Below are positions 1 through 47,829 of a stretch of 47,829 bases of DNA, in pieces. The stretch is from Deinococcales bacterium. Lineage in GTDB: Bacteria; Deinococcota; Deinococci; Deinococcales; JAAFIG01. Position 1 is the first letter of the stretch, and the number at the start of each line of letters is the position of its first letter. The stretch is from contig JAAFIG010000036.1 of the NCBI GenBank assembly GCA_013298595.1, positions 1 to 47,829 of the forward strand, read 5' to 3'. Under the pieces are notes generated by a model. That model had not been told where the DNA came from, did not search any database, and saw nothing but the letters and a program-made list of their open reading frames with translations. The translations under genes and the position numbers were made by a program.

Positions 1-1253
1 TTATCGCCACAGCGCACAATTAAACCGCGTTTGCGGGTAGCGGCTTGTAATTTTCCACCAATAGATAAAGCTGGGAAAGCCGTTTTACTGGTTTTATCTT
101 GCACAACTTCAACCAACATCATTAAACCTTTGGCGCGAATATCTCCGACATTGGCATGTTGACGCACCACTTGCATTTGCTCGAGTAATTCTTGACCACG
201 AACTCGAGCATTTTCGGGCAGATTTTCGGACTCGAGAATTTTAATGTTCTCGAGGGCTACAGCGCATGCCACGGGGTGCCCGCTGTAGGTAAAGCCGTGC
301 ATAAACATTCGGTCTGGTTTGATGAGTTCGTTATAAATTGCATCGCTAACACCGACCGCACCAAGTGGGATATAGCCGCTGGTGATGCCTTTAGCAACAC
401 AGAGAATATCGGGTTGAAAGTTGTATGTATCTATGGCAAACATTTTGCCACTGCGTCCAAAGCCTGTAATCACTTCATCGGCAATCAGTAAAATGTTGTG
501 CTGGTCGCAAACACGGCGAATCATTTGCCAATAACCATCAGGCGCAGCACAAACCCCACCTGCCCCTTGGGTTGGTTCGCCAATAAAAGCTGCAATGGTG
601 TCTGCACCTTCTTTAGCAATCGTACTTTGTAATTCATCTTCGAGCATTTTTAAAAAAGCGGGTAACTCGAGCTGATTGGGGTTGTTGCGGTACAAATTTG
701 GGCTGCTGATATGGATAAAACCTTCGGCTGTCGGTCCAAAATCTTTCCAGTAAGCTGCCACACCTGTGGCGGTGGTGGTTAAACCACCAATGCCATGATA
801 AGCGTTGAGTCTCGAGATAATTTTAATTTTATGGCTTTGATTTTGAATTGCCCAGTAATACCGTGCAATTTTAATAGCGCTTTCGTTACTTTCCGAGCCA
901 CCACTGGTAAATTGAAAATGATTGATCTGTCCAGGCACAATCTGAGCCAGTTTTGTAGCTAATTCGATACTGGGTGGCGTGGCTAAACCAAAGAAATTAG
1001 GTGCAAAAGCTAAGGTGTTCATTTGGTCTCGAGCTGCCTCGGCTAAGACACTACGCCCGTGTCCAACATTGATATTCCACAGCCCAGCAAAACCATCAAG
1101 ATATTCTTTACCCGTGGTATCCCAAACTCGAGTGTCATCGCCTTTGCAAAGAATCAATGCCCCAGTTTTTGCATGACGATGCAAATTTGTCACAGGATGC
1201 AAAATGTGTGCTAAATCGAGAGCCAGTAGCCGTTCAGTATCCCAAGAAGTCAT
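1..1253 (-). CDS. Class III (omega/putrescine-type) aminotransferase, C-terminus beyond window
   Basis: PLP-dependent class III transaminase that transfers an amino group from an omega-amino acid or diamine, probably to pyruvate. About 417 residues are present; the C-terminus lies beyond base 1. Visible landmarks are GLWNINVGHGR near the N-terminus (the pattern seen in putrescine/omega-amino acid:pyruvate transaminases), TSGGSESNESAIK, the LLIADEVITGFGR segment with the PLP-ring Asp, and CVAKGITSGY with the Schiff-base Lys. The ATG at 1253 has no Shine-Dalgarno site, but TAGAAT ends 5 nt before it, so a leaderless mRNA is predicted. The family is clear; the exact substrate is not. It is transcribed divergently from the secreted-protein operon at 1368. 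Confidence 0.9.
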   Translation of the reverse strand, partial: MTSWDTERLLALDLAHILHPVTNLHRHAKTGALILCKGDDTRVWDTTGKEYLDGFAGLWNINVGHGRSVLAEAARDQMNTLAFAPNFFGLATPPSIELATKLAQIVPGQINHFQFTSGGSESNESAIKIARYYWAIQNQSHKIKIISRLNAYHGIGGLTTTATGVAAYWKDFGPTAEGFIHISSPNLYRNNPNQLELPAFLKMLEDELQSTIAKEGADTIAAFIGEPTQGAGGVCAAPDGYWQMIRRVCDQHNILLIADEVITGFGRSGKMFAIDTYNFQPDILCVAKGITSGYIPLGAVGVSDAIYNELIKPDRMFMHGFTYSGHPVACAVALENIKILESENLPENARVRGQELLEQMQVVRQHANVGDIRAKGLMMLVEVVQDKTSKTAFPALSIGGKLQAATRKRGLIVRCGD

Positions 1254-1258
1254 AAAGC

Positions 1259-1264
1259 ATTCTA
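1259..1264 (-). promoter_or_regulatory. -10 box TAGAAT for leaderless aminotransferase
   Basis: TAGAAT on the minus strand with a 5-nt gap to the ATG at 1253. It fits the TANNNT-at-the-start-codon pattern seen at many genes here. Confidence 0.5.
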
Positions 1265-1367
1265 CCTCGAGATGAACTGTATTGTTAAAGACAAACTAAA
1301 TGCTTTTGTTGCGGCAACTGTAACGCTTTCCTTGTAAAGTATAGACAGTAATGAAAGGAGTTAGTCA

Positions 1368-2789
1368 ATGAAACCATTTTGGGGAACGATATTGTTTGCA
1401 GCAGTTGGTTTACTAGGGTTTGAGGCTCGAGCACAAAGTGCCTATCCACCATCGAATATTATGAAAGCGGGTAGCCAAATCACACTCGAGTTACGGCAAA
1501 CGTGGACAAGTACCATTAAAGGTAAAGATTCTGATGGCGACTGGACAGGCGATGCCCAAGGTGCAAACGGTACTAAAGCAACTCTTTTTTCGTTTTCACA
1601 AAGTAATGGTTCTTTTGTTTGGCAAGTCTCTTTTCAAGGCGGTAGTGAGTACTGCTTTTTAAATAACTCGAGCAGTGTGACCAGTAATAATGCCAGTGGT
1701 GCTATGTATCAAGGTATACGTTTTAGTAAAACAGGCAATGCAGAAGCTGTTTCTGATAATACTGCTTGCCGAGTGACTTTGAATAATGGTGCTTCACAAC
1801 CGCCTGCACCGCCGCAACCACCTGCGCCACCGCAACCACCAGCACCACCCAGTGGTTTAACCGTTTCCTGGCCGCCAACATTTTCGCTTGGACAAAGTTG
1901 GCGTGTCGAAATTTCAGGTGCAAGTGCTGTCAATGTGGATTTAACCGAAAATGATCGTTTTGGTTCACCAAGTGGTAAGAATGGTGCTCGAGTGGTGAGT
2001 TTGTATTACTCGAGATCACAAGAAACAGCGGTTGTCGAAATTGTTGATGGTCAAGCGACACTGGGTTGTAAGTTCAAAGGTGCTCAGAGTGTTAGTGGTG
2101 CAAGTTTACAAAATGGCACAGTCGTTTCGCGTCCCAATCCGCAATCGCCTTTTCAGAATCAAAACGGTACATGCCGTATCACCTTAACAGCGGATCGTAA
2201 TGCCCAAACTACAACGCAGCAGCCCGTTGTACCAGGGGGCAATACCAATCAACCACCTGCTACGAATCAACCGCCAGCTTTGCCAGGAACAAATCAACCA
2301 CCAGCATTACCAGGTGGCACCAACCAGCCACCAGCTTTGCCAGGGGGTACAAACCAACCACCTGCCTTACCAAGCCAACAAGGAACCCCACCAAACACCA
2401 GTGTCTGGCCCGTCAAACTCGAGATTGGTCAGAGTTGGAAAGCTGATATTCAAACACTTGGTTCGTGGAATGTGACTTTCAAAGTGCTTGACCGCGATGG
2501 CGACCCGAGCGGTGACGCTATACCAAATGGTGCTTTCCCAGCACTTAGCTCGGTGTTTTATTACGCTAAACAAGATAACGATGTCAGGCTCGAGCTATTT
2601 AATAATTCAATCAGTTATATCTGTATTTTTGAACGCAACGAAATTAATGGTTTAACCTTCAACGGTTGGCGTTACGAAGTGACCCCTGACAAGAAATTAC
2701 GCAAAACCAATCAAACCTGCACCATGCAATATTTAGGGCGAGTTAATCTCAGTGCAATTTTTGCACCACTGCTGAATTATGTGCAGTAA
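1368..2789 (+). CDS. Secreted protein with three homologous two-cysteine domains and Pro-rich linkers
   Basis: 473 residues with a signal peptide (about residues 1-23, ending FEARAQS) and three related domains at about 31-140, 165-270 and 345-455. Each domain opens with a G.(S)W-type strand, has D-G-D-x-SG or DSDGDW-like loops, and carries one cysteine in a central strand and one near its end (C-R-I/V-T-L or CTMQYL), suggesting a disulfide in each. The domains are joined by QPPAPP x3 (143-161) and by NQPPALPGGT repeats (about 290-340), typical of flexible extracellular linkers. The Shine-Dalgarno site AAAGGAG lies 9 nt before the ATG. The gene sits 21 nt upstream of the clostripain-like protease and probably shares its transcript. 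I recognise no named family; a binding or scaffold role outside the cell is inference. Confidence 0.8.
   Translation: MKPFWGTILFAAVGLLGFEARAQSAYPPSNIMKAGSQITLELRQTWTSTIKGKDSDGDWTGDAQGANGTKATLFSFSQSNGSFVWQVSFQGGSEYCFLNNSSSVTSNNASGAMYQGIRFSKTGNAEAVSDNTACRVTLNNGASQPPAPPQPPAPPQPPAPPSGLTVSWPPTFSLGQSWRVEISGASAVNVDLTENDRFGSPSGKNGARVVSLYYSRSQETAVVEIVDGQATLGCKFKGAQSVSGASLQNGTVVSRPNPQSPFQNQNGTCRITLTADRNAQTTTQQPVVPGGNTNQPPATNQPPALPGTNQPPALPGGTNQPPALPGGTNQPPALPSQQGTPPNTSVWPVKLEIGQSWKADIQTLGSWNVTFKVLDRDGDPSGDAIPNGAFPALSSVFYYAKQDNDVRLELFNNSISYICIFERNEINGLTFNGWRYEVTPDKKLRKTNQTCTMQYLGRVNLSAIFAPLLNYVQ
1797..1850 (+). repeat. QPPAPP x3 linker-coding repeat
   Basis: Three tandem 18-bp units encoding Gln-Pro-Pro-Ala-Pro-Pro between domains 1 and 2 of the secreted protein. 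Third-position differences between units show the repeat is not a fresh duplication. Confidence 0.85.
2241..2375 (+). repeat. NQPPALPGGT-type linker-coding repeat
   Basis: Four to five imperfect units of about 30 bp encoding Asn-Gln-Pro-Pro-Ala-Leu-Pro-Gly-Gly-Thr between domains 2 and 3. Copy number is likely to vary between strains. Confidence 0.85.
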
Positions 2790-2810
2790 ATCACTCGAGA
2801 AAGGGTATGT

Positions 2811-4781
2811 ATGAAACGAATTCTGCCATTACTGGCAATGCTACTCTCGAGTTTTGCTTTAGCAAACCCGATGCAAAACATTACACATTTATTGCAACCA
2901 GTTGCACCTATCTCGTTAGCAGCTCAAGCACAAGTAGGGCAAGCGTGGACGATCCTGGTGTACTTACATGCCGATCATAATCTGTGGCGTTCAGCACTGA
3001 CAGATTTACTCGAGATGCAGCGTGTTGGCTCAAGTAACAATGTGCGTTTTGTGGTGCAAATAGATGCCCAATCGCCAAAGAGCCGTTATGCAGAAAAACA
3101 ATATCCAAGTTTTGATGGGGCTGTGCGTGGTTTGGTAACAAAAGCCGATGCCACAGATCGCAATGCAGCCATTGCCCAACTCAGCGATGTTGAACGCATT
3201 GCCGAACCCAATAGCGATGACCCTCAAGTGCTTTCCGATTTTATTGCTTGGGGAGTTCGGCGTTACCCAGCCCAGCGTTATGGTCTAATTCTTTGGGATC
3301 ATGGTGGACAATGGGATGGTGGCTTTGGTTTTGACGAGACAACAGTAATCACCACCAGAAAATCTTCGTTTATGCAATCATGGCAGGTTCGCCAAGGTAT
3401 GCAGGCAGGTATGGCACAAGTTGGTTTACAAAAATTTGATTTCTTAGCCCTCGATACTTGTTTGATGGGTGGTTTAGAACTTTTGTTTGAATATGCAGAC
3501 CTGACCAAGTATTACATTGCCGACCCAGAAATAGATTATGGAGCAGGTTGGGATTACACTGCTTCTTTTGGTTTGTTGCGCGATAACCCAAGTATCAGTG
3601 CTAGAGATTTTGCAATTCAAGAAGTCAATCATTGGGATGCCCATCATCAACGCAGTGCCTCGGATCGTTCTGATCGTGCCCATACCGCTTATGATGTGCA
3701 ACAACTAACCAGTTTACGCAATGCGGTCAATACATTTGTGCAAACAGCTTCGCAAAGTGCAGATCGGGCAGCATTACTCAGTGCTCGTTCCAAAGTTGTC
3801 GAATACCAATTCGACAGCGAAAGCCCCAACGACCCGTTGCCTTATATAGACATTGGGCATTACGGGCAATTAGTAGCCCAACTAACTCGAGATAATGCAC
3901 TTGCCCAAGCAGGGAACACTCTCGCAAATGCTGTGCGTCAAGTTGTGTTAGCTAAATCCTTAGGCTCGAGTAAATTGGCTGCCCTTGGGTTAAGTGTTTG
4001 GTTACCGAACAGCCCAAACGATAAACCCGATACTGCTACTTTAGCCAATTACAACACACAGTTACAATTAGCCAAAACAGTGCAGTGGAATCAATTTATT
4101 AACTTGTGGTACGGCAATGTCACTACCACAGTGCAACCTGTGGATGTGCGAGTCACCCAAACAATCAATTTGCTCGAGCCAACAGACCGAGAACCAGCCG
4201 TGATCGGTTTTAGTGTTTCAGGCAATGCTAATTTGATTTATGGCGAACTTGGCGAAGTTGGTGAACGCAATAGCTTTAAGGTGTATGGGCAACTCTATTT
4301 ACAACCAGGAGGCGCTAACCAATACGAGTACAACTGGGATGGTCGTTGGTACGAAATTCAGGGTGCTAATAACAGCAGCGATTTTTTTAATGGCTTCTTT
4401 CAACGTCCCAACGACAGCACCATGTATGCCAATGCCAGTTACACCCCTGTTGGACAAAGCCAAGGGTACGCTGTGATTGTGATTGCAGATTTAACCACCA
4501 GTAAAATTATTTCGGTGCTGGATAACTCGAGTATTGCTCCTCGAGAAATTACTTTGCAACCAGGTGGGGTGCTGCGGTTTCAACTACTACAAAAAGACCA
4601 ATTAACTGATGAAACTACACTGGTGCCAACAGGTCGAGTAGTGACTATTCCCAGTAATGGCATCGCAGGGATGCAACTACAACGCAACCGAATGCCACTG
4701 GGCGAATACATCCTGATTTTTGGTGCTCGAGACCAAGCTGGTAATATCCGCACTGGTTTTGCACCTGTACAAATTCGTTAA
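2811..4781 (+). CDS. Secreted clostripain-family (C11) cysteine peptidase
   Basis: 656 residues. A signal peptide (about 1-18, ending FALANP) is followed by a C11 clostripain catalytic domain at about 45-410. Visible catalytic elements are the WDHGG motif with His164 and DTCLMGG with Cys217, plus the family N-terminal strand WTILVYLHADHN. The remaining C-terminal 240 residues are beta-rich and may be substrate-binding or autoprocessed. C11 peptidases cleave after basic residues and usually mature by internal cleavage; the site was not identified here. It lies 21 nt downstream of the three-domain secreted protein, so the two are probably co-expressed, and that partner could be a substrate, inhibitor or targeting factor. 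A strong hairpin follows the stop. Confidence 0.9.
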   Translation: MKRILPLLAMLLSSFALANPMQNITHLLQPVAPISLAAQAQVGQAWTILVYLHADHNLWRSALTDLLEMQRVGSSNNVRFVVQIDAQSPKSRYAEKQYPSFDGAVRGLVTKADATDRNAAIAQLSDVERIAEPNSDDPQVLSDFIAWGVRRYPAQRYGLILWDHGGQWDGGFGFDETTVITTRKSSFMQSWQVRQGMQAGMAQVGLQKFDFLALDTCLMGGLELLFEYADLTKYYIADPEIDYGAGWDYTASFGLLRDNPSISARDFAIQEVNHWDAHHQRSASDRSDRAHTAYDVQQLTSLRNAVNTFVQTASQSADRAALLSARSKVVEYQFDSESPNDPLPYIDIGHYGQLVAQLTRDNALAQAGNTLANAVRQVVLAKSLGSSKLAALGLSVWLPNSPNDKPDTATLANYNTQLQLAKTVQWNQFINLWYGNVTTTVQPVDVRVTQTINLLEPTDREPAVIGFSVSGNANLIYGELGEVGERNSFKVYGQLYLQPGGANQYEYNWDGRWYEIQGANNSSDFFNGFFQRPNDSTMYANASYTPVGQSQGYAVIVIADLTTSKIISVLDNSSIAPREITLQPGGVLRFQLLQKDQLTDETTLVPTGRVVTIPSNGIAGMQLQRNRMPLGEYILIFGARDQAGNIRTGFAPVQIR

Positions 4782-4795
4782 GCAGCAACATGATT

Positions 4796-4828
4796 AGCAG
4801 ATGCTCGAAATTCGAGCATCTGCTTTTA
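4796..4828 (+). terminator. Rho-independent terminator after clostripain gene
   Basis: Perfect 14-bp inverted repeat AGCAGATGCTCGAA / TTCGAGCATCTGCT followed by TTTTAT. The T-tract also forms part of the TATAAT box of the next gene, so terminator and promoter abut. Confidence 0.85.
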
Positions 4829-4832
4829 TAAT
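4827..4832 (+). promoter_or_regulatory. -10 box TATAAT for leaderless gene at 4839
   Basis: Consensus TATAAT with exactly 6 nt to the GTG at 4839. Transcription would start at or next to the start codon. Confidence 0.6.
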
Positions 4833-4838
4833 GCCAAT

Positions 4839-5891
4839 GTGAACACAGAATTTATCACTGAATTCCTCGAGATTTTCCACGACCCCGAATCGAGCCAAGA
4901 TTTTCTCGAGCAAGCTGCTAATCAGTTTTACCAAACTGCTAGTGCGACATCGTATATTGAAGGACAACAAGTACTTTCTAAAGTTGCACCGAGTATTGAA
5001 ACTTTATCAGACCCCGTCCGAGCCAGTTATGTAGCACTTTTATGTGGTGCCTTACTCGAGCAAGGATTTGACCCCGACCCTGTGATTAAACCATTACTCA
5101 GTCGGTTGCAAACAATGACTGCTGATGTGCAAACGTGGTTACAAATTTGTCTCGAGCACAACCCGAGCATCCGAGGCGAAGAAGGTATCGAATACGATTT
5201 ACTCGAGGAAACTGAAAGTAGTATGGCAGAAACGCAGCCTGCTTTAGCCGCGCAAAACACGGCTTTTGATACGTTGTGGCGACCAGCTGTCACACTGTGC
5301 TCGCTGAGTAAAGATGCCCGATTGACCGCACAACCATTACGTACACAACTCGAGTTATTGCAAGATTTTACTGTCGGCGGTGGGTGGCTCAGTAAAATCT
5401 TGGCTGTACTCGATGATGAACCAATACTGGTACTCGAGCCAAGTACTAAATTGGGTTTTGCAGCTCGGATCAGTGGCATCAGTGATAATTTTCAGTTACA
5501 CACGCTACTGATGGATATTTTCCCAAACCCAACAGGGCAGCCTCGAGTCACACAAAATGCAGCTGATACCGCTTGGGCACGAGGGGCACAAGCAGGGGAG
5601 GGGAGCGTACTTGGCTATTGGAATTTATACGATTGGCGGGCAGCCAGTGCAGTACAAGCCCAACAATTGGCAACCGAAATCAACCGAGATTACTGGGTTT
5701 GGGGTGAAGGTATCCCATCCGATATTCCTGTCCGTAACGGGTACCGAATCATTCTACTGGGCGAACCAGCCTATCAACGATCATGGGCTAACTCGAGAAT
5801 GTTTGGGCATTTAAGACCAGAATTTACCGACTTAACAGTGCTTAGTACCGAAGACGTGCAAGACTGGCTCGAGCAACTTTCTGCTGTCTAA
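4839..5891 (+). CDS. Hypothetical cytoplasmic protein, 350 aa
   Basis: I do not recognise this family. The protein is acidic, has no signal peptide or membrane segment, and is helical in its N-terminal half (about 1-115). The C-terminal part (about 140-350) is richer in Trp and mixed alpha/beta, with YWVWGEGIPSD and a closing WANSRMFGHLRPEFTDLTVL. CTCGAG is dense (for example 4866, 4905, 5055), as in old resident genes of the window. The start is GTG with TATAAT 6 nt upstream and no Shine-Dalgarno site. It is monocistronic, bounded by a terminator upstream and an inverted-repeat element downstream. Confidence 0.75.
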   Translation: MNTEFITEFLEIFHDPESSQDFLEQAANQFYQTASATSYIEGQQVLSKVAPSIETLSDPVRASYVALLCGALLEQGFDPDPVIKPLLSRLQTMTADVQTWLQICLEHNPSIRGEEGIEYDLLEETESSMAETQPALAAQNTAFDTLWRPAVTLCSLSKDARLTAQPLRTQLELLQDFTVGGGWLSKILAVLDDEPILVLEPSTKLGFAARISGISDNFQLHTLLMDIFPNPTGQPRVTQNAADTAWARGAQAGEGSVLGYWNLYDWRAASAVQAQQLATEINRDYWVWGEGIPSDIPVRNGYRIILLGEPAYQRSWANSRMFGHLRPEFTDLTVLSTEDVQDWLEQLSAV

Positions 5892-5911
5892 GTTGAAGAA
5901 GTTATTCAATG

Positions 5912-6094
5912 AATAGACCTCGGGCGATGGTAGCCAAATTCAATCGCGGCACGGGAGGAGACTTCTTGACCATATACGTGTACCTGACTGGCATGGTTGC
6001 AAGCCCCGCTCCTACAAAAAACACCGTTCCTGTAGACCCTTGTGGTCGCCCTGCCTCGAAAACGCCATGAAATGACTTTCGCCCGAGGTCTATT
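5912..6094. mobile_element. MITE-like or palindromic intergenic element with 16-bp terminal inverted repeats
   Basis: AATAGACCTCGGGCGA at 5912-5927 is the exact reverse complement of 6079-6094, bounding a 183-bp stretch with no convincing gene and no CTCGAG, in contrast to its surroundings. Inside are further GC-rich short palindromic segments (around 5999-6012 and 6040-6055). A 21-bp near-copy of the right end (19/21) occurs alone at 10340-10360. No clear target-site duplication is visible. A non-autonomous transposable element or a REP/ERIC-like intergenic repeat are the two options. Confidence 0.65.
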
Positions 6095-6124
6095 AAAGCT
6101 GTTTTTCGGGCTTGACAAGCAGCG

Positions 6125-6130
6125 TAGACT
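6125..6130 (+). promoter_or_regulatory. -10 box TAGACT for leaderless rlmI-like gene
   Basis: TAGACT ends 6 nt before the ATG at 6137. A nearby TTGACA (6112) is only 7 nt upstream and so cannot be its -35. Confidence 0.6.
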
Positions 6131-6136
6131 AAGCAC

Positions 6137-7276
6137 ATGGCAATACCAACCATTCAAATCAACCCGCAACTCGAGCAAAGTATCCTTGGTGGGCATCCGT
6201 GGGTCTATCATAATCACTTACCACGACATGATCTCGAGACTGGTGAATGGGTCAAAGTACAATCGGGTAAAGCCATTATGTACGGCTTATACGATGATCG
6301 CAGTACCATTGCGATTCGATTATTTGGACGTGAAGAACCCAATGCTGCCAGTATTGCTCAAAAAGTGTATGCAGCGCTCGAGTGGCGTAGCGAAATTTTT
6401 TCGGCAAATACCAATGCGTATCGTTTAATCAGTGGTGAGAACGATTTTCTACCAGGTATCACCGTAGATCGGTATGAACGCTACGCGGTACTGCAAACAT
6501 ACGCCGATTGCCTCGAGACAATTGTGCCAGATGTGGTCAAAGCGCTGAGTAAAAGCGCTCTGGGTTTAAAAGGTATTTTGCGCCGCGATGAAGATAAGCA
6601 GCTCGAGGCACTGTGGGGGCAATTACCACCACCAGAACTCACCATTCTGGAGAATGATTTAAAAATCATTGCTAATTTATATGACGGTCAAAAAACAGGT
6701 TTATTCCTTGACCACCGCGATAACCGAGCTTATCTTGAGAAACTCAGTAAAGACAAAACTGTCCTGAATCTTTTTGCTTACACAGGGGCTTTTAGTTTAT
6801 ACGCAGCCAGAGGCGGAGCCAGTCATGTCACCAGTGTGGATATCGCCGCTGCTGCCATGCGCGACGCAGCCCGCAACTTTGATCTCAACGGATTTGCTTC
6901 AGACAACCACGAATTTATTGCCGCTGATTGCTTTAAGTTACTCGAGCAATACGTGCAAGAAGGTAGACAATTCGACTTGGTTATCCTTGACCCACCCAGC
7001 CTCGCCAAAAGCAAAGACAACCGCTACGCTGCGGCTCGGGCTTATAAAAAACTTAACGCGCTTGCCATGCGTTGTACTCGAGCAGGGGGCTTACTTGCCA
7101 CTGCCAGTTGTACATCTCAGATATCCCCTGAAGTGTTCAAAGACATTCTGCTCGAGGCAGCTGCTGATTGTAAACGCCGAGTACAAATTGTGCAAGAAAA
7201 CGGACAAGCCATGGATCACCCAGTCACATTCTTTGAAGGCAGATATTTAAAATTTGTTCTGGCTCGAGTTCACTAG
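6137..7276 (+). CDS. rlmI: Class I SAM-dependent rRNA methyltransferase, RlmI-like
   Basis: 379 residues, the usual length for the RlmI/RlmK-like family that makes 5-methylcytosine in 23S rRNA. An N-terminal PUA-type domain (about 1-75, with HPWVYHNHL) precedes the central domain and a Rossmann methyltransferase (about 190-379). Visible motifs are KTGLFLDHRDNR, the SAM-binding VLNLFAYTGAFSLYAARGGA, the acidic VDIA, the DPPSLAKSK catalytic loop, and the second-cysteine segment TASCTSQIS. The ATG at 6137 is preceded by TAGACT at 6 nt and no Shine-Dalgarno site, so a leaderless mRNA is expected. The target base is inferred from the family. Confidence 0.88.
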   Translation: MAIPTIQINPQLEQSILGGHPWVYHNHLPRHDLETGEWVKVQSGKAIMYGLYDDRSTIAIRLFGREEPNAASIAQKVYAALEWRSEIFSANTNAYRLISGENDFLPGITVDRYERYAVLQTYADCLETIVPDVVKALSKSALGLKGILRRDEDKQLEALWGQLPPPELTILENDLKIIANLYDGQKTGLFLDHRDNRAYLEKLSKDKTVLNLFAYTGAFSLYAARGGASHVTSVDIAAAAMRDAARNFDLNGFASDNHEFIAADCFKLLEQYVQEGRQFDLVILDPPSLAKSKDNRYAAARAYKKLNALAMRCTRAGGLLATASCTSQISPEVFKDILLEAAADCKRRVQIVQENGQAMDHPVTFFEGRYLKFVLARVH

Positions 7277-7279
7277 AAA

Positions 7280-7304
7280 TGGGCGAATGATCATCATTCG
7301 CCCA
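7280..7304. terminator. Hairpin between convergent rlmI-like and terC genes
   Basis: Perfect 12-bp inverted repeat TGGGCGAATGAT / ATCATTCGCCCA around a single central base, midway between two convergent stop codons. There is no strong T-tract on either strand, so it may act as a bidirectional stop or an RNA-stability hairpin. Confidence 0.6.
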
Positions 7305-7328
7305 TAAACCTCACGTCAAGCTTTTACC

Positions 7329-8324
7329 TTAAACTTCCTTCTCGAGTTTTGGACTATCTGGTTTGTTAGCCGTTTTGATTAAACTGGCAATCACACTGAT
7401 GGCTAAGATACCAACAATTACACCCAGCGAGACCGCTGTAGGAATTTTGATGCTTTCACCAAGTATCCACTTAGAGACATCTGGCAGCAGCAATTTAACT
7501 CCAACAAAACTGAGAATGACGGCTAAACCAGTTTTTAAGTAAACAAAACGATCCACAATATCGGCGAGTAGAAAATATAAACTGCGTAAACCAAGAATTG
7601 CCATGACATTACTGGTGAAAACAATAAATGGGTCTTGGGTGATGGCAAAAATAGCTGGGATGCTGTCTACGGCAAAAATGAGGTCGGTAAATTCGATAAA
7701 CACCAAGACCAGAAACAGTGGTGTTGCCATACGAACGCCATTTTGGACTGTAAAAAACTTTTGTCCATCGTAGTTTTCTGAAACCTTAAAAAAGCGTTTA
7801 GCGAGTTTAATCGCAGGGTTTTTGTCCATATCGACATGGTCGTCTGAACCCTTTTGCGTTAGCATCTTGATACCTGTATACAGTAAAAATAATCCAAAGA
7901 CAATCAGTAACCAATGGAATTCTTTAATCAGTGCCGAACCTACACCAATCATTGCGCCACGCATCACAAGTGCACCAAGAATACCCCAGAACAACACACG
8001 GTGACGGTATTGTGGCGGCACATTGAAATACCCAAAAACCAAGACAAAAACAAAAATATTATCCACGGCAAGGCTATACTCGACAACATAACCAGTCAAC
8101 CACTCAAAACCTTTTTGTTGTCCCTGCCAAATAAAAATAATAGCTGCAAAAGCTAGACCAAGTGTCACCCAAACACTCGTCCAAATAGCTGCTTCTTTGA
8201 CCGAAACAACATGGGCTTTACGATTAAATACACCTAAATCAAGTGCCAGTACAGCTAACACACCCGCTAAAAAAGCCACCCAAACCCAGAGTGGCACAAC
8301 AATATTTGCAACAGCATTCTCCAT
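7329..8324 (-). CDS. TerC/Alx-family membrane protein (Mn export candidate)
   Basis: 331 residues with about nine membrane segments. TerC-family landmarks are ALDLGVFNRKAH, the TGYVVEYSLAVDNIFVFVLVF segment with its intramembrane acidic residues, and FIEFTDLIFAVDSIPAIFAI. Members such as Alx and YkoY are implicated in manganese efflux. The yybP-ykoY riboswitch in its leader (8343-8442) strongly supports an Mn-linked role. The ATG at 8324 has AAGGGG about 7 nt upstream. CTCGAG is rare here (one copy near the 3' end), unlike its neighbours. Confidence 0.9.
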   Translation of the reverse strand: MENAVANIVVPLWVWVAFLAGVLAVLALDLGVFNRKAHVVSVKEAAIWTSVWVTLGLAFAAIIFIWQGQQKGFEWLTGYVVEYSLAVDNIFVFVLVFGYFNVPPQYRHRVLFWGILGALVMRGAMIGVGSALIKEFHWLLIVFGLFLLYTGIKMLTQKGSDDHVDMDKNPAIKLAKRFFKVSENYDGQKFFTVQNGVRMATPLFLVLVFIEFTDLIFAVDSIPAIFAITQDPFIVFTSNVMAILGLRSLYFLLADIVDRFVYLKTGLAVILSFVGVKLLLPDVSKWILGESIKIPTAVSLGVIVGILAISVIASLIKTANKPDSPKLEKEV

Positions 8325-8342
8325 AAGAATCCCCTTTTCCTA

Positions 8343-8442
8343 TGAGTCTCGCTCTTTGCTGCGCGCCGGAAAACAATTGTTTTCGTACTGACGACCACGC
8401 AAACCTCGAGAATCTCGAGGTGGCTACTCCCTCAACAACTCG
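8343..8442 (-). promoter_or_regulatory. yybP-ykoY manganese riboswitch upstream of terC
   Basis: On the minus strand the leader reads GAGGGAGTAGCC, a hairpin built on ACCTCGAGA/TCTCGAGGT, then GTGGTCGTCAGTACGAAAA, a GAAAAC/GTTTTC stem, and finally AGCGAGACTC. The GGGAGTAGC start and GCGAGAC end are the signature of the yybP-ykoY aptamer, and TGAG/CTCA closes the basal stem. Such RNAs sense Mn2+. Here the aptamer ends about 5 nt before the AAGGGG ribosome-binding site of terC, so translational control is plausible. The P2-like stem incorporates two CTCGAG motifs. Confidence 0.85.
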
Positions 8443-8538
8443 CCTATTCTGACGTATTAAGAATGATTTGCAGTTCATAAAGAGACATTTTCATTTGAAT
8501 CAGCAATAAATGAATTGAGCACACAATGAACTCGAGGT

Positions 8539-8559
8539 ACGAAAAATCAGACTGATTTG
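8539..8559 (-). terminator. Weak hairpin with T-run after the P450 gene
   Basis: AAATCAG/CTGATTT followed by TTTT in the minus direction, 50-65 nt past the P450 stop and before the terC riboswitch. The stem is short and A/T-rich. The rest of 8443-8605 shows nothing beyond presumed promoter sequence for the riboswitch transcript. Confidence 0.35.
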
Positions 8560-8605
8560 GCTGTAAAAAGCTTATTCATTCGAGTTACACGTAAAGAATG
8601 GACAC

Positions 8606-9940
8606 TCAGTCAGCTTTGCTTTTGGTTGTCACACTTAAACCGTTTTTTGGACGCATGGTCAGGCTAGCATAAATTTCGACTTTGTAATCTGCAGCTTTGG
8701 CAAAATCCACCTTTGCCAAAATCGTTGAAAGTAAAATCATGCCTTCCATCTCGGAGAATGTATTGCCAATGCAAACGCGAGGTCCTGCACTAAAAGGAAA
8801 ATAGGCGTAATCTGGTAAGCTTTTTTCAAACCCTTCGATCCAGCGCTCAGGTTTGAAAGCTTCTGGGTCTGGGAAAAATTCTGCATTGCGATGCGTCACA
8901 TACTGCGAGAGCATGATGTTTTGTCCTTTAGGAATGCTATACTCACCGATTTGTATATCCTCGAGGCTGGTGCGCCCAATACTCCAAGCTGGTGGGTATA
9001 AACGCAAGGTTTCTTGCCAAATTTGTTTTAATAAAGGAAATTTTCCAATATCCTCAAGATGACAACCATCTTTACCTAAAATACTGCGTGCTTCGGCAGA
9101 GGCTTTGGCTAAAATATCAGGATGCTTGAGTAGTAAATGAAAAGTCCAAGCTAAGGCATTAGCCGTGGTTTCATGACCTGCGAGTAACAAGGTTAAAGCC
9201 TCATCTCGAAGTTGAGCATCGGTCATGGCACTACCATCTTCATCTCGAGCGGCAACCAGCATCGAAAGTAAACTAAATTCTGATGGGTTCTGACGCTCAT
9301 TTTGAATCATCTCAAAAACAATACTATCTAATTCCCCTATGGCTTTTTTTAAGCGCTGATGTCCGGGTAATGGAATGCTCAGCGGTAACGGAATTGGTTG
9401 TGCCATCTGAGCACGATTTGCCAGTAATGCCTCCTCGAGCGCTTGCCCAATACGGTTACTCTGACCACGCAAATCGGCATTGAACAAGGTCTTTGCCACA
9501 ATCTCGAGCGTGAGTGTATTTAAAAACTCAAATAAATCTAGCTCGGTCGGTATTTGCTCGAGTGAACGCAACGTAAAAGTACGCATTGTTTCGGCATAGG
9601 CTCGAATTTTCTCACGATGAAAAGCTGGTTGTGATAAACGGCGTTGACGTAACCAAAAATCCCCATCACTCGAGAGTAAACCATTGCCAATAAGAGCATT
9701 CAAAGCTGGAAAACCACGGTACGGTTTTTTGAATTTCTTGGCTTGGTCACGTAACACAAGTGCCACTAAACTCGGACGCGTAATCAGCGTCATGCCTCGA
9801 GGACCAAAGTTCATATTGACCACATCGCCATGTTCTTTGGTGATTTGTAATAAATAACCAGATGGGTCTTTAGCAAAACTCAGCACATGCCCAATCAGCG
9901 GTAAACCCTTTGGCATTGGTGGAACTCGAGAAGTTATCAT
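8606..9940 (-). CDS. Cytochrome P450
   Basis: 444 residues, a soluble bacterial P450. Visible motifs are the I-helix oxygen-activation LLLAGHETTANAL, the K-helix ETLRLYPP (ExxR), the PERW segment (FKPERWIEGFEK) and the heme loop FPFSAGPRVCIGNTF with thiolate Cys390. The early segment NALIGNGLLSSDGDFWLRQRRLSQPAFHREK is typical of P450s near CYP120/CYP287, which include carotenoid and retinoid hydroxylases, but no carotenoid genes lie here, so the substrate is unknown. It needs ferredoxin and reductase partners encoded elsewhere. The gene is rich in CTCGAG (eight copies). Confidence 0.93.
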   Translation of the reverse strand: MITSRVPPMPKGLPLIGHVLSFAKDPSGYLLQITKEHGDVVNMNFGPRGMTLITRPSLVALVLRDQAKKFKKPYRGFPALNALIGNGLLSSDGDFWLRQRRLSQPAFHREKIRAYAETMRTFTLRSLEQIPTELDLFEFLNTLTLEIVAKTLFNADLRGQSNRIGQALEEALLANRAQMAQPIPLPLSIPLPGHQRLKKAIGELDSIVFEMIQNERQNPSEFSLLSMLVAARDEDGSAMTDAQLRDEALTLLLAGHETTANALAWTFHLLLKHPDILAKASAEARSILGKDGCHLEDIGKFPLLKQIWQETLRLYPPAWSIGRTSLEDIQIGEYSIPKGQNIMLSQYVTHRNAEFFPDPEAFKPERWIEGFEKSLPDYAYFPFSAGPRVCIGNTFSEMEGMILLSTILAKVDFAKAADYKVEIYASLTMRPKNGLSVTTKSKAD

Positions 9941-10053
9941 AAGTTTAGTATTTCATGAAAGCATAAAGTAATATGTCAGCCGAGTTAAATTTAGCGAACA
10001 TATGCAATAAATAAGGATTTTAGGTCAACTGATGTTCCAAGGGAGGAAAATTT

Positions 10054-10344
10054 ATGCTGAAAACAATAAAACGTATTGATGTTAGCTCGGCAGCAATCAT
10101 GGGTGGATCAACAACGGCAGCTTTTGGTTTGATTGCAGGTTTATTCATCGCCAGTTTTGGTGGTGCGCTAAATAGTTTTGGCAATGGCAGCTCGAGTGGC
10201 GTAGGGTTTGGTTTTGGAATATTCGCAATCATTCTTTTTCCTGTGCTGTACGGATTGCTCGGGCTTATTGCTGGCGCAATTTATGCTGCAATTTATAATT
10301 TATTTGCTGGCATTGTTGGCGGTATCAAAGTCGAATTGGAATAG
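10054..10344 (+). CDS. Small two-to-three-helix membrane protein, 96 aa
   Basis: Two long hydrophobic, Gly/Ala-rich segments (about 15-40 and 50-88) are separated by a polar Gly/Ser loop (NSFGNGSSSG). It starts KTIKRIDVSSAA and ends GGIKVELE, resembling DUF3566-like small membrane proteins of bacteria and archaea. The Shine-Dalgarno site AGGGAGG lies 8 nt before the ATG. The function is unknown. Its stop codon lies inside a 21-bp copy of the terminal repeat of the element at 5912-6094, so that element borders or once entered the 3' end of the gene. Confidence 0.8.
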   Translation: MLKTIKRIDVSSAAIMGGSTTAAFGLIAGLFIASFGGALNSFGNGSSSGVGFGFGIFAIILFPVLYGLLGLIAGAIYAAIYNLFAGIVGGIKVELE

Positions 10345-10360
10345 ATCTTGGGCGAAAGTC
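10340..10360 (+). repeat. Solo terminal repeat related to element at 5912-6094
   Basis: AATAGATCTTGGGCGAAAGTC matches the reverse complement of 6074-6094 at 19 of 21 positions; both differences are transitions. No matching opposite end is visible nearby, so this is a remnant or a minimal copy. It supplies the TAG stop of the gene at 10054. Confidence 0.6.
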
Positions 10361-10418
10361 GTCAAAGTCAATTTTGGCATAGGAATAGACAAATAACTGC
10401 GCGTAGAAAGCTCAACTT

Positions 10419-11039
10419 TTACGAGTTGATACGTTTAACTAAGTTCATTTGCTCGAGATGGGCTGTGTCGTTATAGACCAATAAACGCCCTTTGTTTTCT
10501 GTACTAACCTCGAGTTTAGTGATACTGGTATTGCCACGCTCAGCAAAGTCAATGTGTTGCTCGAGATCGTTTAAAAGCACATGCAGTGCCCCACGAATTG
10601 CACCACCATGCGAGAACACTGCCACTCGAGACTCTGCAAATTCCGTGTGTAACTCGAGAATAGCTTTACCTACGCGGTTCATGACATCATGTTTTGATTC
10701 GCCTTTTTCCCATGCCAGATGCACAGGGCGATGTAAACCAAATGTTTGGTTTCTTAATTCTGTGTAACTGCTTCCTTGGGCTTTACCTTGATGGATTTCT
10801 CGCCAAGCAATATCTGTGCGAATGGGCATTTTTAGTTTTTCGGCAGTCATTTCGGCAGTTTGGTAAGCTCGAGATAAATCGCTTGAGATAATTGCGTCAA
10901 ATTTTGTGTGTTTTAAGCGTTCTGCTAAAGCTTGGGCTTGGGCAATGCCAAGGTTTGAGAGGGGAATATCCAATTGCCCTTGAGCGCGTTTCTCTCTGTT
11001 CCAGAGTGTTTCGCCATGTCGCATAAGCCAGAGTTCCAT
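10419..11039 (-). CDS. Histidine phosphatase (phosphoglycerate-mutase-like)
   Basis: 206 residues from the ATG at 11039, which puts the catalytic LMRHGETLWN right at the N-terminus as in the family; an in-frame ATG at 11147 would add 36 unrelated residues. Other family landmarks are SSDLSRAYQTAE, WREIHQGKAQG and the second catalytic His in VFSHGGAIRGAL. This branch includes CobC/GpmB-like phosphatases acting on small phosphate esters; the substrate cannot be told from the sequence. An 8-bp inverted repeat (CCAAGCAA/TTGCTTGG, 11044-11069) lies directly before the start and might affect translation or bind a regulator. Confidence 0.88.
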   Translation of the reverse strand: MELWLMRHGETLWNREKRAQGQLDIPLSNLGIAQAQALAERLKHTKFDAIISSDLSRAYQTAEMTAEKLKMPIRTDIAWREIHQGKAQGSSYTELRNQTFGLHRPVHLAWEKGESKHDVMNRVGKAILELHTEFAESRVAVFSHGGAIRGALHVLLNDLEQHIDFAERGNTSITKLEVSTENKGRLLVYNDTAHLEQMNLVKRINS

Positions 11040-11165
11040 TATTCCAAGCAAGGTAACATTTTTGCTTGGTGTGTTTTGACCGACTTTGACCCGAGTTTGG
11101 CTATGTATTTGTTTAGTTGTCTTTAACAATGGCAATATCAATTGCAAGGAAAGTCACGCTTGAAC

Positions 11166-11179
11166 TGTAATCGCTTACG
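11166..11179 (+). promoter_or_regulatory. LacI/cre-like operator upstream of amylase promoter
   Basis: TGTAATCGCTTACG matches the palindromic LacI/CcpA-type pattern TGTAANCGNTTACA except at the last base. It lies 13 nt before the -35 box of the amylase promoter. Two perfect palindromes of the related TGGAAGCGCTTCCA form follow inside the gene. Confidence 0.5.
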
Positions 11180-11192
11180 CTTTTATTTGCAT

Positions 11193-11220
11193 TTGACAAG
11201 GCTGTCTTGCATCTGATACT
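11193..11220 (+). promoter_or_regulatory. Sigma70-type promoter of the amylase gene
   Basis: TTGACA (11193-11198), a 16-nt spacer, then GATACT (11215-11220). It gives a leader of about 90 nt with an AAGGAGG ribosome-binding site. This is one of few clear -35 boxes in the window. Confidence 0.6.
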
Positions 11221-11317
11221 TCTTGTCCTTAGCTTCTAACAATTGATTTTCTGCTCGAGCGAAACAGTCTTGTTTCTCGAGTGTCGTTGTTGGTTTGCTC
11301 ATAAGGAGGCAGGTTTA

Positions 11318-13234
11318 ATGATGCGATTGATAGTGGGATTAGCTGTGGGTGTTTTAGCAGTAGCTTGCTCGAGTTTAAAAACTGAGACAACGCCAGATCC
11401 GAGTCCTGTGGCACGTCTGGAAGCGCTTCCAACAGCAGATCAGGCAATTTGGCGCAAGCAAGTCATCTATCTTTCCATGCCAGACCGTTTTTTTAATGGA
11501 AGCGCTTCCAATGATAACCTCGGAGCAGCCAATTGTTATGACCCAGCCAATACACAAAAATTTCATGGTGGCGACTGGGCAGGTTTACGCCAAAAAATCG
11601 CTTACCTCAAAGACCTTGGCGCAACAGCGCTCTGGGTCACACCAGCCAACAAACAAGTTGGCAATGTCAATAACTCTTTTGGATTCTGTGGCTATCACGG
11701 CTACTGGGCATCACTGGCAAACCCAGACGATGGCGCACTCGAGCCAAAAATGGGAACCGCTGCCGACCTCAACGGATTAATTACCGATTTACACAACAAC
11801 AACATGAAATTTATTCTCGACGTAGTAGTCAACCATGCTGGATACAACGCACCAATCACCTCGAGCAACCCAACTTGGTTCCAAACAGGACCTTGCCCAG
11901 ACGATATCACCTGCCCACTGGCTGGTTTGCCCGACTTTAAACACCAAGATACCAACGCTGCTACTTATTTAACCAATATGTCCAAAGGTTGGGCACAACG
12001 CCATGCTCTCGATGGAATCCGTATGGATACTGTCAAACACGTATTACCAAGCTACTTTCAAAATTCATGGGTTCCAGGTATTCGCAGTGTCAAAAATAAT
12101 ATGTTTCTGGTTGGCGAATTACTCGACGCAGGTTCACTCTCGAGATACACAACCTATTTAAATACAGGCTTTGATTCGATGTTTAATTTTTACCTACGCA
12201 GCGCACTGGTGGATACTTTTGCTAAAGCTGGCAGCGTTGATGGCTTAGCGGCTCGAGTTCAAGATACAATCACCACTTTTGGTTTAAATCAAGCTTTGTT
12301 AATGACCAATTTACTTGATAATCACGATGTTCCACGTTTTACCAACGAACCTGGTTTTGGTGTTGCCGAAGCCGACATTCGTGCACGCCACAACCTTGGT
12401 TTATCCGCCTTATTTACGTTGCCAGGTATTCCACAAATTTACTACGGTAACGAAATCGGTATGTACGGTGGTACCGACCCTGATAACCGCAAAGATATGC
12501 CAACATGGGCATTTGATAATGCTACTCGAGCCAGTGCCAGTACAGGTACATTGACCATGTCTAACCCAAACTTGACTTACAACCATTTGAAAAAATTAGG
12601 ACAAATTCGTGCTGGTACTCCGGCTTTATACGATGGATACTATGCCGAAATGTGGCGACAAAACGGCAGTGGCGCAAATGTCTACGCCTTCTACCGTGGT
12701 TCAGGCTCGAGCCGAGTGATTGTGGCTTTCAACAACGGCACAGCTGCCAGTGGCAATATCGCCTTGGATATTCAAGCGAACACAGGCATTAACGCAGCTG
12801 ACCGTACTGCATTAACCAATGGAACTGTTTTTACAGATGCCATCGCTGGCGGTACAGCCACTGTTGCGGCTGGAAAATTAACCATTAACATCCCTGCTCA
12901 AACCGCTGTGATTTACCGTGCTGGAGCTACTGCCACCAGTACAAATTCAGTAGTGACTTTTAAAGTTCGCGCCAGTACAACTTTTGGACAAAATATTTAC
13001 TTGATTGGTAATGTTGCCGACTTAGGTGCTTGGAACTTAGCCAATAAAACCCTGATGACGGCTAGTAATTGTACTGGTAGCACTTGCGATTGGACAGTCA
13101 CCAAAAACCTTGCACAAAACCAAGCAATTCAATTTAAATTTACTCGAGATAACACTTACGAAGGTGGCAGTAACCGTTCCTACACTGTGCCAGCTGCCGC
13201 AACAGGCAGTTATAACGGTGGCAATTTTCAGTAA
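11318..13234 (+). CDS. Lipoprotein alpha-amylase (GH13) with C-terminal CBM20
   Basis: 638 residues from the ATG at 11318 (AAGGAGG 7 nt upstream). A lipoprotein signal, VLAVAC with Cys17, anchors it outside the membrane. The GH13 barrel spans about 45-480 with the conserved regions LDVVVNHAG, GIRMDTVKH (nucleophile Asp237), FLVGELLD (acid/base Glu267) and LLDNHDVPRF (Asp337). After an all-beta domain C, the last 95 residues form a CBM20 starch-binding domain (VTFKVRASTTFGQNIYLIGNVADLGAW). It hydrolyses alpha-1,4 glucans at the cell surface. Two perfect TGGAAGCGCTTCCA palindromes in the first 200 bp and a related site before the promoter point to LacI-family carbon regulation. Confidence 0.93.
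   Translation: MMRLIVGLAVGVLAVACSSLKTETTPDPSPVARLEALPTADQAIWRKQVIYLSMPDRFFNGSASNDNLGAANCYDPANTQKFHGGDWAGLRQKIAYLKDLGATALWVTPANKQVGNVNNSFGFCGYHGYWASLANPDDGALEPKMGTAADLNGLITDLHNNNMKFILDVVVNHAGYNAPITSSNPTWFQTGPCPDDITCPLAGLPDFKHQDTNAATYLTNMSKGWAQRHALDGIRMDTVKHVLPSYFQNSWVPGIRSVKNNMFLVGELLDAGSLSRYTTYLNTGFDSMFNFYLRSALVDTFAKAGSVDGLAARVQDTITTFGLNQALLMTNLLDNHDVPRFTNEPGFGVAEADIRARHNLGLSALFTLPGIPQIYYGNEIGMYGGTDPDNRKDMPTWAFDNATRASASTGTLTMSNPNLTYNHLKKLGQIRAGTPALYDGYYAEMWRQNGSGANVYAFYRGSGSSRVIVAFNNGTAASGNIALDIQANTGINAADRTALTNGTVFTDAIAGGTATVAAGKLTINIPAQTAVIYRAGATATSTNSVVTFKVRASTTFGQNIYLIGNVADLGAWNLANKTLMTASNCTGSTCDWTVTKNLAQNQAIQFKFTRDNTYEGGSNRSYTVPAAATGSYNGGNFQ
11418..11431 (+). promoter_or_regulatory. Intragenic LacI-type palindrome 1 (TGGAAGCGCTTCCA)
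   Basis: Perfect 14-bp palindrome, 100 bp into the amylase coding sequence, reading as Leu-Glu-Ala-Leu-Pro. It has the central CG and flanking TGGAA/TTCCA typical of LacI/GalR-family operators. Confidence 0.6.
11497..11510 (+). promoter_or_regulatory. Intragenic LacI-type palindrome 2 (TGGAAGCGCTTCCA)
   Basis: The identical 14-bp palindrome 79 bp downstream, in a different reading frame (Asn-Gly-Ser-Ala-Ser-Asn). Identical DNA in two frames argues that the DNA, not the peptide, is selected. Confidence 0.6.
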
Positions 13235-13258
13235 GATCAGTCTTTAACGTTGGGTTAG

Positions 13259-13287
13259 AAAACTGGAGCGAAATGCTCCAGTTTTTC
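13259..13287 (+). terminator. Terminator after amylase gene
   Basis: Eleven-base-pair stem AAAACTGGAGC / GCTCCAGTTTT with a GAAAT loop, ending in a T-tract. It is a textbook Rho-independent terminator 25 nt after the amylase stop. Confidence 0.9.
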
Positions 13288-13301
13288 TTGTTTAATTCCG
13301 T

Positions 13302-13307
13302 TAGACT
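13302..13307 (+). promoter_or_regulatory. -10 box TAGACT for leaderless moxR-like gene
   Basis: TAGACT with 7 nt to the ATG at 13315, just behind the amylase terminator. It decides the start in favour of 13315 over the in-frame ATG at 13273, which lies inside the terminator hairpin. Confidence 0.6.
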
Positions 13308-13314
13308 ACTGCTT

Positions 13315-14202
13315 ATGCACAACTCGATAGAAACAACCCTTGCAGCCCTCGAGGCACATGGGTACATCGCCGAGCGTTCGCTTGGTACAGCGGTTTTTCT
13401 GGCACAAAAACTTGGTAGACCACTTTTTCTCGAGGGTGAACCAGGAGTTGGTAAAACCGAAATTGTTAAAGTACTGGCTCAAATTCTTGGGACACGATTA
13501 ATTCGGTTGCAATGCTACGAAGGCTTGGACATTTCGAGTGCTGTCTACGAATGGGATTATGCGCGGCAAATGCTCGAGATTCGGCTTTTAGAAGCCACAG
13601 GCGAACGAGATGGTTCTCGAGTACGCCGCGAAGTATTCTCGAGCGATTTTTTGGTGAAGCGCCCATTGTTACAAGCCCTTGAACTCGAGCATGATCAAGC
13701 ACCAGTACTACTGATAGATGAATTAGACCGAGCAGATGAAGAATTTGAAGCATATTTACTCGAGTTTCTGGCTGAATGGCAGATCACCATTCCTGAAATC
13801 GGTACGATCAAAGCGACTAAACCGCCTGTGGTTGTGATTACCAGCAACCGAACTCGAGAAATTCATGATGCCTTAAAGCGTCGGTGTTTGTACCATTGGA
13901 TAGATTACCCTGATTTTAGTAAAGAATTGCGTATCTTAAAACAAAAAATCCCACATATCCCAGAGGTGCTTTCTAAGCAAATTGTTGCTTTTGTGCAAGG
14001 ATTACGCAACCTTGATTTATACAAAGCCCCAGGGGTTGCCGAAACCCTCGATTGGGCAGCCAGTTTAATGGCATTGGATGTGACAAATCTCGAGCTTGGT
14101 CAGATCGAAGACACTTTTGGAGTATTACTAAAATACCAAGATGATTTGGTACAAGCTCGAGCGCAAGCTCAAGATGTACTGGCTAAAGCTCAAATGTCCT
14201 AA
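13315..14202 (+). CDS. MoxR-family AAA+ ATPase
   Basis: 295 residues. It has Walker A FLEGEPGVGKTEIVK, Walker B PVLLIDELDRADEEFEAYLLEFL, sensor-1 VVITSNRTREI and the arginine-finger region HDALKRRCLYHW, as in MoxR ATPases. These normally act as chaperones with a von Willebrand factor A protein encoded next to them; no VWA gene is adjacent here. The next gene is coaE, 19 nt downstream, probably co-transcribed. The start is chosen from the TAGACT box 7 nt upstream. It is likely involved in maturation or metal insertion of a partner complex, but the partner is unknown. Confidence 0.88.
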   Translation: MHNSIETTLAALEAHGYIAERSLGTAVFLAQKLGRPLFLEGEPGVGKTEIVKVLAQILGTRLIRLQCYEGLDISSAVYEWDYARQMLEIRLLEATGERDGSRVRREVFSSDFLVKRPLLQALELEHDQAPVLLIDELDRADEEFEAYLLEFLAEWQITIPEIGTIKATKPPVVVITSNRTREIHDALKRRCLYHWIDYPDFSKELRILKQKIPHIPEVLSKQIVAFVQGLRNLDLYKAPGVAETLDWAASLMALDVTNLELGQIEDTFGVLLKYQDDLVQARAQAQDVLAKAQMS

Positions 14203-14221
14203 GAAATCTGAAAGGCAGACC

Positions 14222-14830
14222 ATGTTGCAAATCGGATTAACAGGTTCTATTGGTAGTGGAAAAAGCACCGTGGCAAAATTGCTACTCGAGAAAAACATTC
14301 CAGTACTCGATGCTGATGCAATCGCTCGAGAAGTCACGAGTTCAAAAGTCGTGCTCGAGGAAATTGCCAATATTTTTGGACAAGAATATATTCTTGAGAA
14401 CGGTATCAACCGAGCAAAAATGGCTGAACTGGTTTTTCAAAAACCAGAAGCTCGCGCCCAACTAAACGCAATAATTCACCCCCGAGTCCGAGCAGAAATG
14501 ACAAAACGCACTGCCGAACTTGCAGCAATAGGGGAGAGCCTTGTGGTGCAAGATATTCCTTTATTATTTGAAAACCAGCTTGAGAAATTATTTGATGCAG
14601 TTATTCTTGTAGATGCACCCCTCGAGATCCGCATTGCTCGAGTTATGGCACGTGATGGGAGCACCCGTGAACAAGTGCTGGCTCGTGATAGCGCACAAAT
14701 GCCAGCACTCGAAAAACGTAAACGCACACCATACATCCTCGAGAACACGGGTGATGCACATAACCTCGAGATACAGTTAAATGCTTTACTTGAAAAACTA
14801 AAAGCTCCTAAGCTAAATACGAACAGCTAG
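14222..14830 (+). CDS. coaE: Dephospho-CoA kinase
   Basis: 202 residues, the normal CoaE length. It phosphorylates dephospho-CoA at the 3' ribose hydroxyl, the last step of CoA synthesis. The P-loop IGLTGSIGSGKSTVAKLL starts 3 residues after the ATG, followed by LDADAIAREV (substrate Asp), HPRVRAEM, QDIPLLFEN and the lid-region RMARD-like VMARDGSTREQVLARDSAQ. An upstream in-frame ATG at 14141 would add 27 residues overlapping moxR and is rejected because the family begins here. GAAAGG upstream serves as ribosome-binding site. The 3' end overlaps the terminator of the oppositely oriented tRNA-Ser gene. Confidence 0.93.
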   Translation: MLQIGLTGSIGSGKSTVAKLLLEKNIPVLDADAIAREVTSSKVVLEEIANIFGQEYILENGINRAKMAELVFQKPEARAQLNAIIHPRVRAEMTKRTAELAAIGESLVVQDIPLLFENQLEKLFDAVILVDAPLEIRIARVMARDGSTREQVLARDSAQMPALEKRKRTPYILENTGDAHNLEIQLNALLEKLKAPKLNTNS

Positions 14831-14835
14831 GAGCT
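14803..14835 (-). terminator. Terminator of tRNA-Ser, overlapping coaE stop
   Basis: AGCTCCTA-A-GCT pairs with AGCTAGGAGCT, and on the minus strand is followed by TTTAGTTTTT. The hairpin lies 8 nt after the tRNA 3' end and includes the coaE stop codon. It may slow transcription on both strands. Confidence 0.7.
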
Positions 14836-14840
14836 AATCT

Positions 14841-14934
<94 letters not shown>

Positions 14935-14958
14935 GTGTGGTCACAGCCGCGAGAGTGT

Positions 14959-14964
14959 ATCATA
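14959..14964 (-). promoter_or_regulatory. -10 box TATGAT for tRNA-Ser
   Basis: TATGAT on the minus strand, about 24 nt before the mature tRNA 5' end. It lies back to back with the RNase P promoter inside a 55-bp divergent region. Confidence 0.4.
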
Positions 14965-14980
14965 GCTTTTGGATTTCTGC

Positions 14981-14986
14981 TAGACT
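14981..14986 (+). promoter_or_regulatory. -10 box TAGACT for RNase P RNA
   Basis: TAGACT lies 4 nt before the first P1 base of the RNase P RNA gene. The same hexamer precedes five protein genes here, and this RNA gene calibrates its distance to the transcript start. Confidence 0.6.
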
Positions 14987-14989
14987 TCG

Positions 14990-15420
14990 CGGTTGGAAAG
15001 GGGCACGGTCGCGCTTGGTGCAAACCAAGTGAGGAAAGTCCGGGCATCACAGGGCAGAATGCCAGCTAACGGCTGGGCGGCGAACGAACCACAAGACAAT
15101 GACACGATTGTTTTGCAGGCGTGAAGCCGACGGAAAGTGCAACAGAAAATAAACCGCTCAGTGCCTCGCAAGAGACACCAGTAAGGTTGAAACGGTGGTG
15201 TAAGAGACCACCAGCGCGGCTCGAGAGAATCGCGGCTCGGCAAACCCCATTTGATGCAAGGCTCGAACGCACCCAAGAGGGAAACCTCGAGACATGACCC
15301 GTATCTGACGAGGTGCAAAGACAGCCGCTAGAGGTCAGCAGCGATGTTGGCTCGAGACAGATGACCGTGACGTGCGGGAGACCGCATAGGACAGAACCCG
15401 GCTTACACCCTTTCCAACGT
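14990..15420 (+). ncRNA. rnpB: RNase P RNA, bacterial type A
   Basis: Catalytic RNA of RNase P, which trims tRNA 5' leaders. The conserved block GAGGAAAGTCCGGGC (15031-) with CACAGGGCAG, then GCCAGCTAACGGCTGGGCGGC, the mid-gene GGAAAGTGCAACAGAAA, and the 3' ACAGAACCCGGCTTA block are all present. The ends pair as P1 (GGTTGGAAAGGG / CCCTTTCCAAC). At about 430 nt it is longer than many type A RNAs. Three CTCGAG copies (15220, 15286, 15350) lie in its variable helices. Confidence 0.97.
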
Positions 15421-15537
15421 ATTTATTTATTCGTGTCGTTTCACCTCAATAAACTCGAGGGCGCTGTGCTTTGTTGTCAAAAGTACGGTAAAAATGTGAC
15501 ATTTTTGTCATTTGTACTTTAGTTCAATGGAAACTCC

Positions 15538-15566
15538 TTGCCTAATACTTTGCTAAATGGTTAAAT
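15538..15566 (+). promoter_or_regulatory. Candidate promoter of the lipoprotein/subtilase operon
   Basis: TTGCCT, 17-nt spacer, TTAAAT, within the 235-bp gap between RNase P RNA and the gene at 15656. I see no other feature in that gap apart from one CTCGAG at 15454. Confidence 0.35.
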
Positions 15567-15655
15567 TCCTCTCAACCAATTCATTGCACACTCACAGTGC
15601 GATTATTCTTGTGCAAGGCGCACCAGAATTTTGGTCTTTTGTTTAGAGGAGGCGT

Positions 15656-16921
15656 ATGAGGCAATATCGTTTTGTGTTTGGCTTACTTGGTGTAGGTCTT
15701 CTAGCAGGGTGTAATCTATTAACTGCAGCCCCGCAGGTCAGTATTACCAATCCTGGAACAATTACTAACTCAGGGCTAACAGTGAAAGTAGCAGCCTCGA
15801 GTACCACAGGTATTGATGCTGTTGAAGTGATGCTCAATGGTACATCACTTGGTCGCAAAACCAGTCCACCGTATGAATGGACGACAACAGTGAACAGGGC
15901 AAAAAATGGAGCAAATATTTTAACCGCATATGCGACAAATCCAAGTGGTGGTTTTACATATGCAAACCCAGAAACTTTTACGGTTAATATTGCCCCTGAT
16001 ATAAGCTTAACCTCGAGCAGCACAAGTATCTCTAGTAATGCACCAATCAGCTTGACAGCTGCTCCTATGGACTCAAGTGCTGATTTGAGCAAAGTTGAGT
16101 TTTACCAAGGTTCAACCCTAATTGGTACCGATACTTCCGCACCATTTAACCAAGCAGTGACTTTTACACAAGCAGTACAAAATGGTTTATACAATTATGC
16201 AGCTAAGGCTTTTGATGCAACAGGTAAAACTGCTTCATCAAATCTTGTTGCGATTACTGTCAATGTTCCAGATACAACTATGCCTGCTGTTGCATTAACC
16301 GCACAAGGCTCCGTGACGGGAATTGCCCTAAATGCAGGCGCTACTGATGATGTTGGTATCACAAAAGTTGAATTTTATAGTGGAACCACGTTACTTAACA
16401 CAGACTCAGTAGCACCTTTTACGTACAATCTTAGTTTAGTGGATGCTGGGAAACTATTCCCAAATTATACTGCTAAAGCCTATGATGCTACAGGCAACAA
16501 CAGCACTTCAAATGCTATTCAAGATGTTTGGGAGTCCAATAATACTGTTGCAACCGCTCTGATGCTTGATGCTATGCCAGTGCGAACCCAAGCGGGTGTC
16601 ACTTTGGGTGGTTCACTTGATGGAACAACCCCTGATGTTGATTATTATGCCGTCAATATGACTTTTAGTCAGGTGTTAAAAGTTCGTACTTACTCGAGTG
16701 GTGGCGCTGATACTGTGGTGCGAATTTACGATGCTGCTGGTGCTCAACTTGCCTTTAATGATGCAGCTGGAGATTACGATAATGCCGATTCAGCGGTGAA
16801 CTGGCGAGCTAATGATAATGGGGTTTATTACATTGCTGTTTCAGCATATACCGATGGTGTAACACCAGCTATGCAGGATTCAAGTAAGCAATATCGTGTG
16901 ACCGTGAAGGTGGGTGATTAA
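15656..16921 (+). CDS. Lipoprotein with Ig-like domains and C-terminal PPC domain
   Basis: 421 residues. A lipobox (LLAGC, Cys19) marks a surface lipoprotein. Three beta-sandwich Ig-like repeats (about 25-110, 115-205, 206-290) share the pattern D..KVEFYQG..LI.TD..APF and Y.AKA.DATG. The last 120 residues are a bacterial pre-peptidase C-terminal (PPC) domain, from DVWESNNT through DYYAVNM, VVRIYDAAG and GVYYIAVSAYTDG, known to bind matrix or starch/chitin-like polymers. AGAGGAGG is the ribosome-binding site. The stop codon abuts the subtilase start, so the two are an operon; it may tether or guide the protease. CTCGAG is sparse (three copies). Confidence 0.85.
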   Translation: MRQYRFVFGLLGVGLLAGCNLLTAAPQVSITNPGTITNSGLTVKVAASSTTGIDAVEVMLNGTSLGRKTSPPYEWTTTVNRAKNGANILTAYATNPSGGFTYANPETFTVNIAPDISLTSSSTSISSNAPISLTAAPMDSSADLSKVEFYQGSTLIGTDTSAPFNQAVTFTQAVQNGLYNYAAKAFDATGKTASSNLVAITVNVPDTTMPAVALTAQGSVTGIALNAGATDDVGITKVEFYSGTTLLNTDSVAPFTYNLSLVDAGKLFPNYTAKAYDATGNNSTSNAIQDVWESNNTVATALMLDAMPVRTQAGVTLGGSLDGTTPDVDYYAVNMTFSQVLKVRTYSSGGADTVVRIYDAAGAQLAFNDAAGDYDNADSAVNWRANDNGVYYIAVSAYTDGVTPAMQDSSKQYRVTVKVGD

Positions 16922-16922
16922 A

Positions 16923-19589
16923 ATGCGTAAAATAATTTCTCTTTTAGGAGTTTTAACAGCAGGTATACTTGCGGGTTGTAATCTCAATGGAAATGTTCCC
17001 CAAAGTATTAAACAAAGTGCTGCTGGTCTCGAGATCAGCGCCGAACAAAGTGCTACGCGTTGGTTCATTGGCGTTGAAGGCAAAGCAGCCGTGCAAGGTT
17101 TATCAGTTCAGGCTGTACAAGCGCAACAAGCGCAGGTTTTAAGTGTCATGCGTGCTAGTGGGATTCAATTCCAAGTTCAACGCCAGTTCTCGAGGCTCTG
17201 GAGTGGTTATGTGGTTCAAGCTTCGGCAGCCGAAGCTCAAAAATTGCGTTTTGTAGCAGGTGTGACTTCAGTTGATCCTGTCTTGAACATTCCAATGCCG
17301 GAAGAAAAACGTGGTGACATTCCTGATTTGGTCACCAGTACTAATCAAATTCAAGCTCCTCTGGCACGTAATGTCTACAGTGTCAATGGTACTGGAATCA
17401 AAGTTGGTATTATTGATACGGGTATTGATGTACAGCATCCTGCCTTTGCTGGACGAATTGCGGGTGGTTATGACTTTGTTGGTGATGATTATGATTTTGG
17501 TAAAACACCTGTGCCAGATAACGACCCAGATGATTGTGGTGGGCATGGTTCGCACGTTGCAGGAATTGTTGGTGCAAATGATACTGCCACACCATTTCAA
17601 GGTGTAGCTCCCAATGTCAGTTTATATGCTTATCGGGTTTTTGGATGCACTGGTTCTACTGCTTCTGATATTCCAATTGCAGCAATGGAAAAAGCTGTGG
17701 CTGATGGAATGGATATTGTTAATCTGAGCTTAGGCAGTAACTTTGGCGTAACTGCAGGTCCAAGCGCAATTGCTGTGGATCGCTTATCATTGGCGGGTAT
17801 TACTGTTGTCATGTCGGCAGGTAACTCTGGTGGCGCTGGTTTGTATGCACACGGTTCGCCGGGTTCTTCTGAATCGGCTATTTCAGTGGGTAATGTCGAA
17901 AACACCAGTGTTTTACAAAGTGCTTTTAGTATTTCGAGAACAGGTTTTACTACCACGGCGTTTGGGTATGGCGGTATGGCAGCGAGTCCGTTGGTGCCTA
18001 CTTCTGGTGCATTTCCAATTGCACGTTTAGGTGCGCCGCTTTCGCCAGAAGCCCAAGCTTGCACAACAGGGGCAACGCCACGACCAATCGCAGCCAATTC
18101 TTTAGCTGGTAAAATTGTGCTGATTCAACGTGGTAGTTGTTCTTTTTACGAAAAAGTTAAAAATGCTGAGGTTGGTGCTGCTGTCGCTGTTGTCATTTAC
18201 AACAATCAAGCTGGTTTTATCAGTGCAACTGTGGCTCCAACACCACCTGCTCTTCCTACCACAATTCCATCTGTAACCATGTTACAAGCTGATGGAATAG
18301 CTTTGGATACTGTTATCAACAATGCAAGTCCTACCACGCTGACTTGGACAGCCAGTAAAACTTCAGTTCTTAATCCAGCTGGTGGTTTTATGGATACAAG
18401 TAGCTCATTTGGTCCAACCGATGACCTGAACCTTAAACCAGATGTATCCGCTCCAGGCGGCAATATTTACTCAACTTATCCGCTCGAGAAAGGTGGTTAT
18501 GCCACCCTGAGTGGAACAAGCATGGCTTCACCACATGTGGCTGGTGCAGTTGCTTTGTTAATGCAGGCTCATCCAGAACTAAAAGGGAATCCTCGAGCTA
18601 TCCGTGCTATTTTCCAAAATACTTCTACCCCTGTTCCTTTGCGTGCAGCGCCAAGTTTCCTTGAACATGTGCAACGCCAAGGTTCTGGTTTAATCAATGT
18701 GCTGAGTGCTTTATCCACAAAGCAAGGCATTAGCCCTTCGCGTTTACCACTTGGCGAAATGGAGTCGGGTAGCAAAACTGTTACTTTAACTGTTAAAAAC
18801 GATAGCAGTACACCAATTACGTATGCGATCAGTCATGCAGCCGCCGCCAGTATCACAGGTGATACATTACCTGCATCAGCAACAGCTACTGTAACACCAG
18901 GAGCTTCTGCTGCTGCTTCTGTGGTTGCTTTCAGTGCCTCGAGTCTAGTCGTTGCTGCCAACTCGAGTGCTACATTTGATGTGACAATCACACCACCCAC
19001 GGCTTTAGCTTTACATGGTTATTTTGGTGGGTATGTGGTTTTAACGCCAAATGTGGGTTTGCCATTGCGTGTACCTTATACTGGCTATAAAGGCGATTAC
19101 CAATTTGTTAAAGCCATCCCAATTTGTGCTAGACAATTTGAATCTGGGGTATCCCCAACGGCTTGCACATCTGCAAACTTACCTGGTGCATTTTTAACTG
19201 AGGCATCTTTGTTAGGTGCGTATACAGGTGATGGTGCAGTCTTTGACATGAGTGATCGTGATAATACGCCAGCGATGGCATTTACTCGAGTGCGCCCAAT
19301 GCGTCGTGTAACTGTTGAAGTGGTTAATGCAGATGGTAGCGCTGTCGATCCTGTGTTGAATAAAGTTCTTATTAGCGATAACTTTGGACGCTCAACTCAC
19401 CAATTCTCATTCAATGTTGTTCCACTAACGGATGGTAAAGTATTCGCTGAAAAAGGCGCAGGTAGTCTCACTTTACCCAACGGTATTTATCGCTTTAAGT
19501 TACGTGGCTTAAAAGCCTTAGGTGACGAGAATAATCTTGCTCATTGGGAAACCATTACCTCAGCTTCATTTGAAATTGCTCGCCCATGA
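16923..19589 (+). CDS. Subtilisin-like (S8) serine protease lipoprotein with PA insert
   Basis: 888 residues from the ATG at 16923, with AAGGTGG 9 nt upstream; a GTG at 16914 is too close to that site. A lipobox (GILAGC) precedes an I9-like propeptide (about 50-120) and the S8 domain with Asp165 (VGIIDTGID), His208 (GGHGSHVAGI) and Ser533 (GTSMASPHVAGA). Residues about 360-450 are an inserted protease-associated domain (LAGKIVLIQRGSCSFYEKV). The 300-residue C-terminus is beta-rich, with an Fn3-like domain as in Vpr/C5a-peptidase relatives. It is probably surface-anchored and degrades proteins for nutrition. CTCGAG density is about 2.6 per kb, less than half that of neighbours. Confidence 0.93.
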   Translation: MRKIISLLGVLTAGILAGCNLNGNVPQSIKQSAAGLEISAEQSATRWFIGVEGKAAVQGLSVQAVQAQQAQVLSVMRASGIQFQVQRQFSRLWSGYVVQASAAEAQKLRFVAGVTSVDPVLNIPMPEEKRGDIPDLVTSTNQIQAPLARNVYSVNGTGIKVGIIDTGIDVQHPAFAGRIAGGYDFVGDDYDFGKTPVPDNDPDDCGGHGSHVAGIVGANDTATPFQGVAPNVSLYAYRVFGCTGSTASDIPIAAMEKAVADGMDIVNLSLGSNFGVTAGPSAIAVDRLSLAGITVVMSAGNSGGAGLYAHGSPGSSESAISVGNVENTSVLQSAFSISRTGFTTTAFGYGGMAASPLVPTSGAFPIARLGAPLSPEAQACTTGATPRPIAANSLAGKIVLIQRGSCSFYEKVKNAEVGAAVAVVIYNNQAGFISATVAPTPPALPTTIPSVTMLQADGIALDTVINNASPTTLTWTASKTSVLNPAGGFMDTSSSFGPTDDLNLKPDVSAPGGNIYSTYPLEKGGYATLSGTSMASPHVAGAVALLMQAHPELKGNPRAIRAIFQNTSTPVPLRAAPSFLEHVQRQGSGLINVLSALSTKQGISPSRLPLGEMESGSKTVTLTVKNDSSTPITYAISHAAAASITGDTLPASATATVTPGASAAASVVAFSASSLVVAANSSATFDVTITPPTALALHGYFGGYVVLTPNVGLPLRVPYTGYKGDYQFVKAIPICARQFESGVSPTACTSANLPGAFLTEASLLGAYTGDGAVFDMSDRDNTPAMAFTRVRPMRRVTVEVVNADGSAVDPVLNKVLISDNFGRSTHQFSFNVVPLTDGKVFAEKGAGSLTLPNGIYRFKLRGLKALGDENNLAHWETITSASFEIARP

Positions 19590-19630
19590 TAAGTTGGTAA
19601 TGACTTATTCAGGAAGAGCTGAAAACAATA

Positions 19631-19660
19631 CCCCTCGAAGAATTCTTCGAGGGGTTGTTC
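19631..19660. terminator. Bidirectional terminator between subtilase and icd
   Basis: A perfect 24-bp palindrome, CCCCTCGAAGAA/TTCTTCGAGGGG, with TTGTT on the plus side and TATTGTTTTC on the minus side, between convergent genes. Confidence 0.85.
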
Positions 19661-19678
19661 ATGGCTCAAAGCCAAAAA

Positions 19679-20974
19679 TTACATATTGTTAATCAGTGCT
19701 GTTCCAAACTCCGAGCATTTGAGCAACGTTGCGCCTTCCATTAAACGGTGAAAATCGTAGGTAACTGTTTTTTGGTCAATGGTTTTCTTTAAGCTCGAGA
19801 CAATCAGGTCAGCTGCTTCTGTCCAACCAAAGAAACGTAACATCATTTCACCAGATAAAATTACGCTCGAGGGATTGACTTTATCTTGCCCTGCGTACTT
19901 AGGGGCTGTGCCGTGGGTGGCTTCAAAGACGGCATGTCCAGAGATGTAATTAATGTTGGCTCCTGGGGCAATGCCAATGCCACCAACTTGGGCAGCTAAC
20001 GCGTCAGACAGGTAGTCTCCGTTGAGGTTCAGGGTTGCCACAACATCGTACTCGGCTGGGCGGAGCAAAATTTGTTGCAAGAAAGCATCGGCAATTGCAT
20101 CTTTAACCAGAATTTTGCCAGATTTCAAGGCAGCATCTTGTTCAGCATTGGCGGCAGGTTCGCCTTTTTCCGCTTTGGTACGTTCCCATTGTGCCCAAGT
20201 ATAAAACTGATTACCAAATTCACGTTCGGCTAAGGCATAACCCCAGTTCTTAAACGAACCTTCGGTAAATTTCATGATATTGCCTTTGTGTACCAAAGTC
20301 ACACTCTGGCGCTTATTGGCAATGGCATACTCGAGAGCAGCCCGTACAAGACGCTCGGTGCCTTCTTGTGAAACGGGTTTGATACCGAGGCTCGAGGTGT
20401 TAGGGAAACGAATGTTCTTGACTTTCATTTCGGTTTGTAAAAATTCGAGCAATTTTTTAACTTCTGGTGTGCCAGCTTGGAATTCGATGCCAGCGTAGAT
20501 ATCTTCGGTGTTTTCACGAAAAATCACCATGTCCACCAGTTCTGGTTGTTTTACTGGGCTTGGAACACCATCAAAGTACTGCACGGGGCGAACACAAGCG
20601 TATAAATCTAGGATTTGACGTAATGCCACATTGATACTGCGAATACCGCCACCAACAGGTGTAGTCAACGGTCCTTTGATGCCAACCAAGTATTCACGGA
20701 TGGCATCGTTGGTTTCTTCTGGGAGCCAAACAACTTCGCCGTAAACTTCGTTGGCTTTATCGCCAGCGTAGACTTCCATCCAAGAAATTTTCTTTGTGCC
20801 GCCATACGCTTTTTCAACCGCCGCATCGAGTACCCGCACCGAAGCTGCCCAAATATCTGCACCAGTACCATCACCTTCGATAAAAGGTACAATTGGATTA
20901 TTAGGAACGTTGAGAACACCGTTTTGCATAGTGATTTTTTCGCCTGCTGGAATTACAATCTTTTTGAATGCCAT
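19679..20974 (-). CDS. icd: NADP-type isocitrate dehydrogenase
   Basis: 431 residues. It oxidises isocitrate to 2-oxoglutarate in the TCA cycle. Family landmarks are [15 protein letters not shown], the substrate loop [20 protein letters not shown] (the Ser is the regulatory phospho-site in E. coli), [25 protein letters not shown], the metal-binding [14 protein letters not shown] and [17 protein letters not shown]. The start at 20974 has AAGGAG at 6 nt; an in-frame ATG at 21064 would add 30 residues not found in the family. With malate synthase at 27076 it frames the TCA/glyoxylate branch, although isocitrate lyase is not in the window. Confidence 0.95.
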
Positions 20975-21150
20975 AAGTCTCCTTTTGAAAGCACAAAATA
21001 ATACCACTCGAGGCATGATGATATGAGAGACTCGAGCGGTGACAGTTTGACGAAGTAGAAGCAAAGTTATTTTTGCAAACTCATCCTTATGAATAGGTGA
21101 ATTTCTTGGTTCTCTTTGTACAATACAGGCTAGTTATTGTAAGGAGGCAC

Positions 21151-22197
21151 ATGATGTCCAGCAAAAAAGTGGTGATTATGGTTTTCTCGAGCGCTTTGTT
21201 GGCAGGGCTATCTGTTGGCGCTACTGCACCTGTGTCATCTTTGAATATTTTGAATTACGAAGATTACTTGTCTAAGGATGTTGTCACAGCTTTCCAAAAG
21301 AAATTTGCGGTCAAAGTCAATCTGACATATTTTGATTCCGAAGAAGCTATGACTGCTCGGTTGCGAGCAGGAGATAAGAATAAATTTGATATTGTTGTTG
21401 CCAGTACAGCAGCTTTGCCGACACTGGCTCGAGAAAAATTGATTCGTCCTTTGACACTTTCGGCGTTACCTAATTTAAAAAATCTTGGTGCTGCTACAGA
21501 TTTGGTTTTGCAACGGTTCAGTGTGCCTTATTTTTTTGGTGTTACAGCTGTGGCTTATCGTAAAGATAAAGTGAAGAATTTTTTGCCAACTTGGAGAGTG
21601 TTTTTTGATGCTGGTTTACAACAAGGAGCGTTTGCATTTCTAGCGGATCGTCGCCCAACAGTTGGAGCAGCTTTGGCTTACTTGGGTGTTGATTGGAATA
21701 CAACATCGGCTCCTGATTTAGCAGTGGCGCAATCTGTTCTACTCGAGGCAAAGAAACGTTCGTTCGGTGTTTTTGATAGCCCTAAAAATCTGGATTTACT
21801 CAAAGCAGGCAAAATTAATTATGCACTTGCTTATAACGGCGATACTGTTCTGGCTGCTCGAGTCAATAAAAATATTGGTTTTCTGATTCCAACCGAAGGT
21901 GCTGAAACATACGAAGATCATATGGCAATTACGATAGGTAGCCCCAATGCTAAGTTGGCGCATCAATTTTTGAATTATCTTTTGGATGCTAAAATTGCTG
22001 CTAAAAATGCCGATGATACAGGTAATGCGACTCCTGTTGAAGCGGCATTGGCTTTTGTGAAAAAAGAAAACCAGCAAAACCCGATGATTTACCCGCCTTA
22101 TTATCAACGTGAAAAACTCAATTACTCGAGAAGTTTAGACGCTACTACCAACAAATTATTTGATGATGTTTGGGTGGCTTTTAACAAAGCTCGTTAG
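21151..22197 (+). CDS. Periplasmic polyamine-binding protein, PotD-like (orphan)
   Basis: 348 residues with a signal peptide (MMSSKKVVIMVFSSALLAGL) and the extracellular solute-binding fold. LNILNYEDYLSKDVVTAFQKKF, TYFDSEEAMTARLRAG, FDIVVAST, VPYFFGVTAVAYRKDKV and the EDHMAITIGSPN region match PotD/PotF binding proteins for spermidine or putrescine. No potABC permease or ATPase genes are adjacent, so it works with a transporter encoded elsewhere or as a sensor. AAGGAGG precedes the start. A 13-bp-stem terminator follows, so it is monocistronic. Ligand preference is not readable from the sequence. Confidence 0.88.
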   Translation: MMSSKKVVIMVFSSALLAGLSVGATAPVSSLNILNYEDYLSKDVVTAFQKKFAVKVNLTYFDSEEAMTARLRAGDKNKFDIVVASTAALPTLAREKLIRPLTLSALPNLKNLGAATDLVLQRFSVPYFFGVTAVAYRKDKVKNFLPTWRVFFDAGLQQGAFAFLADRRPTVGAALAYLGVDWNTTSAPDLAVAQSVLLEAKKRSFGVFDSPKNLDLLKAGKINYALAYNGDTVLAARVNKNIGFLIPTEGAETYEDHMAITIGSPNAKLAHQFLNYLLDAKIAAKNADDTGNATPVEAALAFVKKENQQNPMIYPPYYQREKLNYSRSLDATTNKLFDDVWVAFNKAR

Positions 22198-22204
22198 GTT
22201 TTTT

Positions 22205-22240
22205 ATAGTGGTGGAGGGAAATCCTCCACCACTATATTGT
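22205..22240 (+). terminator. Terminator after potD-like gene
   Basis: 13-bp perfect stem ATAGTGGTGGAGG / CCTCCACCACTAT with a GAAAT loop, then ATTGTTTT on the plus strand. The minus-strand side has an A-run instead, so the flotillin gene would be stopped only by the hairpin itself. Confidence 0.8.
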
Positions 22241-22241
22241 T

Positions 22242-24044
22242 TTAACTGTTGCTTTCAGCCTCTTTTGGTGGTTTGGTCATGGCAACACCAAGTTGTCCAA
22301 GCATTTGGGCTAAAGCCAGTAAACTTTCTTTGCTGTCTAAGTTTAGGCTCGAGAAAACACCATCTATGGTTCTGCCTATACCCATACCTTGGGTAAATTG
22401 CTGATTCATTTTAGCCAGGGTTTCTGGGTCGCCATAAATGTTCATATTGCCTTTGCTCATCATTTGTCCAAGGGCTGTTGCCATTTGTTTTTGCACATCG
22501 CGTCCTGCTTCGACTCGCAATTTTTGCAATTCAAACTCGAGCGCAGCTGCACTAAAAGTTTGTTTATTCTCGAGGGCTTGGCGTTCGACTTCGACTCTGG
22601 CTCGTTCGACTTCAACGGTTTCACGGGCAATATCTACATCCACTTTTTTGACAGCGGTATCACCTCGAGCTTGTTGTTCTTTGGCTTGGCTTTCGGCTTC
22701 GGCTCGGCGCAAAGTGGCAGTGGCTTCCAGTTCAGCACTTTGTTTAACGGCTTCGGCTTTTTTCACTTCGCTAAATGCCATCACTTCGGCATTGGTTTGT
22801 TGTTTGAAACGATCCTGTTCGATGCTTTGCTTCGCCGCAATTAACTTGGTTTGGGCTTCACGTTCAGCTTGGGCTAATTGTGACACAGTTGCCACGCTCT
22901 GACTGGCTTTTTCGCGTTCGGCTTGAGCCTCGAGCGAAAGTTTTTCGGCTTCGGCACGGCGACGTTCGGCGTCCGTCACAGCAATTTCGCGTTCGCGTTG
23001 CGCTACTTCAATCACTTTTTCACGTTCAACATCGGTTTTTTGCCGTTCTTGTTCTTTTAGAATCACTAAGCGGTCACGTTCAATGGCAGCGGTTTGTACT
23101 GCTTGTTGCTGAGCAATTTCGGCTTCTTTAACTTGGCGTTCTTGTTCTAAGCGGTAGGTTTCAGCTTCTCGAGCTTTTTCGGCTTGCACTTTTGCCACTT
23201 CGGTGCGTTGCCCAGCTTCAGCTTCGGCTTTGGAACGCTCGAGCGCTAATACTTCCATTGAAATTTCCACATTTTTCTTGGTCAGTTGTTGCCGAGCTTC
23301 TTGTTCGATACGATTACGCTCAACCAAGGCTTCTTGGGTAATCTCTGTGATTTTGCGTTTACCTTGAGCATCGAAGATATTGGTATCAGATAATAAATCC
23401 TGATTGGTTTGATCGAGCTTAGAAATGGTAACTGATTCTAAACTCAATCCGTTCGGCTCGAGATCAGCCCGAACTAAATCTTGTACACCACTGGCAAAAG
23501 CATTGCGTTGCGAGTGAATCTCAACAAGGTCTTTGGTCGCCGCTACTGAACGCAATGCTGAAACCAATTTCTCAAAAACCAAATGTGCCACTTCTTGTGC
23601 AGTCACACTTTTTTCGCCTAAGGAACGGCTGGCATTCATCACTGCGTCTTCTTCTGGATGCACTTTAATATAAAATTCTGCTTTGACATCTACCCGCAAA
23701 TTATCCTTGGTGATCAGCGCATCTTGCCCTTTACGTTCTACCTCGAGTTTTAATGTCTCGAGATTAACAGGCACAATTTTTTGCAAAACAGGAATAAAAA
23801 ATCCACCTTTATCAATCAGCACTTTGCGTCCACCCCAACCAGTCATGACATAAGCTAAGTTGGCACTTGGTTTAATGTAAAACTTCGAGAAAAGCCAAGT
23901 AATTAAACCCAGTAGTAAAAAAACTAAACCAATACCAATCGAAATCAGACTTGTGGCTTGATTTAGATTTTGAATAAATGCACTACCTGCAATGCCAAAC
24001 ACCACCAGAACAGCACCAATGACCGAAAATACAAAACTTATCAT
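22242..24044 (-). CDS. Flotillin/YqiK-like SPFH membrane protein
   Basis: 600 residues. Two N-terminal hydrophobic segments (about 1-22 and 32-52) are followed by an SPFH/band-7 domain (about 60-235, with KVLIDKGGFFIPVLQKIVPVNLETL and VRADLEPNGLSLESVTISKLDQ). A 270-residue Glu/Ala/Arg/Gln-rich coiled coil (about 240-510) and a Gly/Met-rich tail complete it. Flotillins form oligomeric scaffolds in membrane microdomains. The start codon overlaps the stop of the NfeD/YqiJ-like gene by 4 nt (ATGA), the classic translationally coupled flotillin pair. Confidence 0.92.
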   Translation of the reverse strand: MISFVFSVIGAVLVVFGIAGSAFIQNLNQATSLISIGIGLVFLLLGLITWLFSKFYIKPSANLAYVMTGWGGRKVLIDKGGFFIPVLQKIVPVNLETLKLEVERKGQDALITKDNLRVDVKAEFYIKVHPEEDAVMNASRSLGEKSVTAQEVAHLVFEKLVSALRSVAATKDLVEIHSQRNAFASGVQDLVRADLEPNGLSLESVTISKLDQTNQDLLSDTNIFDAQGKRKITEITQEALVERNRIEQEARQQLTKKNVEISMEVLALERSKAEAEAGQRTEVAKVQAEKAREAETYRLEQERQVKEAEIAQQQAVQTAAIERDRLVILKEQERQKTDVEREKVIEVAQREREIAVTDAERRRAEAEKLSLEAQAEREKASQSVATVSQLAQAEREAQTKLIAAKQSIEQDRFKQQTNAEVMAFSEVKKAEAVKQSAELEATATLRRAEAESQAKEQQARGDTAVKKVDVDIARETVEVERARVEVERQALENKQTFSAAALEFELQKLRVEAGRDVQKQMATALGQMMSKGNMNIYGDPETLAKMNQQFTQGMGIGRTIDGVFSSLNLDSKESLLALAQMLGQLGVAMTKPPKEAESNS

Positions 24045-24673
24045 TTCGACTCCTCCACAATGTACAACCCTTGTTCTTCAGCAATCACCTTGACTGCTTT
24101 ATTTGCTGCGATACTCGAGGTTTTTGTACGCACCACAACACGATGAATATTGCCAAAAGCATCTTTAATATTGGCTGCGCCATTGCTCGAGTCAACTTCA
24201 AAAACAGTTGTCCCAGCGCATCCCACTAAATCTTTACTGCCTTTGATTGAAGTTTTACGATTCAAATCGGCAAATCGAACAAAAGCTTTAGCAAAACTGC
24301 GTCCAATTAAACTCGAGGCAAAAAGTGCTCCTAGGGTTGCAATTGGTGCATACACAGCAGGAATGCGTAATATTGGCTCGAAAACAATATCTAAAACCAG
24401 CCCAATAAAACCAAAAGTGCACAGCAATACGGGCAGCATTAAACTCAGGCTGACACCACGACCAATACCAAACCAGCCTAAAACATCAAAACCTCGAGTA
24501 TCATCGCTGCCAGAGTCACCATCGCCGATATCGTGAACATGCGGGTTGGTATCCACATCAGTATCCATATCGCTATGCCCAATACTGCCAGTTGCAACAA
24601 CCAGTACAGCTAAGGTAACCCCTGCTAATAACGGTGCGATAAACAAAAAATTCCACCACTCGAGCCAAGCCAC
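24041..24673 (-). CDS. NfeD/YqiJ-like membrane protein with OB-fold tail
   Basis: 210 residues with three membrane segments (about 8-28, 75-97, 103-125) and a C-terminal OB-fold (about 140-210, KDLVGCAGTTVFEV ... IHRVVVRTKTSS) as in YqiJ, the partner of YqiK flotillins. The loop between helices 1 and 2 is strongly acidic and His-bearing (HSDMDTDVDTNPHVHDIGDGDSGSDD as separate short runs), a possible metal-binding segment. The GTG start at 24673 has GGAGG 6 nt upstream. A perfect CGAAGCGCTTCG palindrome lies 23-34 bp before the start. Confidence 0.85.
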   Translation of the reverse strand: MAWLEWWNFLFIAPLLAGVTLAVLVVATGSIGHSDMDTDVDTNPHVHDIGDGDSGSDDTRGFDVLGWFGIGRGVSLSLMLPVLLCTFGFIGLVLDIVFEPILRIPAVYAPIATLGALFASSLIGRSFAKAFVRFADLNRKTSIKGSKDLVGCAGTTVFEVDSSNGAANIKDAFGNIHRVVVRTKTSSIAANKAVKVIAEEQGLYIVEESK

Positions 24674-24695
24674 GTTTCCCTCCTCTTTGCTATGT

Positions 24696-24707
24696 CGAAG
24701 CGCTTCG
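24696..24707. promoter_or_regulatory. Palindrome CGAAGCGCTTCG upstream of the yqiJ-like gene
   Basis: 12-bp perfect palindrome with outer TG/CA, of the same AAGCGCTT core as the amylase operators. It is a candidate operator for the flotillin operon. Confidence 0.4.
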
Positions 24708-24756
24708 TCAAAGAAATACGCGGATTATTGACAAAACGTTCCCAAGATTAGTTTAG

Positions 24757-24803
24757 CAAACAAAATAAAATGAGCATTGTAATGCTCTAAACTTGTTTGT
24801 TTG
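24757..24803. promoter_or_regulatory. Nested inverted repeat in divergent intergenic region
   Basis: CAAACAAA - 7 nt - GAGCATT - GT - AATGCTC - 8 nt - TTTGTTTG forms a 47-bp two-arm inverted repeat. It sits between divergent genes (yqiJ-like and 24869), where no terminator is expected, so an operator pair is the more likely reading. Confidence 0.5.
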
Positions 24804-24853
24804 ACAAAGGCAATAGGTGTGAGTGACCTCGAAAAACTTAGTTCAAATAGCTG

Positions 24854-24859
24854 TAGACT
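24854..24859 (+). promoter_or_regulatory. -10 box TAGACT upstream of 24869
   Basis: TAGACT with 9 nt to the ATG, slightly longer than elsewhere; the mRNA would have a leader of about 2-3 nt. Confidence 0.45.
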
Positions 24860-24868
24860 TAAAGCACT

Positions 24869-25723
24869 ATGATAAAGAAAATTCTGATTGCAAGTATCCT
24901 CGGCTCGAGTTTGTTTGTCCTTGCACAAAGTGTGCCAAAGGCAGTACTGCTCGAGGTTGGTGCTGATACTGCAACAGTTGTTGCCACACTCGAGGGTAAA
25001 AAGTGGCAACCCACAACGGATAGTATGCCTGAAAGTGCCAAACCACTTTTTACACAAAAAAATGCAATAAAATTGTTCACTGATGTTGGACTTGTTGGTA
25101 CAGCCAGTCTCGAGGGGCAATTTGCCGAAGGGCGTTGTGGTTCAGAAGCGAAGATAACCACTAATACAAAACTCTCGAGACAAATTTATGCTTTGGTTGC
25201 ACCGTGGAATATTACACCAAGAAAAGTGCAGCGTTTACCACTGAACAATGCTGCTTATACAAAAGTAATGGCAGCAGAACTTGCAGCTCGAGGCATTAAA
25301 GCGCCCGTTCAGATGACACAGATTCTGAAAGTGGATTTGGATGGGGATAAGTCTGATGAGATTATTTTAGTAGCTCAACGCCCAGCTATGACAGCAAATT
25401 TTGAACTTGTTGACAGTGGGTATGCCTTGAAAGCTCATGATTATGCACTGACGATTGTGCGTAAACTTACGCCAAGTGGTGTAAAAACTTTTGTGCTGCG
25501 GGAAGCGTCCATTAAAACCGATTTTGATTCTAAAAAATATTCCGAAGGTAACGGAGAGCCACCATATCGTTTTGCCCAGTGGGTCAATGGTATTGCCGAT
25601 TTTGATGGAGATGGCAAAATGGAAGTCTTGGTCAATTCGATTCTTTGGGAAGGCTACGGTTTTGAAGTCAACCAATGGAATGGTAAATCCTTTGCGAAAC
25701 TTTTTGAATGGGGCTGCGCTTAA
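24869..25723 (+). CDS. Exported FG-GAP/VCBS-like hypothetical protein
   Basis: 284 residues with a signal peptide (MIKKILIASILGSSLFVLAQ). Two stretches, VDLDGDKSDEIILV (about residue 157) and IADFDGDGKMEVLVN (about 245), have the D-x-D-x-D-G-x-x-E calcium-loop pattern of FG-GAP/VCBS repeats that build beta-propellers. The rest is unfamiliar. Its TAA stop overlaps the ATG of the next gene (TAATG), so the two are translationally coupled and may act together in the envelope. A Ca2+-stabilised binding protein is the likeliest type; no catalytic motif is seen. Confidence 0.75.
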   Translation: MIKKILIASILGSSLFVLAQSVPKAVLLEVGADTATVVATLEGKKWQPTTDSMPESAKPLFTQKNAIKLFTDVGLVGTASLEGQFAEGRCGSEAKITTNTKLSRQIYALVAPWNITPRKVQRLPLNNAAYTKVMAAELAARGIKAPVQMTQILKVDLDGDKSDEIILVAQRPAMTANFELVDSGYALKAHDYALTIVRKLTPSGVKTFVLREASIKTDFDSKKYSEGNGEPPYRFAQWVNGIADFDGDGKMEVLVNSILWEGYGFEVNQWNGKSFAKLFEWGCA

Positions 25724-26430
25724 TGCTGGCTCGAGGTTTAGGTTTGCTTTTCGTTTTCTTTTTGGTGACTGCCAAAGCCCAATCATGGCAACCTAAGTGT
25801 AGCGAAGTGCTCGGTCTCGAGCCAAATGCTTTTATTAGCAAATACCTCGAGCGTAATAGTTACCGTGGCGATTCCAGACCAGTCGCTGAAATAGCAGCCA
25901 TTTGGCAAACTTGTCAGCAAGCAGCGAATAATGCCAAGCTCAAGGGGAATCCTAAACTCCAAGAGCGCATCAAAAATTTACAACAACTCGAGATTACATT
26001 TTTTGCATCTGAATTTACTTTCGCGCTGATTAACGGTGGATTTTCAGGGATTACAGGTGGTGTTGGCTCGGATTTAGCAGATCAGGAAACACGTTTTGCT
26101 ATGTTCCTCGAGCAACACTTAGGCAAAGTCATCGAATTAGCTTTGTCTAAAGCTGGTGCGGTAACGTCTACCAGTATCAAAGACCGTTATCAAAAAGCCA
26201 AAGCAGCCATCGAAAATCGGATACGAAAAAACCAATTAGGAGCGCTAAAAAATGTTGAACCAGCGTATCTCGAAGTATTAAAAACCAGCATGCCAAACTT
26301 TATAACCGATTGGGATACAGCAGCCAAACAGCAACAACAAGCGTACTCGAGTATTTACAAATTGGTTGGTCAACCAGTAGATTCGATTAGCATGGTTATT
26401 CTCGAGTTTCTAGCCAAGGGGTATTATTGA
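25723..26430 (+). CDS. Exported hypothetical protein, 235 aa
   Basis: I do not recognise the family. The start at 25723 (TAATG overlap with the preceding gene) gives a clean signal peptide MLARGLGLLFVFFLVTAKAQS. The mature part is mostly helical, Lys/Gln-rich, with two Cys (CSEVLG and WQTCQQ) that could form a disulfide, and ends near EFLAKGYY. CTCGAG copies at 25817, 25847, 25987, 26107, 26345 and 26401 show it is amelioriated to this genome. The coupling to the FG-GAP-like gene suggests a joint envelope function. Confidence 0.7.
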   Translation: MLARGLGLLFVFFLVTAKAQSWQPKCSEVLGLEPNAFISKYLERNSYRGDSRPVAEIAAIWQTCQQAANNAKLKGNPKLQERIKNLQQLEITFFASEFTFALINGGFSGITGGVGSDLADQETRFAMFLEQHLGKVIELALSKAGAVTSTSIKDRYQKAKAAIENRIRKNQLGALKNVEPAYLEVLKTSMPNFITDWDTAAKQQQQAYSSIYKLVGQPVDSISMVILEFLAKGYY

Positions 26431-26558
26431 GTAAATTAGAAATACTGATGGTTTTAGGTAGACAGACCGCTTTCATGAAGTTGTTTCTAGCGTATTTGAA
26501 ATGATTCTCGTTATAAGGTGGGAACTTTTTTGGTTGATTCTCGTATTATCTAGCTGAG

Positions 26559-27065
26559 ATGACCACACGAAATTATTTTGAGCCAAGTTTGCCTGAAAAT
26601 GTAGAGCAAGTTTTGTACAGAAATGACATGATTTTAGTTACTTCAGAACGAATCGAGGCTCGAAGAAGTACAGCGCGTAGCGCATTTACCGTTACCTACA
26701 ATTTAGAGAAAATATCCAGTGTGCATGTTTCAAATGACGCTGGGGAATCAGGGACAAATTGGTTGGGTTTAATATGTTGTGTGGTGCTGGCTGCTGGTTT
26801 CTTTGTTGCTGGTTTCTTAGGAGTTCAAAAAGGGGTTGGGTCGGCTTGGTTTATGCTTGGTATTGGGGTGCTTTTTTGTATTTTTGCTTTTGGAATTTTG
26901 AGCTTATTGTTTGCAAAAGATGTCCATTATGTTTTTGTCGAAGCTATACCAAATGGACTACACTTATATCCTCATCATTTTATTGTTTACTCGAGTAAAA
27001 ATCTTACAGAAGCAGAAAAAATGATGCAGGATATTGAAGCCTGTTGTATTCGCAAAAGACATTAG
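26559..27065 (+). CDS. DUF6232-like two-helix membrane protein
   Basis: 168 residues: an N-terminal beta-rich segment (LYRNDMILVTSERIEARR ... TVTYNLEKISSVHV), two adjacent membrane helices (about 68-90 and 95-120), and a short C-terminal alpha/beta part. This arrangement resembles DUF6232-type proteins; the assignment is by pattern only. TATTAT lies 9 nt before the ATG and there is no Shine-Dalgarno site. The 128 bp before it hold no other feature. Only one CTCGAG occurs (26990), fewer than in neighbours. Confidence 0.7.
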   Translation: MTTRNYFEPSLPENVEQVLYRNDMILVTSERIEARRSTARSAFTVTYNLEKISSVHVSNDAGESGTNWLGLICCVVLAAGFFVAGFLGVQKGVGSAWFMLGIGVLFCIFAFGILSLLFAKDVHYVFVEAIPNGLHLYPHHFIVYSSKNLTEAEKMMQDIEACCIRKRH

Positions 27066-27075
27066 CCAAATTCTC

Positions 27076-28620
27076 TTATTCGAGAATCTGATACGCCGAA
27101 GTTGTTAGAAAATCTGCGAATGGCTCGCCAGTCGTATCCACTAATAATTTCGCAGCTTCAGCAAAGCGTTTACCCTCGGTTTGGAATTGCTCGAGGTATT
27201 TCTCAATTGTCTCGAGTACCAGCGCTCGAGTGATGATTGTGCCATCCTCGAGTTGGACTTTGTGATGCACCCATTGCCAGAGTTGGGCGCGACTGATTTC
27301 GGCTGTGGCAGCATCTTCCATTAGGTTGTTTATGGGTACTGCACCGCTGCCTCGGAGCCAGCTTTCAATATATTGCAATGCCACAGAGATATTTTGTTGC
27401 ACCCCAGCTAAAGTAACTGGTTCGTTTGGCACGGTCAGTAAATCGGACTCGAGAATGGTTTGCTCTGGGATTTTATGAATTTGATTTGGGGTTGGCATTA
27501 ACCGATTAAAAACCTCGAGTGCCACAGGAACAAGCCCAGGGTGGGCAACCCAAGTACCATCATGACCATCGGATGCTTCGCGTTCTTTATCAAGTCTGAC
27601 TTGTTCAAAGGCTTTGGCATTGGCAATTTCATCGTTTTTGACTGGAATAAAGGCACTCATCCCACCAATGGCTGGGGCTTGACGGCGATGACAGGTTTGA
27701 ATGGCGAGCCTCGAGTAGGAGCGCATCATATGGGTTGCCATTGTTACTTTGGCACGGTCTGGCAGGATGAACTTGGGGTTATGACCAAGTTTTTTGATAA
27801 AACTAAAAATATAGTCCCAACGTCCACAATTTAAACCGCTCGAGTGATGGCGTAATTCATAGAGAATTTCGTGCATTTCAAAGGATGCCAGAATCGTTTC
27901 GATAAGCACTGTGGCACGAATCGTACCTTGTGGAGTGCCAATGTACTCTTGGGCAAAAACAAAAACATCGTTCCACAGCCTAGCCTCGAGATGTGATTCA
28001 AGTTTAGGTAAGTAAAAATACGGAGCTGAACCCCTTGCCATCAGCACTTTGGCATTGTTAAAAAAGTAAATACCAAAATCAAATAACGACCCCGAAATTG
28101 CCGTGCCGTTGTGCAAAGCATGGCGTTCCTCGAGATGCCAACCACGTGGACGAACTTTTAGTGTGGCAACAGTCTCATTGAGTTTATATGTCTTATCGGT
28201 GGTCTCAAGGGTAATGGTTTTGCTGTTGGCTTCAAATAAATTCAGTTGCCCTAGTGTGGTGTTGTGCCACGTTGGACTATTGGCATCTTCAAAATCTGCC
28301 ATAAACACTTTGGCACCACTGTTGAGTGCATTAATTACCATTTTTCGATCCACAGGACCTGTGATTTCAGTGCGGCGATCTTGTAAATCGGCTGGGAGTG
28401 CTGCAACAACCCAATCAGCATGACGAATTTCGGTGGTTTCGGCTAAAAAATGGGGTAACTCACCACGCTTAAAACGTTCTGCTCGAGCCACTCGAGCTGC
28501 AAGTAATTCGTGGCGGCGAGCCGAGAATTTTTGCTCGAGAGCAGTCACAAAAGCTAATGCTTCGCTTGAGAACATTGGCAAGGCAATCTCGGGAACAGCA
28601 GCAATTAATTGTAAAGTCAT
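27076..28620 (-). CDS. aceB: Malate synthase A
   Basis: 514 residues, the usual length of isoform A. It condenses glyoxylate with acetyl-CoA to malate in the glyoxylate shunt. Landmarks are ITGPVDRKMVINALNSGAKVFMADFEDANSPTW (split over the family signature), KVRPRGWHLEERH, IRATVLIETILASFEMHEILYELR with the catalytic Arg and metal-binding Glu, NCGRWDYIFSFIKK with the metal Asp, and DGTWVAHPGLVPVA. The ATG at 28620 has TAGACT at 6 nt and no Shine-Dalgarno site, predicting a leaderless mRNA. Isocitrate lyase is not in the window. Confidence 0.95.
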   Translation of the reverse strand: MTLQLIAAVPEIALPMFSSEALAFVTALEQKFSARRHELLAARVARAERFKRGELPHFLAETTEIRHADWVVAALPADLQDRRTEITGPVDRKMVINALNSGAKVFMADFEDANSPTWHNTTLGQLNLFEANSKTITLETTDKTYKLNETVATLKVRPRGWHLEERHALHNGTAISGSLFDFGIYFFNNAKVLMARGSAPYFYLPKLESHLEARLWNDVFVFAQEYIGTPQGTIRATVLIETILASFEMHEILYELRHHSSGLNCGRWDYIFSFIKKLGHNPKFILPDRAKVTMATHMMRSYSRLAIQTCHRRQAPAIGGMSAFIPVKNDEIANAKAFEQVRLDKEREASDGHDGTWVAHPGLVPVALEVFNRLMPTPNQIHKIPEQTILESDLLTVPNEPVTLAGVQQNISVALQYIESWLRGSGAVPINNLMEDAATAEISRAQLWQWVHHKVQLEDGTIITRALVLETIEKYLEQFQTEGKRFAEAAKLLVDTTGEPFADFLTTSAYQILE

Positions 28621-28626
28621 ACATTC

Positions 28627-28632
28627 AGTCTA
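28627..28632 (-). promoter_or_regulatory. -10 box TAGACT for leaderless malate synthase
   Basis: TAGACT on the minus strand with 6 nt to the ATG at 28620. Confidence 0.6.
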
Positions 28633-28656
28633 CGAGATTTAATTGAGAAGCAATAG

Positions 28657-29241
28657 TTACTTTGCAAAGACCCGAAAACGCATTCGCATTGTCCAAGCAA
28701 ATAAAACATCCTCGAGTTGTGCTCCCGCACCAACATTATGCACAATTAATGGTCTTTGTTTTGTTGCCTCGAGCTGATCGGAGACAACGCCAATATGTAA
28801 TCTGCCACTGGGTAAAGTCCATGTGACTAAATCTCCTGCACGATAATCTAAGCCGTTATTTGAAAGTTTTAAGCCCATACCTTTGCGTTGAAAGAAAACC
28901 TCGAGATTCGCTACGCGGCGATGATCTATGTTGCTGTCGGTGCGGCGTAAACTCCAGAGTTTTGGATAGGCTGCCCAAGCTTTATTCATGTCTTCATGTA
29001 CTTGTTTTTGTAAGTCCATACCAACGCTGCGTAAAGCCCGAATGACCACATCGGTACAGACTCCTCGGTCAAGTGGTACATCGCCCATTGGGTAGGTTAA
29101 ATTGACATAGGCTGGGTCGTAAAGTACGGTAACACCAACTTGGGTTAAAGCAGATTGTGCAACTTTTACAGCTCGAGGTGCAGCCGTGGTTTGGGCAAGT
29201 GCGATTGAAGCCAGCAAAAAAATAATCAAGAATCGTTTCAT
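28657..29241 (-). CDS. Exported DUF1287 protein (NlpC/P60-like fold)
   Basis: 194 residues with a signal peptide (MKRFLIIFLLASIALAQ). The core matches DUF1287: Y..YP.GDVP.DRGVCTDVVIRALR, LQKQVHEDMNKAW, DSNIDHRRVANLEVFF, GDLVTWTLPSGRLHIGVVSD and HNVGAGAQLEDVLFAW. The Cys in GVCTDV and the His in LHIGVV are the likely catalytic pair of this NlpC/P60-related family, so an envelope amidase or peptidase role is possible. It is divergent from the LysR gene at 29288 with 46 bp between them, making it a candidate target of that regulator. Confidence 0.85.
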   Translation of the reverse strand: MKRFLIIFLLASIALAQTTAAPRAVKVAQSALTQVGVTVLYDPAYVNLTYPMGDVPLDRGVCTDVVIRALRSVGMDLQKQVHEDMNKAWAAYPKLWSLRRTDSNIDHRRVANLEVFFQRKGMGLKLSNNGLDYRAGDLVTWTLPSGRLHIGVVSDQLEATKQRPLIVHNVGAGAQLEDVLFAWTMRMRFRVFAK

Positions 29242-29274
29242 GGCAGTTAGTCAAACACATCTTGATGAAAAAGT

Positions 29275-29280
29275 TACAAT
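29275..29280 (+). promoter_or_regulatory. -10 box TACAAT for leaderless lysR gene
   Basis: TACAAT with 7 nt to the ATG at 29288. It supports this start over the in-frame ATG at 29186, which lies inside the divergent DUF1287 gene. Confidence 0.6.
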
Positions 29281-29287
29281 AAACCCT

Positions 29288-30235
29288 ATGACCACAGCTC
29301 GAGCAATATCACCAACAATCAATGCTCGAGTGACATTATCGCAATTGCGGGTTTTTCTGGCTGCGCTTGAACAAGGTAATCTGACAACAGCCGCCGCCGA
29401 ATTGGACATGTCGCAAAGTGCGGTGTCTCATGCACTGGCTGAACTCGAGAAAATCTTGGGTGCAAAATTACTCGAGCGAGGACGTTTTGGAGCCAAAGCA
29501 ACATTATTAGGGTCAAGAATTGCGGTTCAAGCCCGTTTGATGCTCCGAGCTGAAGCTGCCATGTTTGAAGAGGTGCATCTCGAGCATGGCGAATTACAAG
29601 GAATCATTCGGATTGCATCTTTGCGAAGTATTGCCACGCATGTCTTGCCTGATATTATTCAAGCTTTCCAAGTTTTGCATCGCAATGTGCATTTTGAAAT
29701 TCAAAGCGGTGAAGGATTTGCTCATGGTGTCGAAAACGCGGTACGTACAGGTAAAGCCGACCTTGGCATGATGGGTGCGCCCGTTGCTACCGACCTCGAG
29801 TCTTGGGTGTTCGCTCGAGACGAATGGGTGGCAGTATTTCCAGAAGCTGTTGCGCCAACAGCGGCTCAAGCTACGTGGAGCGAAATTCTGGCATTGCCTT
29901 TTTTACTTTGTAACGAAGCGGGCGCACCTACTGTCCGTGAGTATTTTGTAAAGCATCAACAAACACTCGAGAAAGCCGCACAAGTCGAAGATGACAGTGT
30001 GATTCTAAAAATGGTGAAACATGGCTTGGGGGTCAGTATGTTGGCACAACTAGCAACCTTACCGTTACCCCAAGGTGTCAGCATCCGAGCTTTACCGCAA
30101 CCACTCGAGCGCCGTTTAATGGTGGTTGTACAACCCCAAACAACGTCGCCAATCATTCGGGCTTTTCTCGAGTTTGTTCGTTTTGCCACCCTACCAGATT
30201 CGGCTGTTTTTCGAGATGGCATTATTCGGCGTTGA
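29288..30235 (+). CDS. LysR-family transcriptional regulator
   Basis: 315 residues. The N-terminal winged helix (about 17-75: LSQLRVFLAALEQGNLTTAAAELDMSQSAVSHALAELE as the usual LysR HTH run) is followed by the two-lobe effector domain. The start is placed at 29288 by the TACAAT box and by the family's HTH position. LysR proteins often regulate a divergent neighbour, here the DUF1287 gene. The inducer cannot be inferred from the sequence. Confidence 0.92.
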   Translation: MTTARAISPTINARVTLSQLRVFLAALEQGNLTTAAAELDMSQSAVSHALAELEKILGAKLLERGRFGAKATLLGSRIAVQARLMLRAEAAMFEEVHLEHGELQGIIRIASLRSIATHVLPDIIQAFQVLHRNVHFEIQSGEGFAHGVENAVRTGKADLGMMGAPVATDLESWVFARDEWVAVFPEAVAPTAAQATWSEILALPFLLCNEAGAPTVREYFVKHQQTLEKAAQVEDDSVILKMVKHGLGVSMLAQLATLPLPQGVSIRALPQPLERRLMVVVQPQTTSPIIRAFLEFVRFATLPDSAVFRDGIIRR

Positions 30236-30277
30236 AAATTGCAGGCTAGATTGTGGTATTTATCAGTAAGCTCGGCG

Positions 30278-30283
30278 TAGGCT
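30278..30283 (+). promoter_or_regulatory. -10 box TAGGCT for leaderless gene at 30289
   Basis: TAGGCT with 5 nt to the ATG; its last two bases are part of a CTCGAG copy. Confidence 0.5.
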
Positions 30284-30288
30284 CGAGT

Positions 30289-30957
30289 ATGAAACAATTT
30301 CTAGTCGTTTTATTATTTGTTTTAGCTCATGGTGTTGTTGCCCAAACTCTCACTCGAGTTAACGAAGAAGGTGGTTACTGGCGTGCCAGTCCAACACAAA
30401 GTAACGGTGTCTTATTTATTTTTATTCCTGGTGGATTAGTTCCACCCGAAGCCTACGCTTTTATTGCCGAAGGCTTAGCCAAAAAAGGTATTACCACCGT
30501 CATTCCAGAAGAACCGCTCGGCATTGCATTTTTTGATTACACCAAAGGCGAACGAATCAAATTAGCTCTCGAAGCTCGAGGCGAGAAGTTTCGTAAAATT
30601 GTTTATGGCGGGCATTCACTTGGCGGAGCAATGGCAGGTTTACTCACCGCTTTTGGTGCTCGAGTCGATGGATTAATACTGATGGCAGCTTTTCCTGCAG
30701 CGGATTGCAGTGCTAGAAGCATTCCAACACTGTCAATTGCTGCCGAACTAGACGGGCTTGTTTCCGTATCACGCCTTCAAGAAAGCTTAAATGTACTTCC
30801 CAAAGGAGCACAACTCGAGGTTATCTCTGGTGGTGTGCATGCATTCTTTGGGCGGTATGGTGTTCAAGCTCGAGATGGCACACCAACAGTGCCTCGAGAA
30901 GAATTTGAAGCTAAACTGATGGCTATTCTCGAGAAATTCTTTTTGCAATTTGGGTAA
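30289..30957 (+). CDS. Exported alpha/beta hydrolase
   Basis: 222 residues with a signal peptide (MKQFLVVLLFVLAHGVVAQ). The fold and triad are visible: nucleophile Ser in YGGHSLGGAMAG, acid in IAAELDGLVSV and His in SGGVHAFFGRYG. FIPGGLVPPEAYAFIAEGLAKKG forms the oxyanion-hole strand, as in the DLH/alpha-beta hydrolase 5 group. The substrate is unknown; export suggests an envelope or external ester. TAGGCT 5 nt before the ATG and no Shine-Dalgarno site. Confidence 0.85.
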   Translation: MKQFLVVLLFVLAHGVVAQTLTRVNEEGGYWRASPTQSNGVLFIFIPGGLVPPEAYAFIAEGLAKKGITTVIPEEPLGIAFFDYTKGERIKLALEARGEKFRKIVYGGHSLGGAMAGLLTAFGARVDGLILMAAFPAADCSARSIPTLSIAAELDGLVSVSRLQESLNVLPKGAQLEVISGGVHAFFGRYGVQARDGTPTVPREEFEAKLMAILEKFFLQFG

Positions 30958-30970
30958 AGGCAAACTGTAG

Positions 30971-30991
30971 CGGCAAGGTATGCCTTGCCCA
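30971..30991. terminator. Hairpin between convergent hydrolase and idi genes
   Basis: GGCAAGG-TAT-GCCTTGCC lies 15-30 nt after the hydrolase stop, with no T-tract. The TGTAGCGGCAAGG...CTTGCCC wording resembles common intergenic palindromic repeats, so it may be such a unit rather than a terminator. The rest of the gap to 31052 is plain. Confidence 0.4.
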
Positions 30992-31051
30992 ATTAGGAAA
31001 ATACTCCTACGAACTTTACACGAGATTTTCTCAGATCAAGTGCTTTAATGC

Positions 31052-32035
31052 TCACAACCCAAACCTTTGAATCCCTGCCACAAACATCGAAACCCGTAAT
31101 TCATAAATCATTCGCTCGAGAACTTCCATAACAGCTTCTGGGCTTTTGGTGGCTGGCTCGAGGAGCGGCATAGCGGTGGCACAGACAGTGGCACCTTTGC
31201 TTAGGGCTTTAGCGATGTCTAAGCCGCTGCGGATACCACCTGATGCCATCAGAGGCATATTGGGTAGGGTTGTGTGGCATTGCTCGAGGGCTTCGAGGGT
31301 GGGGATGCCAATTTCGCAGATATCAGGGTGTAATAATTTGCCATGATGAGCAAAATCTTCGACTTTTGCCCAGGATGTCCCACCTGCTCCTGCGACATCG
31401 AGCGCAGCAAAGCCAACGTTTTGTACAGCTCGAGCAGTGGCTGCACTTAATCCGTGTCCGACTTCTTTGAGCATGACTGGATAACCAACTTGTGGCACGA
31501 TTTGCTCGAGGCTTGGGATAAGGTTAGCAAAGTCGGTATCACCACCAATTTGTAAAGCTTCTTGGAGCGGGTTGGTGTGAAAGGCAATGGCATCTGCGTT
31601 GATCAGTTCAATAGCGGCTTTAGCTTGGATATGGTTATAGCCTTTTTTAAATTGGGCAACACCAATATTGCCAATAATTAATGTTGTTGGTGCGTATTGC
31701 CGCACTGCAAAACTGGCTCGGGCAGATTCGTTTTCAATCATCACACGTTGCGAACCAAGCATGAGTCCAAGCCCAAGGGTTTCGGCGGCAATGGCAAGAT
31801 TTTTGTTAATTGTGGCAGCTAAATCTGCGCCACCCGTCATTGCACCAATCAAGATAGGGGCTTTGAGGTGTTTACCAAGAAAAGTTGTCTCGAGTTGGAT
31901 ATCTTCAAGATTGATTTCGGGCAAAGCATTGTATGCCCAAGGCATCTTTTCAAAACCAGTGGTTTTGCTGGTGTAATGCACTGGGTACTCGAGACAAACT
32001 TGGATGTGTTTGAGTTTACGGGCTGAGATGGTCAT
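31052..32035 (-). CDS. fni: Type 2 isopentenyl-diphosphate delta-isomerase
   Basis: 327 residues. It interconverts IPP and DMAPP with FMN and NAD(P)H. It has the N-terminal RKLKHIQVCLE, PILIGAMTGGA, LGLGLMLGSQRVMIE, the NADALAIHTNPLQE-like INADAIAFHTNPLQEALQ, LKEVGHGLSAATA, LDVAGAGGTSWAKVE and ASGGIRSGLDIAKAL, all diagnostic of FMN-dependent type 2 enzymes. TAGACT lies 6 nt before the ATG at 32035, with no Shine-Dalgarno site. It probably serves carotenoid, quinone and wall-lipid carrier synthesis. Confidence 0.95.
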   Translation of the reverse strand: MTISARKLKHIQVCLEYPVHYTSKTTGFEKMPWAYNALPEINLEDIQLETTFLGKHLKAPILIGAMTGGADLAATINKNLAIAAETLGLGLMLGSQRVMIENESARASFAVRQYAPTTLIIGNIGVAQFKKGYNHIQAKAAIELINADAIAFHTNPLQEALQIGGDTDFANLIPSLEQIVPQVGYPVMLKEVGHGLSAATARAVQNVGFAALDVAGAGGTSWAKVEDFAHHGKLLHPDICEIGIPTLEALEQCHTTLPNMPLMASGGIRSGLDIAKALSKGATVCATAMPLLEPATKSPEAVMEVLERMIYELRVSMFVAGIQRFGL

Positions 32036-32041
32036 GGGTAT

Positions 32042-32047
32042 AGTCTA
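32042..32047 (-). promoter_or_regulatory. -10 box TAGACT for leaderless idi gene
   Basis: TAGACT on the minus strand with 6 nt to the ATG at 32035. Confidence 0.6.
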
Positions 32048-32113
32048 AAGCTTAGGGCTTGGGAATCCGAGGACTTGTGCTTGAATTACACTCTTTTGCT
32101 GGGTAATAAGTAT

Positions 32114-32119
32114 TACACT
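32114..32119 (+). promoter_or_regulatory. -10 box TACACT for leaderless GGDEF-EAL gene
   Basis: TACACT with 7 nt to the ATG at 32127. Confidence 0.6.
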
Positions 32120-32126
32120 AAGGCAG

Positions 32127-34781
32127 ATGTACCAAGGGTTACGTAAAAGCACATCGGGTCAAACGGCTCGGGTGTTGTTATGGCTGCTTGTTGCTGGTGT
32201 TGTTGCGACAATAGTGCATGGTATCGCTTTGCTGGTCATCCCTTCAATCTGGTTGGGTACGATTTTGCGTTTTCCACCAGGAATTTTCGCTGTCGTATTG
32301 TTAATGCTTGTTTCTAGGCAACACACTGGTCGGATTAAATTTGGTTGGCAACTCGTATGCCTCTCGAGTTTGACTTGGTGTTTTGCAGATGTCTTTTACG
32401 GCTTCACCGAAGTTATTCTGCAAATTTCGCCTGATAACTTAGCGATTTTGGCAATTCCTTATTTTGTATCAACTTTTATCATGATTGGTAGTGTTTCTTA
32501 TTTGGGTTATGGCATGCGGGAACCTGCTGGACGATTTGCTTTGTTGCTCGAGACCAGCATGGTTGTGGTTGGTTTAGGAGCGTTGCTATGGGTGTTGTTT
32601 TTAGGTAATGAAGTTGCGACTTTATCGTTGAATCAGGTTGCTGTTGATGTCATTTCGCCAATCATTGGTTTGGGTTTGGTTGGTTTTATGTTTGCTTTTA
32701 TGCTCAATCAGCGTCGTGCATTACGAACAGGTTTATTGTTAGCAGCGGGTACGCTATGTGTCGCTATTTTAATTGAAGGGGCAGATGTTATTCGGGCATT
32801 TGGTCGGTATCAAACGGGGTATATCATTGATGTCAGCGCTTCGATGGCATATGTCTTTTTTTCATTGGCTGCAATTACCAGTTTACTACCTGATTCACGT
32901 AGTACCATCGAACGTAATTGGGTGAGATTTGTCAATGTTTTACCGTATGGTGTTTTTGGTATTGCTTATATTGTTTTTTTAGTATTTTTCTTTACCGATG
33001 CTCATGAAAAATCACCAAAAATTGTTGAAACAGGTTTGGTGATTGCAATTGGTGTTTTGGCATTTTTGACAGCGTTACGTTCGATTCTGGCTAATCAAGC
33101 CAATGTTGCTTTAACCAACGAAATGCTCGAGTCTGAAGAGCGTTTACAATTGGCATTACAAGGTTCAAACGATGGCATTTGGGATTGGAAACTCAGTACA
33201 GGCGCAGTACGGCAATCACCGCGCTTAAACGCACTACTTGGTTATCCCGAAGAAGAAACCATGCGTACTCTTGAGGATTGGCAAGGCATGACTCACCCAG
33301 ATGATCTTGAACGAGTGATCGAAGAAACTTGGAAACATATCAAAGGCAAAACCGAGCATTTTTCGCTCGAGACTCGGTATCTTTGTGCCAATGGTGAGTA
33401 TCGGTGGTTTTTGATTCGTGGTATTGCGGTGCGGAACAATGGAAAAACTGTTCGTATGGCAGGTTCACTGACTGATATTACTGGTCGCAGCGGTGTTTAT
33501 GATGCTTTAACTGGTTTAGCGAACCGAGTTTTATTTCGTGAATACCTTGATCGTGCTATGCAGCGGCATGTGCGGTATGGCGATGCCTTTACAGTGATGT
33601 TCTTAGACTTAAACGATTTTAAAATCGTTAACGATAGTTTAGGGCATTTGGTTGGCGATGCGTTATTACTGCAAGTTGCCCAAAGACTCGAGCAAGCTGT
33701 TCGTCAAGGCGATACATTAGCGCGTTTAGGAGGCGATGAATTTGCTATTCTTGCTGAGCGGCGTGACAGACCCGATAAAACCACTTTTGAAAGTATGAGT
33801 ACGGCTGCTCTTGCCGAGCGTTTAATTCGTCGGATCGAAGAGCCATTTACGGTCGAAGAACGGCTGCTCAATGTCAGTGCTAGTATTGGCGTTGTTGACT
33901 CGAGCAGTGGTTTTAAAAAAGTGGACGAATTCCTCAGTGCGGCTGATACTGCTATGTACCACGCCAAAGGAACACGCTCGAGAGTGGCGTATTTTGATCA
34001 GGAAATGAGTGTGCGTTTAAATAAACGCCTCGAGTTAGAAAATGCTTTACGGGTGGCAATAAAAAATGATGAACTCAGGTTGCATTACCAAGCGATACTT
34101 GAAACAAAAAATCAGAATGTGATTGGCTTTGAAGCCTTACTACGTTGGACTCGAGCCAATCAGGAAGCTGTGGCACCTGATGTGTTTATTCCTGTGGCAG
34201 AACAAAGTGGTTTAATTAATGAAATTGGTGCTTGGGTGCTGGAAACGGCATGTCGTACCGCTGCAAAATGGCAAGAACATTTGAGTGTCAGTGTCAATGT
34301 CTCGAGTCGGCAATTTGAAAATGATGATTTTGTGGGGATTGTCCATAAGGTTTTGCAACAAACTAAATTAGCACCGCATCGTTTAATCCTAGAAATTACT
34401 GAAAGTGCTTTACTGGAAAGTGCCGAAGTTAATTTAGTGGCACTGCGTGCTTTGGGTGTGCAAGTACAAATAGATGATTTTGGTACGGGTTACTCGAGCC
34501 TGAGTTATTTGCAGCGTTTCCCTGTTTCAGCATTAAAAGTGGATAAAAGTTTTGTGCGCGACATTGCTAAAACCGAAACTCGAGCCATTGCTAAAGCCAT
34601 TATTTTATTAGCCCAAAGTTTGGGTTTGCGGGTGGTGGCTGAAGGCGTAGAAACCCAAGCCCAATTGGTTGCTTTACAAGAATTACAATGCGATGCTGTA
34701 CAAGGATTTTTGTTTGCTCATCCGATGGCTGAGGATTTACTAAAAAATGTTTTACTCGAGACATTTGAAGTTGTGGTTTAA
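32127..34781 (+). CDS. Membrane PAS-GGDEF-EAL cyclic-di-GMP protein
   Basis: 884 residues. About eight to nine N-terminal membrane helices (about 15-325) form a sensor region, then PAS (338-450, ERLQLALQGSNDGIW ... TDITGR), GGDEF (about 455-620) and EAL (about 635-875). The cyclase site GGDEF (535-539) is intact, and RxxD (RQGD) 5 residues before it is the inhibitory I-site. The phosphodiesterase residues are also kept: EALLRW (669), NVS, EITES, DDFGTGYSSL, KVDKSF, EGVET and QGFLFA. Both activities are therefore possible. The signal sensed by the membrane part is unknown. CTCGAG is sparse in the membrane region. Confidence 0.93.
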   Translation: MYQGLRKSTSGQTARVLLWLLVAGVVATIVHGIALLVIPSIWLGTILRFPPGIFAVVLLMLVSRQHTGRIKFGWQLVCLSSLTWCFADVFYGFTEVILQISPDNLAILAIPYFVSTFIMIGSVSYLGYGMREPAGRFALLLETSMVVVGLGALLWVLFLGNEVATLSLNQVAVDVISPIIGLGLVGFMFAFMLNQRRALRTGLLLAAGTLCVAILIEGADVIRAFGRYQTGYIIDVSASMAYVFFSLAAITSLLPDSRSTIERNWVRFVNVLPYGVFGIAYIVFLVFFFTDAHEKSPKIVETGLVIAIGVLAFLTALRSILANQANVALTNEMLESEERLQLALQGSNDGIWDWKLSTGAVRQSPRLNALLGYPEEETMRTLEDWQGMTHPDDLERVIEETWKHIKGKTEHFSLETRYLCANGEYRWFLIRGIAVRNNGKTVRMAGSLTDITGRSGVYDALTGLANRVLFREYLDRAMQRHVRYGDAFTVMFLDLNDFKIVNDSLGHLVGDALLLQVAQRLEQAVRQGDTLARLGGDEFAILAERRDRPDKTTFESMSTAALAERLIRRIEEPFTVEERLLNVSASIGVVDSSSGFKKVDEFLSAADTAMYHAKGTRSRVAYFDQEMSVRLNKRLELENALRVAIKNDELRLHYQAILETKNQNVIGFEALLRWTRANQEAVAPDVFIPVAEQSGLINEIGAWVLETACRTAAKWQEHLSVSVNVSSRQFENDDFVGIVHKVLQQTKLAPHRLILEITESALLESAEVNLVALRALGVQVQIDDFGTGYSSLSYLQRFPVSALKVDKSFVRDIAKTETRAIAKAIILLAQSLGLRVVAEGVETQAQLVALQELQCDAVQGFLFAHPMAEDLLKNVLLETFEVVV

Positions 34782-34785
34782 AGTT

Positions 34786-35862
34786 TTACCTGAACCAACT
34801 CAAAAACCATACGATTGATAGTAGCAGTAAAACAAGATAAAAAGTTGGTAAATACCGAGAAAACGGTTTGATCAAATCATCATGTAATACTTCAAGCAGT
34901 GTAGGATTTGGGGCGTTAATTACAGGAATATGCTGCTCTACCCCAAAATGAATTTCTTGTAATAACAAGGCAGCATTCTTTGGGCGATCCTCGAGTTTCA
35001 TGGCTAAGGAATCATCAATCACTTTGGCTAAACTTGGCGACAAATGCGGCTCGAGTTGGCGAATTGCTTGTATTTGCACACCTCGAGCACGGTCTAAGGC
35101 ATTGGCTGGAATGGTTTGGGTCAGTGCATGATAAAGCGTTTTTGCAAGCGCATAAAAATCGGTGGCTGGTGTCAATTGCACATCGTAACCAAATTGCTCG
35201 AGTGGAGCATACATGGGTGTTAATAAGCGTTCATGTTTGCTGCGCTGACCGAGTTTGTAATGCACTGCGCTACCATAATCAATCAGTTCGACTCGAGTGC
35301 TATTCAGAATAATATTGGCTGGTTTGATATCGCGGTGTAGTAAACCAAGCCCATGCAGTTCTTGAAGTACTTCAAGACAAGCCATGAGGATTCTTCTGGC
35401 TTCGATTTCACGTAACTTGACACCACTTTCGATGCGTTGCTCGAGGGTTTCGCCGCTGATAAATTCCATAGCAGTATAGATCGTGCCATTTTCTTGCCAA
35501 TACCCAAAACACCGCGTGGCACTAGGATGTTTGAGCAATTGTAATGTTTGGGCTTCAAACTCAGCACGAACAAGTAAGTGCTCGAACTCGAGTTTATTGT
35601 GTGGAACAACAAAGCCTCCACTTAATCGGCGAGCAATATCCGCTGAGAAAAGCTCTTTAATTGCTACTCGAGTGCCGTCTGATTGCAAAGCCAAATAAGT
35701 AATGCCAAAACCACCACACCCAAGCACTCGGTCTATCGTGTAGCGCTTTTGACCTAAGCTCGAGCCATTGGCTAGGGCATCTGGGATTGGTAAAACGGTC
35801 AAGCAATGTTGGCAACGAATTGCAAAATCAGGATTGGGTTTTTGACAACTCGAGCAAATCAC
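34786..35862 (-). CDS. Zinc-ribbon Ser/Thr protein kinase with C-terminal membrane anchor
   Basis: 358 residues from the GTG at 35862, chosen because TATTAT ends 5 nt upstream and the protein then begins directly with a zinc ribbon (MICSSCQKPNPDFAIRCQHC; two CxxC). An in-frame ATG at 35964 would overlap the divergent GNAT gene. The Hanks-type kinase domain (about 40-300) has GCGGFGITYLA, VAIKEL (Lys), HRDIKPANIIL (catalytic Asp), IDYGSAV in place of DFG, and MYAPLEQFG. One membrane helix (about 337-355) ends the protein, so the kinase faces the cytoplasm with no large sensor outside. No substrate gene is evident. Confidence 0.9.
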   Translation of the reverse strand: MICSSCQKPNPDFAIRCQHCLTVLPIPDALANGSSLGQKRYTIDRVLGCGGFGITYLALQSDGTRVAIKELFSADIARRLSGGFVVPHNKLEFEHLLVRAEFEAQTLQLLKHPSATRCFGYWQENGTIYTAMEFISGETLEQRIESGVKLREIEARRILMACLEVLQELHGLGLLHRDIKPANIILNSTRVELIDYGSAVHYKLGQRSKHERLLTPMYAPLEQFGYDVQLTPATDFYALAKTLYHALTQTIPANALDRARGVQIQAIRQLEPHLSPSLAKVIDDSLAMKLEDRPKNAALLLQEIHFGVEQHIPVINAPNPTLLEVLHDDLIKPFSRYLPTFYLVLLLLSIVWFLSWFR

Positions 35863-35867
35863 AGTTG

Positions 35868-35873
35868 ATAATA
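35868..35873 (-). promoter_or_regulatory. -10 box TATTAT for leaderless kinase gene
   Basis: TATTAT on the minus strand with 5 nt to the GTG at 35862. Confidence 0.55.
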
Positions 35874-35940
35874 CGAGGTTTCTAAAGCTTTGGTTGCCGC
35901 ATACGCCAAAGTGCGGATGTTTCCGAGAATACCAAGTCGG

Positions 35941-35946
35941 TAGGCT
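35941..35946 (+). promoter_or_regulatory. -10 box TAGGCT for leaderless GNAT gene
   Basis: TAGGCT with 6 nt to the ATG at 35953, back to back with the kinase promoter in 90 bp. Confidence 0.55.
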
Positions 35947-35952
35947 AATACC

Positions 35953-36990
35953 ATGACTCCTCAATTGATGAATTTACAAACCATGTCGGATCAGGAATTA
36001 CAAAAATTCTATGCCTTTTCAATTGCCAGAAACGCAGAATATTACCCTGAAGACCCTGTTACACCTTATGAAGACTGGGTGCGTAGGTGGCGAGAACCTG
36101 CCCCGCATGATGTCTCGAGACGCGTAGCAATTGTTCATAACCAAACAGTTATTGGGGTTGCCGATGCAGATTGGCGGGATAATGATACCGAAAATCCAGA
36201 CCAAGCATGGACAAATGTTTCGGTTGACCCAGCGTTCATGCGTCAAGGCTATGGAACAAAATTACTGCATGTTCTGCTCGAGGAAATCCAGCCCCTAGGT
36301 AGGAAAAAATTGTTTTGTGGTACCAGTAGTATTAAACCTGGCGGAAAGCCGTTTGCTGAAAAAATGGGTGCTAAATTTGGACTCGAGGAAGGAACCAACC
36401 AGCTTTTGTTTTCAGAGATGGATGTAGGTTATTTGCAACGATCACTCGAGCAAGCACCCAAGGATCGTTTTTCATTCATTTGGTTTGATAGCGATTACCC
36501 CGAAGATGATGCAACACTGCAAAAACTTTGCGATATGTTTGCAGTTATGAACACCGCTCCACGTGGTGATCTCGAGTTTAATGATTGGAAAGCCACACCA
36601 GAAAAATTGCGTGATGAAGCAGCCAATGCTAAAAAGCACCAGCAGCAATGGTGGCTTTGTATTGCAGTTGAAAATACAACTGGGAACTTTGCTGGTTTTA
36701 CCGAAACAGGTTGGCATCATAATCGTCCAAAAGTGGCTGGACAGTACGGTACAGGGGTAGACCCAACTTACCGTGGACATGGTTTAGGAGCATGGTTGAA
36801 AGCTGCGATGATTGATCGCATATTGCGTGAACGACCTACTGTAGACCGTATTCGTACAGGCAATGCTGACAGCAATGTGCCGATGCTAAAAATCAATCAT
36901 AGCCTTGGTTTTAAACCGTATCATAAACATATTAGCTGGCAAATTGATGTGGCTAAGACCCTAGAGATTCTTCGTACTCAAGTGCAGTAA
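35953..36990 (+). CDS. Tandem GNAT-family N-acetyltransferase
   Basis: 345 residues with two GNAT domains. The first (about 1-165) has VDPAFMRQGYGTKLLHVLLEE, an R/Q-x-x-G-x-G acetyl-CoA loop; the second (about 170-335) has VDPTYRGHGLGAWLKAAMI, with NADSNVPMLKINHSLGFKPY following as in mycothiol-synthase-like tandem acetyltransferases. Only the second loop is fully canonical. The substrate is unknown. The TAGGCT box 6 nt upstream and lack of a Shine-Dalgarno site predict a leaderless mRNA. It is divergent from the kinase gene. Confidence 0.88.
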   Translation: MTPQLMNLQTMSDQELQKFYAFSIARNAEYYPEDPVTPYEDWVRRWREPAPHDVSRRVAIVHNQTVIGVADADWRDNDTENPDQAWTNVSVDPAFMRQGYGTKLLHVLLEEIQPLGRKKLFCGTSSIKPGGKPFAEKMGAKFGLEEGTNQLLFSEMDVGYLQRSLEQAPKDRFSFIWFDSDYPEDDATLQKLCDMFAVMNTAPRGDLEFNDWKATPEKLRDEAANAKKHQQQWWLCIAVENTTGNFAGFTETGWHHNRPKVAGQYGTGVDPTYRGHGLGAWLKAAMIDRILRERPTVDRIRTGNADSNVPMLKINHSLGFKPYHKHISWQIDVAKTLEILRTQVQ

Positions 36991-37007
36991 TGTGTTTATC
37001 TAAGTGT

Positions 37008-37045
37008 CCTCGAGTTGCTCAGTTGGCTCGAGGGTTTATCTTTTA
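37008..37045. terminator. Hairpin of two CTCGAG copies between convergent genes
   Basis: CCTCGAG - 12 nt - CTCGAGG followed by GTTTATCTTTT on the plus strand, between the GNAT stop and the rrf2 stop. It uses the over-abundant motif as terminator stem. Confidence 0.6.
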
Positions 37046-37521
37046 CCAACACCAAAATCTGTAGGGCGTAGTAAATGCTCGAGACAATGGCTGTAGTCCA
37101 CGCCAATTTTGGCATCTTCGACTAAATCTGCCACACTGGTGTCCTCGAGTACTGCTAAAATTGCGTCTCGGACGCGTATCCAGATATTGCTGCGGGCATG
37201 GCAGCGCGGCTCTTCGGGGCATTGTTTATGCCAGTTGCGGCTGGCACAAGATAAGGCTGCGACGGGTCCGTCTATGGCACGGAGGACATGGGATAATGGG
37301 ATGTCAGCAGCGTTTTTAGCTAAGGCATAGCCACCACCAGCTCCTTTTTTGGCACTGACAATTTCTTGGGCTGCGAGTGCAGCGAGTAAACGCACCAAAT
37401 AGGCTTTGGGAACGTTGGTAGCACTAGCAATGTCGTCGCCATGTTGCCATGTATTTGGGTCTTGTGTGCCAAGGTAGGCGAGGGCTTTAAAAGCATAAAT
37501 GTCGGTATTGGATAAGCGCAT
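37036..37521 (-). CDS. Rrf2-family regulator with three-cysteine Fe-S motif
   Basis: 161 residues from the ATG at 37521, which begins MRLSNTDIYAFKALAYLG as Rrf2 proteins do; an in-frame ATG at 37608 would add 29 residues. The winged helix includes VPKAYLVRLLAALAAQEIVSAKKGAGGGYALAK. Cys92, Cys101 and Cys107 lie in the cluster loop, so an iron-sulfur cofactor as in IscR/NsrR is likely, although the spacing differs. It is divergent from the gene set ending in sulfite reductase, its probable target. TATGCT lies 6 nt before the start; palindrome GTATTCGAGAATAC is 22-35 bp upstream. Confidence 0.9.
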   Translation of the reverse strand: MRLSNTDIYAFKALAYLGTQDPNTWQHGDDIASATNVPKAYLVRLLAALAAQEIVSAKKGAGGGYALAKNAADIPLSHVLRAIDGPVAALSCASRNWHKQCPEEPRCHARSNIWIRVRDAILAVLEDTSVADLVEDAKIGVDYSHCLEHLLRPTDFGVGKR

Positions 37522-37527
37522 GTTCTT

Positions 37528-37533
37528 AGCATA
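37528..37533 (-). promoter_or_regulatory. -10 box TATGCT for leaderless rrf2 gene
   Basis: TATGCT on the minus strand with 6 nt to the ATG at 37521. Confidence 0.55.
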
Positions 37534-37542
37534 GCGTTTCTC

Positions 37543-37556
37543 GTATTCGAGAATAC
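37543..37556. promoter_or_regulatory. Candidate Rrf2 operator GTATTCGAGAATAC
   Basis: 6+2+6 palindrome positioned over the -20 to -35 region of the rrf2 promoter. Autorepression and control of the divergent sulfite-reductase operon is inferred. Confidence 0.45.
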
Positions 37557-37691
37557 TTGACAATTTTTGTAAACCATTTAGATTAAGAGCCATGAAGTTT
37601 GTCTTCAAAACTCGAGAAACCCGAATGCCATGTTGTTGTCATTAAAGCATTCATTATCTAGCCCTCGAGTCAAAATTTTAGGAGACACAAC

Positions 37692-38231
37692 ATGCAACTC
37701 AGCCTGAACGCCCAAGCCATTCGTACAAACAATCAGATTCAACGCATTAAAGGCGCAATAGAAGACCCATTTGCCCGTTACAACATCAGTCTGCGCTGGG
37801 ATGGACAAACACTCGAGGGTAGACTTGGCGGTTGGTGGTTTGCCGAGAATCTGCGTCTCGAGCGACGAATTCATAGTTTACTTGGCACAGTCCTGAGTGG
37901 CGCAGTGCGCTTGGCAGTCAGTGCCCAAGTCAGTAGTCAACAACTCGAGATTCGTATTTCAGGCTCGAGGCATTTTGAACGTGCGATTGTTTTTCTGGGT
38001 GGTCAGACATTGACTGGGCAAGTGTTCCAAAATGATGTCGCTGCACCTCTCGAATTTCAAATTTTGCATGGCAAACTGAGTGGAAAAATTAATCACGGAC
38101 AACCAATTCAACTCGAGGCAAACAATACGCCTGATTGGATTTTATTAACGGCTGCCATTATTGCTGATGCAGCTCAAAGAGAAGTGTCTAAAGCCTTGCT
38201 TGAGTCTTTAGATGCAATGGGGGAGAGGTAA
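37692..38231 (+). CDS. Hypothetical protein, 179 aa, sulfite-reductase operon
   Basis: I recognise no family. It has no signal peptide or membrane helix and looks beta-rich in the middle: many short strands such as LEGRLGGWW, LEIRISGS, LEFQILHGKLSGKI. A helical segment ends it (about 150-175). It is the first gene of the set 37692-40398 and is separated by one nt from the DUF4395 gene. AGGAG lies 8 nt before the ATG. Being with DUF4395 and sulfite reductase suggests a sulfur-related role, but nothing in the sequence states one. Confidence 0.75.
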   Translation: MQLSLNAQAIRTNNQIQRIKGAIEDPFARYNISLRWDGQTLEGRLGGWWFAENLRLERRIHSLLGTVLSGAVRLAVSAQVSSQQLEIRISGSRHFERAIVFLGGQTLTGQVFQNDVAAPLEFQILHGKLSGKINHGQPIQLEANNTPDWILLTAAIIADAAQREVSKALLESLDAMGER

Positions 38232-38232
38232 T

Positions 38233-38667
38233 ATGAAAAATTTTGACAGCCATATTTTACGAGCGAACCAAATCAGTATTGTTGGTTTAATCGGATTAGC
38301 CTTTTTGCTACAAGCACCAGCTATTGTGTATTTTGTTGCCGCAGTGATGCTGTTTGGCACTTTTGAACCTCGCTTGGCACTGTTTAAACTTTTCTACTCG
38401 AGCCTGATTCGCCCAGTTTTCAAAATCCCTGCTAAACTCGAGTTAGACGATCCACGCCCACACAATTTTGCCCAAGGTTTAGGTGGAATTTTTATGCTTG
38501 CCTCGAGCTTAGCTTTTTTGTTTGGCGCAGGTATTTTTGGTTGGATATTAGCTGCAATGGTGGCTGCTTTAGCATTACTGAATTTAACCACTGGTATTTG
38601 TGTTGGTTGCTTCTTATACTTTCAATGGAAAATGCTACCCCACCGATTCAAACCCACAAGCACTTAA
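38233..38667 (+). CDS. DUF4395 membrane protein
   Basis: 144 residues with two hydrophobic pairs (about 15-45 and 90-120). DUF4395 landmarks are FEPRLALFKLFYSSLIRP and the end LNLTTGICVGCFLYFQW, with the conserved CxxC pair that is redox-suggestive. DUF4395 genes are often found near thioredoxin, rhodanese or sulfur-assimilation genes. The start at 38233 (GGGAGAGG upstream) is chosen over an in-frame ATG at 38212 that would overlap the previous gene. It is translationally close to both neighbours. Confidence 0.85.
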   Translation: MKNFDSHILRANQISIVGLIGLAFLLQAPAIVYFVAAVMLFGTFEPRLALFKLFYSSLIRPVFKIPAKLELDDPRPHNFAQGLGGIFMLASSLAFLFGAGIFGWILAAMVAALALLNLTTGICVGCFLYFQWKMLPHRFKPTST

Positions 38668-38707
38668 TTGGGTTAGGGCAGGTTAAAGCCCGTAGCTCAA
38701 AACCCAA
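38668..38707 (+). promoter_or_regulatory. Nested stem-loop leader before sulfite reductase
   Basis: TTGGGTT (38668) pairs with AACCCAA (38701), enclosing GGGC/GCCC (38676-38691). It starts immediately after the DUF4395 stop and ends 17 nt before the sulfite reductase ATG. No T-tract follows, so it is not an obvious terminator. It is a possible processing site or cis-regulator. Confidence 0.45.
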
Positions 38708-38724
38708 TCTCACACAAGGATTCC

Positions 38725-40398
38725 ATGACTGCGCCCACTCTTTCTAAAGTCGAACAAGTCAAACTTAGCAGCCATTACTTGCGTGGCACAATTCAAACCG
38801 AACTCGAGAATAGCACAGATTTTTTTGCCGATGGCAACGATTTGCTGCTTAAATTTCATGGGATTTATCAACAAGAAGACCGTGATGTCCGCAAAGCCCG
38901 TAAAGCGGCTGGGTTAGGCGCAGAGCATACCTTTATGATCCGTGTGGCAATCCCTGGTGGTGTGCTTTTAAGAAGCCAATACCTCGAGTTAGATAGATTA
39001 TCGGATTCATTGGCAAATGGTGGCTTACGTATTACGACCCGCCAAGCAATTCAATATCATGGTGTGGTTAAAGGTGGTTTAAAACCGCTCTTAAAAAGTC
39101 TCGAGCAATGGCAGATGACTTCATTATCGGCATGTGGTGATGTGGTGCGTAACATTGTGGCATGTCCTGCGCCGTTTAAGAGTGCAGCTCGAGATGAAAT
39201 TATGCAATATGCGTTGCAACTTTCCAATGGTTTAAAACCTCGAGCCAGTTCTTACTTCGAGATTTGGCTAGATGGTGAAAAAGCTGCAACCCTCGAGCAA
39301 GAAGAACCACTTTATGGCGAGTCTTACTTACCTCGGAAATTTAAAGTTGCTTTTGCTTTCCCAAATGATAACTGCGTGGATGCTTATACCCAAGATGTTG
39401 GTGTAGTCCCAGTGATGAATGGCGATAGACTCGAGGCATTTACCTTAATTGTTGGTGGTGGACTTGGGCAAAGCCACACCGTTAAAGATACCCATCCGCG
39501 CCTAGGCGACCCAATGACCACAATTGCTCCAGAAAAATTACTTGAAACAATCAAAGCCATTGTGGTTGTGCAACGCGACCAAGGGCGACGTGATGACCGA
39601 AAGTACAGCCGAATGAAGTACTTGGTTGAAGCGATGGGCATTACAAACTTTAAACTCGAGGTGGAAAAAGTACTTGGCACGAGTTTACCTGCACCGAAAG
39701 CGCTCGAGTGGCTTTCTGGCGATGACCATTTAGGTTGGTTTGAACAAGGCGATGGTAAATTGTTCCTTGGTTTATTTATCGAAAATGGTCGTTTAAAAGA
39801 TGATATTCGGGTTGGTATTCGTCAAGCTGTCGAGCAATTTGTACCCGAGGTACGTTTAACGCCGCAACAAAATATCTTGTTATGTCATATCGAACCCAAA
39901 GATAAAGCTGCGCTCGAGGCATTGCTAGCACAACATGGTATTGCCTTACCCGAAACCATTGCACCTGTGGTGCGTCATGCCATGGCTTGCCCAGCCTTTC
40001 CAACGTGTGGGCTTGCTATTACCGAAGCTGAACGTGCCATGCCAGAGATCATCCGCGAAGTCCAAACCATGCTCGAGCAACACAGCTTAGAAGCTGACAG
40101 TATCGCACCGCATATTCGTATGACTGGTTGCCCAAATGGTTGTGCTCGACCATACAGTGCCGAAATTGGTTTGGTTGGACGTGGGGTGAATAGTTACGCC
40201 ATATACCTTGGTGGAAGTCATCTTGGCACACGACTGGCAGAAGTCTACTTAGATAATGTCCCTCGAGAAACAATGATCAGCACCCTCGAGAAAGTCTTTG
40301 TGCATTTTAAAACCAATAAACTCGAGTCTGAACGCATTGGCGATTACTGTGCCCGAGTTGGTGTAGCACAACTCAAAGATCAGCTCAGTCTGTCGTAG
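38725..40398 (+). CDS. Sulfite/nitrite reductase hemoprotein (CysI-like)
   Basis: 557 residues with two ferredoxin-like half-domains and siroheme/4Fe4S sites. Visible are LRITTRQAIQYHGV, ACPAFPTCGLAITEAERAMP and RMTGCPNGCARPYSAEIGLVGRG, the C-x5-C ... C-x3-C cluster ligands (Cys of ACPAFPTC and GCPNGC). RMTGCPNGCARPY and the TSLSACGDVVRNIVACPAP segment match CysI/ferredoxin-sulfite reductases better than nitrite reductases, so it reduces sulfite to sulfide. AAGGA precedes the ATG. It is controlled by the leader above and probably the Rrf2 protein; it ends 14 bp into the 3' end of a convergent gene. Confidence 0.93.
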   Translation: MTAPTLSKVEQVKLSSHYLRGTIQTELENSTDFFADGNDLLLKFHGIYQQEDRDVRKARKAAGLGAEHTFMIRVAIPGGVLLRSQYLELDRLSDSLANGGLRITTRQAIQYHGVVKGGLKPLLKSLEQWQMTSLSACGDVVRNIVACPAPFKSAARDEIMQYALQLSNGLKPRASSYFEIWLDGEKAATLEQEEPLYGESYLPRKFKVAFAFPNDNCVDAYTQDVGVVPVMNGDRLEAFTLIVGGGLGQSHTVKDTHPRLGDPMTTIAPEKLLETIKAIVVVQRDQGRRDDRKYSRMKYLVEAMGITNFKLEVEKVLGTSLPAPKALEWLSGDDHLGWFEQGDGKLFLGLFIENGRLKDDIRVGIRQAVEQFVPEVRLTPQQNILLCHIEPKDKAALEALLAQHGIALPETIAPVVRHAMACPAFPTCGLAITEAERAMPEIIREVQTMLEQHSLEADSIAPHIRMTGCPNGCARPYSAEIGLVGRGVNSYAIYLGGSHLGTRLAEVYLDNVPRETMISTLEKVFVHFKTNKLESERIGDYCARVGVAQLKDQLSLS

Positions 40399-41083
40399 TT
40401 TTGAAGGAAAATGGGTTGAAATTGGTGGTTCGGTCAAATGAATCAATACCTTCAGCCCGTTTTAAATGTAAAACAACCAAGGTCGTAACTGGGGTTAGGG
40501 CTATCTCGAGTCCTACTTTATAAATGTAATTGGTGGCAATAATGCTCCATAAAACATCAGTGGGTACTGCACCAGCCCCAATGCCAAAAGCAATAAAAGA
40601 AAAAATCAGGGTATCAGCAGCTTGACCAACCAATGTACTACCAATGGCTCGAGCTGCAAAGAATTTGCCATTGGTGGCAAGCTTCATTTTTGCCAACACA
40701 AAACTATTTAAGAATTCGCCAAAGAAAAATGCGACAATACTAGCCAGCACAATTTGCGGTACAAAACCAAGCACTGTTTCAAAAGCACCTTTGGTAAAAC
40801 TCGAGTCGTGGGTTGGCAATACACTGACTAACGCAAAAACTAAGCTCGAGAAAACACTTGCGCCTAATCCAAACCAGATTACACGACGGGCATTTTTGTA
40901 ACCATACACTTCGGTTAGGACATCGCCAAAAATATAGGTGATAGGAAATAAAAATGTGCCGCCATCAAAAATGGGTTTCCAGATTCCAAGGTCTAACGCT
41001 GCGGTTTTGGTACTGGCAATGTTACTGACGACCAATGCCACAGCAAAAGCAGCCAGAATATAATCAAAGAAACGAAATTTCAC
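40385..41083 (-). CDS. Queuosine-precursor transporter (YhhQ/VUT family)
   Basis: 232 residues from the GTG at 41083, where TACACT lies 7 nt upstream and the protein begins KFRFFDYILAAFAVALVVSNIAS as the family does. An in-frame ATG at 41143 would add 20 residues and overlap the esterase gene. Six to seven membrane segments and the motifs FPITYIFGDVLTEVYGYKNARRVIW and GSTLVGQAADTLIFSFIAFG identify the VUT family, which takes up preQ0/preQ1 or related precursors. The last 14 bp overlap the end of sulfite reductase on the other strand. Confidence 0.88.
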   Translation of the reverse strand: MKFRFFDYILAAFAVALVVSNIASTKTAALDLGIWKPIFDGGTFLFPITYIFGDVLTEVYGYKNARRVIWFGLGASVFSSLVFALVSVLPTHDSSFTKGAFETVLGFVPQIVLASIVAFFFGEFLNSFVLAKMKLATNGKFFAARAIGSTLVGQAADTLIFSFIAFGIGAGAVPTDVLWSIIATNYIYKVGLEIALTPVTTLVVLHLKRAEGIDSFDRTTNFNPFSFKTTTD

Positions 41084-41090
41084 GCCCAGC

Positions 41091-41096
41091 AGTGTA
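41091..41096 (-). promoter_or_regulatory. -10 box TACACT for leaderless yhhQ-like gene
   Basis: TACACT on the minus strand with 7 nt to the GTG at 41083; the box overlaps the 5' neighbourhood of a CTCGAG copy. Confidence 0.5.
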
Positions 41097-41124
41097 CTCG
41101 AGAAAAATGTGAAGTACGTCCCAA

Positions 41125-42108
41125 TTATAAGCCCAAATGCCATTCAAGATGAGCCGTTAAGCCATCGCGCCACGTTGTCCAATTATGCCCACTGGGACGC
41201 TCGAGGTATTGATGTACATACCCTTTTTGCCAAAGCATAGCAGCGAAGCGGCGATTTGTGCCAATCAACCATTCAAGTGTGCCACAATCTGCGCTGATAC
41301 GAAGTGGCAAGGTTTCTCGAGCAGCTAATTGTTCGGTTAACCAATCTGGTGCCCCTCGAGTGTACGTGGTATTGGGTTTTCCTTGCAGTGCGCCACTTTG
41401 TGAAACAACCATTGGAAATTGCTCTGGGGCTTGCATCGCAGCCCAAATACTCGCCAGCCCGCCAAGGCTCGCTCCCCACAAACCATACTTTGTAATTTTG
41501 TATTTCGCCTCGAGTTGCGGTATCACATCTTGTAACAAAAACTCGAGGTAAGCAGTATTAAAGTAATATTCTAATGTGCGGTCTTGAGGCTCGAGGAAAC
41601 AAAAAATACAAGGCGCAATTCTACCAAGATGAACCAAATTATCGTGAACCACACCAAGTTTACCTGTACGCCGATATGCCACGCCATCTTGCACTAAAAA
41701 AATAGGATATGCCTTGCTTGGGTCATATCCCGCTGGCAAATGCACATAAGCGCGGCGTTGACCTGCCCAAATCGTACTTGTCCACGAAAGCGATTCTGTG
41801 CGCCCTTGGGCTGCCTCGAGCAAAGGTTCACGCAAAGGATGTGGTGAATATCCCTCGAGTATCACAGCTCGGTACTCACGCCACCAAGGATTCTCCGCAT
41901 TGGCAGGATTGCTAGGGTCGGCAAGACGCTTGCCACTCGAGTCCAAAAAACAATATTCAATAAAAGCCCCAAGTGGAAACTCAATTGTTACAGATTGTCC
42001 TGTCTCGAGTGGAATAGGACGATCCTGATCATCGGTAAAATCACCAATCAGAAAAGCTGCCCCTTCAGGCGCAGTAAATGTCACACGTCTTCCATCAATT
42101 TGAATCAT
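41125..42108 (-). CDS. Enterochelin-esterase-like hydrolase
   Basis: 327 residues. An N-terminal CBM48/Ig-like beta domain (about 1-100) precedes an alpha/beta hydrolase domain of the Fes/esterase-D type: RRAYVHLPAGYDPSKAYPIFLVQDG, nucleophile in YGLWGASLGGLASIWAA, acid in RISADCGTLEW and His in PSGHNWTTWRDGL. Such esterases hydrolyse siderophore or other esters; with no siderophore genes here the substrate is open. GGAG lies upstream of the ATG. No signal peptide is seen, so it is cytoplasmic. Confidence 0.88.
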   Translation of the reverse strand: MIQIDGRRVTFTAPEGAAFLIGDFTDDQDRPIPLETGQSVTIEFPLGAFIEYCFLDSSGKRLADPSNPANAENPWWREYRAVILEGYSPHPLREPLLEAAQGRTESLSWTSTIWAGQRRAYVHLPAGYDPSKAYPIFLVQDGVAYRRTGKLGVVHDNLVHLGRIAPCIFCFLEPQDRTLEYYFNTAYLEFLLQDVIPQLEAKYKITKYGLWGASLGGLASIWAAMQAPEQFPMVVSQSGALQGKPNTTYTRGAPDWLTEQLAARETLPLRISADCGTLEWLIGTNRRFAAMLWQKGYVHQYLERPSGHNWTTWRDGLTAHLEWHLGL

Positions 42109-42148
42109 TGAAAACTCCTAGACGGCTTTTACCTTGTATCTTACCTTC

Positions 42149-43201
42149 TCACTTGTCCACTATTACAGTCAAAGGATCAAGTGCCACTTCATTCTCGATG
42201 ACATTTGCTTTCAATTTCAAATCCTCAAGAAAATCTTGGAGTACAACACTGGCGCGTTGCCATTTCCAATCCATCGAAACGTATTTACCACTGTTGAGAA
42301 TGGCTACACTGTATCTCGAGCCAAGGCGTTTGCTCAGGTCTTCACGCAAGAGACGTTGGGCACTGATTGGGTTGCTGGTGTCGTAACGCCCAATGATGTG
42401 CAGCACAGGAAATGTTGTTTTCTCGAGAGCAACATATTCTTGATCTAAGGTGTCCAGTGGTTCAAATAAGCTTTGCATGAGTGCATCACGGAACTCAAAA
42501 GGTTGGCGTTTGAGTGCGTATTGCTCGAGGAATAAATTCGCTAAGCCACTTTGAATAATGCCATTACCAAAGTTTTTACGCCAGAACTCGAGACTGGCTT
42601 CTGGGGTGGCATAAACGCCGTTGTACAACTGATTGGCAATAAATTTTGCCACACCAAGCTGCACGCCATTCCAAGGTCTTGGTGCGTATGGCGAAACCAG
42701 AATTAAGCCCTCGAGCCATTCTGGGTTTTCAGCCGCGATTTGTAAAGCAAATAATGCCCCGATACCTTGCCCTAATAAAACCACTTTGCGTCCAGCTCGA
42801 GTTTTTTCGATTGCTACTCTGGCATCATTTTCGTAATCTTTGAGGGTCGCATTGCTGGCAGGTTGTGCACCTAGCATATTGCGGTAAGCCACAGCATGGC
42901 GTTCAAAACCAGTTAAGGATTGCATCCAAGGGGCAAAACTCCAAGCGCCAGTGCCAAGGTCAGGCAACATGATCAGTACTCGAGATTGACCAGCCGCACT
43001 GTACACGCCTTGCTTGAGTTGATAAGTACTCATTGGTGCAAAAACAACACTTTCTTTATAAGCCCTAGCCGCCCGACGTTCGATAATATTGGGTTCTTGA
43101 ACTGGTGGTTGCAAAGATAAAACTTGAACCAACACCCACCAAATCCCAGCCACAAAGGCTAAGAAAACAGTAAACGAAATAACTTTCCAAGATGGCTTCA
43201 C
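42149..43201 (-). CDS. Membrane-anchored alpha/beta-hydrolase-fold protein lacking nucleophile
   Basis: 350 residues with one N-terminal membrane helix (about 8-30) and an external alpha/beta hydrolase fold (about 70-330). The nucleophile elbow reads VVLLGQGIGALFAL: GQGIG replaces GxSxG, so residue 146 is Gly instead of Ser. The position of the catalytic His is Lys306 (NSGKYVSMDWK), while the acid Asp274 (GRYDTSNP) remains. The protein therefore looks non-catalytic, perhaps binding or structural. GTG start with TACACT 7 nt upstream. It lies 18 nt downstream of the YcaQ-like gene. Confidence 0.8.
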   Translation of the reverse strand: MKPSWKVISFTVFLAFVAGIWWVLVQVLSLQPPVQEPNIIERRAARAYKESVVFAPMSTYQLKQGVYSAAGQSRVLIMLPDLGTGAWSFAPWMQSLTGFERHAVAYRNMLGAQPASNATLKDYENDARVAIEKTRAGRKVVLLGQGIGALFALQIAAENPEWLEGLILVSPYAPRPWNGVQLGVAKFIANQLYNGVYATPEASLEFWRKNFGNGIIQSGLANLFLEQYALKRQPFEFRDALMQSLFEPLDTLDQEYVALEKTTFPVLHIIGRYDTSNPISAQRLLREDLSKRLGSRYSVAILNSGKYVSMDWKWQRASVVLQDFLEDLKLKANVIENEVALDPLTVIVDK

Positions 43202-43208
43202 AACCTCG

Positions 43209-43214
43209 AGTGTA
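43209..43214 (-). promoter_or_regulatory. -10 box TACACT for gene at 43201
   Basis: TACACT on the minus strand with 7 nt to the GTG; the box shares CT with a CTCGAG copy. Confidence 0.45.
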
Positions 43215-43219
43215 CGTTT

Positions 43220-44284
43220 TTACAAAGAGTTTGATGCCCCGTTTAAAAAAACCTGCATTCGCTCGAGTTCAGTGGCAAGTTCGCGTTTGAACTGAGCACT
43301 TTTGGGTTGGCGAACATAACCGATGTCTGCATTAAAACCTTTTTTTGTTTCGATGTTTGCCCAACCAATAATTTCGGTGCCGTACAGCATTGGTAGTGCA
43401 TAATAGCCGCGAATGCGTTTTTCGGGTTTGGTGTACGCTTCAAAGCGGTACTCCCAGCCGTGTAACAATTCAAATCTACGCCGATCCCAAACAATAGGGT
43501 CAAAAGGTGCCAGCAGTGTCACACCGTCTCGAGGTTCGGATTGAGGTAATTCGTGTGGCATCACCCATTTTGTGCCATCTATGAAAATTGTCTCGAGCTG
43601 CGAAGCAAGTTTTCTGGTTTCAGGTTTGATACTGGGTGCGCCCAGACCACTAAACGAACACAATTGCAATAAACTTGGTAATGGCAAAGGTGCGTAATTC
43701 CTGAGGATTAATTCGAGAATGCCCTTGGCTCGAGCGGCTGTTGACAGTGGCTTATGGTTATGGTTTGCCATTTCGTAAACCTTAATGCCTTTGTCACGCC
43801 GTGCAACCCGTAATAAACCTTTGTAATGCAGTGCCTCCAGTGCTCTGGTGCTGGCATTAGAAGTGCCGCCCCAATAATTACCAACACGGGTTTTTCCAAA
43901 GTGTTGCTCTAAGGTTTTTGGATGACTTGCCCCATGTTCACGGATGTACTCGAGCACAGCTGGCACAATTTTTGGTGCATCCAATTCAATTTGCATTGGG
44001 GTTTTACGAACTCGAGGGTGGAACAAAGCTGTTTTGGTTTGGTGGATAAATCCGTAATTGACAAAGTAATCTTCGTTTACCTCGAGGTTTGGGTACTGTG
44101 TTTCAAGATTGGTGGCAACATAATTCTCGACCCGAGGACGCAAAATTAAATCTTGTGCCCTTGCTGGAGCACGAATTGGGTCGGCTTGGATAAATCCTAG
44201 CGTTGTCAGAGTTTGCTCGAGGCTTGAGGGCTTGCCTAGGGTTTGGATGACAGCAAGGCAGCGTAGGTCTTTGAGCGTAGTCAC
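43220..44284 (-). CDS. YcaQ-like winged-helix protein (crosslink-repair glycosylase family)
   Basis: 354 residues matching the HTH_42/YcaQ family. LGFIQADPIRAPARAQDLILRPRV at the N-terminus, YFVNYGFIHQT, three winged-helix repeats, and VTLLAPFDPIVWDRRRFELLHGWEYRFEAY near the C-terminus are typical. Relatives unhook interstrand crosslinks and excise alkylated bases. The family's catalytic QxD/QxQ stretch corresponds here to FIQADP, so activity is plausible but unproven. The start is GTG at 44284 with TAAAAT 6 nt upstream. It is the first of a two-gene set with the non-catalytic hydrolase. Confidence 0.88.
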   Translation of the reverse strand: MTTLKDLRCLAVIQTLGKPSSLEQTLTTLGFIQADPIRAPARAQDLILRPRVENYVATNLETQYPNLEVNEDYFVNYGFIHQTKTALFHPRVRKTPMQIELDAPKIVPAVLEYIREHGASHPKTLEQHFGKTRVGNYWGGTSNASTRALEALHYKGLLRVARRDKGIKVYEMANHNHKPLSTAARAKGILELILRNYAPLPLPSLLQLCSFSGLGAPSIKPETRKLASQLETIFIDGTKWVMPHELPQSEPRDGVTLLAPFDPIVWDRRRFELLHGWEYRFEAYTKPEKRIRGYYALPMLYGTEIIGWANIETKKGFNADIGYVRQPKSAQFKRELATELERMQVFLNGASNSL

Positions 44285-44290
44285 GATATT

Positions 44291-44296
44291 ATTTTA
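44291..44296 (-). promoter_or_regulatory. -10 box TAAAAT for leaderless YcaQ-like gene
   Basis: TAAAAT on the minus strand with 6 nt to the GTG at 44284. Confidence 0.5.
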
Positions 44297-44310
44297 CGTC
44301 AAAAACAAAA

Positions 44311-44922
44311 TCAATGCAATTGCTGCTCGAGTAAATCCTGAATTTCTGCCACACCATAAGGGTCTTCACCACGTTCAAAAGCCGCCAGACTTTGTAGCAA
44401 CATGGCTTTACGCATGGTTGGATTGGCTGCAAGTTCGCCTAAACCCCGAAAAGCACAGGCTTCGGCAATGGCATCACCCGATAACTGCGCTTGCTCGAGT
44501 GCCACACCAAGCCAAGTGCGGGCTTCCTCGAGCTGACCGAGTTTGCCACAAATCATACCTTGTTCGTAGGCATTCGCACTGACAGCTAAAGGTGGATTCT
44601 CGAGTTGCAAAATAATTTTCGCTTCAGCTGCAAAAATTTCTAAAGCAATAACAAAATTTTCTGCCATGCGCTCAACCATACCCAATTGATGCAATGCCAC
44701 ATATTCAGCTGCTAAATTACCAGTAGACTGCGCTTCCAAACGCAACAAACCGCATTCATCTCGAGCTTCATCAAACCTGCCTGTGCGAGCAAAGACATAG
44801 ACCAAACCCATGCGAGCATCAGCAGCCAAAACAGGTTCGAGTCTGGCTTTTCTAAATAACTGCTCGGCTCGAGCAAACTCTTCAAGTTCAAACGCTTGCC
44901 AAGCCATTGCTAACGGATTCAT
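44311..44922 (-). CDS. TPR-repeat protein, 203 aa
   Basis: All-helical protein with about five tetratricopeptide-like units: AWQAFELEEFARAEQLFRKA, ADARMGLVYVFARTGRFDEAR, EYVALHQLGMVERMAENF, AYEQGMICGKLGQLEEARTWLG, ACAFRGLGELAANPTMRKAM. No signal peptide or catalytic motif. The ATG overlaps the stop of the site-2-protease-fold gene by 4 nt (ATGA), so the two are translationally coupled and the TPR protein probably binds that membrane protein or its client. The role is inferred from coupling only. Confidence 0.85.
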   Translation of the reverse strand: MNPLAMAWQAFELEEFARAEQLFRKARLEPVLAADARMGLVYVFARTGRFDEARDECGLLRLEAQSTGNLAAEYVALHQLGMVERMAENFVIALEIFAAEAKIILQLENPPLAVSANAYEQGMICGKLGQLEEARTWLGVALEQAQLSGDAIAEACAFRGLGELAANPTMRKAMLLQSLAAFERGEDPYGVAEIQDLLEQQLH

Positions 44923-45584
44923 GGAATTGGCAAACCAAACACTTGTAAAATGCCGTACATTAAGGTGTAGATTGGTGTTAGCACTAAGCGGAGAATTCCT
45001 GTAACGCTTAGTACAAAGAAAATCAACATAAAACTAAAAGGTAAACCTGCCATCCAACGCTCGAGTTTAGAAAGTTGTTCACGCACACTGGGTGAGCCAA
45101 CTGCAAATAAGGCTCGAGCACCGTCGAGTGGAGGAATTGGAAATAAGTACATCACGGCGGCATAGGTTAACACCTGAAAGCCAAGATATAACCCACCAAG
45201 CAGTGATGCAAAACTGTCATTGCCTTGGGTTATGACTAGTAAAATTGAGGTGACAAGCAGGATAATAAAAGCAAAAAGCATCATTGAAATTGGACCAATC
45301 AGCCATACCAAAGCCTCTTTACTCTGCTGACGACTATACAAACGCACTGGAATTGAACTTGGAATGGCAAAGCCAAAAATTGCCATCCAAATCCACGAAA
45401 AAGAATCTAAATGCAGCATAGGGTTCCCTGTGGTGGTAAAACCACGCTGTTTCGCAGTTGGGTCGCCAAAGGCATTGGCGAGTAGTGCCTGACAGACATT
45501 ATGCAGTACAAAGCCAAAAGCCAATAAAAACAAGGCAATCAAGTACTGTAACGGATCCGAACCAAGATATTGGATAAAGTACAT
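44919..45584 (-). CDS. Site-2-protease-fold membrane protein with degraded HExxH
   Basis: 221 residues with five to six membrane segments. GDPTAKQRGFTTTGNPMLHLDSF and FPIPPLDGARAL align to the site-2 protease (M50B) pattern, in which HExxH is followed by LGDPTxxxxGxxTLNP and ends at NPxxDG. Here the metal motif reads His28-Asn-Val-Cys-Gln32 (LHNVCQ): the catalytic Glu and second zinc His are replaced, so zinc binding and proteolysis are unlikely. The conserved Asp of PLDG remains. The gene is coupled to a TPR protein. An inactive membrane scaffold or chaperone is the best guess. Confidence 0.88.
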   Translation of the reverse strand: MYFIQYLGSDPLQYLIALFLLAFGFVLHNVCQALLANAFGDPTAKQRGFTTTGNPMLHLDSFSWIWMAIFGFAIPSSIPVRLYSRQQSKEALVWLIGPISMMLFAFIILLVTSILLVITQGNDSFASLLGGLYLGFQVLTYAAVMYLFPIPPLDGARALFAVGSPSVREQLSKLERWMAGLPFSFMLIFFVLSVTGILRLVLTPIYTLMYGILQVFGLPIP

Positions 45585-45662
45585 TTCCCTTAAAATCTAG
45601 CACGAACCCTGCTTATACTCGGGGTGAACCCACACGATTGGCATTTTTTCAGCAAATATGTG

Positions 45663-45668
45663 TACGAT
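45663..45668 (+). promoter_or_regulatory. -10 box TACGAT for leaderless gene at 45675
   Basis: TACGAT with 6 nt to the GTG at 45675, preceded by TTGGCA at 45638 (19-nt spacer). An alternative start at 45624 has TATACT only 4 nt upstream. Confidence 0.45.
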
Positions 45669-45674
45669 AGCAAT

Positions 45675-46376
45675 GTGAATTCGCTCGAACTCCTCGGCAC
45701 GATTCAAGCGATGGACTTGGATTTAGACAAGTTACGACTTGACGCAGATAGTATTCCTGGCGAACTTAAAGCCGCACGGGACGATAAAACTCGTCTTTTG
45801 CTTGAGAGTGAGAAGCTCCGCCAAGAACACCACGCAGTACGACGAAAACTCAGTCAAGCCGAACTCGAACTTGCTTCGCTTGGTGAGCAGTTAAAACGTG
45901 CAGAACACGATCAGCAGCACTCGAGTAGCGCTAAAGAACAAGGGCAGTATGCGTCTCGAGTTGTCTCTTTGCGAGACGAAATTAATGATTTAACCGATGA
46001 TTCCTTGCCTTTAACCGAGAAATTAGATGTCTTAAACGCCCAAATCGAAGATATTGGTGTGCTTTTAGATGAACTCGAGCCTAAACTCGTGCATCTTGAA
46101 AGCCTTGACGAAGACCGAATCAAGGATTTGCAAGCTCAGTATCAAAACAGGCAAAATGAGCGTGATACCTTGGCGGCTGGCGTAGACGAAAAAGTTTTAC
46201 GAGACTACGATACTGTCAGAAAAGCCAAAAAAGGGATTGGCTTTGTCACAGTTGTGGCTGGCAAATGTGGTGGTTGCAAAGTGCAACTGACACCTAATTT
46301 ATTGCAACGGGTCAAAGCAGGACAATTCCCTGTGAAATGTCAATCGTGTGGGCGTATCCTTGCGCCATCCACCTAA
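45675..46376 (+). CDS. Coiled-coil protein with C4 zinc ribbon (DUF164 family)
   Basis: 233 residues from the GTG at 45675; the family begins with a line such as LLGTIQAMDLDLDKLR, which follows here directly, whereas the alternative GTG at 45624 would add 17 residues. A long antiparallel coiled coil (about 10-185) is followed by a C4 zinc ribbon, CGGC ... CQSCG. Homologues are widespread and structural studies suggest nucleic-acid interaction. It lies upstream of a GNAT and two membrane/TPR genes on the same strand. The function is not known. Confidence 0.88.
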   Translation: MNSLELLGTIQAMDLDLDKLRLDADSIPGELKAARDDKTRLLLESEKLRQEHHAVRRKLSQAELELASLGEQLKRAEHDQQHSSSAKEQGQYASRVVSLRDEINDLTDDSLPLTEKLDVLNAQIEDIGVLLDELEPKLVHLESLDEDRIKDLQAQYQNRQNERDTLAAGVDEKVLRDYDTVRKAKKGIGFVTVVAGKCGGCKVQLTPNLLQRVKAGQFPVKCQSCGRILAPST

Positions 46377-46397
46377 AACGCGGTACTTTGACAGCCT

Positions 46398-46859
46398 ATG
46401 ACCATTGATGCTACCCTCGAGATTCGTCGCGCCAACAAGCGTGATCTCGAGGATTGGTTGCAGTTGTGTTTGGCTTGGCAAGGAGCGCCAGCCACTGCTA
46501 ACCCAGTATTACTGCGTCAATTGCTCAAGCAAACACTGTCTGATGATGATAGTACAGTCTATTTGGCTTTTTCGGATGGTTCGTTACTTGGTTTTGCCCA
46601 TATTACATTTCAAGTGCGGGCAGTGCGGTTGGGTTGGCGTTGTACCATCGAAGAATTACATGTCGAACAACCCGATACTGGCATCGAACAACAGTTTTTG
46701 AATGCCATTGTTCATGAATGTCGTGAACGTGGCGATGTGATTGCATTGTACTTACTGACTCAACCTGATCTCGAGCCACGCCAATTTGAATTTTACGCTT
46801 CGCTTGGTTTTCGTGAACGCGGACGTGAAGTGCTGATTTGGACTGGAGCATTGTTATGA
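46398..46859 (+). CDS. GNAT-family N-acetyltransferase
   Basis: 153 residues with GNAT core strands: LEIRRANKRDLEDWLQL, VYLAFSDGSLLGFAHITFQ, CTIEELHVEQPDTGIEQQFLNAIVHECRERG and YASLGFRERGREVLIW. The acetyl-CoA loop (EQPDTGIEQQ) departs from the usual R/Q-x-x-G-x-G/A, so activity should be considered uncertain. TACTTT lies 8 nt before the ATG and there is no Shine-Dalgarno site. The stop overlaps the next start (ATGA). Confidence 0.85.
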   Translation: MTIDATLEIRRANKRDLEDWLQLCLAWQGAPATANPVLLRQLLKQTLSDDDSTVYLAFSDGSLLGFAHITFQVRAVRLGWRCTIEELHVEQPDTGIEQQFLNAIVHECRERGDVIALYLLTQPDLEPRQFEFYASLGFRERGREVLIWTGALL

Positions 46860-47275
46860 ATTACGCTGCTTTACTGGCGGTGTTGGTGGCACTTGGGTTA
46901 GCGTTTCCTTTACTGGTACGGCTTGCCAATGCCAATGGTGTTCCACAATCTGTCAGTATTGTTGCAGGTGTGCTTGGTGCTATTTTTGCCTTGGCTTGGT
47001 ACTTAATTCGTCAGCGTGTCAATAATTTTCGTGCCATTGCAGCTCGAGTTGAACTGATTAAAAAAAATATTCTCGAACAACCCGAAAACAGCGAAAAGTA
47101 CTTTGATCAAAATGAGCATCTTGGTGATTTATTGATTAAAATCAATCGTCGCCGAGAGGCGCTTGGTGTGTTTGAGCAATTTTTAATGCTTGAGCAAAAA
47201 ACAGGCAAAGATTTACCCGCGCTCGAGCAAAAAATTATTCAATTAAAAGCCCATTTGGACGAACAAGAGTTGTAA
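46856..47275 (+). CDS. Membrane protein with helical tail, 139 aa
   Basis: Two membrane segments (about 3-25 and 35-55) with a cytoplasmic helical tail (about 60-139; YFDQNEHLGDLLIKINRRREALGVFEQFLMLEQK resembles a single TPR-like hairpin). Translation is coupled to the GNAT gene by a 4-nt overlap. I recognise no family. The next gene is also TPR-like and exported, so the set may work at the membrane. Confidence 0.8.
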   Translation: MNYAALLAVLVALGLAFPLLVRLANANGVPQSVSIVAGVLGAIFALAWYLIRQRVNNFRAIAARVELIKKNILEQPENSEKYFDQNEHLGDLLIKINRRREALGVFEQFLMLEQKTGKDLPALEQKIIQLKAHLDEQEL

Positions 47276-47278
47276 AAT
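47273..47278 (+). promoter_or_regulatory. -10-like TAAAAT before gene at 47284
   Basis: TAAAAT with 5 nt to the ATG, overlapping the previous stop codon. An internal promoter or simple coupling are both possible. Confidence 0.3.
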
Positions 47279-47283
47279 AAATT

Positions 47284-47829
47284 ATGCGTTGGTTTATTTT
47301 TATTCTTTTAAGCAGTGCTGTCTTGGCTGCCGACCTGTCGGATGCTCGGGTTTTATATGTCAAAGGCGAATTTCTAGCCGCTGCTAAAATCGCTGCTGCT
47401 TTAGAAACTTCCGAAGGATTTTCTTTTGCGGCTCGAGCCATGTCCGAACATGCCAACGAGCAACCTCGAGCCAACCGTGACGAGTTATACAGTTTGTGTG
47501 AAAAATATGCTCGTAAAGCTGTACAACTCAATAGCAAAAATGCCGATGGTTACTTTGAAATTGCTGCTTCGGTAGGGCAACTTGCCTCCTTGCGCGATGT
47601 TAGTTATGCCATTACCAATGGCGTAGCCACCCAAGTCAAAGATAATCTCGAGAAAGCCATTGAACTCAATCCGCGTCATTGGTTTGCGATATTGGTACTT
47701 GGGCGTTGGAATGCCGAAATGCACGCTCGAGGTGTGGCGTGGTTGTATGGTGCCAGTGCAGAACGGGCAAATAGTTTACTTGAGCAAAGTTTAGCCATTG
47801 CCCCTAAACGCATTTTAGTCCGAGTCGAA
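47284..47829 (+). CDS. Exported TPR-containing protein, C-terminus beyond window
   Basis: 182 residues visible, open at the window end. A signal peptide (MRWFIFILLSSAVLAAD) precedes TPR-like helical hairpins: ARVLYVKGEFLAAAKIAAALE, LCEKYARKAVQLNSKNADGYFEIAASVGQ, DNLEKAIELNPRHWFAILVLGRWN, AERANSLLEQSLAIAPKRI. The pattern resembles exported bacterial relatives of RMD1/regulator-of-microtubule-dynamics TPR proteins. It follows the membrane protein by 8 nt. A binding role in the envelope is inferred. Confidence 0.8.
   Translation, partial: MRWFIFILLSSAVLAADLSDARVLYVKGEFLAAAKIAAALETSEGFSFAARAMSEHANEQPRANRDELYSLCEKYARKAVQLNSKNADGYFEIAASVGQLASLRDVSYAITNGVATQVKDNLEKAIELNPRHWFAILVLGRWNAEMHARGVAWLYGASAERANSLLEQSLAIAPKRILVRVE

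What the first reader, a model, noticed from the sequence alone, without database searches (positions are those of the whole stretch)
1..47829. Massive over-representation of the palindrome CTCGAG, a HIP1-like genome motif
I counted nine copies in the first 1.3 kb, eight in the P450 gene (1.3 kb), eight in the YcaQ-like gene and seven in the idi gene, i.e. 5-8 per kb. At about 43% G+C chance gives roughly 0.17 per kb. The motif occurs in all three frames (Leu-Glu; x-Arg; Ser-Ser/Arg), in intergenic DNA, in terminators and in RNA genes. Cyanobacterial HIP1 (GCGATCGC) is the only well-known parallel, but the sequence and density differ. It could reflect a methyltransferase/repair system, a mutational bias, or chromosome organisation.
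Basis: partly seen in the sequence, partly recalled or inferred. Interest (0 to 1): 0.95.

Follow-up and report, generated by a model that had tools for sequence, protein, structure and literature searches.

The report
Genome saturated with the palindrome CTCGAG
A little-known group of bacteria related to Deinococcus carries one six-letter DNA palindrome, CTCGAG, about every 165 letters along its genome, roughly 30 times more often than chance and often enough to change which amino acids its proteins use, which is a new and unusually dense example of a phenomenon known mainly from cyanobacteria.

Summary
CTCGAG occurs 293 times in the window (6.1/kb, 9 expected) and 27,159 times in the 4.58-Mb genome. 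Six motif-rich genomes in four genera (two families; a congener's record is titled 'Deinococcales bacterium') carry about 6-8/kb; one sister genome has none of the excess, another an intermediate, relic-like pattern. Codon usage does not explain it: coding and non-coding DNA have equal density, all three frames are enriched, two thirds of Leu-Glu dipeptides are written CTCGAG, and Leu-Glu itself is 2.4-fold over-represented. Between diverged orthologues the motif is the best-conserved frequent hexamer (58% versus 17%), and one-step decay products are rare. It behaves like a HIP (highly iterated palindrome) with a new sequence and several-fold higher density. Unlike HIPs, no conserved cognate methyltransferase was found; the genome's only detected m5C enzyme looks CCGG-specific. 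Vsr is absent from the motif-rich genomes. Within genes, sites avoid each other below about 18 bp, more than general hairpin avoidance explains. Most likely each site is maintained by selection or biased repair through an unidentified intracellular protein recognising CTCGAG. That step is inferred; a DNA-uptake role is not excluded.

The parts
1..47829 (.). 293 copies of CTCGAG spread over the whole window, mean spacing about 163 bp
   Evidence: positions listed; genome-wide density the same
8606..9940 (-). Cytochrome P450 gene with eight CTCGAG
31052..32035 (-). Type 2 isopentenyl-diphosphate isomerase gene with seven CTCGAG
14993..15421 (+). RNase P class A RNA with CTCGAG at 15220, 15286 and 15351; the motif reaches into a structured RNA
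8405..8419 (.). Non-coding pair CTCGAGAATCTCGAG (9 bp apart), the tight arrangement that is rare inside genes

Best explanation
CTCGAG is a highly iterated palindrome of this lineage. SHOWN: it is held at about 6 per kb at the DNA level in every stretch sampled, regardless of frame or coding status, strongly enough to steer synonymous codons and amino acids, and it is retained or regenerated between genomes whose synonymous sites are close to saturation. INFERRED: the force is selection, or a repair bias that acts like selection with a scaled strength of about 4-5, exerted through an unidentified intracellular protein that recognises the palindrome (a DNA-binding protein, or an adenine methyltransferase coupled to repair or replication). 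Inside genes, close neighbours appear partly redundant or mutually costly, so the value of a site depends on its distance from the next one.
For: Equal density in ORFs and outside (5.85 and 6.01/kb) and 29-, 15- and 39-fold excess in frames 0, 1 and 2. Leu-Glu 2.38-fold over-represented, 67% of it CTCGAG; the same in G001 and in G002, G003, G012, G016. Retention 58% versus 17% and one-mismatch fates 6% versus 30%. Log odds 4.98 and 4.62 relative to context-matched codons. Dependence on the nearest other site and within-gene permutation z to -10. Sharp word: excess one-mismatch words only 0.15 and 0.05 of excess perfect words. No extended flanking motif in non-coding DNA.
Against: No protein recognising CTCGAG was identified. 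The short-range exclusion is not clearly seen in non-coding DNA, which argues against a simple protein footprint and leaves an mRNA-level cost possible. Selection and biased repair cannot be separated from sequence alone. ComEC is present in the motif-rich genomes and missing where the motif is missing, which would also fit an uptake signal.
Confidence: 0.5

Rival explanations
1. Methylation-linked mismatch-repair ratchet, as proposed by Elhai for cyanobacterial HIPs: a methyltransferase marks the word and repair is steered so that mutations creating it are kept.
For: Closest precedent: every HIP-rich cyanobacterial genome has a putative cognate MTase (PMC4390886). MutS found in G000, G002, G003, G012, G016 and G008 and not in motif-less G004. 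CTCGAG-specific orphan MTases exist elsewhere (Nocardia, PMC4752239; an m5C enzyme in Halorubrum, PMC8112702).
Against: No MTase orthologue group spans the motif-rich genomes. G000's m5C enzyme looks CCGG-specific. No CpG-deamination excess. Elhai's model needs GmeC, which CTCGAG does not contain, and saturates near one site per 1,000 nt; here it is one per 165. MutS was not detected in motif-rich G001, though that assembly is fragmented.
Confidence: 0.2
2. DNA uptake signal: CTCGAG marks self DNA for natural transformation and spreads by molecular drive.
For: ComEC found in G000-G003, G012 and G008, not in G004. Uptake sequences are also even-spaced, frequent in terminators as inverted pairs, conserved, and scarce in recently acquired genes (PMC2397512, PMC1939737); paired CTCGAG hairpins occur here in terminator-like stems, and a defence-like D12 MTase/HerA operon has few sites.
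Against: Six-base palindrome without flanking consensus, about six times denser than Neisseria uptake sequences (1 per 1.1-1.5 kb), and much sharper against one-mismatch variants than a Pasteurellaceae uptake sequence. G008 has ComEC but only a relic-like motif. Exclusion range of tens of bp is far shorter than a transforming fragment.
Confidence: 0.15
3. Site-autonomous mutational or conversion bias without function.
For: Affects all frames and non-coding DNA alike.
Against: Probability of the site depends on distance to the next site within the same gene. With the strength seen at Leu-Glu codons, freely evolving non-coding DNA should exceed coding DNA in density, but it does not (inference). 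No known mutational process makes a 6-bp palindrome.
Confidence: 0.1
4. Codon usage or dipeptide preference (Leu-Glu with CTC and GAG codons).
For: Frame 0 is the most common frame. In G008 frame 0 dominates.
Against: Frames 1 and 2 are 15- and 39-fold above codon expectation and non-coding DNA has the same density.
Confidence: 0.01

Closest known systems
Cyanobacterial HIP1 (GCGATCGC) and alternate HIPs (GGCGCC, GGGATCCC, TCGATCGA, RCCGGY, GCSGC)
   Same: G+C-rich palindrome, tens of times above chance, genome-wide, sporadically lost in relatives (PMC4390886)
   Different: Not a cyanobacterium; new 6-bp word; about 6 per kb instead of roughly 0.3-2.7 per kb (RCCGGY excepted); no conserved cognate methyltransferase found; short-range exclusion inside genes
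DNA uptake sequences (Neisseria DUS, Pasteurellaceae USS)
   Same: Dense, conserved, spaced more evenly than chance, present in terminators
   Different: Those are non-palindromic, longer, about 1 per kb and tolerant of mismatches (PMC1939737, PMC2397512)
Orphan CTCGAG methyltransferase of Nocardia
   Same: Same hexamer used as a mark without a restriction enzyme (PMC4752239)
   Different: There the sites cluster near dnaA; here they blanket the genome, and no cognate enzyme was identified
Dcm/Vsr very-short-patch repair
   Same: A repair process that enriches one methylated word (own knowledge)
   Different: No Vsr in motif-rich genomes and deaminated words not depleted

Membership tests
Highly iterated palindrome (HIP) | Palindrome far above chance over the whole genome | tested here: met
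   27,159 copies, about 31-fold over zero-order expectation
Highly iterated palindrome (HIP) | Not explained by codon usage; in all frames and non-coding DNA | tested here: met
Highly iterated palindrome (HIP) | Putative methyltransferase for the word present in the genome | tested here: inconclusive
   Several MTases of unknown specificity in G000, none conserved across motif-rich genomes; the m5C one looks CCGG-specific
Highly iterated palindrome (HIP) | Described so far in cyanobacteria | tested here: not met
   Congener G001 shares contig JAAFJQ010000012.1, titled Deinococcales bacterium
DNA uptake sequence | Competence DNA channel ComEC present | tested here: met
   G000-G003, G012, G008; not G004; G016 is 58% complete
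DNA uptake sequence | Non-palindromic word of 9-12 bp with graded tolerance of mismatches, about 1 per kb | tested here: not met
   against PMC1939737 and PMC2397512
DNA uptake sequence | Motif-dependent uptake of DNA | not testable with these tools
   needs a transformation assay
Dcm/Vsr repair | Vsr endonuclease present and deaminated words depleted | tested here: not met
   No Vsr in any motif-rich genome; CTTGAG/CTCAAG and TTCGAG/CTCGAA not depleted
Type II restriction site | Site avoided in the genome | tested here: not met
   Opposite: CTCGAG enriched while many other palindromes are avoided

The most novel reading that the evidence does not exclude
CTCGAG is the address of a dense chromosome-wide system (architectural protein or self-marking modification) that arose independently of cyanobacterial HIPs, works at the scale of about 160 bp and is strong enough to reshape the proteome; HIPs would then be a convergent genome feature of restriction-rich bacteria rather than a cyanobacterial curiosity.
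Probability: 0.3. Interest if true: 0.92.

Novelty: new variant of a known kind. Interest (0 to 1): 0.77.

Why it matters
The cause and function of HIPs are an open question, so far argued mainly from cyanobacteria, where a cognate methyltransferase is nearly always present and confounds interpretation. A second, independent and denser case, with relatives that have kept, partly kept or lost it, gives natural contrasts (G000-G003, G012 and G016 versus G008 versus G004) for finding the responsible gene. It also shows a DNA word that more than doubles a dipeptide across a sampled proteome, a strong example of protein sequence set by DNA-level forces.

Tried and rejected
Codon usage: rejected by frames and non-coding density. 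Enrichment limited to the window: rejected. Vsr or m5C deamination repair: rejected. General avoidance of mRNA hairpins as the cause of the short-range exclusion: other inverted 6-mers are at 0.76-0.90 of expectation at 9-17 nt versus 0.39 and 0.57 for CTCGAG, and direct repeats are in excess, so it explains only a small part. Steric exclusion on DNA: not supported in non-coding DNA. MTase of L121 as a CTCGAG orphan enzyme: PADLOC scored it best as an orphan MTase, but its top-listed plasmid relative (58% identity) lies at an HpaII-family endonuclease and CCGG is depleted.

Full report
OBSERVATION. The window holds 293 CTCGAG in 47,829 bp against 9.1 expected from base composition; the next palindromic hexamer has 38. 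The whole genome (G000, 4.58 Mb, 68 contigs, window = contig 30) holds 27,159, while the reversed word GAGCTC occurs 15 times. Three sites lie in the RNase P RNA.

WHERE IN THE TREE. The congener G001 (its contig 24 and JAAFJQ010000012.1 are both 34,937 bp) is titled Deinococcales bacterium. All four genomes of family f1 (three genera) have 26,600-28,200 sites in 4.2-4.6 Mb. In the second family f2, genus g11 has 21,868 in 3.5 Mb (G012) and 14,690 in 1.9 Mb (G016), G008 has 13,552 in 3.8 Mb, and G004 has 683 in 2.3 Mb. Of the 111 genomes the phylum search covered, none outside f1 and f2 approaches 6 per kb; the highest are about 3 per kb. I did not read those genomes, so whether their moderate counts are codon usage is open.

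NOT CODON USAGE. In 1.25 Mb of G000 (a partial, non-random 27% sample, with crude ORF calls), density is 5.85/kb in ORFs and 6.01/kb outside. By frame, 3771, 1630 and 1346 sites were seen against 131, 108 and 34 expected from codon frequencies. Of 5,649 Leu-Glu dipeptides, 67% are CTCGAG, and Leu-Glu is 2.38-fold over-represented while Glu-Leu is 0.98. About half of all CTC and GAG codons are inside the motif. G001 repeats all of this. G002, G003, G012 and G016 behave alike on smaller samples. In G008 the excess sits mainly in frame 0 (134 against 10 and 16), non-coding density is 1.1/kb, and Leu-Glu is still 1.88-fold; this looks like a relic whose unprotected sites have decayed (inference). 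G004 shows no excess.

MAINTENANCE. Over 171 orthologue pairs G000/G001 (175 kb, 70% nucleotide identity, 43% identity at fourfold sites), CTCGAG is retained in 625 of 1,070 aligned sites (58%) versus 17% for other hexamers and is the best-conserved frequent hexamer. One-mismatch states are 6% of fates versus about 30% in controls. Where Leu-Glu is kept in both genomes, G001 has the site in 83% of cases where G000 has it and in 68% where G000 lacks it, so turnover towards the site is fast. Compared with context-matched Leu and Glu codons, the log odds of choosing CTCGAG is 4.98 in G000 and 4.62 in G001. Amino-acid conservation of Leu-Glu is the same with or without the site (0.77, 0.75), while Ser-Ser/Arg pairs carrying the site are more conserved than those without it (0.68 versus 0.47).

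SPACING. The chance that a Leu-Glu pair is written CTCGAG falls from 0.75-0.79 when the nearest other site is 75-200 bp away to 0.27-0.34 at 9-18 bp in G000, with a weaker effect in G001. The same is seen for frames 1 and 2, with a step near 18 bp. Permuting within genes which Leu-Glu pairs carry the site gives z = -9.2 for gaps under 12 bp and an excess of 50-200 bp gaps. Other inverted hexamers are only mildly avoided at these distances and direct repeats are in excess. In non-coding DNA, after setting aside terminator-like hairpins, the ratio at 9-18 bp is 0.85 and 0.89, so the exclusion is mainly a property of coding DNA and I do not claim a DNA footprint. It does show that a site is not valued independently of its neighbours.

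MECHANISM. Excess one-mismatch words amount to 0.15 (G000) and 0.05 (G001) of the excess of perfect words. From the table in PMC1939737 the same ratio is about 0.3 for HIP1 in Synechocystis and about 2 for a Pasteurellaceae uptake sequence (my arithmetic). The word is therefore sharp, as for a HIP. The two transition products C1 to T and C3 to T are about equal (914 and 759 in G000; 401 and 420 in G001), giving no sign of methyl-cytosine deamination at the CpG. Vsr is absent from every motif-rich genome. Methyltransferases of five Pfam families were collected from eight genomes; no group at 40% identity covers the motif-rich genomes. G000's only detected m5C enzyme has as its top-listed plasmid match (58%) a gene overlapping an HpaII-family endonuclease, and CCGG is at 0.09 of expectation in G000, so it most likely explains CCGG rather than CTCGAG. 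MutS was found in all motif-rich genomes except G001 and not in G004. ComEC was found in all motif-rich genomes except G016 (58% complete) and not in G004. These one-genome correlations are suggestive only; the genomes are incomplete assemblies.

JUDGEMENT. That this is a DNA-level, actively maintained, lineage-wide palindrome I hold at about 0.9. That the maintainer is an intracellular protein recognising CTCGAG, through selection or repair, I hold at about 0.5. A methylation-repair ratchet, an uptake signal and functionless bias are the rivals. By what was tested it is a HIP in everything but taxon and demonstrated methyltransferase, so I file it as a new variant of a known kind. Seven library searches found no prior description of CTCGAG in this role in this lineage, but only open-licence papers are held.

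Noticed in passing
G000 sample of 448 kb (window plus L081-L100); also G001-G003, G012, G016: Many other palindromes are strongly avoided: GGCC 12 seen against 1,151 expected, CCGG 102, GAGCTC, CCGCGG and CTTAAG zero, TTCGAA 1 against 130. This accompanies the CTCGAG-rich genomes and is far weaker or absent in G008 and G004. GAGCTC is near zero in all six motif-rich genomes.
   Followed up: partly
L121:1441-2571 (G000 contig 15): m5C methyltransferase whose top-listed plasmid relative (58% identity) lies at an HpaII-family endonuclease; it fits the CCGG avoidance. Orthologues in G001 (L123) and G012 (L122).
   Followed up: yes
G008 samples L116, L119: Relic-like state: CTCGAG mainly in frame 0, few in other frames and non-coding DNA, Leu-Glu still 1.88-fold; this genome also carries the only Vsr.
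   Followed up: partly
G004: Sister genome without the motif excess in which neither MutS nor ComEC was detected at 97% completeness.
   Followed up: partly
G000 contig 12, about 35-81 kb (L092, L263-L266): Repeated intergenic hairpins built from two CTCGAG around near-identical 8-base loops (CCTTCAAT and its complement), several downstream of tandem lipoprotein-like genes.
   Followed up: no
G000 contig 2, 17.8-22.4 kb (L082, L272): D12 methyltransferase and HerA-like ATPase in a low-G+C island with few CTCGAG, probably a recently acquired defence operon.
   Followed up: partly
G000 contig 3, 8.0-12.2 kb (L083): MBL-fold protein (LmuA/RTasMBL-like hit) next to an E1-E2-JAB fusion, again in a CTCGAG-poor, low-G+C island; a possible ubiquitin-like defence operon.
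   Followed up: partly
G000 contig 4, 53005-72015: Single open frame of 6,337 codons on the minus strand with 58 CTCGAG.
   Followed up: no
window 14993-15421: RNase P RNA scores well against the class A family but deviates from the consensus around 15286, where a CTCGAG sits in an inserted stretch.
   Followed up: no

Follow-up and report, generated by a model that had tools for sequence, protein, structure and literature searches.

Our analysis of a 47,829-nucleotide stretch of Deinococcales DNA (hereafter the window, meaning the whole stretch at its full length) defined a secreted domain family that is new to Pfam and NCBIfam, with a likely fold and with ties, within a single bacterial order, to two protease families that are unrelated to each other. 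The domain occurs three times in P0001, which is encoded upstream of P0002, a clostripain-family (C11) cysteine protease and, judging from its recurrence in another genus, the association of the two is real within one C11 clade. The family is unnamed, its class of fold is familiar, and its role would be of a familiar kind: we tentatively propose, with slightly more doubt than belief, that P0001 is a non-catalytic partner of the secreted C11 protease, a PPC-like module that binds substrate or surface.

Organization of the P0001-P0002 locus

According to the ORF coordinates, P0001 lies upstream of P0002 on the same (+) strand, with a gap of 21 bp between the two genes (Table 1). Promoter and terminator scans, which returned about as many sites in shuffled as in real sequence, a caution that extends to the hairpin following P0002, detected neither a promoter-like site nor, on the + strand, a terminator-like one within this gap. 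The aminotransferase gene upstream of P0001 is divergently oriented, which together with the hairpin suggests that P0001 and P0002 are likely to form one two-gene transcription unit. The earlier note had described the pair as co-transcribed; the single-strand layout agrees with this description, and we infer co-transcription itself from the short spacing, the gap free of such sites and the hairpin at 4796-4824.

The gene at 4839-5891, whose 350 amino acid product matched neither Pfam nor NCBIfam, was weighed as a possible third operon member and dropped, since it is located beyond the terminator-like hairpin and no homologue was found in three family relatives (G001-G003). On the aminotransferase flank of the same-genus relative G001 (L118:2036-4048), the place that P0001 and P0002 have in the window is taken by genes for an AAA ATPase and, next in order, an HNH endonuclease, an arrangement that recalls an ATPase-nuclease defence pair.

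Table 1. Features of the P0001-P0002 locus (positions are those of the window).
Feature	Position	Strand	Basis
P0001 gene, 473 amino acid secreted three-domain protein	1368..2789	+	ORF list
P0001 putative Sec signal peptide, about residues 1-22 (cleavage between FEARA and QS)	1368..1433	+	read by eye from sequence
P0001 domain copy 1, residues 33-143; Cys96/Cys134; DSDGD hairpin	1464..1796	+	HMM E 3.6e-27 (profile includes the three copies); barrel model pLDDT 86
P0001 Pro-rich linker 1, (QPPAPP)n, 0 Arg/Lys	1797..1859	+	tandem-repeat and residue counts
P0001 domain copy 2, residues 165-279; Cys234/Cys269; without the DxDGD motif	1860..2204	+	HMM E 5.7e-35 (same profile, includes the copies); sister of d4 in the G002 homologue, 98/97
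P0001 Pro-rich linker 2, (TNQPPALPGG)n, 0 Arg/Lys	2205..2396	+	tandem-repeat and residue counts
P0001 domain copy 3, residues 344-461; Cys419/Cys451; DRDGD hairpin	2397..2750	+	HMM E 3e-35 (same profile, includes the copies); barrel model pLDDT 88.8, pTM 0.81
P0002 gene, 656 amino acid clostripain-family (C11) cysteine protease	2811..4781	+	PF03415 E 7.5e-34
P0002 putative Sec signal peptide, about residues 1-18 (cleavage between SFALA and NP)	2811..2864	+	read by eye from sequence
P0002 C11 catalytic region, residues 50-433; His164 3300-3302, S1 Asp215 3453-3455, Cys217 3459-3461	2958..4109	+	PF03415, alignment
P0002 C-terminal extension, residues 434-656, common to all seven phylum C11 proteins; no Pfam match	4110..4778	+	
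Terminator-like hairpin, 13-bp stem and T-rich tail, probably closing the two-gene unit	4796..4824	+	hairpin scan (site numbers about the same in shuffles)

P0002 is a predicted Arg/Lys-specific C11 protease

The identification of the neighbouring protease as clostripain-like, already made in the earlier note, was borne out by a match to PF03415 over the entire profile (positions 1-359 of 359; 118.3 bits against a curated cut-off of 25.8); the NCBIfam clostripain equivalog matched below its cut-off, and 9cip, 6n9j and 3uws are sequence relatives in the PDB. H164 lies within WDHGGQW and C217 within DTCLMGG, where D215 precedes it by two residues, and all seven homologues have these residues without exception. 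The C11 enzymes characterised so far cleave on the C-terminal side of Arg/Lys, guided by an Asp located two positions ahead of the catalytic Cys (PMC4850288, PMC10315481); the roles of the catalytic and S1 residues were taken from PMC4850288. P0002 is predicted to share this specificity, with R183/K184, located between the His and the Cys, as candidate processing residues. Like clostripain, PmC11 and globupain, it has the His/Cys dyad, the S1 Asp and a full-length PF03415 match, and as read from these residues it is an ordinary member of the family apart from the C-terminal extension of ~220 amino acids, a feature of the C11 proteins of this phylum. No barrel-domain partner of a C11 protease is described in the C11 literature cited here.

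P0001 carries three copies of an unnamed two-cysteine domain

P0001 consists of three homologous copies of a domain of ~115 amino acids, separated by two Pro-rich linkers built of tandem repeats (an 18-bp unit repeated 2.9 times at 1797-1849 and a 30-bp unit repeated 2.8 times at 2289-2372). All three were also recovered by a profile from which the window copies had been left out (198.8 bits for the whole protein; E 1.4e-22 for the best copy), so the repeat is not due to chance. With a putative Sec-type signal peptide at its N-terminus, the secreted, triplicated architecture with tandem Pro-rich linkers that the earlier note had read from the sequence was thus recovered. Both P0001 and P0002 would be exported by Sec, and no sorting signal, lipobox or anchor was seen in P0001.

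Searches with P0001, combined with reading of the regions, identified five further domain proteins in the window's own genome, giving 15 copies in six proteins. Adding relatives produced an alignment (A2) of 48 copies, each with exactly two Cys in two fixed columns and no other, in agreement with the single pair per domain noted earlier; the two may form a disulphide within each domain. The next most conserved positions are Pro8 and Gly42 (44/48 each), Trp17 (43/48) and Gly93 (40/48). In 23 of the 48 copies the β2-β3 hairpin carries DxDGD or DxDND, a loop that may hold Ca2+; where Ca2+ loops of the Dx[DN]xDG type have Gly, at the sixth position, these copies mostly have Pro or Trp.

The domain had no significant match in Pfam (E up to 1 for the 15 copies and up to 0.1 for the 48), NCBIfam or the PDB sequences, where the profile returned weak matches to the lipocalin nitrophorin-4 (E 0.14-0.3), nor any match among viral contigs and plasmids. 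A search of genome contigs with a narrower query, whose reach outside the phylum is below profile sensitivity, found a same-genus MAG (JAAFJQ01) alone. These profile searches are in line with the original remark that the domain has no named family.

The domain is predicted to fold as a calycin-like barrel

AlphaFold2 was run with 12 sequences, comprising the three window copies and nine from JAAFJQ01. Copy 3 was modelled as eight antiparallel β-strands, with Cys78/Cys110 of the model in strands 6 (residues 75-80) and 8 (residues 103-117), and copy 1 as an all-β barrel with nine strand segments. Avidins headed the Foldseek matches of copy 3, with probabilities of 0.97-0.99, an E of about 0.1 and a TM of about 0.5, and VIA-align gave a Z of 8.8 over 96 residues (rmsd 3.8) against bradavidin2, tied with designed barrels; copy 1 gave the same picture, with avidins frequent among the matches, and a BFVD search with the domain gave no useful match. 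The domain is therefore likely, on these models, to be a calycin-like meander β-barrel resembling avidins and other calycins, a likeness that would concern a shared fold and says nothing about function or common descent. The predicted eight-stranded antiparallel barrel is common to avidins and lipocalins, whereas no avidin model appeared among the Pfam matches of the 48 copies (E up to 0.1), the fold-match E is about 0.1, and barrels of the P0001 type stand in tandem on Pro-rich strings.

Since avidins and lipocalins are the nearest folds, the barrels might bind a small or hydrophobic ligand as lipocalin/avidin-like cargo, with the link to proteolysis being secondary. In favour of this, a number of the domain proteins are encoded away from any protease, and a two-domain C1-type protein adjoins a peroxiredoxin gene in two genera. 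Against it, conservation between copies is largely confined to the two Cys, a single Trp, some Gly/Pro positions and the hairpin loop, with no conserved ligand-binding set, and we regard this explanation as improbable.

Inhibition is a serious rival, given that calycin barrels beside proteases can be inhibitors (PMC9486555): P0001 could be a C11 inhibitor or zymogen-control protein, with a β-barrel that keeps the active site closed until the enzyme has been exported. The calycin-like eight-stranded barrel, its single Cys pair and the gene's position beside a protease gene all fit, as I38 (Inh/AprI) and staphostatin barrels block their proteases (PMC9486555). The I38/Inh family (AprI and the U-Omp19 barrel) likewise combines a calycin-type eight-stranded barrel with one disulphide, export and a link to proteases, but its members are single-domain proteins with an N-terminal inhibitory stretch and a disulphide from β2 to the loop after β3 (PMC9486555), whereas the Cys here are modelled in β6 and β8. 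No copy matched the Inh profile or any other Pfam inhibitor family (15 copies, E up to 1; 48 copies, E up to 0.1); the absence of I38 inhibitors among the structural matches listed proves nothing. Moreover, two to five tandem copies and, in paralogues, a permanent C-terminal fusion in cis to catalytically intact trypsins would be odd for an inhibitor, and other paralogues have no adjacent protease. Taken together, we consider an inhibitory role unlikely.

The pair recurs in a second genus

In another genus (G002), a 687 amino acid protein with five domains precedes a C11 gene whose start overlaps its stop codon. Of the window's genes, only P0001 (39% identity) and P0002 (59%) have homologues within the 15-kb region around this pair, and the counterpart of the aminotransferase gene that lies upstream of P0001 maps to a different G002 contig. 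The partnered C11 proteins of both genomes are sisters (100/100 in the tree, about 60% identity), and in the domain tree copy 3 of P0001 pairs with domain 5 of the G002 protein (100/100), just as copy 2 does with domain 4. Copy 1 is closest to domain 1 of a paralogue in the window's own genome (97/85), a sign of domain shuffling.

Two unrelated exported proteins could share one promoter by chance, and with two independent instances of the pair, and most C11 and domain genes unpartnered, this possibility has to be weighed. We regard it as very improbable: gene order and strand are the same in two genera with unrelated flanks, and the same-genus relative G001 (a 94% complete draft) has neither a detectable member of the partnered C11 clade nor a detectable orthologue of copies 2 and 3. 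By a rough estimate, chance adjacency would be about 7e-4 and 2e-4 per genome. The unrelated flanks, sister C11 proteins and sister domains thus argue for an association within one C11 clade, absent from the other five C11 genes of the phylum.

Distribution and other contexts of the domain

Profile searches of 60 relatives, and then of 111 genomes of the phylum, found the domain in 17 of the 111: the family to which the window belongs contributes all four of its members, and another family in the order contributes 13 genomes. C11 proteases were found in five (the same four and one more), with seven loci in total, and a partner is present at two of the seven. A general coupling of domain and C11 was therefore rejected (17 against five of 111 genomes), and a conserved association, which the earlier note had named as a check, stands for one clade, recurring in another genus with different flanks, but not for C11 proteases at large. 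A second C11 copy (C3), with a domain gene two genes away, was not retained as a further pairing, as no comparable layout was seen around the C11 gene of the same-genus relative. A 718 amino acid protein with Big_2, fn3 and RCC1 repeats (L015:3223-5379) is encoded divergently from this second C11 gene, with a two-domain barrel protein just beyond.

Domain proteins carry two to five copies, either as solo proteins or as the C-terminal tail of Trypsin_2 proteases, the latter being the commonest context besides the C11 pairing. Trypsin_2 proteases with two or three C-terminal tandem domains and intact catalytic motifs are encoded in G000, G001 and genomes of the second family (f5). Four of the six domain proteins in the window's genome adjoin no protease. 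The two-domain C1-type paralogue beside a peroxiredoxin gene (L010:6994-7974, L064:5420-6418) constitutes a second conserved neighbourhood, and a four-domain paralogue has, in two genomes, a conserved upstream gene for a protein of ~205 amino acids with a single TM-like segment (L009:8537-9157, L057:3409-4017).

Proposed role of P0001 as an in-trans accessory module

Because the same domain forms the C-terminal tail of trypsin-like proteases, an accessory binding module is the economical reading of P0001. Once Sec had exported both proteins, P0001 would present its three β-barrels, small and of calycin type, on flexible Pro-rich strings that resist proteolysis; these would hold, through the barrels, a protein substrate, a polymer or the cell surface, concentrating or localising the C11 protease, which, so placed, would cut after Arg/Lys. 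The operon would then be an in-trans version of the arrangement fused in cis in the trypsin-like paralogues, working like PPC domains or carbohydrate-binding modules. Gene layout, repeat homology, the predicted fold, the C11 catalytic and S1 residues, the trypsin fusions and the pair in the second genus are the computed basis of this proposal, from which we infer binding by the barrels and cooperation with the protease. It should be noted that most domain-bearing genomes have no C11 and that five of seven C11 genes have no partner, which counts against a partner role, and P0001 could act on something unrelated to proteolysis.

The closest parallel is the PPC domain (PF04151), a C-terminal accessory domain of secreted M4, M9, M28 and S8 proteases. 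In protease E495, PPC domains arranged in tandem at the C-terminus were shown to bind the enzyme's protein substrates and to increase its activity towards them (PMC3327674). PPC is likewise a small β domain, often in tandem, as are the two or three C-terminal copies after Trypsin_2, for which we propose the same role. In contrast, PF04151 matched no copy of the present domain (15- and 48-copy searches), which is a predicted calycin-like barrel with an invariant Cys pair and at the P0001 locus is placed on a separate protein.

The linkers bear on how the two proteins might interact. Their 85 residues include no Arg/Lys, whereas 31 of the 344 domain residues are basic in this sense (Fisher p 0.0016), and the two long linkers of the G002 partner protein likewise have none. 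As Arg/Lys are the P1 residues used by characterised C11 enzymes, cleavage of the linkers by the protease, which the earlier note had proposed to test, is unlikely; they look protease-resistant, although a shortage of basic residues in Pro-rich linkers also has causes of a general kind.

Alternatively, P0001 may be a surface or matrix precursor matured by C11 cutting at Arg/Lys within or beside the domains, as might be expected of a secreted, repeat-rich and Pro-rich protein in an operon with a predicted Arg/Lys-specific protease and with a copy number that differs between the window (three) and G002 (five). The composition of the linkers, which would be the obvious cut sites, counts against the simplest form of this explanation, as do the missing sorting signal, lipobox or anchor and the presence of the same domain on trypsins and alone, and we hold it to be unlikely. 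Substrate, inhibitor and adhesin-like scaffold, the roles originally put forward, are each retained as options, with the evidence leaning towards a binding or targeting module.

If the binding role is correct, a calycin barrel joins the substrate-binding modules of secreted proteases, and the pair offers a small, testable model of an in-trans partner steering a clostripain-type enzyme. More broadly, and more doubtfully, the order could possess an exoprotease toolkit specific to its lineage, built around a single undescribed calycin-barrel domain whose Cys pair is invariant and which works with trypsin-like proteases in cis and with the caspase-like C11 in trans, binding or regulating them. In P0001, a clan CD peptidase would then have a calycin partner, a combination not described in the literature cited.

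Elsewhere in the window, the gene for a lipoprotein-like protein (15656-16921), which has three Big_7 Ig domains and a PPC domain scoring just below threshold, overlaps the start of an S8 subtilase gene (16914-19589). Here too the gene of a non-catalytic β-domain protein immediately precedes that of a secreted protease, which speaks in favour of the accessory reading.

CTCGAG is hyper-iterated in the window and its relatives

The palindrome CTCGAG occurs 293 times in the window (e.g., at 1426, 1485 and 1667) against 4.6 expected; of the 277 that fall within coding sequence, 153 are in frame. The window's 4.58 Mb genome contains 27,159 copies (about 5,900 per Mb) compared with 15 of the reversed word GAGCTC. 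The word resembles HIP1 in being such a palindrome but is a different word, and it is unmentioned in a survey of cyanobacterial HIPs (PMC4390886). Similar numbers were found in the three family relatives (26.6-28.2 thousand CTCGAG against 4-9 GAGCTC), and the word is also abundant in one genus of another family (21,868 against 25 in G012 and 14,690 against 2 in G016).

Follow-up and report, generated by a model that had tools for sequence, protein, structure and literature searches.

The locus and its S2P relationship

The window, by which we mean the whole 47,829-nucleotide stretch of Deinococcales DNA that was analysed, carries a gene for a relative of the site-2 proteases (S2Ps) and, next to it, a gene for a TPR-repeat protein (Table 1). 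A preliminary description of this DNA held that the zinc motif of the S2P-like protein reads HNVCQ and that the GDPT, NP and PLDG signatures are kept. This was confirmed from the sequence itself, with every element found at its coordinates. In alignments, HNVCQ matches HExxH column for column, and D154 falls on the LDG aspartate, the third zinc ligand of active S2Ps, which is present in the window protein. The HExxH motif of active S2Ps is absent from the window protein, and from every readable copy of the family in 102 genomes. The aspartate column of GDPT holds Asp or Glu in all HNxxQ copies; the asparagine of NP is not conserved in the family, and its proline is conserved in most copies.

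Table 1. Coordinates of the pseudo-S2P and TPR features in the window
Feature	Position	Strand	Remarks
TPR-repeat protein gene	44311..44922	-	203 aa; TPR_19 above cut-off; co-directional, genus-specific neighbour
ATGA overlap, pseudo-S2P stop / TPR start	44919..44922	-	4 nt; direct sequence
HNxxQ pseudo-site-2-protease gene	44919..45584	-	221 aa, ATG start; predicted S2P fold; orthologues phylum-wide
PLDG motif (PPLDG)	45120..45131	-	third zinc-ligand Asp D154 kept; direct sequence
NP of NPxxHLD stretch	45420..45425	-	residues 54-55; direct sequence
GDPT signature 3' of degenerate zinc motif	45456..45467	-	residues 40-43; direct sequence and alignment
HNVCQ replacing HExxH	45489..45503	-	H28-N-V-C-Q32, codons CAT-AAT-GTC-TGT-CAG; read directly from sequence

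Against the Pfam M50 profile (PF02163) the window protein scored weakly, at 19.7 bits, below the 27.2 cut-off, and matched in its C-terminal half only. The S2P kinship is clear despite this score, because profile-profile comparison, profile matches in the PDB and fold matches agree. Comparison of the HNxxQ family with its HExxH neighbours and paralogues by hhalign gave an E-value of 5e-34, and the PDB matches of the family profile were S2Ps only, namely mjS2P (3b4r, E 1.6e-4), SpoIVFB and RseP. The best structural matches of an AlphaFold model of the window protein (pLDDT 95.4) were nine S2P structures, with Z-scores of 7.1-9.9, and unrelated membrane proteins reached at most 5.4. An active HExxH paralogue, used as a control, gave the same nine structures (Z 8.3-11.7). 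The solved structures related to the HNxxQ family are distant S2Ps only. By homology and predicted fold, the window protein is a genuine S2P (Peptidase M50) relative and, together with the column alignment, these comparisons bear out the earlier claim of an S2P homologue that has lost HExxH.

A divergently oriented gene for a CT398/CdsZ-like coiled-coil zinc-ribbon protein (45624-46376, + strand) shares its intergenic region with the pseudo-S2P gene. By far the commonest hexamer across the window is the palindrome CTCGAG, with 293 copies in 47.8 kb against about 9 expected from base composition. In sampled stretches of other genomes, it is 17-31-fold over-represented in the sister species (G001), the next genus (G002) and G003, about 11-fold in G008, and elsewhere near expectation or only about 3-fold; its abundance resembles that of the cyanobacterial HIP1 palindrome.

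Conservation and origin of HNxxQ

Our sample comprised 111 Deinococcota genomes from five families, Thermaceae and Trueperaceae among them, with no recognisable genome of the genus Deinococcus, and "phylum-wide" here refers to these five sampled families. Family names follow the titles of the matching contig records, and degrees of kinship are those assigned by the search tool. A first homologue search found homologues in 56 of 61 related genomes, and a profile search detected high-scoring HNxxQ family members in 102 of the 111. Genomes without a match are mostly incomplete assemblies; at a completeness of at least 90%, 84 of 85 were positive, the exception being G106. The preliminary description had proposed checking whether HNVCQ is conserved among homologues, and HNxxQ is indeed found in all readable copies. 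It was present in each of the first 45 sequences (45/45; adjoining paralogues HExxH, 26/26) and in all copies with a readable motif from the remaining 57 genomes, which were taken irrespective of motif; every neighbouring paralogue with a readable motif has HExxH. In a joint alignment H28, N29, Q32 and A36 are invariant, and the D154 column holds Asp in 99 of 102 sequences, the LDG aspartate being lost in the copy of G002. The invariance of HNxxQ in 102 genomes excludes chance and sequencing error.

The HNxxQ gene is under purifying selection: its pairwise dN/dS values of 0.04-0.24 are similar to those of the active partner and, in several Thermaceae pairs, lie below them. Apparent frameshifts interrupt the HNxxQ gene in two Thermus genomes and the HExxH partner gene in a third (G080, G087 and G053 in all), through either assembly error or sporadic inactivation.

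In a maximum-likelihood tree that included 32 Bacillota S2P sequences, the HNxxQ proteins form one clade (support 100/100) and the Deinococcota HExxH proteins another (100/99), and both clades mirror family relationships. Support for the HNxxQ clade was still 100 when the motif columns were deleted from the alignment, so the clade is no artefact of the motif. The best explanation is that the change from HExxH to HNxxQ predates the separation of the sampled families. The tree is unrooted and the branch long, and HNxxQ may have arisen either by duplication inside Deinococcota or earlier. The preliminary description had named HExxH orthologues at the same locus as evidence against its reading; none were found, the nearby HExxH genes belonging to the separate paralogous clade. 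Beyond the phylum, one narrow pattern scan of genome contigs returned 46 Deinococcota loci, none of them from the genus Deinococcus, and in addition Caloranaerobacter, whose related protein reads HELAH; a divergent HNxxQ copy outside Deinococcota is possible, since the scan pattern was narrow. The best-scoring 30 Bacillota relatives all have HExxH and none has HNxxQ. A match on an Azospirillum plasmid was rejected as an HNxxQ protein from outside the phylum, its motif being HEAAH.

Neighbouring genes: an HExxH S2P and a TPR protein

In 67 genomes an intact HExxH S2P gene lies directly downstream of the HNxxQ gene, on the same strand and with no gene between them. Most of the 26 tandem pairs that we inspected closely overlap by 1-4 nt (ATGA, TGATG, TAATG, TAGTG) or abut, the widest gap being 70 nt, as in translationally coupled genes. 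This adjacency was found in at least some genomes of every sampled family. The HExxH partner of the window genome lies on a separate contig (C28:1024-1695, motif HEYGH) and groups with the tandem partner of G002, and no HExxH partner was found in the sister species G001, whose assembly is 94% complete. Among Trueperaceae, 33 of the 36 genomes carrying HNxxQ are without an HExxH partner, and HNxxQ is still conserved; those examined for other S2Ps have retained the RseP type. The upstream neighbour in 34 of 45 HNxxQ loci, none of them in the window family, is a gene for a DHH-CBS-tRNA nucleotidyltransferase/poly(A) polymerase fusion, its domains named by eye.

The protein had also been described as coupled to a TPR partner. 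That part of the claim stands for the window, with its overlapping frames, and for G001, where a TPR gene lies closely 3' of the pseudo-S2P gene and the other flanking genes differ from those of the window. It does not stand as a general feature, the adjacency being limited to the window genus, represented by these two genomes. The next genus (G002) has its TPR orthologue unlinked to the pseudo-S2P gene, overlapping or lying behind an acyl-CoA dehydrogenase gene. Among the other genomes tested there was none in G003 and only a weak match in G008, the one hit outside the family. The suggested check on TPR-S2P co-occurrence thus found no general association, the usual neighbour being the active HExxH paralogue, and a TPR protein as general partner of the pseudo-S2P was rejected on these grounds. 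The TPR gene has the look of a companion that moves between operons, not of a dedicated partner, and a function joining it to the pseudo-S2P at the level of the genus is possible. The TPR gene is followed, after 26 nt, by an AlkZ-like DNA glycosylase gene (43220-44284, - strand; PF06224, E 1e-39), which probably shares its transcript and is missing from the G001 locus sequence examined.

A proposed non-cutting role and its alternatives

In SpoIVFB the zinc ligands are the HExxH residues H43 and H47, together with D137, and the E44Q change in this motif abolishes proteolysis while the variant still co-purifies with substrate (PMC11486902). Proteolysis by the HNxxQ protein is very unlikely, because its motif lacks both the general base Glu and the second zinc-ligand His; by analogy with the SpoIVFB variant, client binding may well persist. 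From the invariance of H, N and Q we infer that the old catalytic site remains in use, perhaps for binding or in a polar network. Such strictness exceeds the needs of a mere binding scaffold and may point to some specific task for the three residues. A real role that does not involve cutting is probable, given that nearly all genomes examined keep the altered motif, usually beside a working copy of the enzyme.

We suggest, with somewhat better than even confidence, that the gene encodes an ancient S2P pseudoprotease, phylum-wide in the sampled families and typically operonic with an active paralogue, which would act as a non-cutting regulator or adaptor that binds clients or the active protease. 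The protein would retain the bundle of helices and the cleft that binds clients but be unable to cleave; it would bind transmembrane segments of clients, the active S2P, or both, and such binding would control access, stability or delivery. Where the twin is present, the HNxxQ protein would regulate the active HExxH S2P. Where the twin has been lost, as in Trueperaceae, it would work with another S2P, for example an RseP-type one, or serve by itself as a membrane adaptor; the RseP-type S2Ps of the Trueperaceae tested are possible partners, which is a point in favour of a regulator or adaptor. The tandem place is occupied in the window genus by the TPR gene, a local substitute, and the HExxH partner lies elsewhere in the genome. 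The main counterargument comes from the 33 Trueperaceae genomes that keep HNxxQ without an HExxH paralogue, which disfavour an obligate, dedicated heterodimer.

These same genomes, in which the gene remains under purifying selection, are also a reason to consider a protein whose function is unrelated to proteolysis, a stand-alone membrane factor (a chaperone, or a client-stabilising or ligand-binding protein) whose tandem arrangement is a relic of duplication. The three invariant polar residues in the former active site fit this as well. However, the adjacency of HNxxQ and HExxH genes in all sampled families, mostly with overlapping or abutting frames, has outlasted the usual proximity of a relic, and we consider such an independent function unlikely, if still a serious contender. 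An altered but active enzyme, in which H28, Q32 and D154 hold a metal and hydrolysis or some other reaction proceeds by a modified mechanism, would account for the conservation of H, N and Q and for the LDG aspartate in 99 of 102 copies. It seems improbable to us: the protein has lost both the Glu that serves as general base and a zinc-ligand His, loss of the Glu alone kills SpoIVFB activity (PMC11486902), the family has no invariant alternative acidic residue apart from the LDG aspartate, and even that residue is missing in the G002 copy.

Two further explanations have less still to recommend them. The position of the TPR gene directly 3' in the window genome and in G001, though the other flanks differ, and the 4-nt overlap in the window are what a dedicated regulatory module of pseudo-S2P and TPR protein would predict, but with the TPR orthologue unlinked in G002, absent from G003 and matched only weakly in G008, set against a phylum-wide pseudo-S2P, we hold this to be highly improbable. 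The HExxH paralogues present in related loci might raise the suspicion that an ordinary S2P was recently inactivated, decayed to a pseudogene or was misread in sequencing; this is refuted by the occurrence of HNxxQ in 102 independent assemblies, as a single clade with dN/dS well below 1, and we give it practically no credence.

With the small bacterial S2Ps of the M50/mjS2P/SpoIVFB type, among them the tandem HExxH paralogue and the Bacillota relatives, the HNxxQ protein has fold, length, the PPLDG region and profile similarity in common. In contrast to them, it has HNxxQ for HExxH, its family has lost Asn residues that are otherwise conserved ahead of the NxxPxPPLDG stretch and inside it, and no proteolysis is expected of it. 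Being an S2P homologue conserved under selection without HExxH, the family qualifies as an S2P pseudoprotease. The preliminary description took a pseudo-S2P with a coupled TPR partner to be a promising undescribed pair; a pseudo-S2P as such has a precedent. EGY3 of plant chloroplasts is likewise an S2P homologue without HExxH, conserved in a large lineage alongside active S2Ps (PMC9355673, PMC10978774). It stabilises other proteins (PMC10978774) and, according to a 2022 paper, is the sole pseudoenzyme homologous to the S2P family (PMC9355673). EGY3 differs in being a thylakoid protein reported from plants alone, and its likeness to the HNxxQ family is claimed here for the kind only. The open literature searched describes no bacterial S2P pseudoprotease. 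It therefore appears that the kind is known and that the bacterial, phylum-wide and operonic version is new. The rhomboid pseudoproteases iRhom and Derlin likewise have an intramembrane protease fold that has been kept for regulation by binding clients without cleaving them (PMC6451368, PMC8641752), but they have a rhomboid serine-protease fold, are eukaryotic and carry extra domains, so that the analogy is one of working only. BofA, a membrane protein that controls the S2P SpoIVFB by occupying its cleft, offers a parallel to the proposed role (PMC9042235), but unlike the HNxxQ protein it is not an S2P homologue.

More tentatively, and with rather less than even confidence, HNxxQ may mark a new conserved intramembrane binding or regulatory site in a near-universal Deinococcota core gene, one that would control intramembrane proteolysis by way of its active tandem twin and, in lineages that have lost this partner, by way of other S2Ps or independently, making it the bacterial S2P-class counterpart of the iRhoms. 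Rhomboid pseudoproteases have reshaped the view of intramembrane proteases, and the S2P class had only the plant EGY3 to set beside them (PMC9355673). With its altered yet invariant motif and an active twin coupled to it in translation, the HNxxQ clade, found also in cultivated thermophiles of the genera Thermus and Meiothermus, provides a tractable and stable system in which to study dead S2P folds, and the Trueperaceae, where the dead copy has been kept and the live copy lost, amount to a natural experiment.
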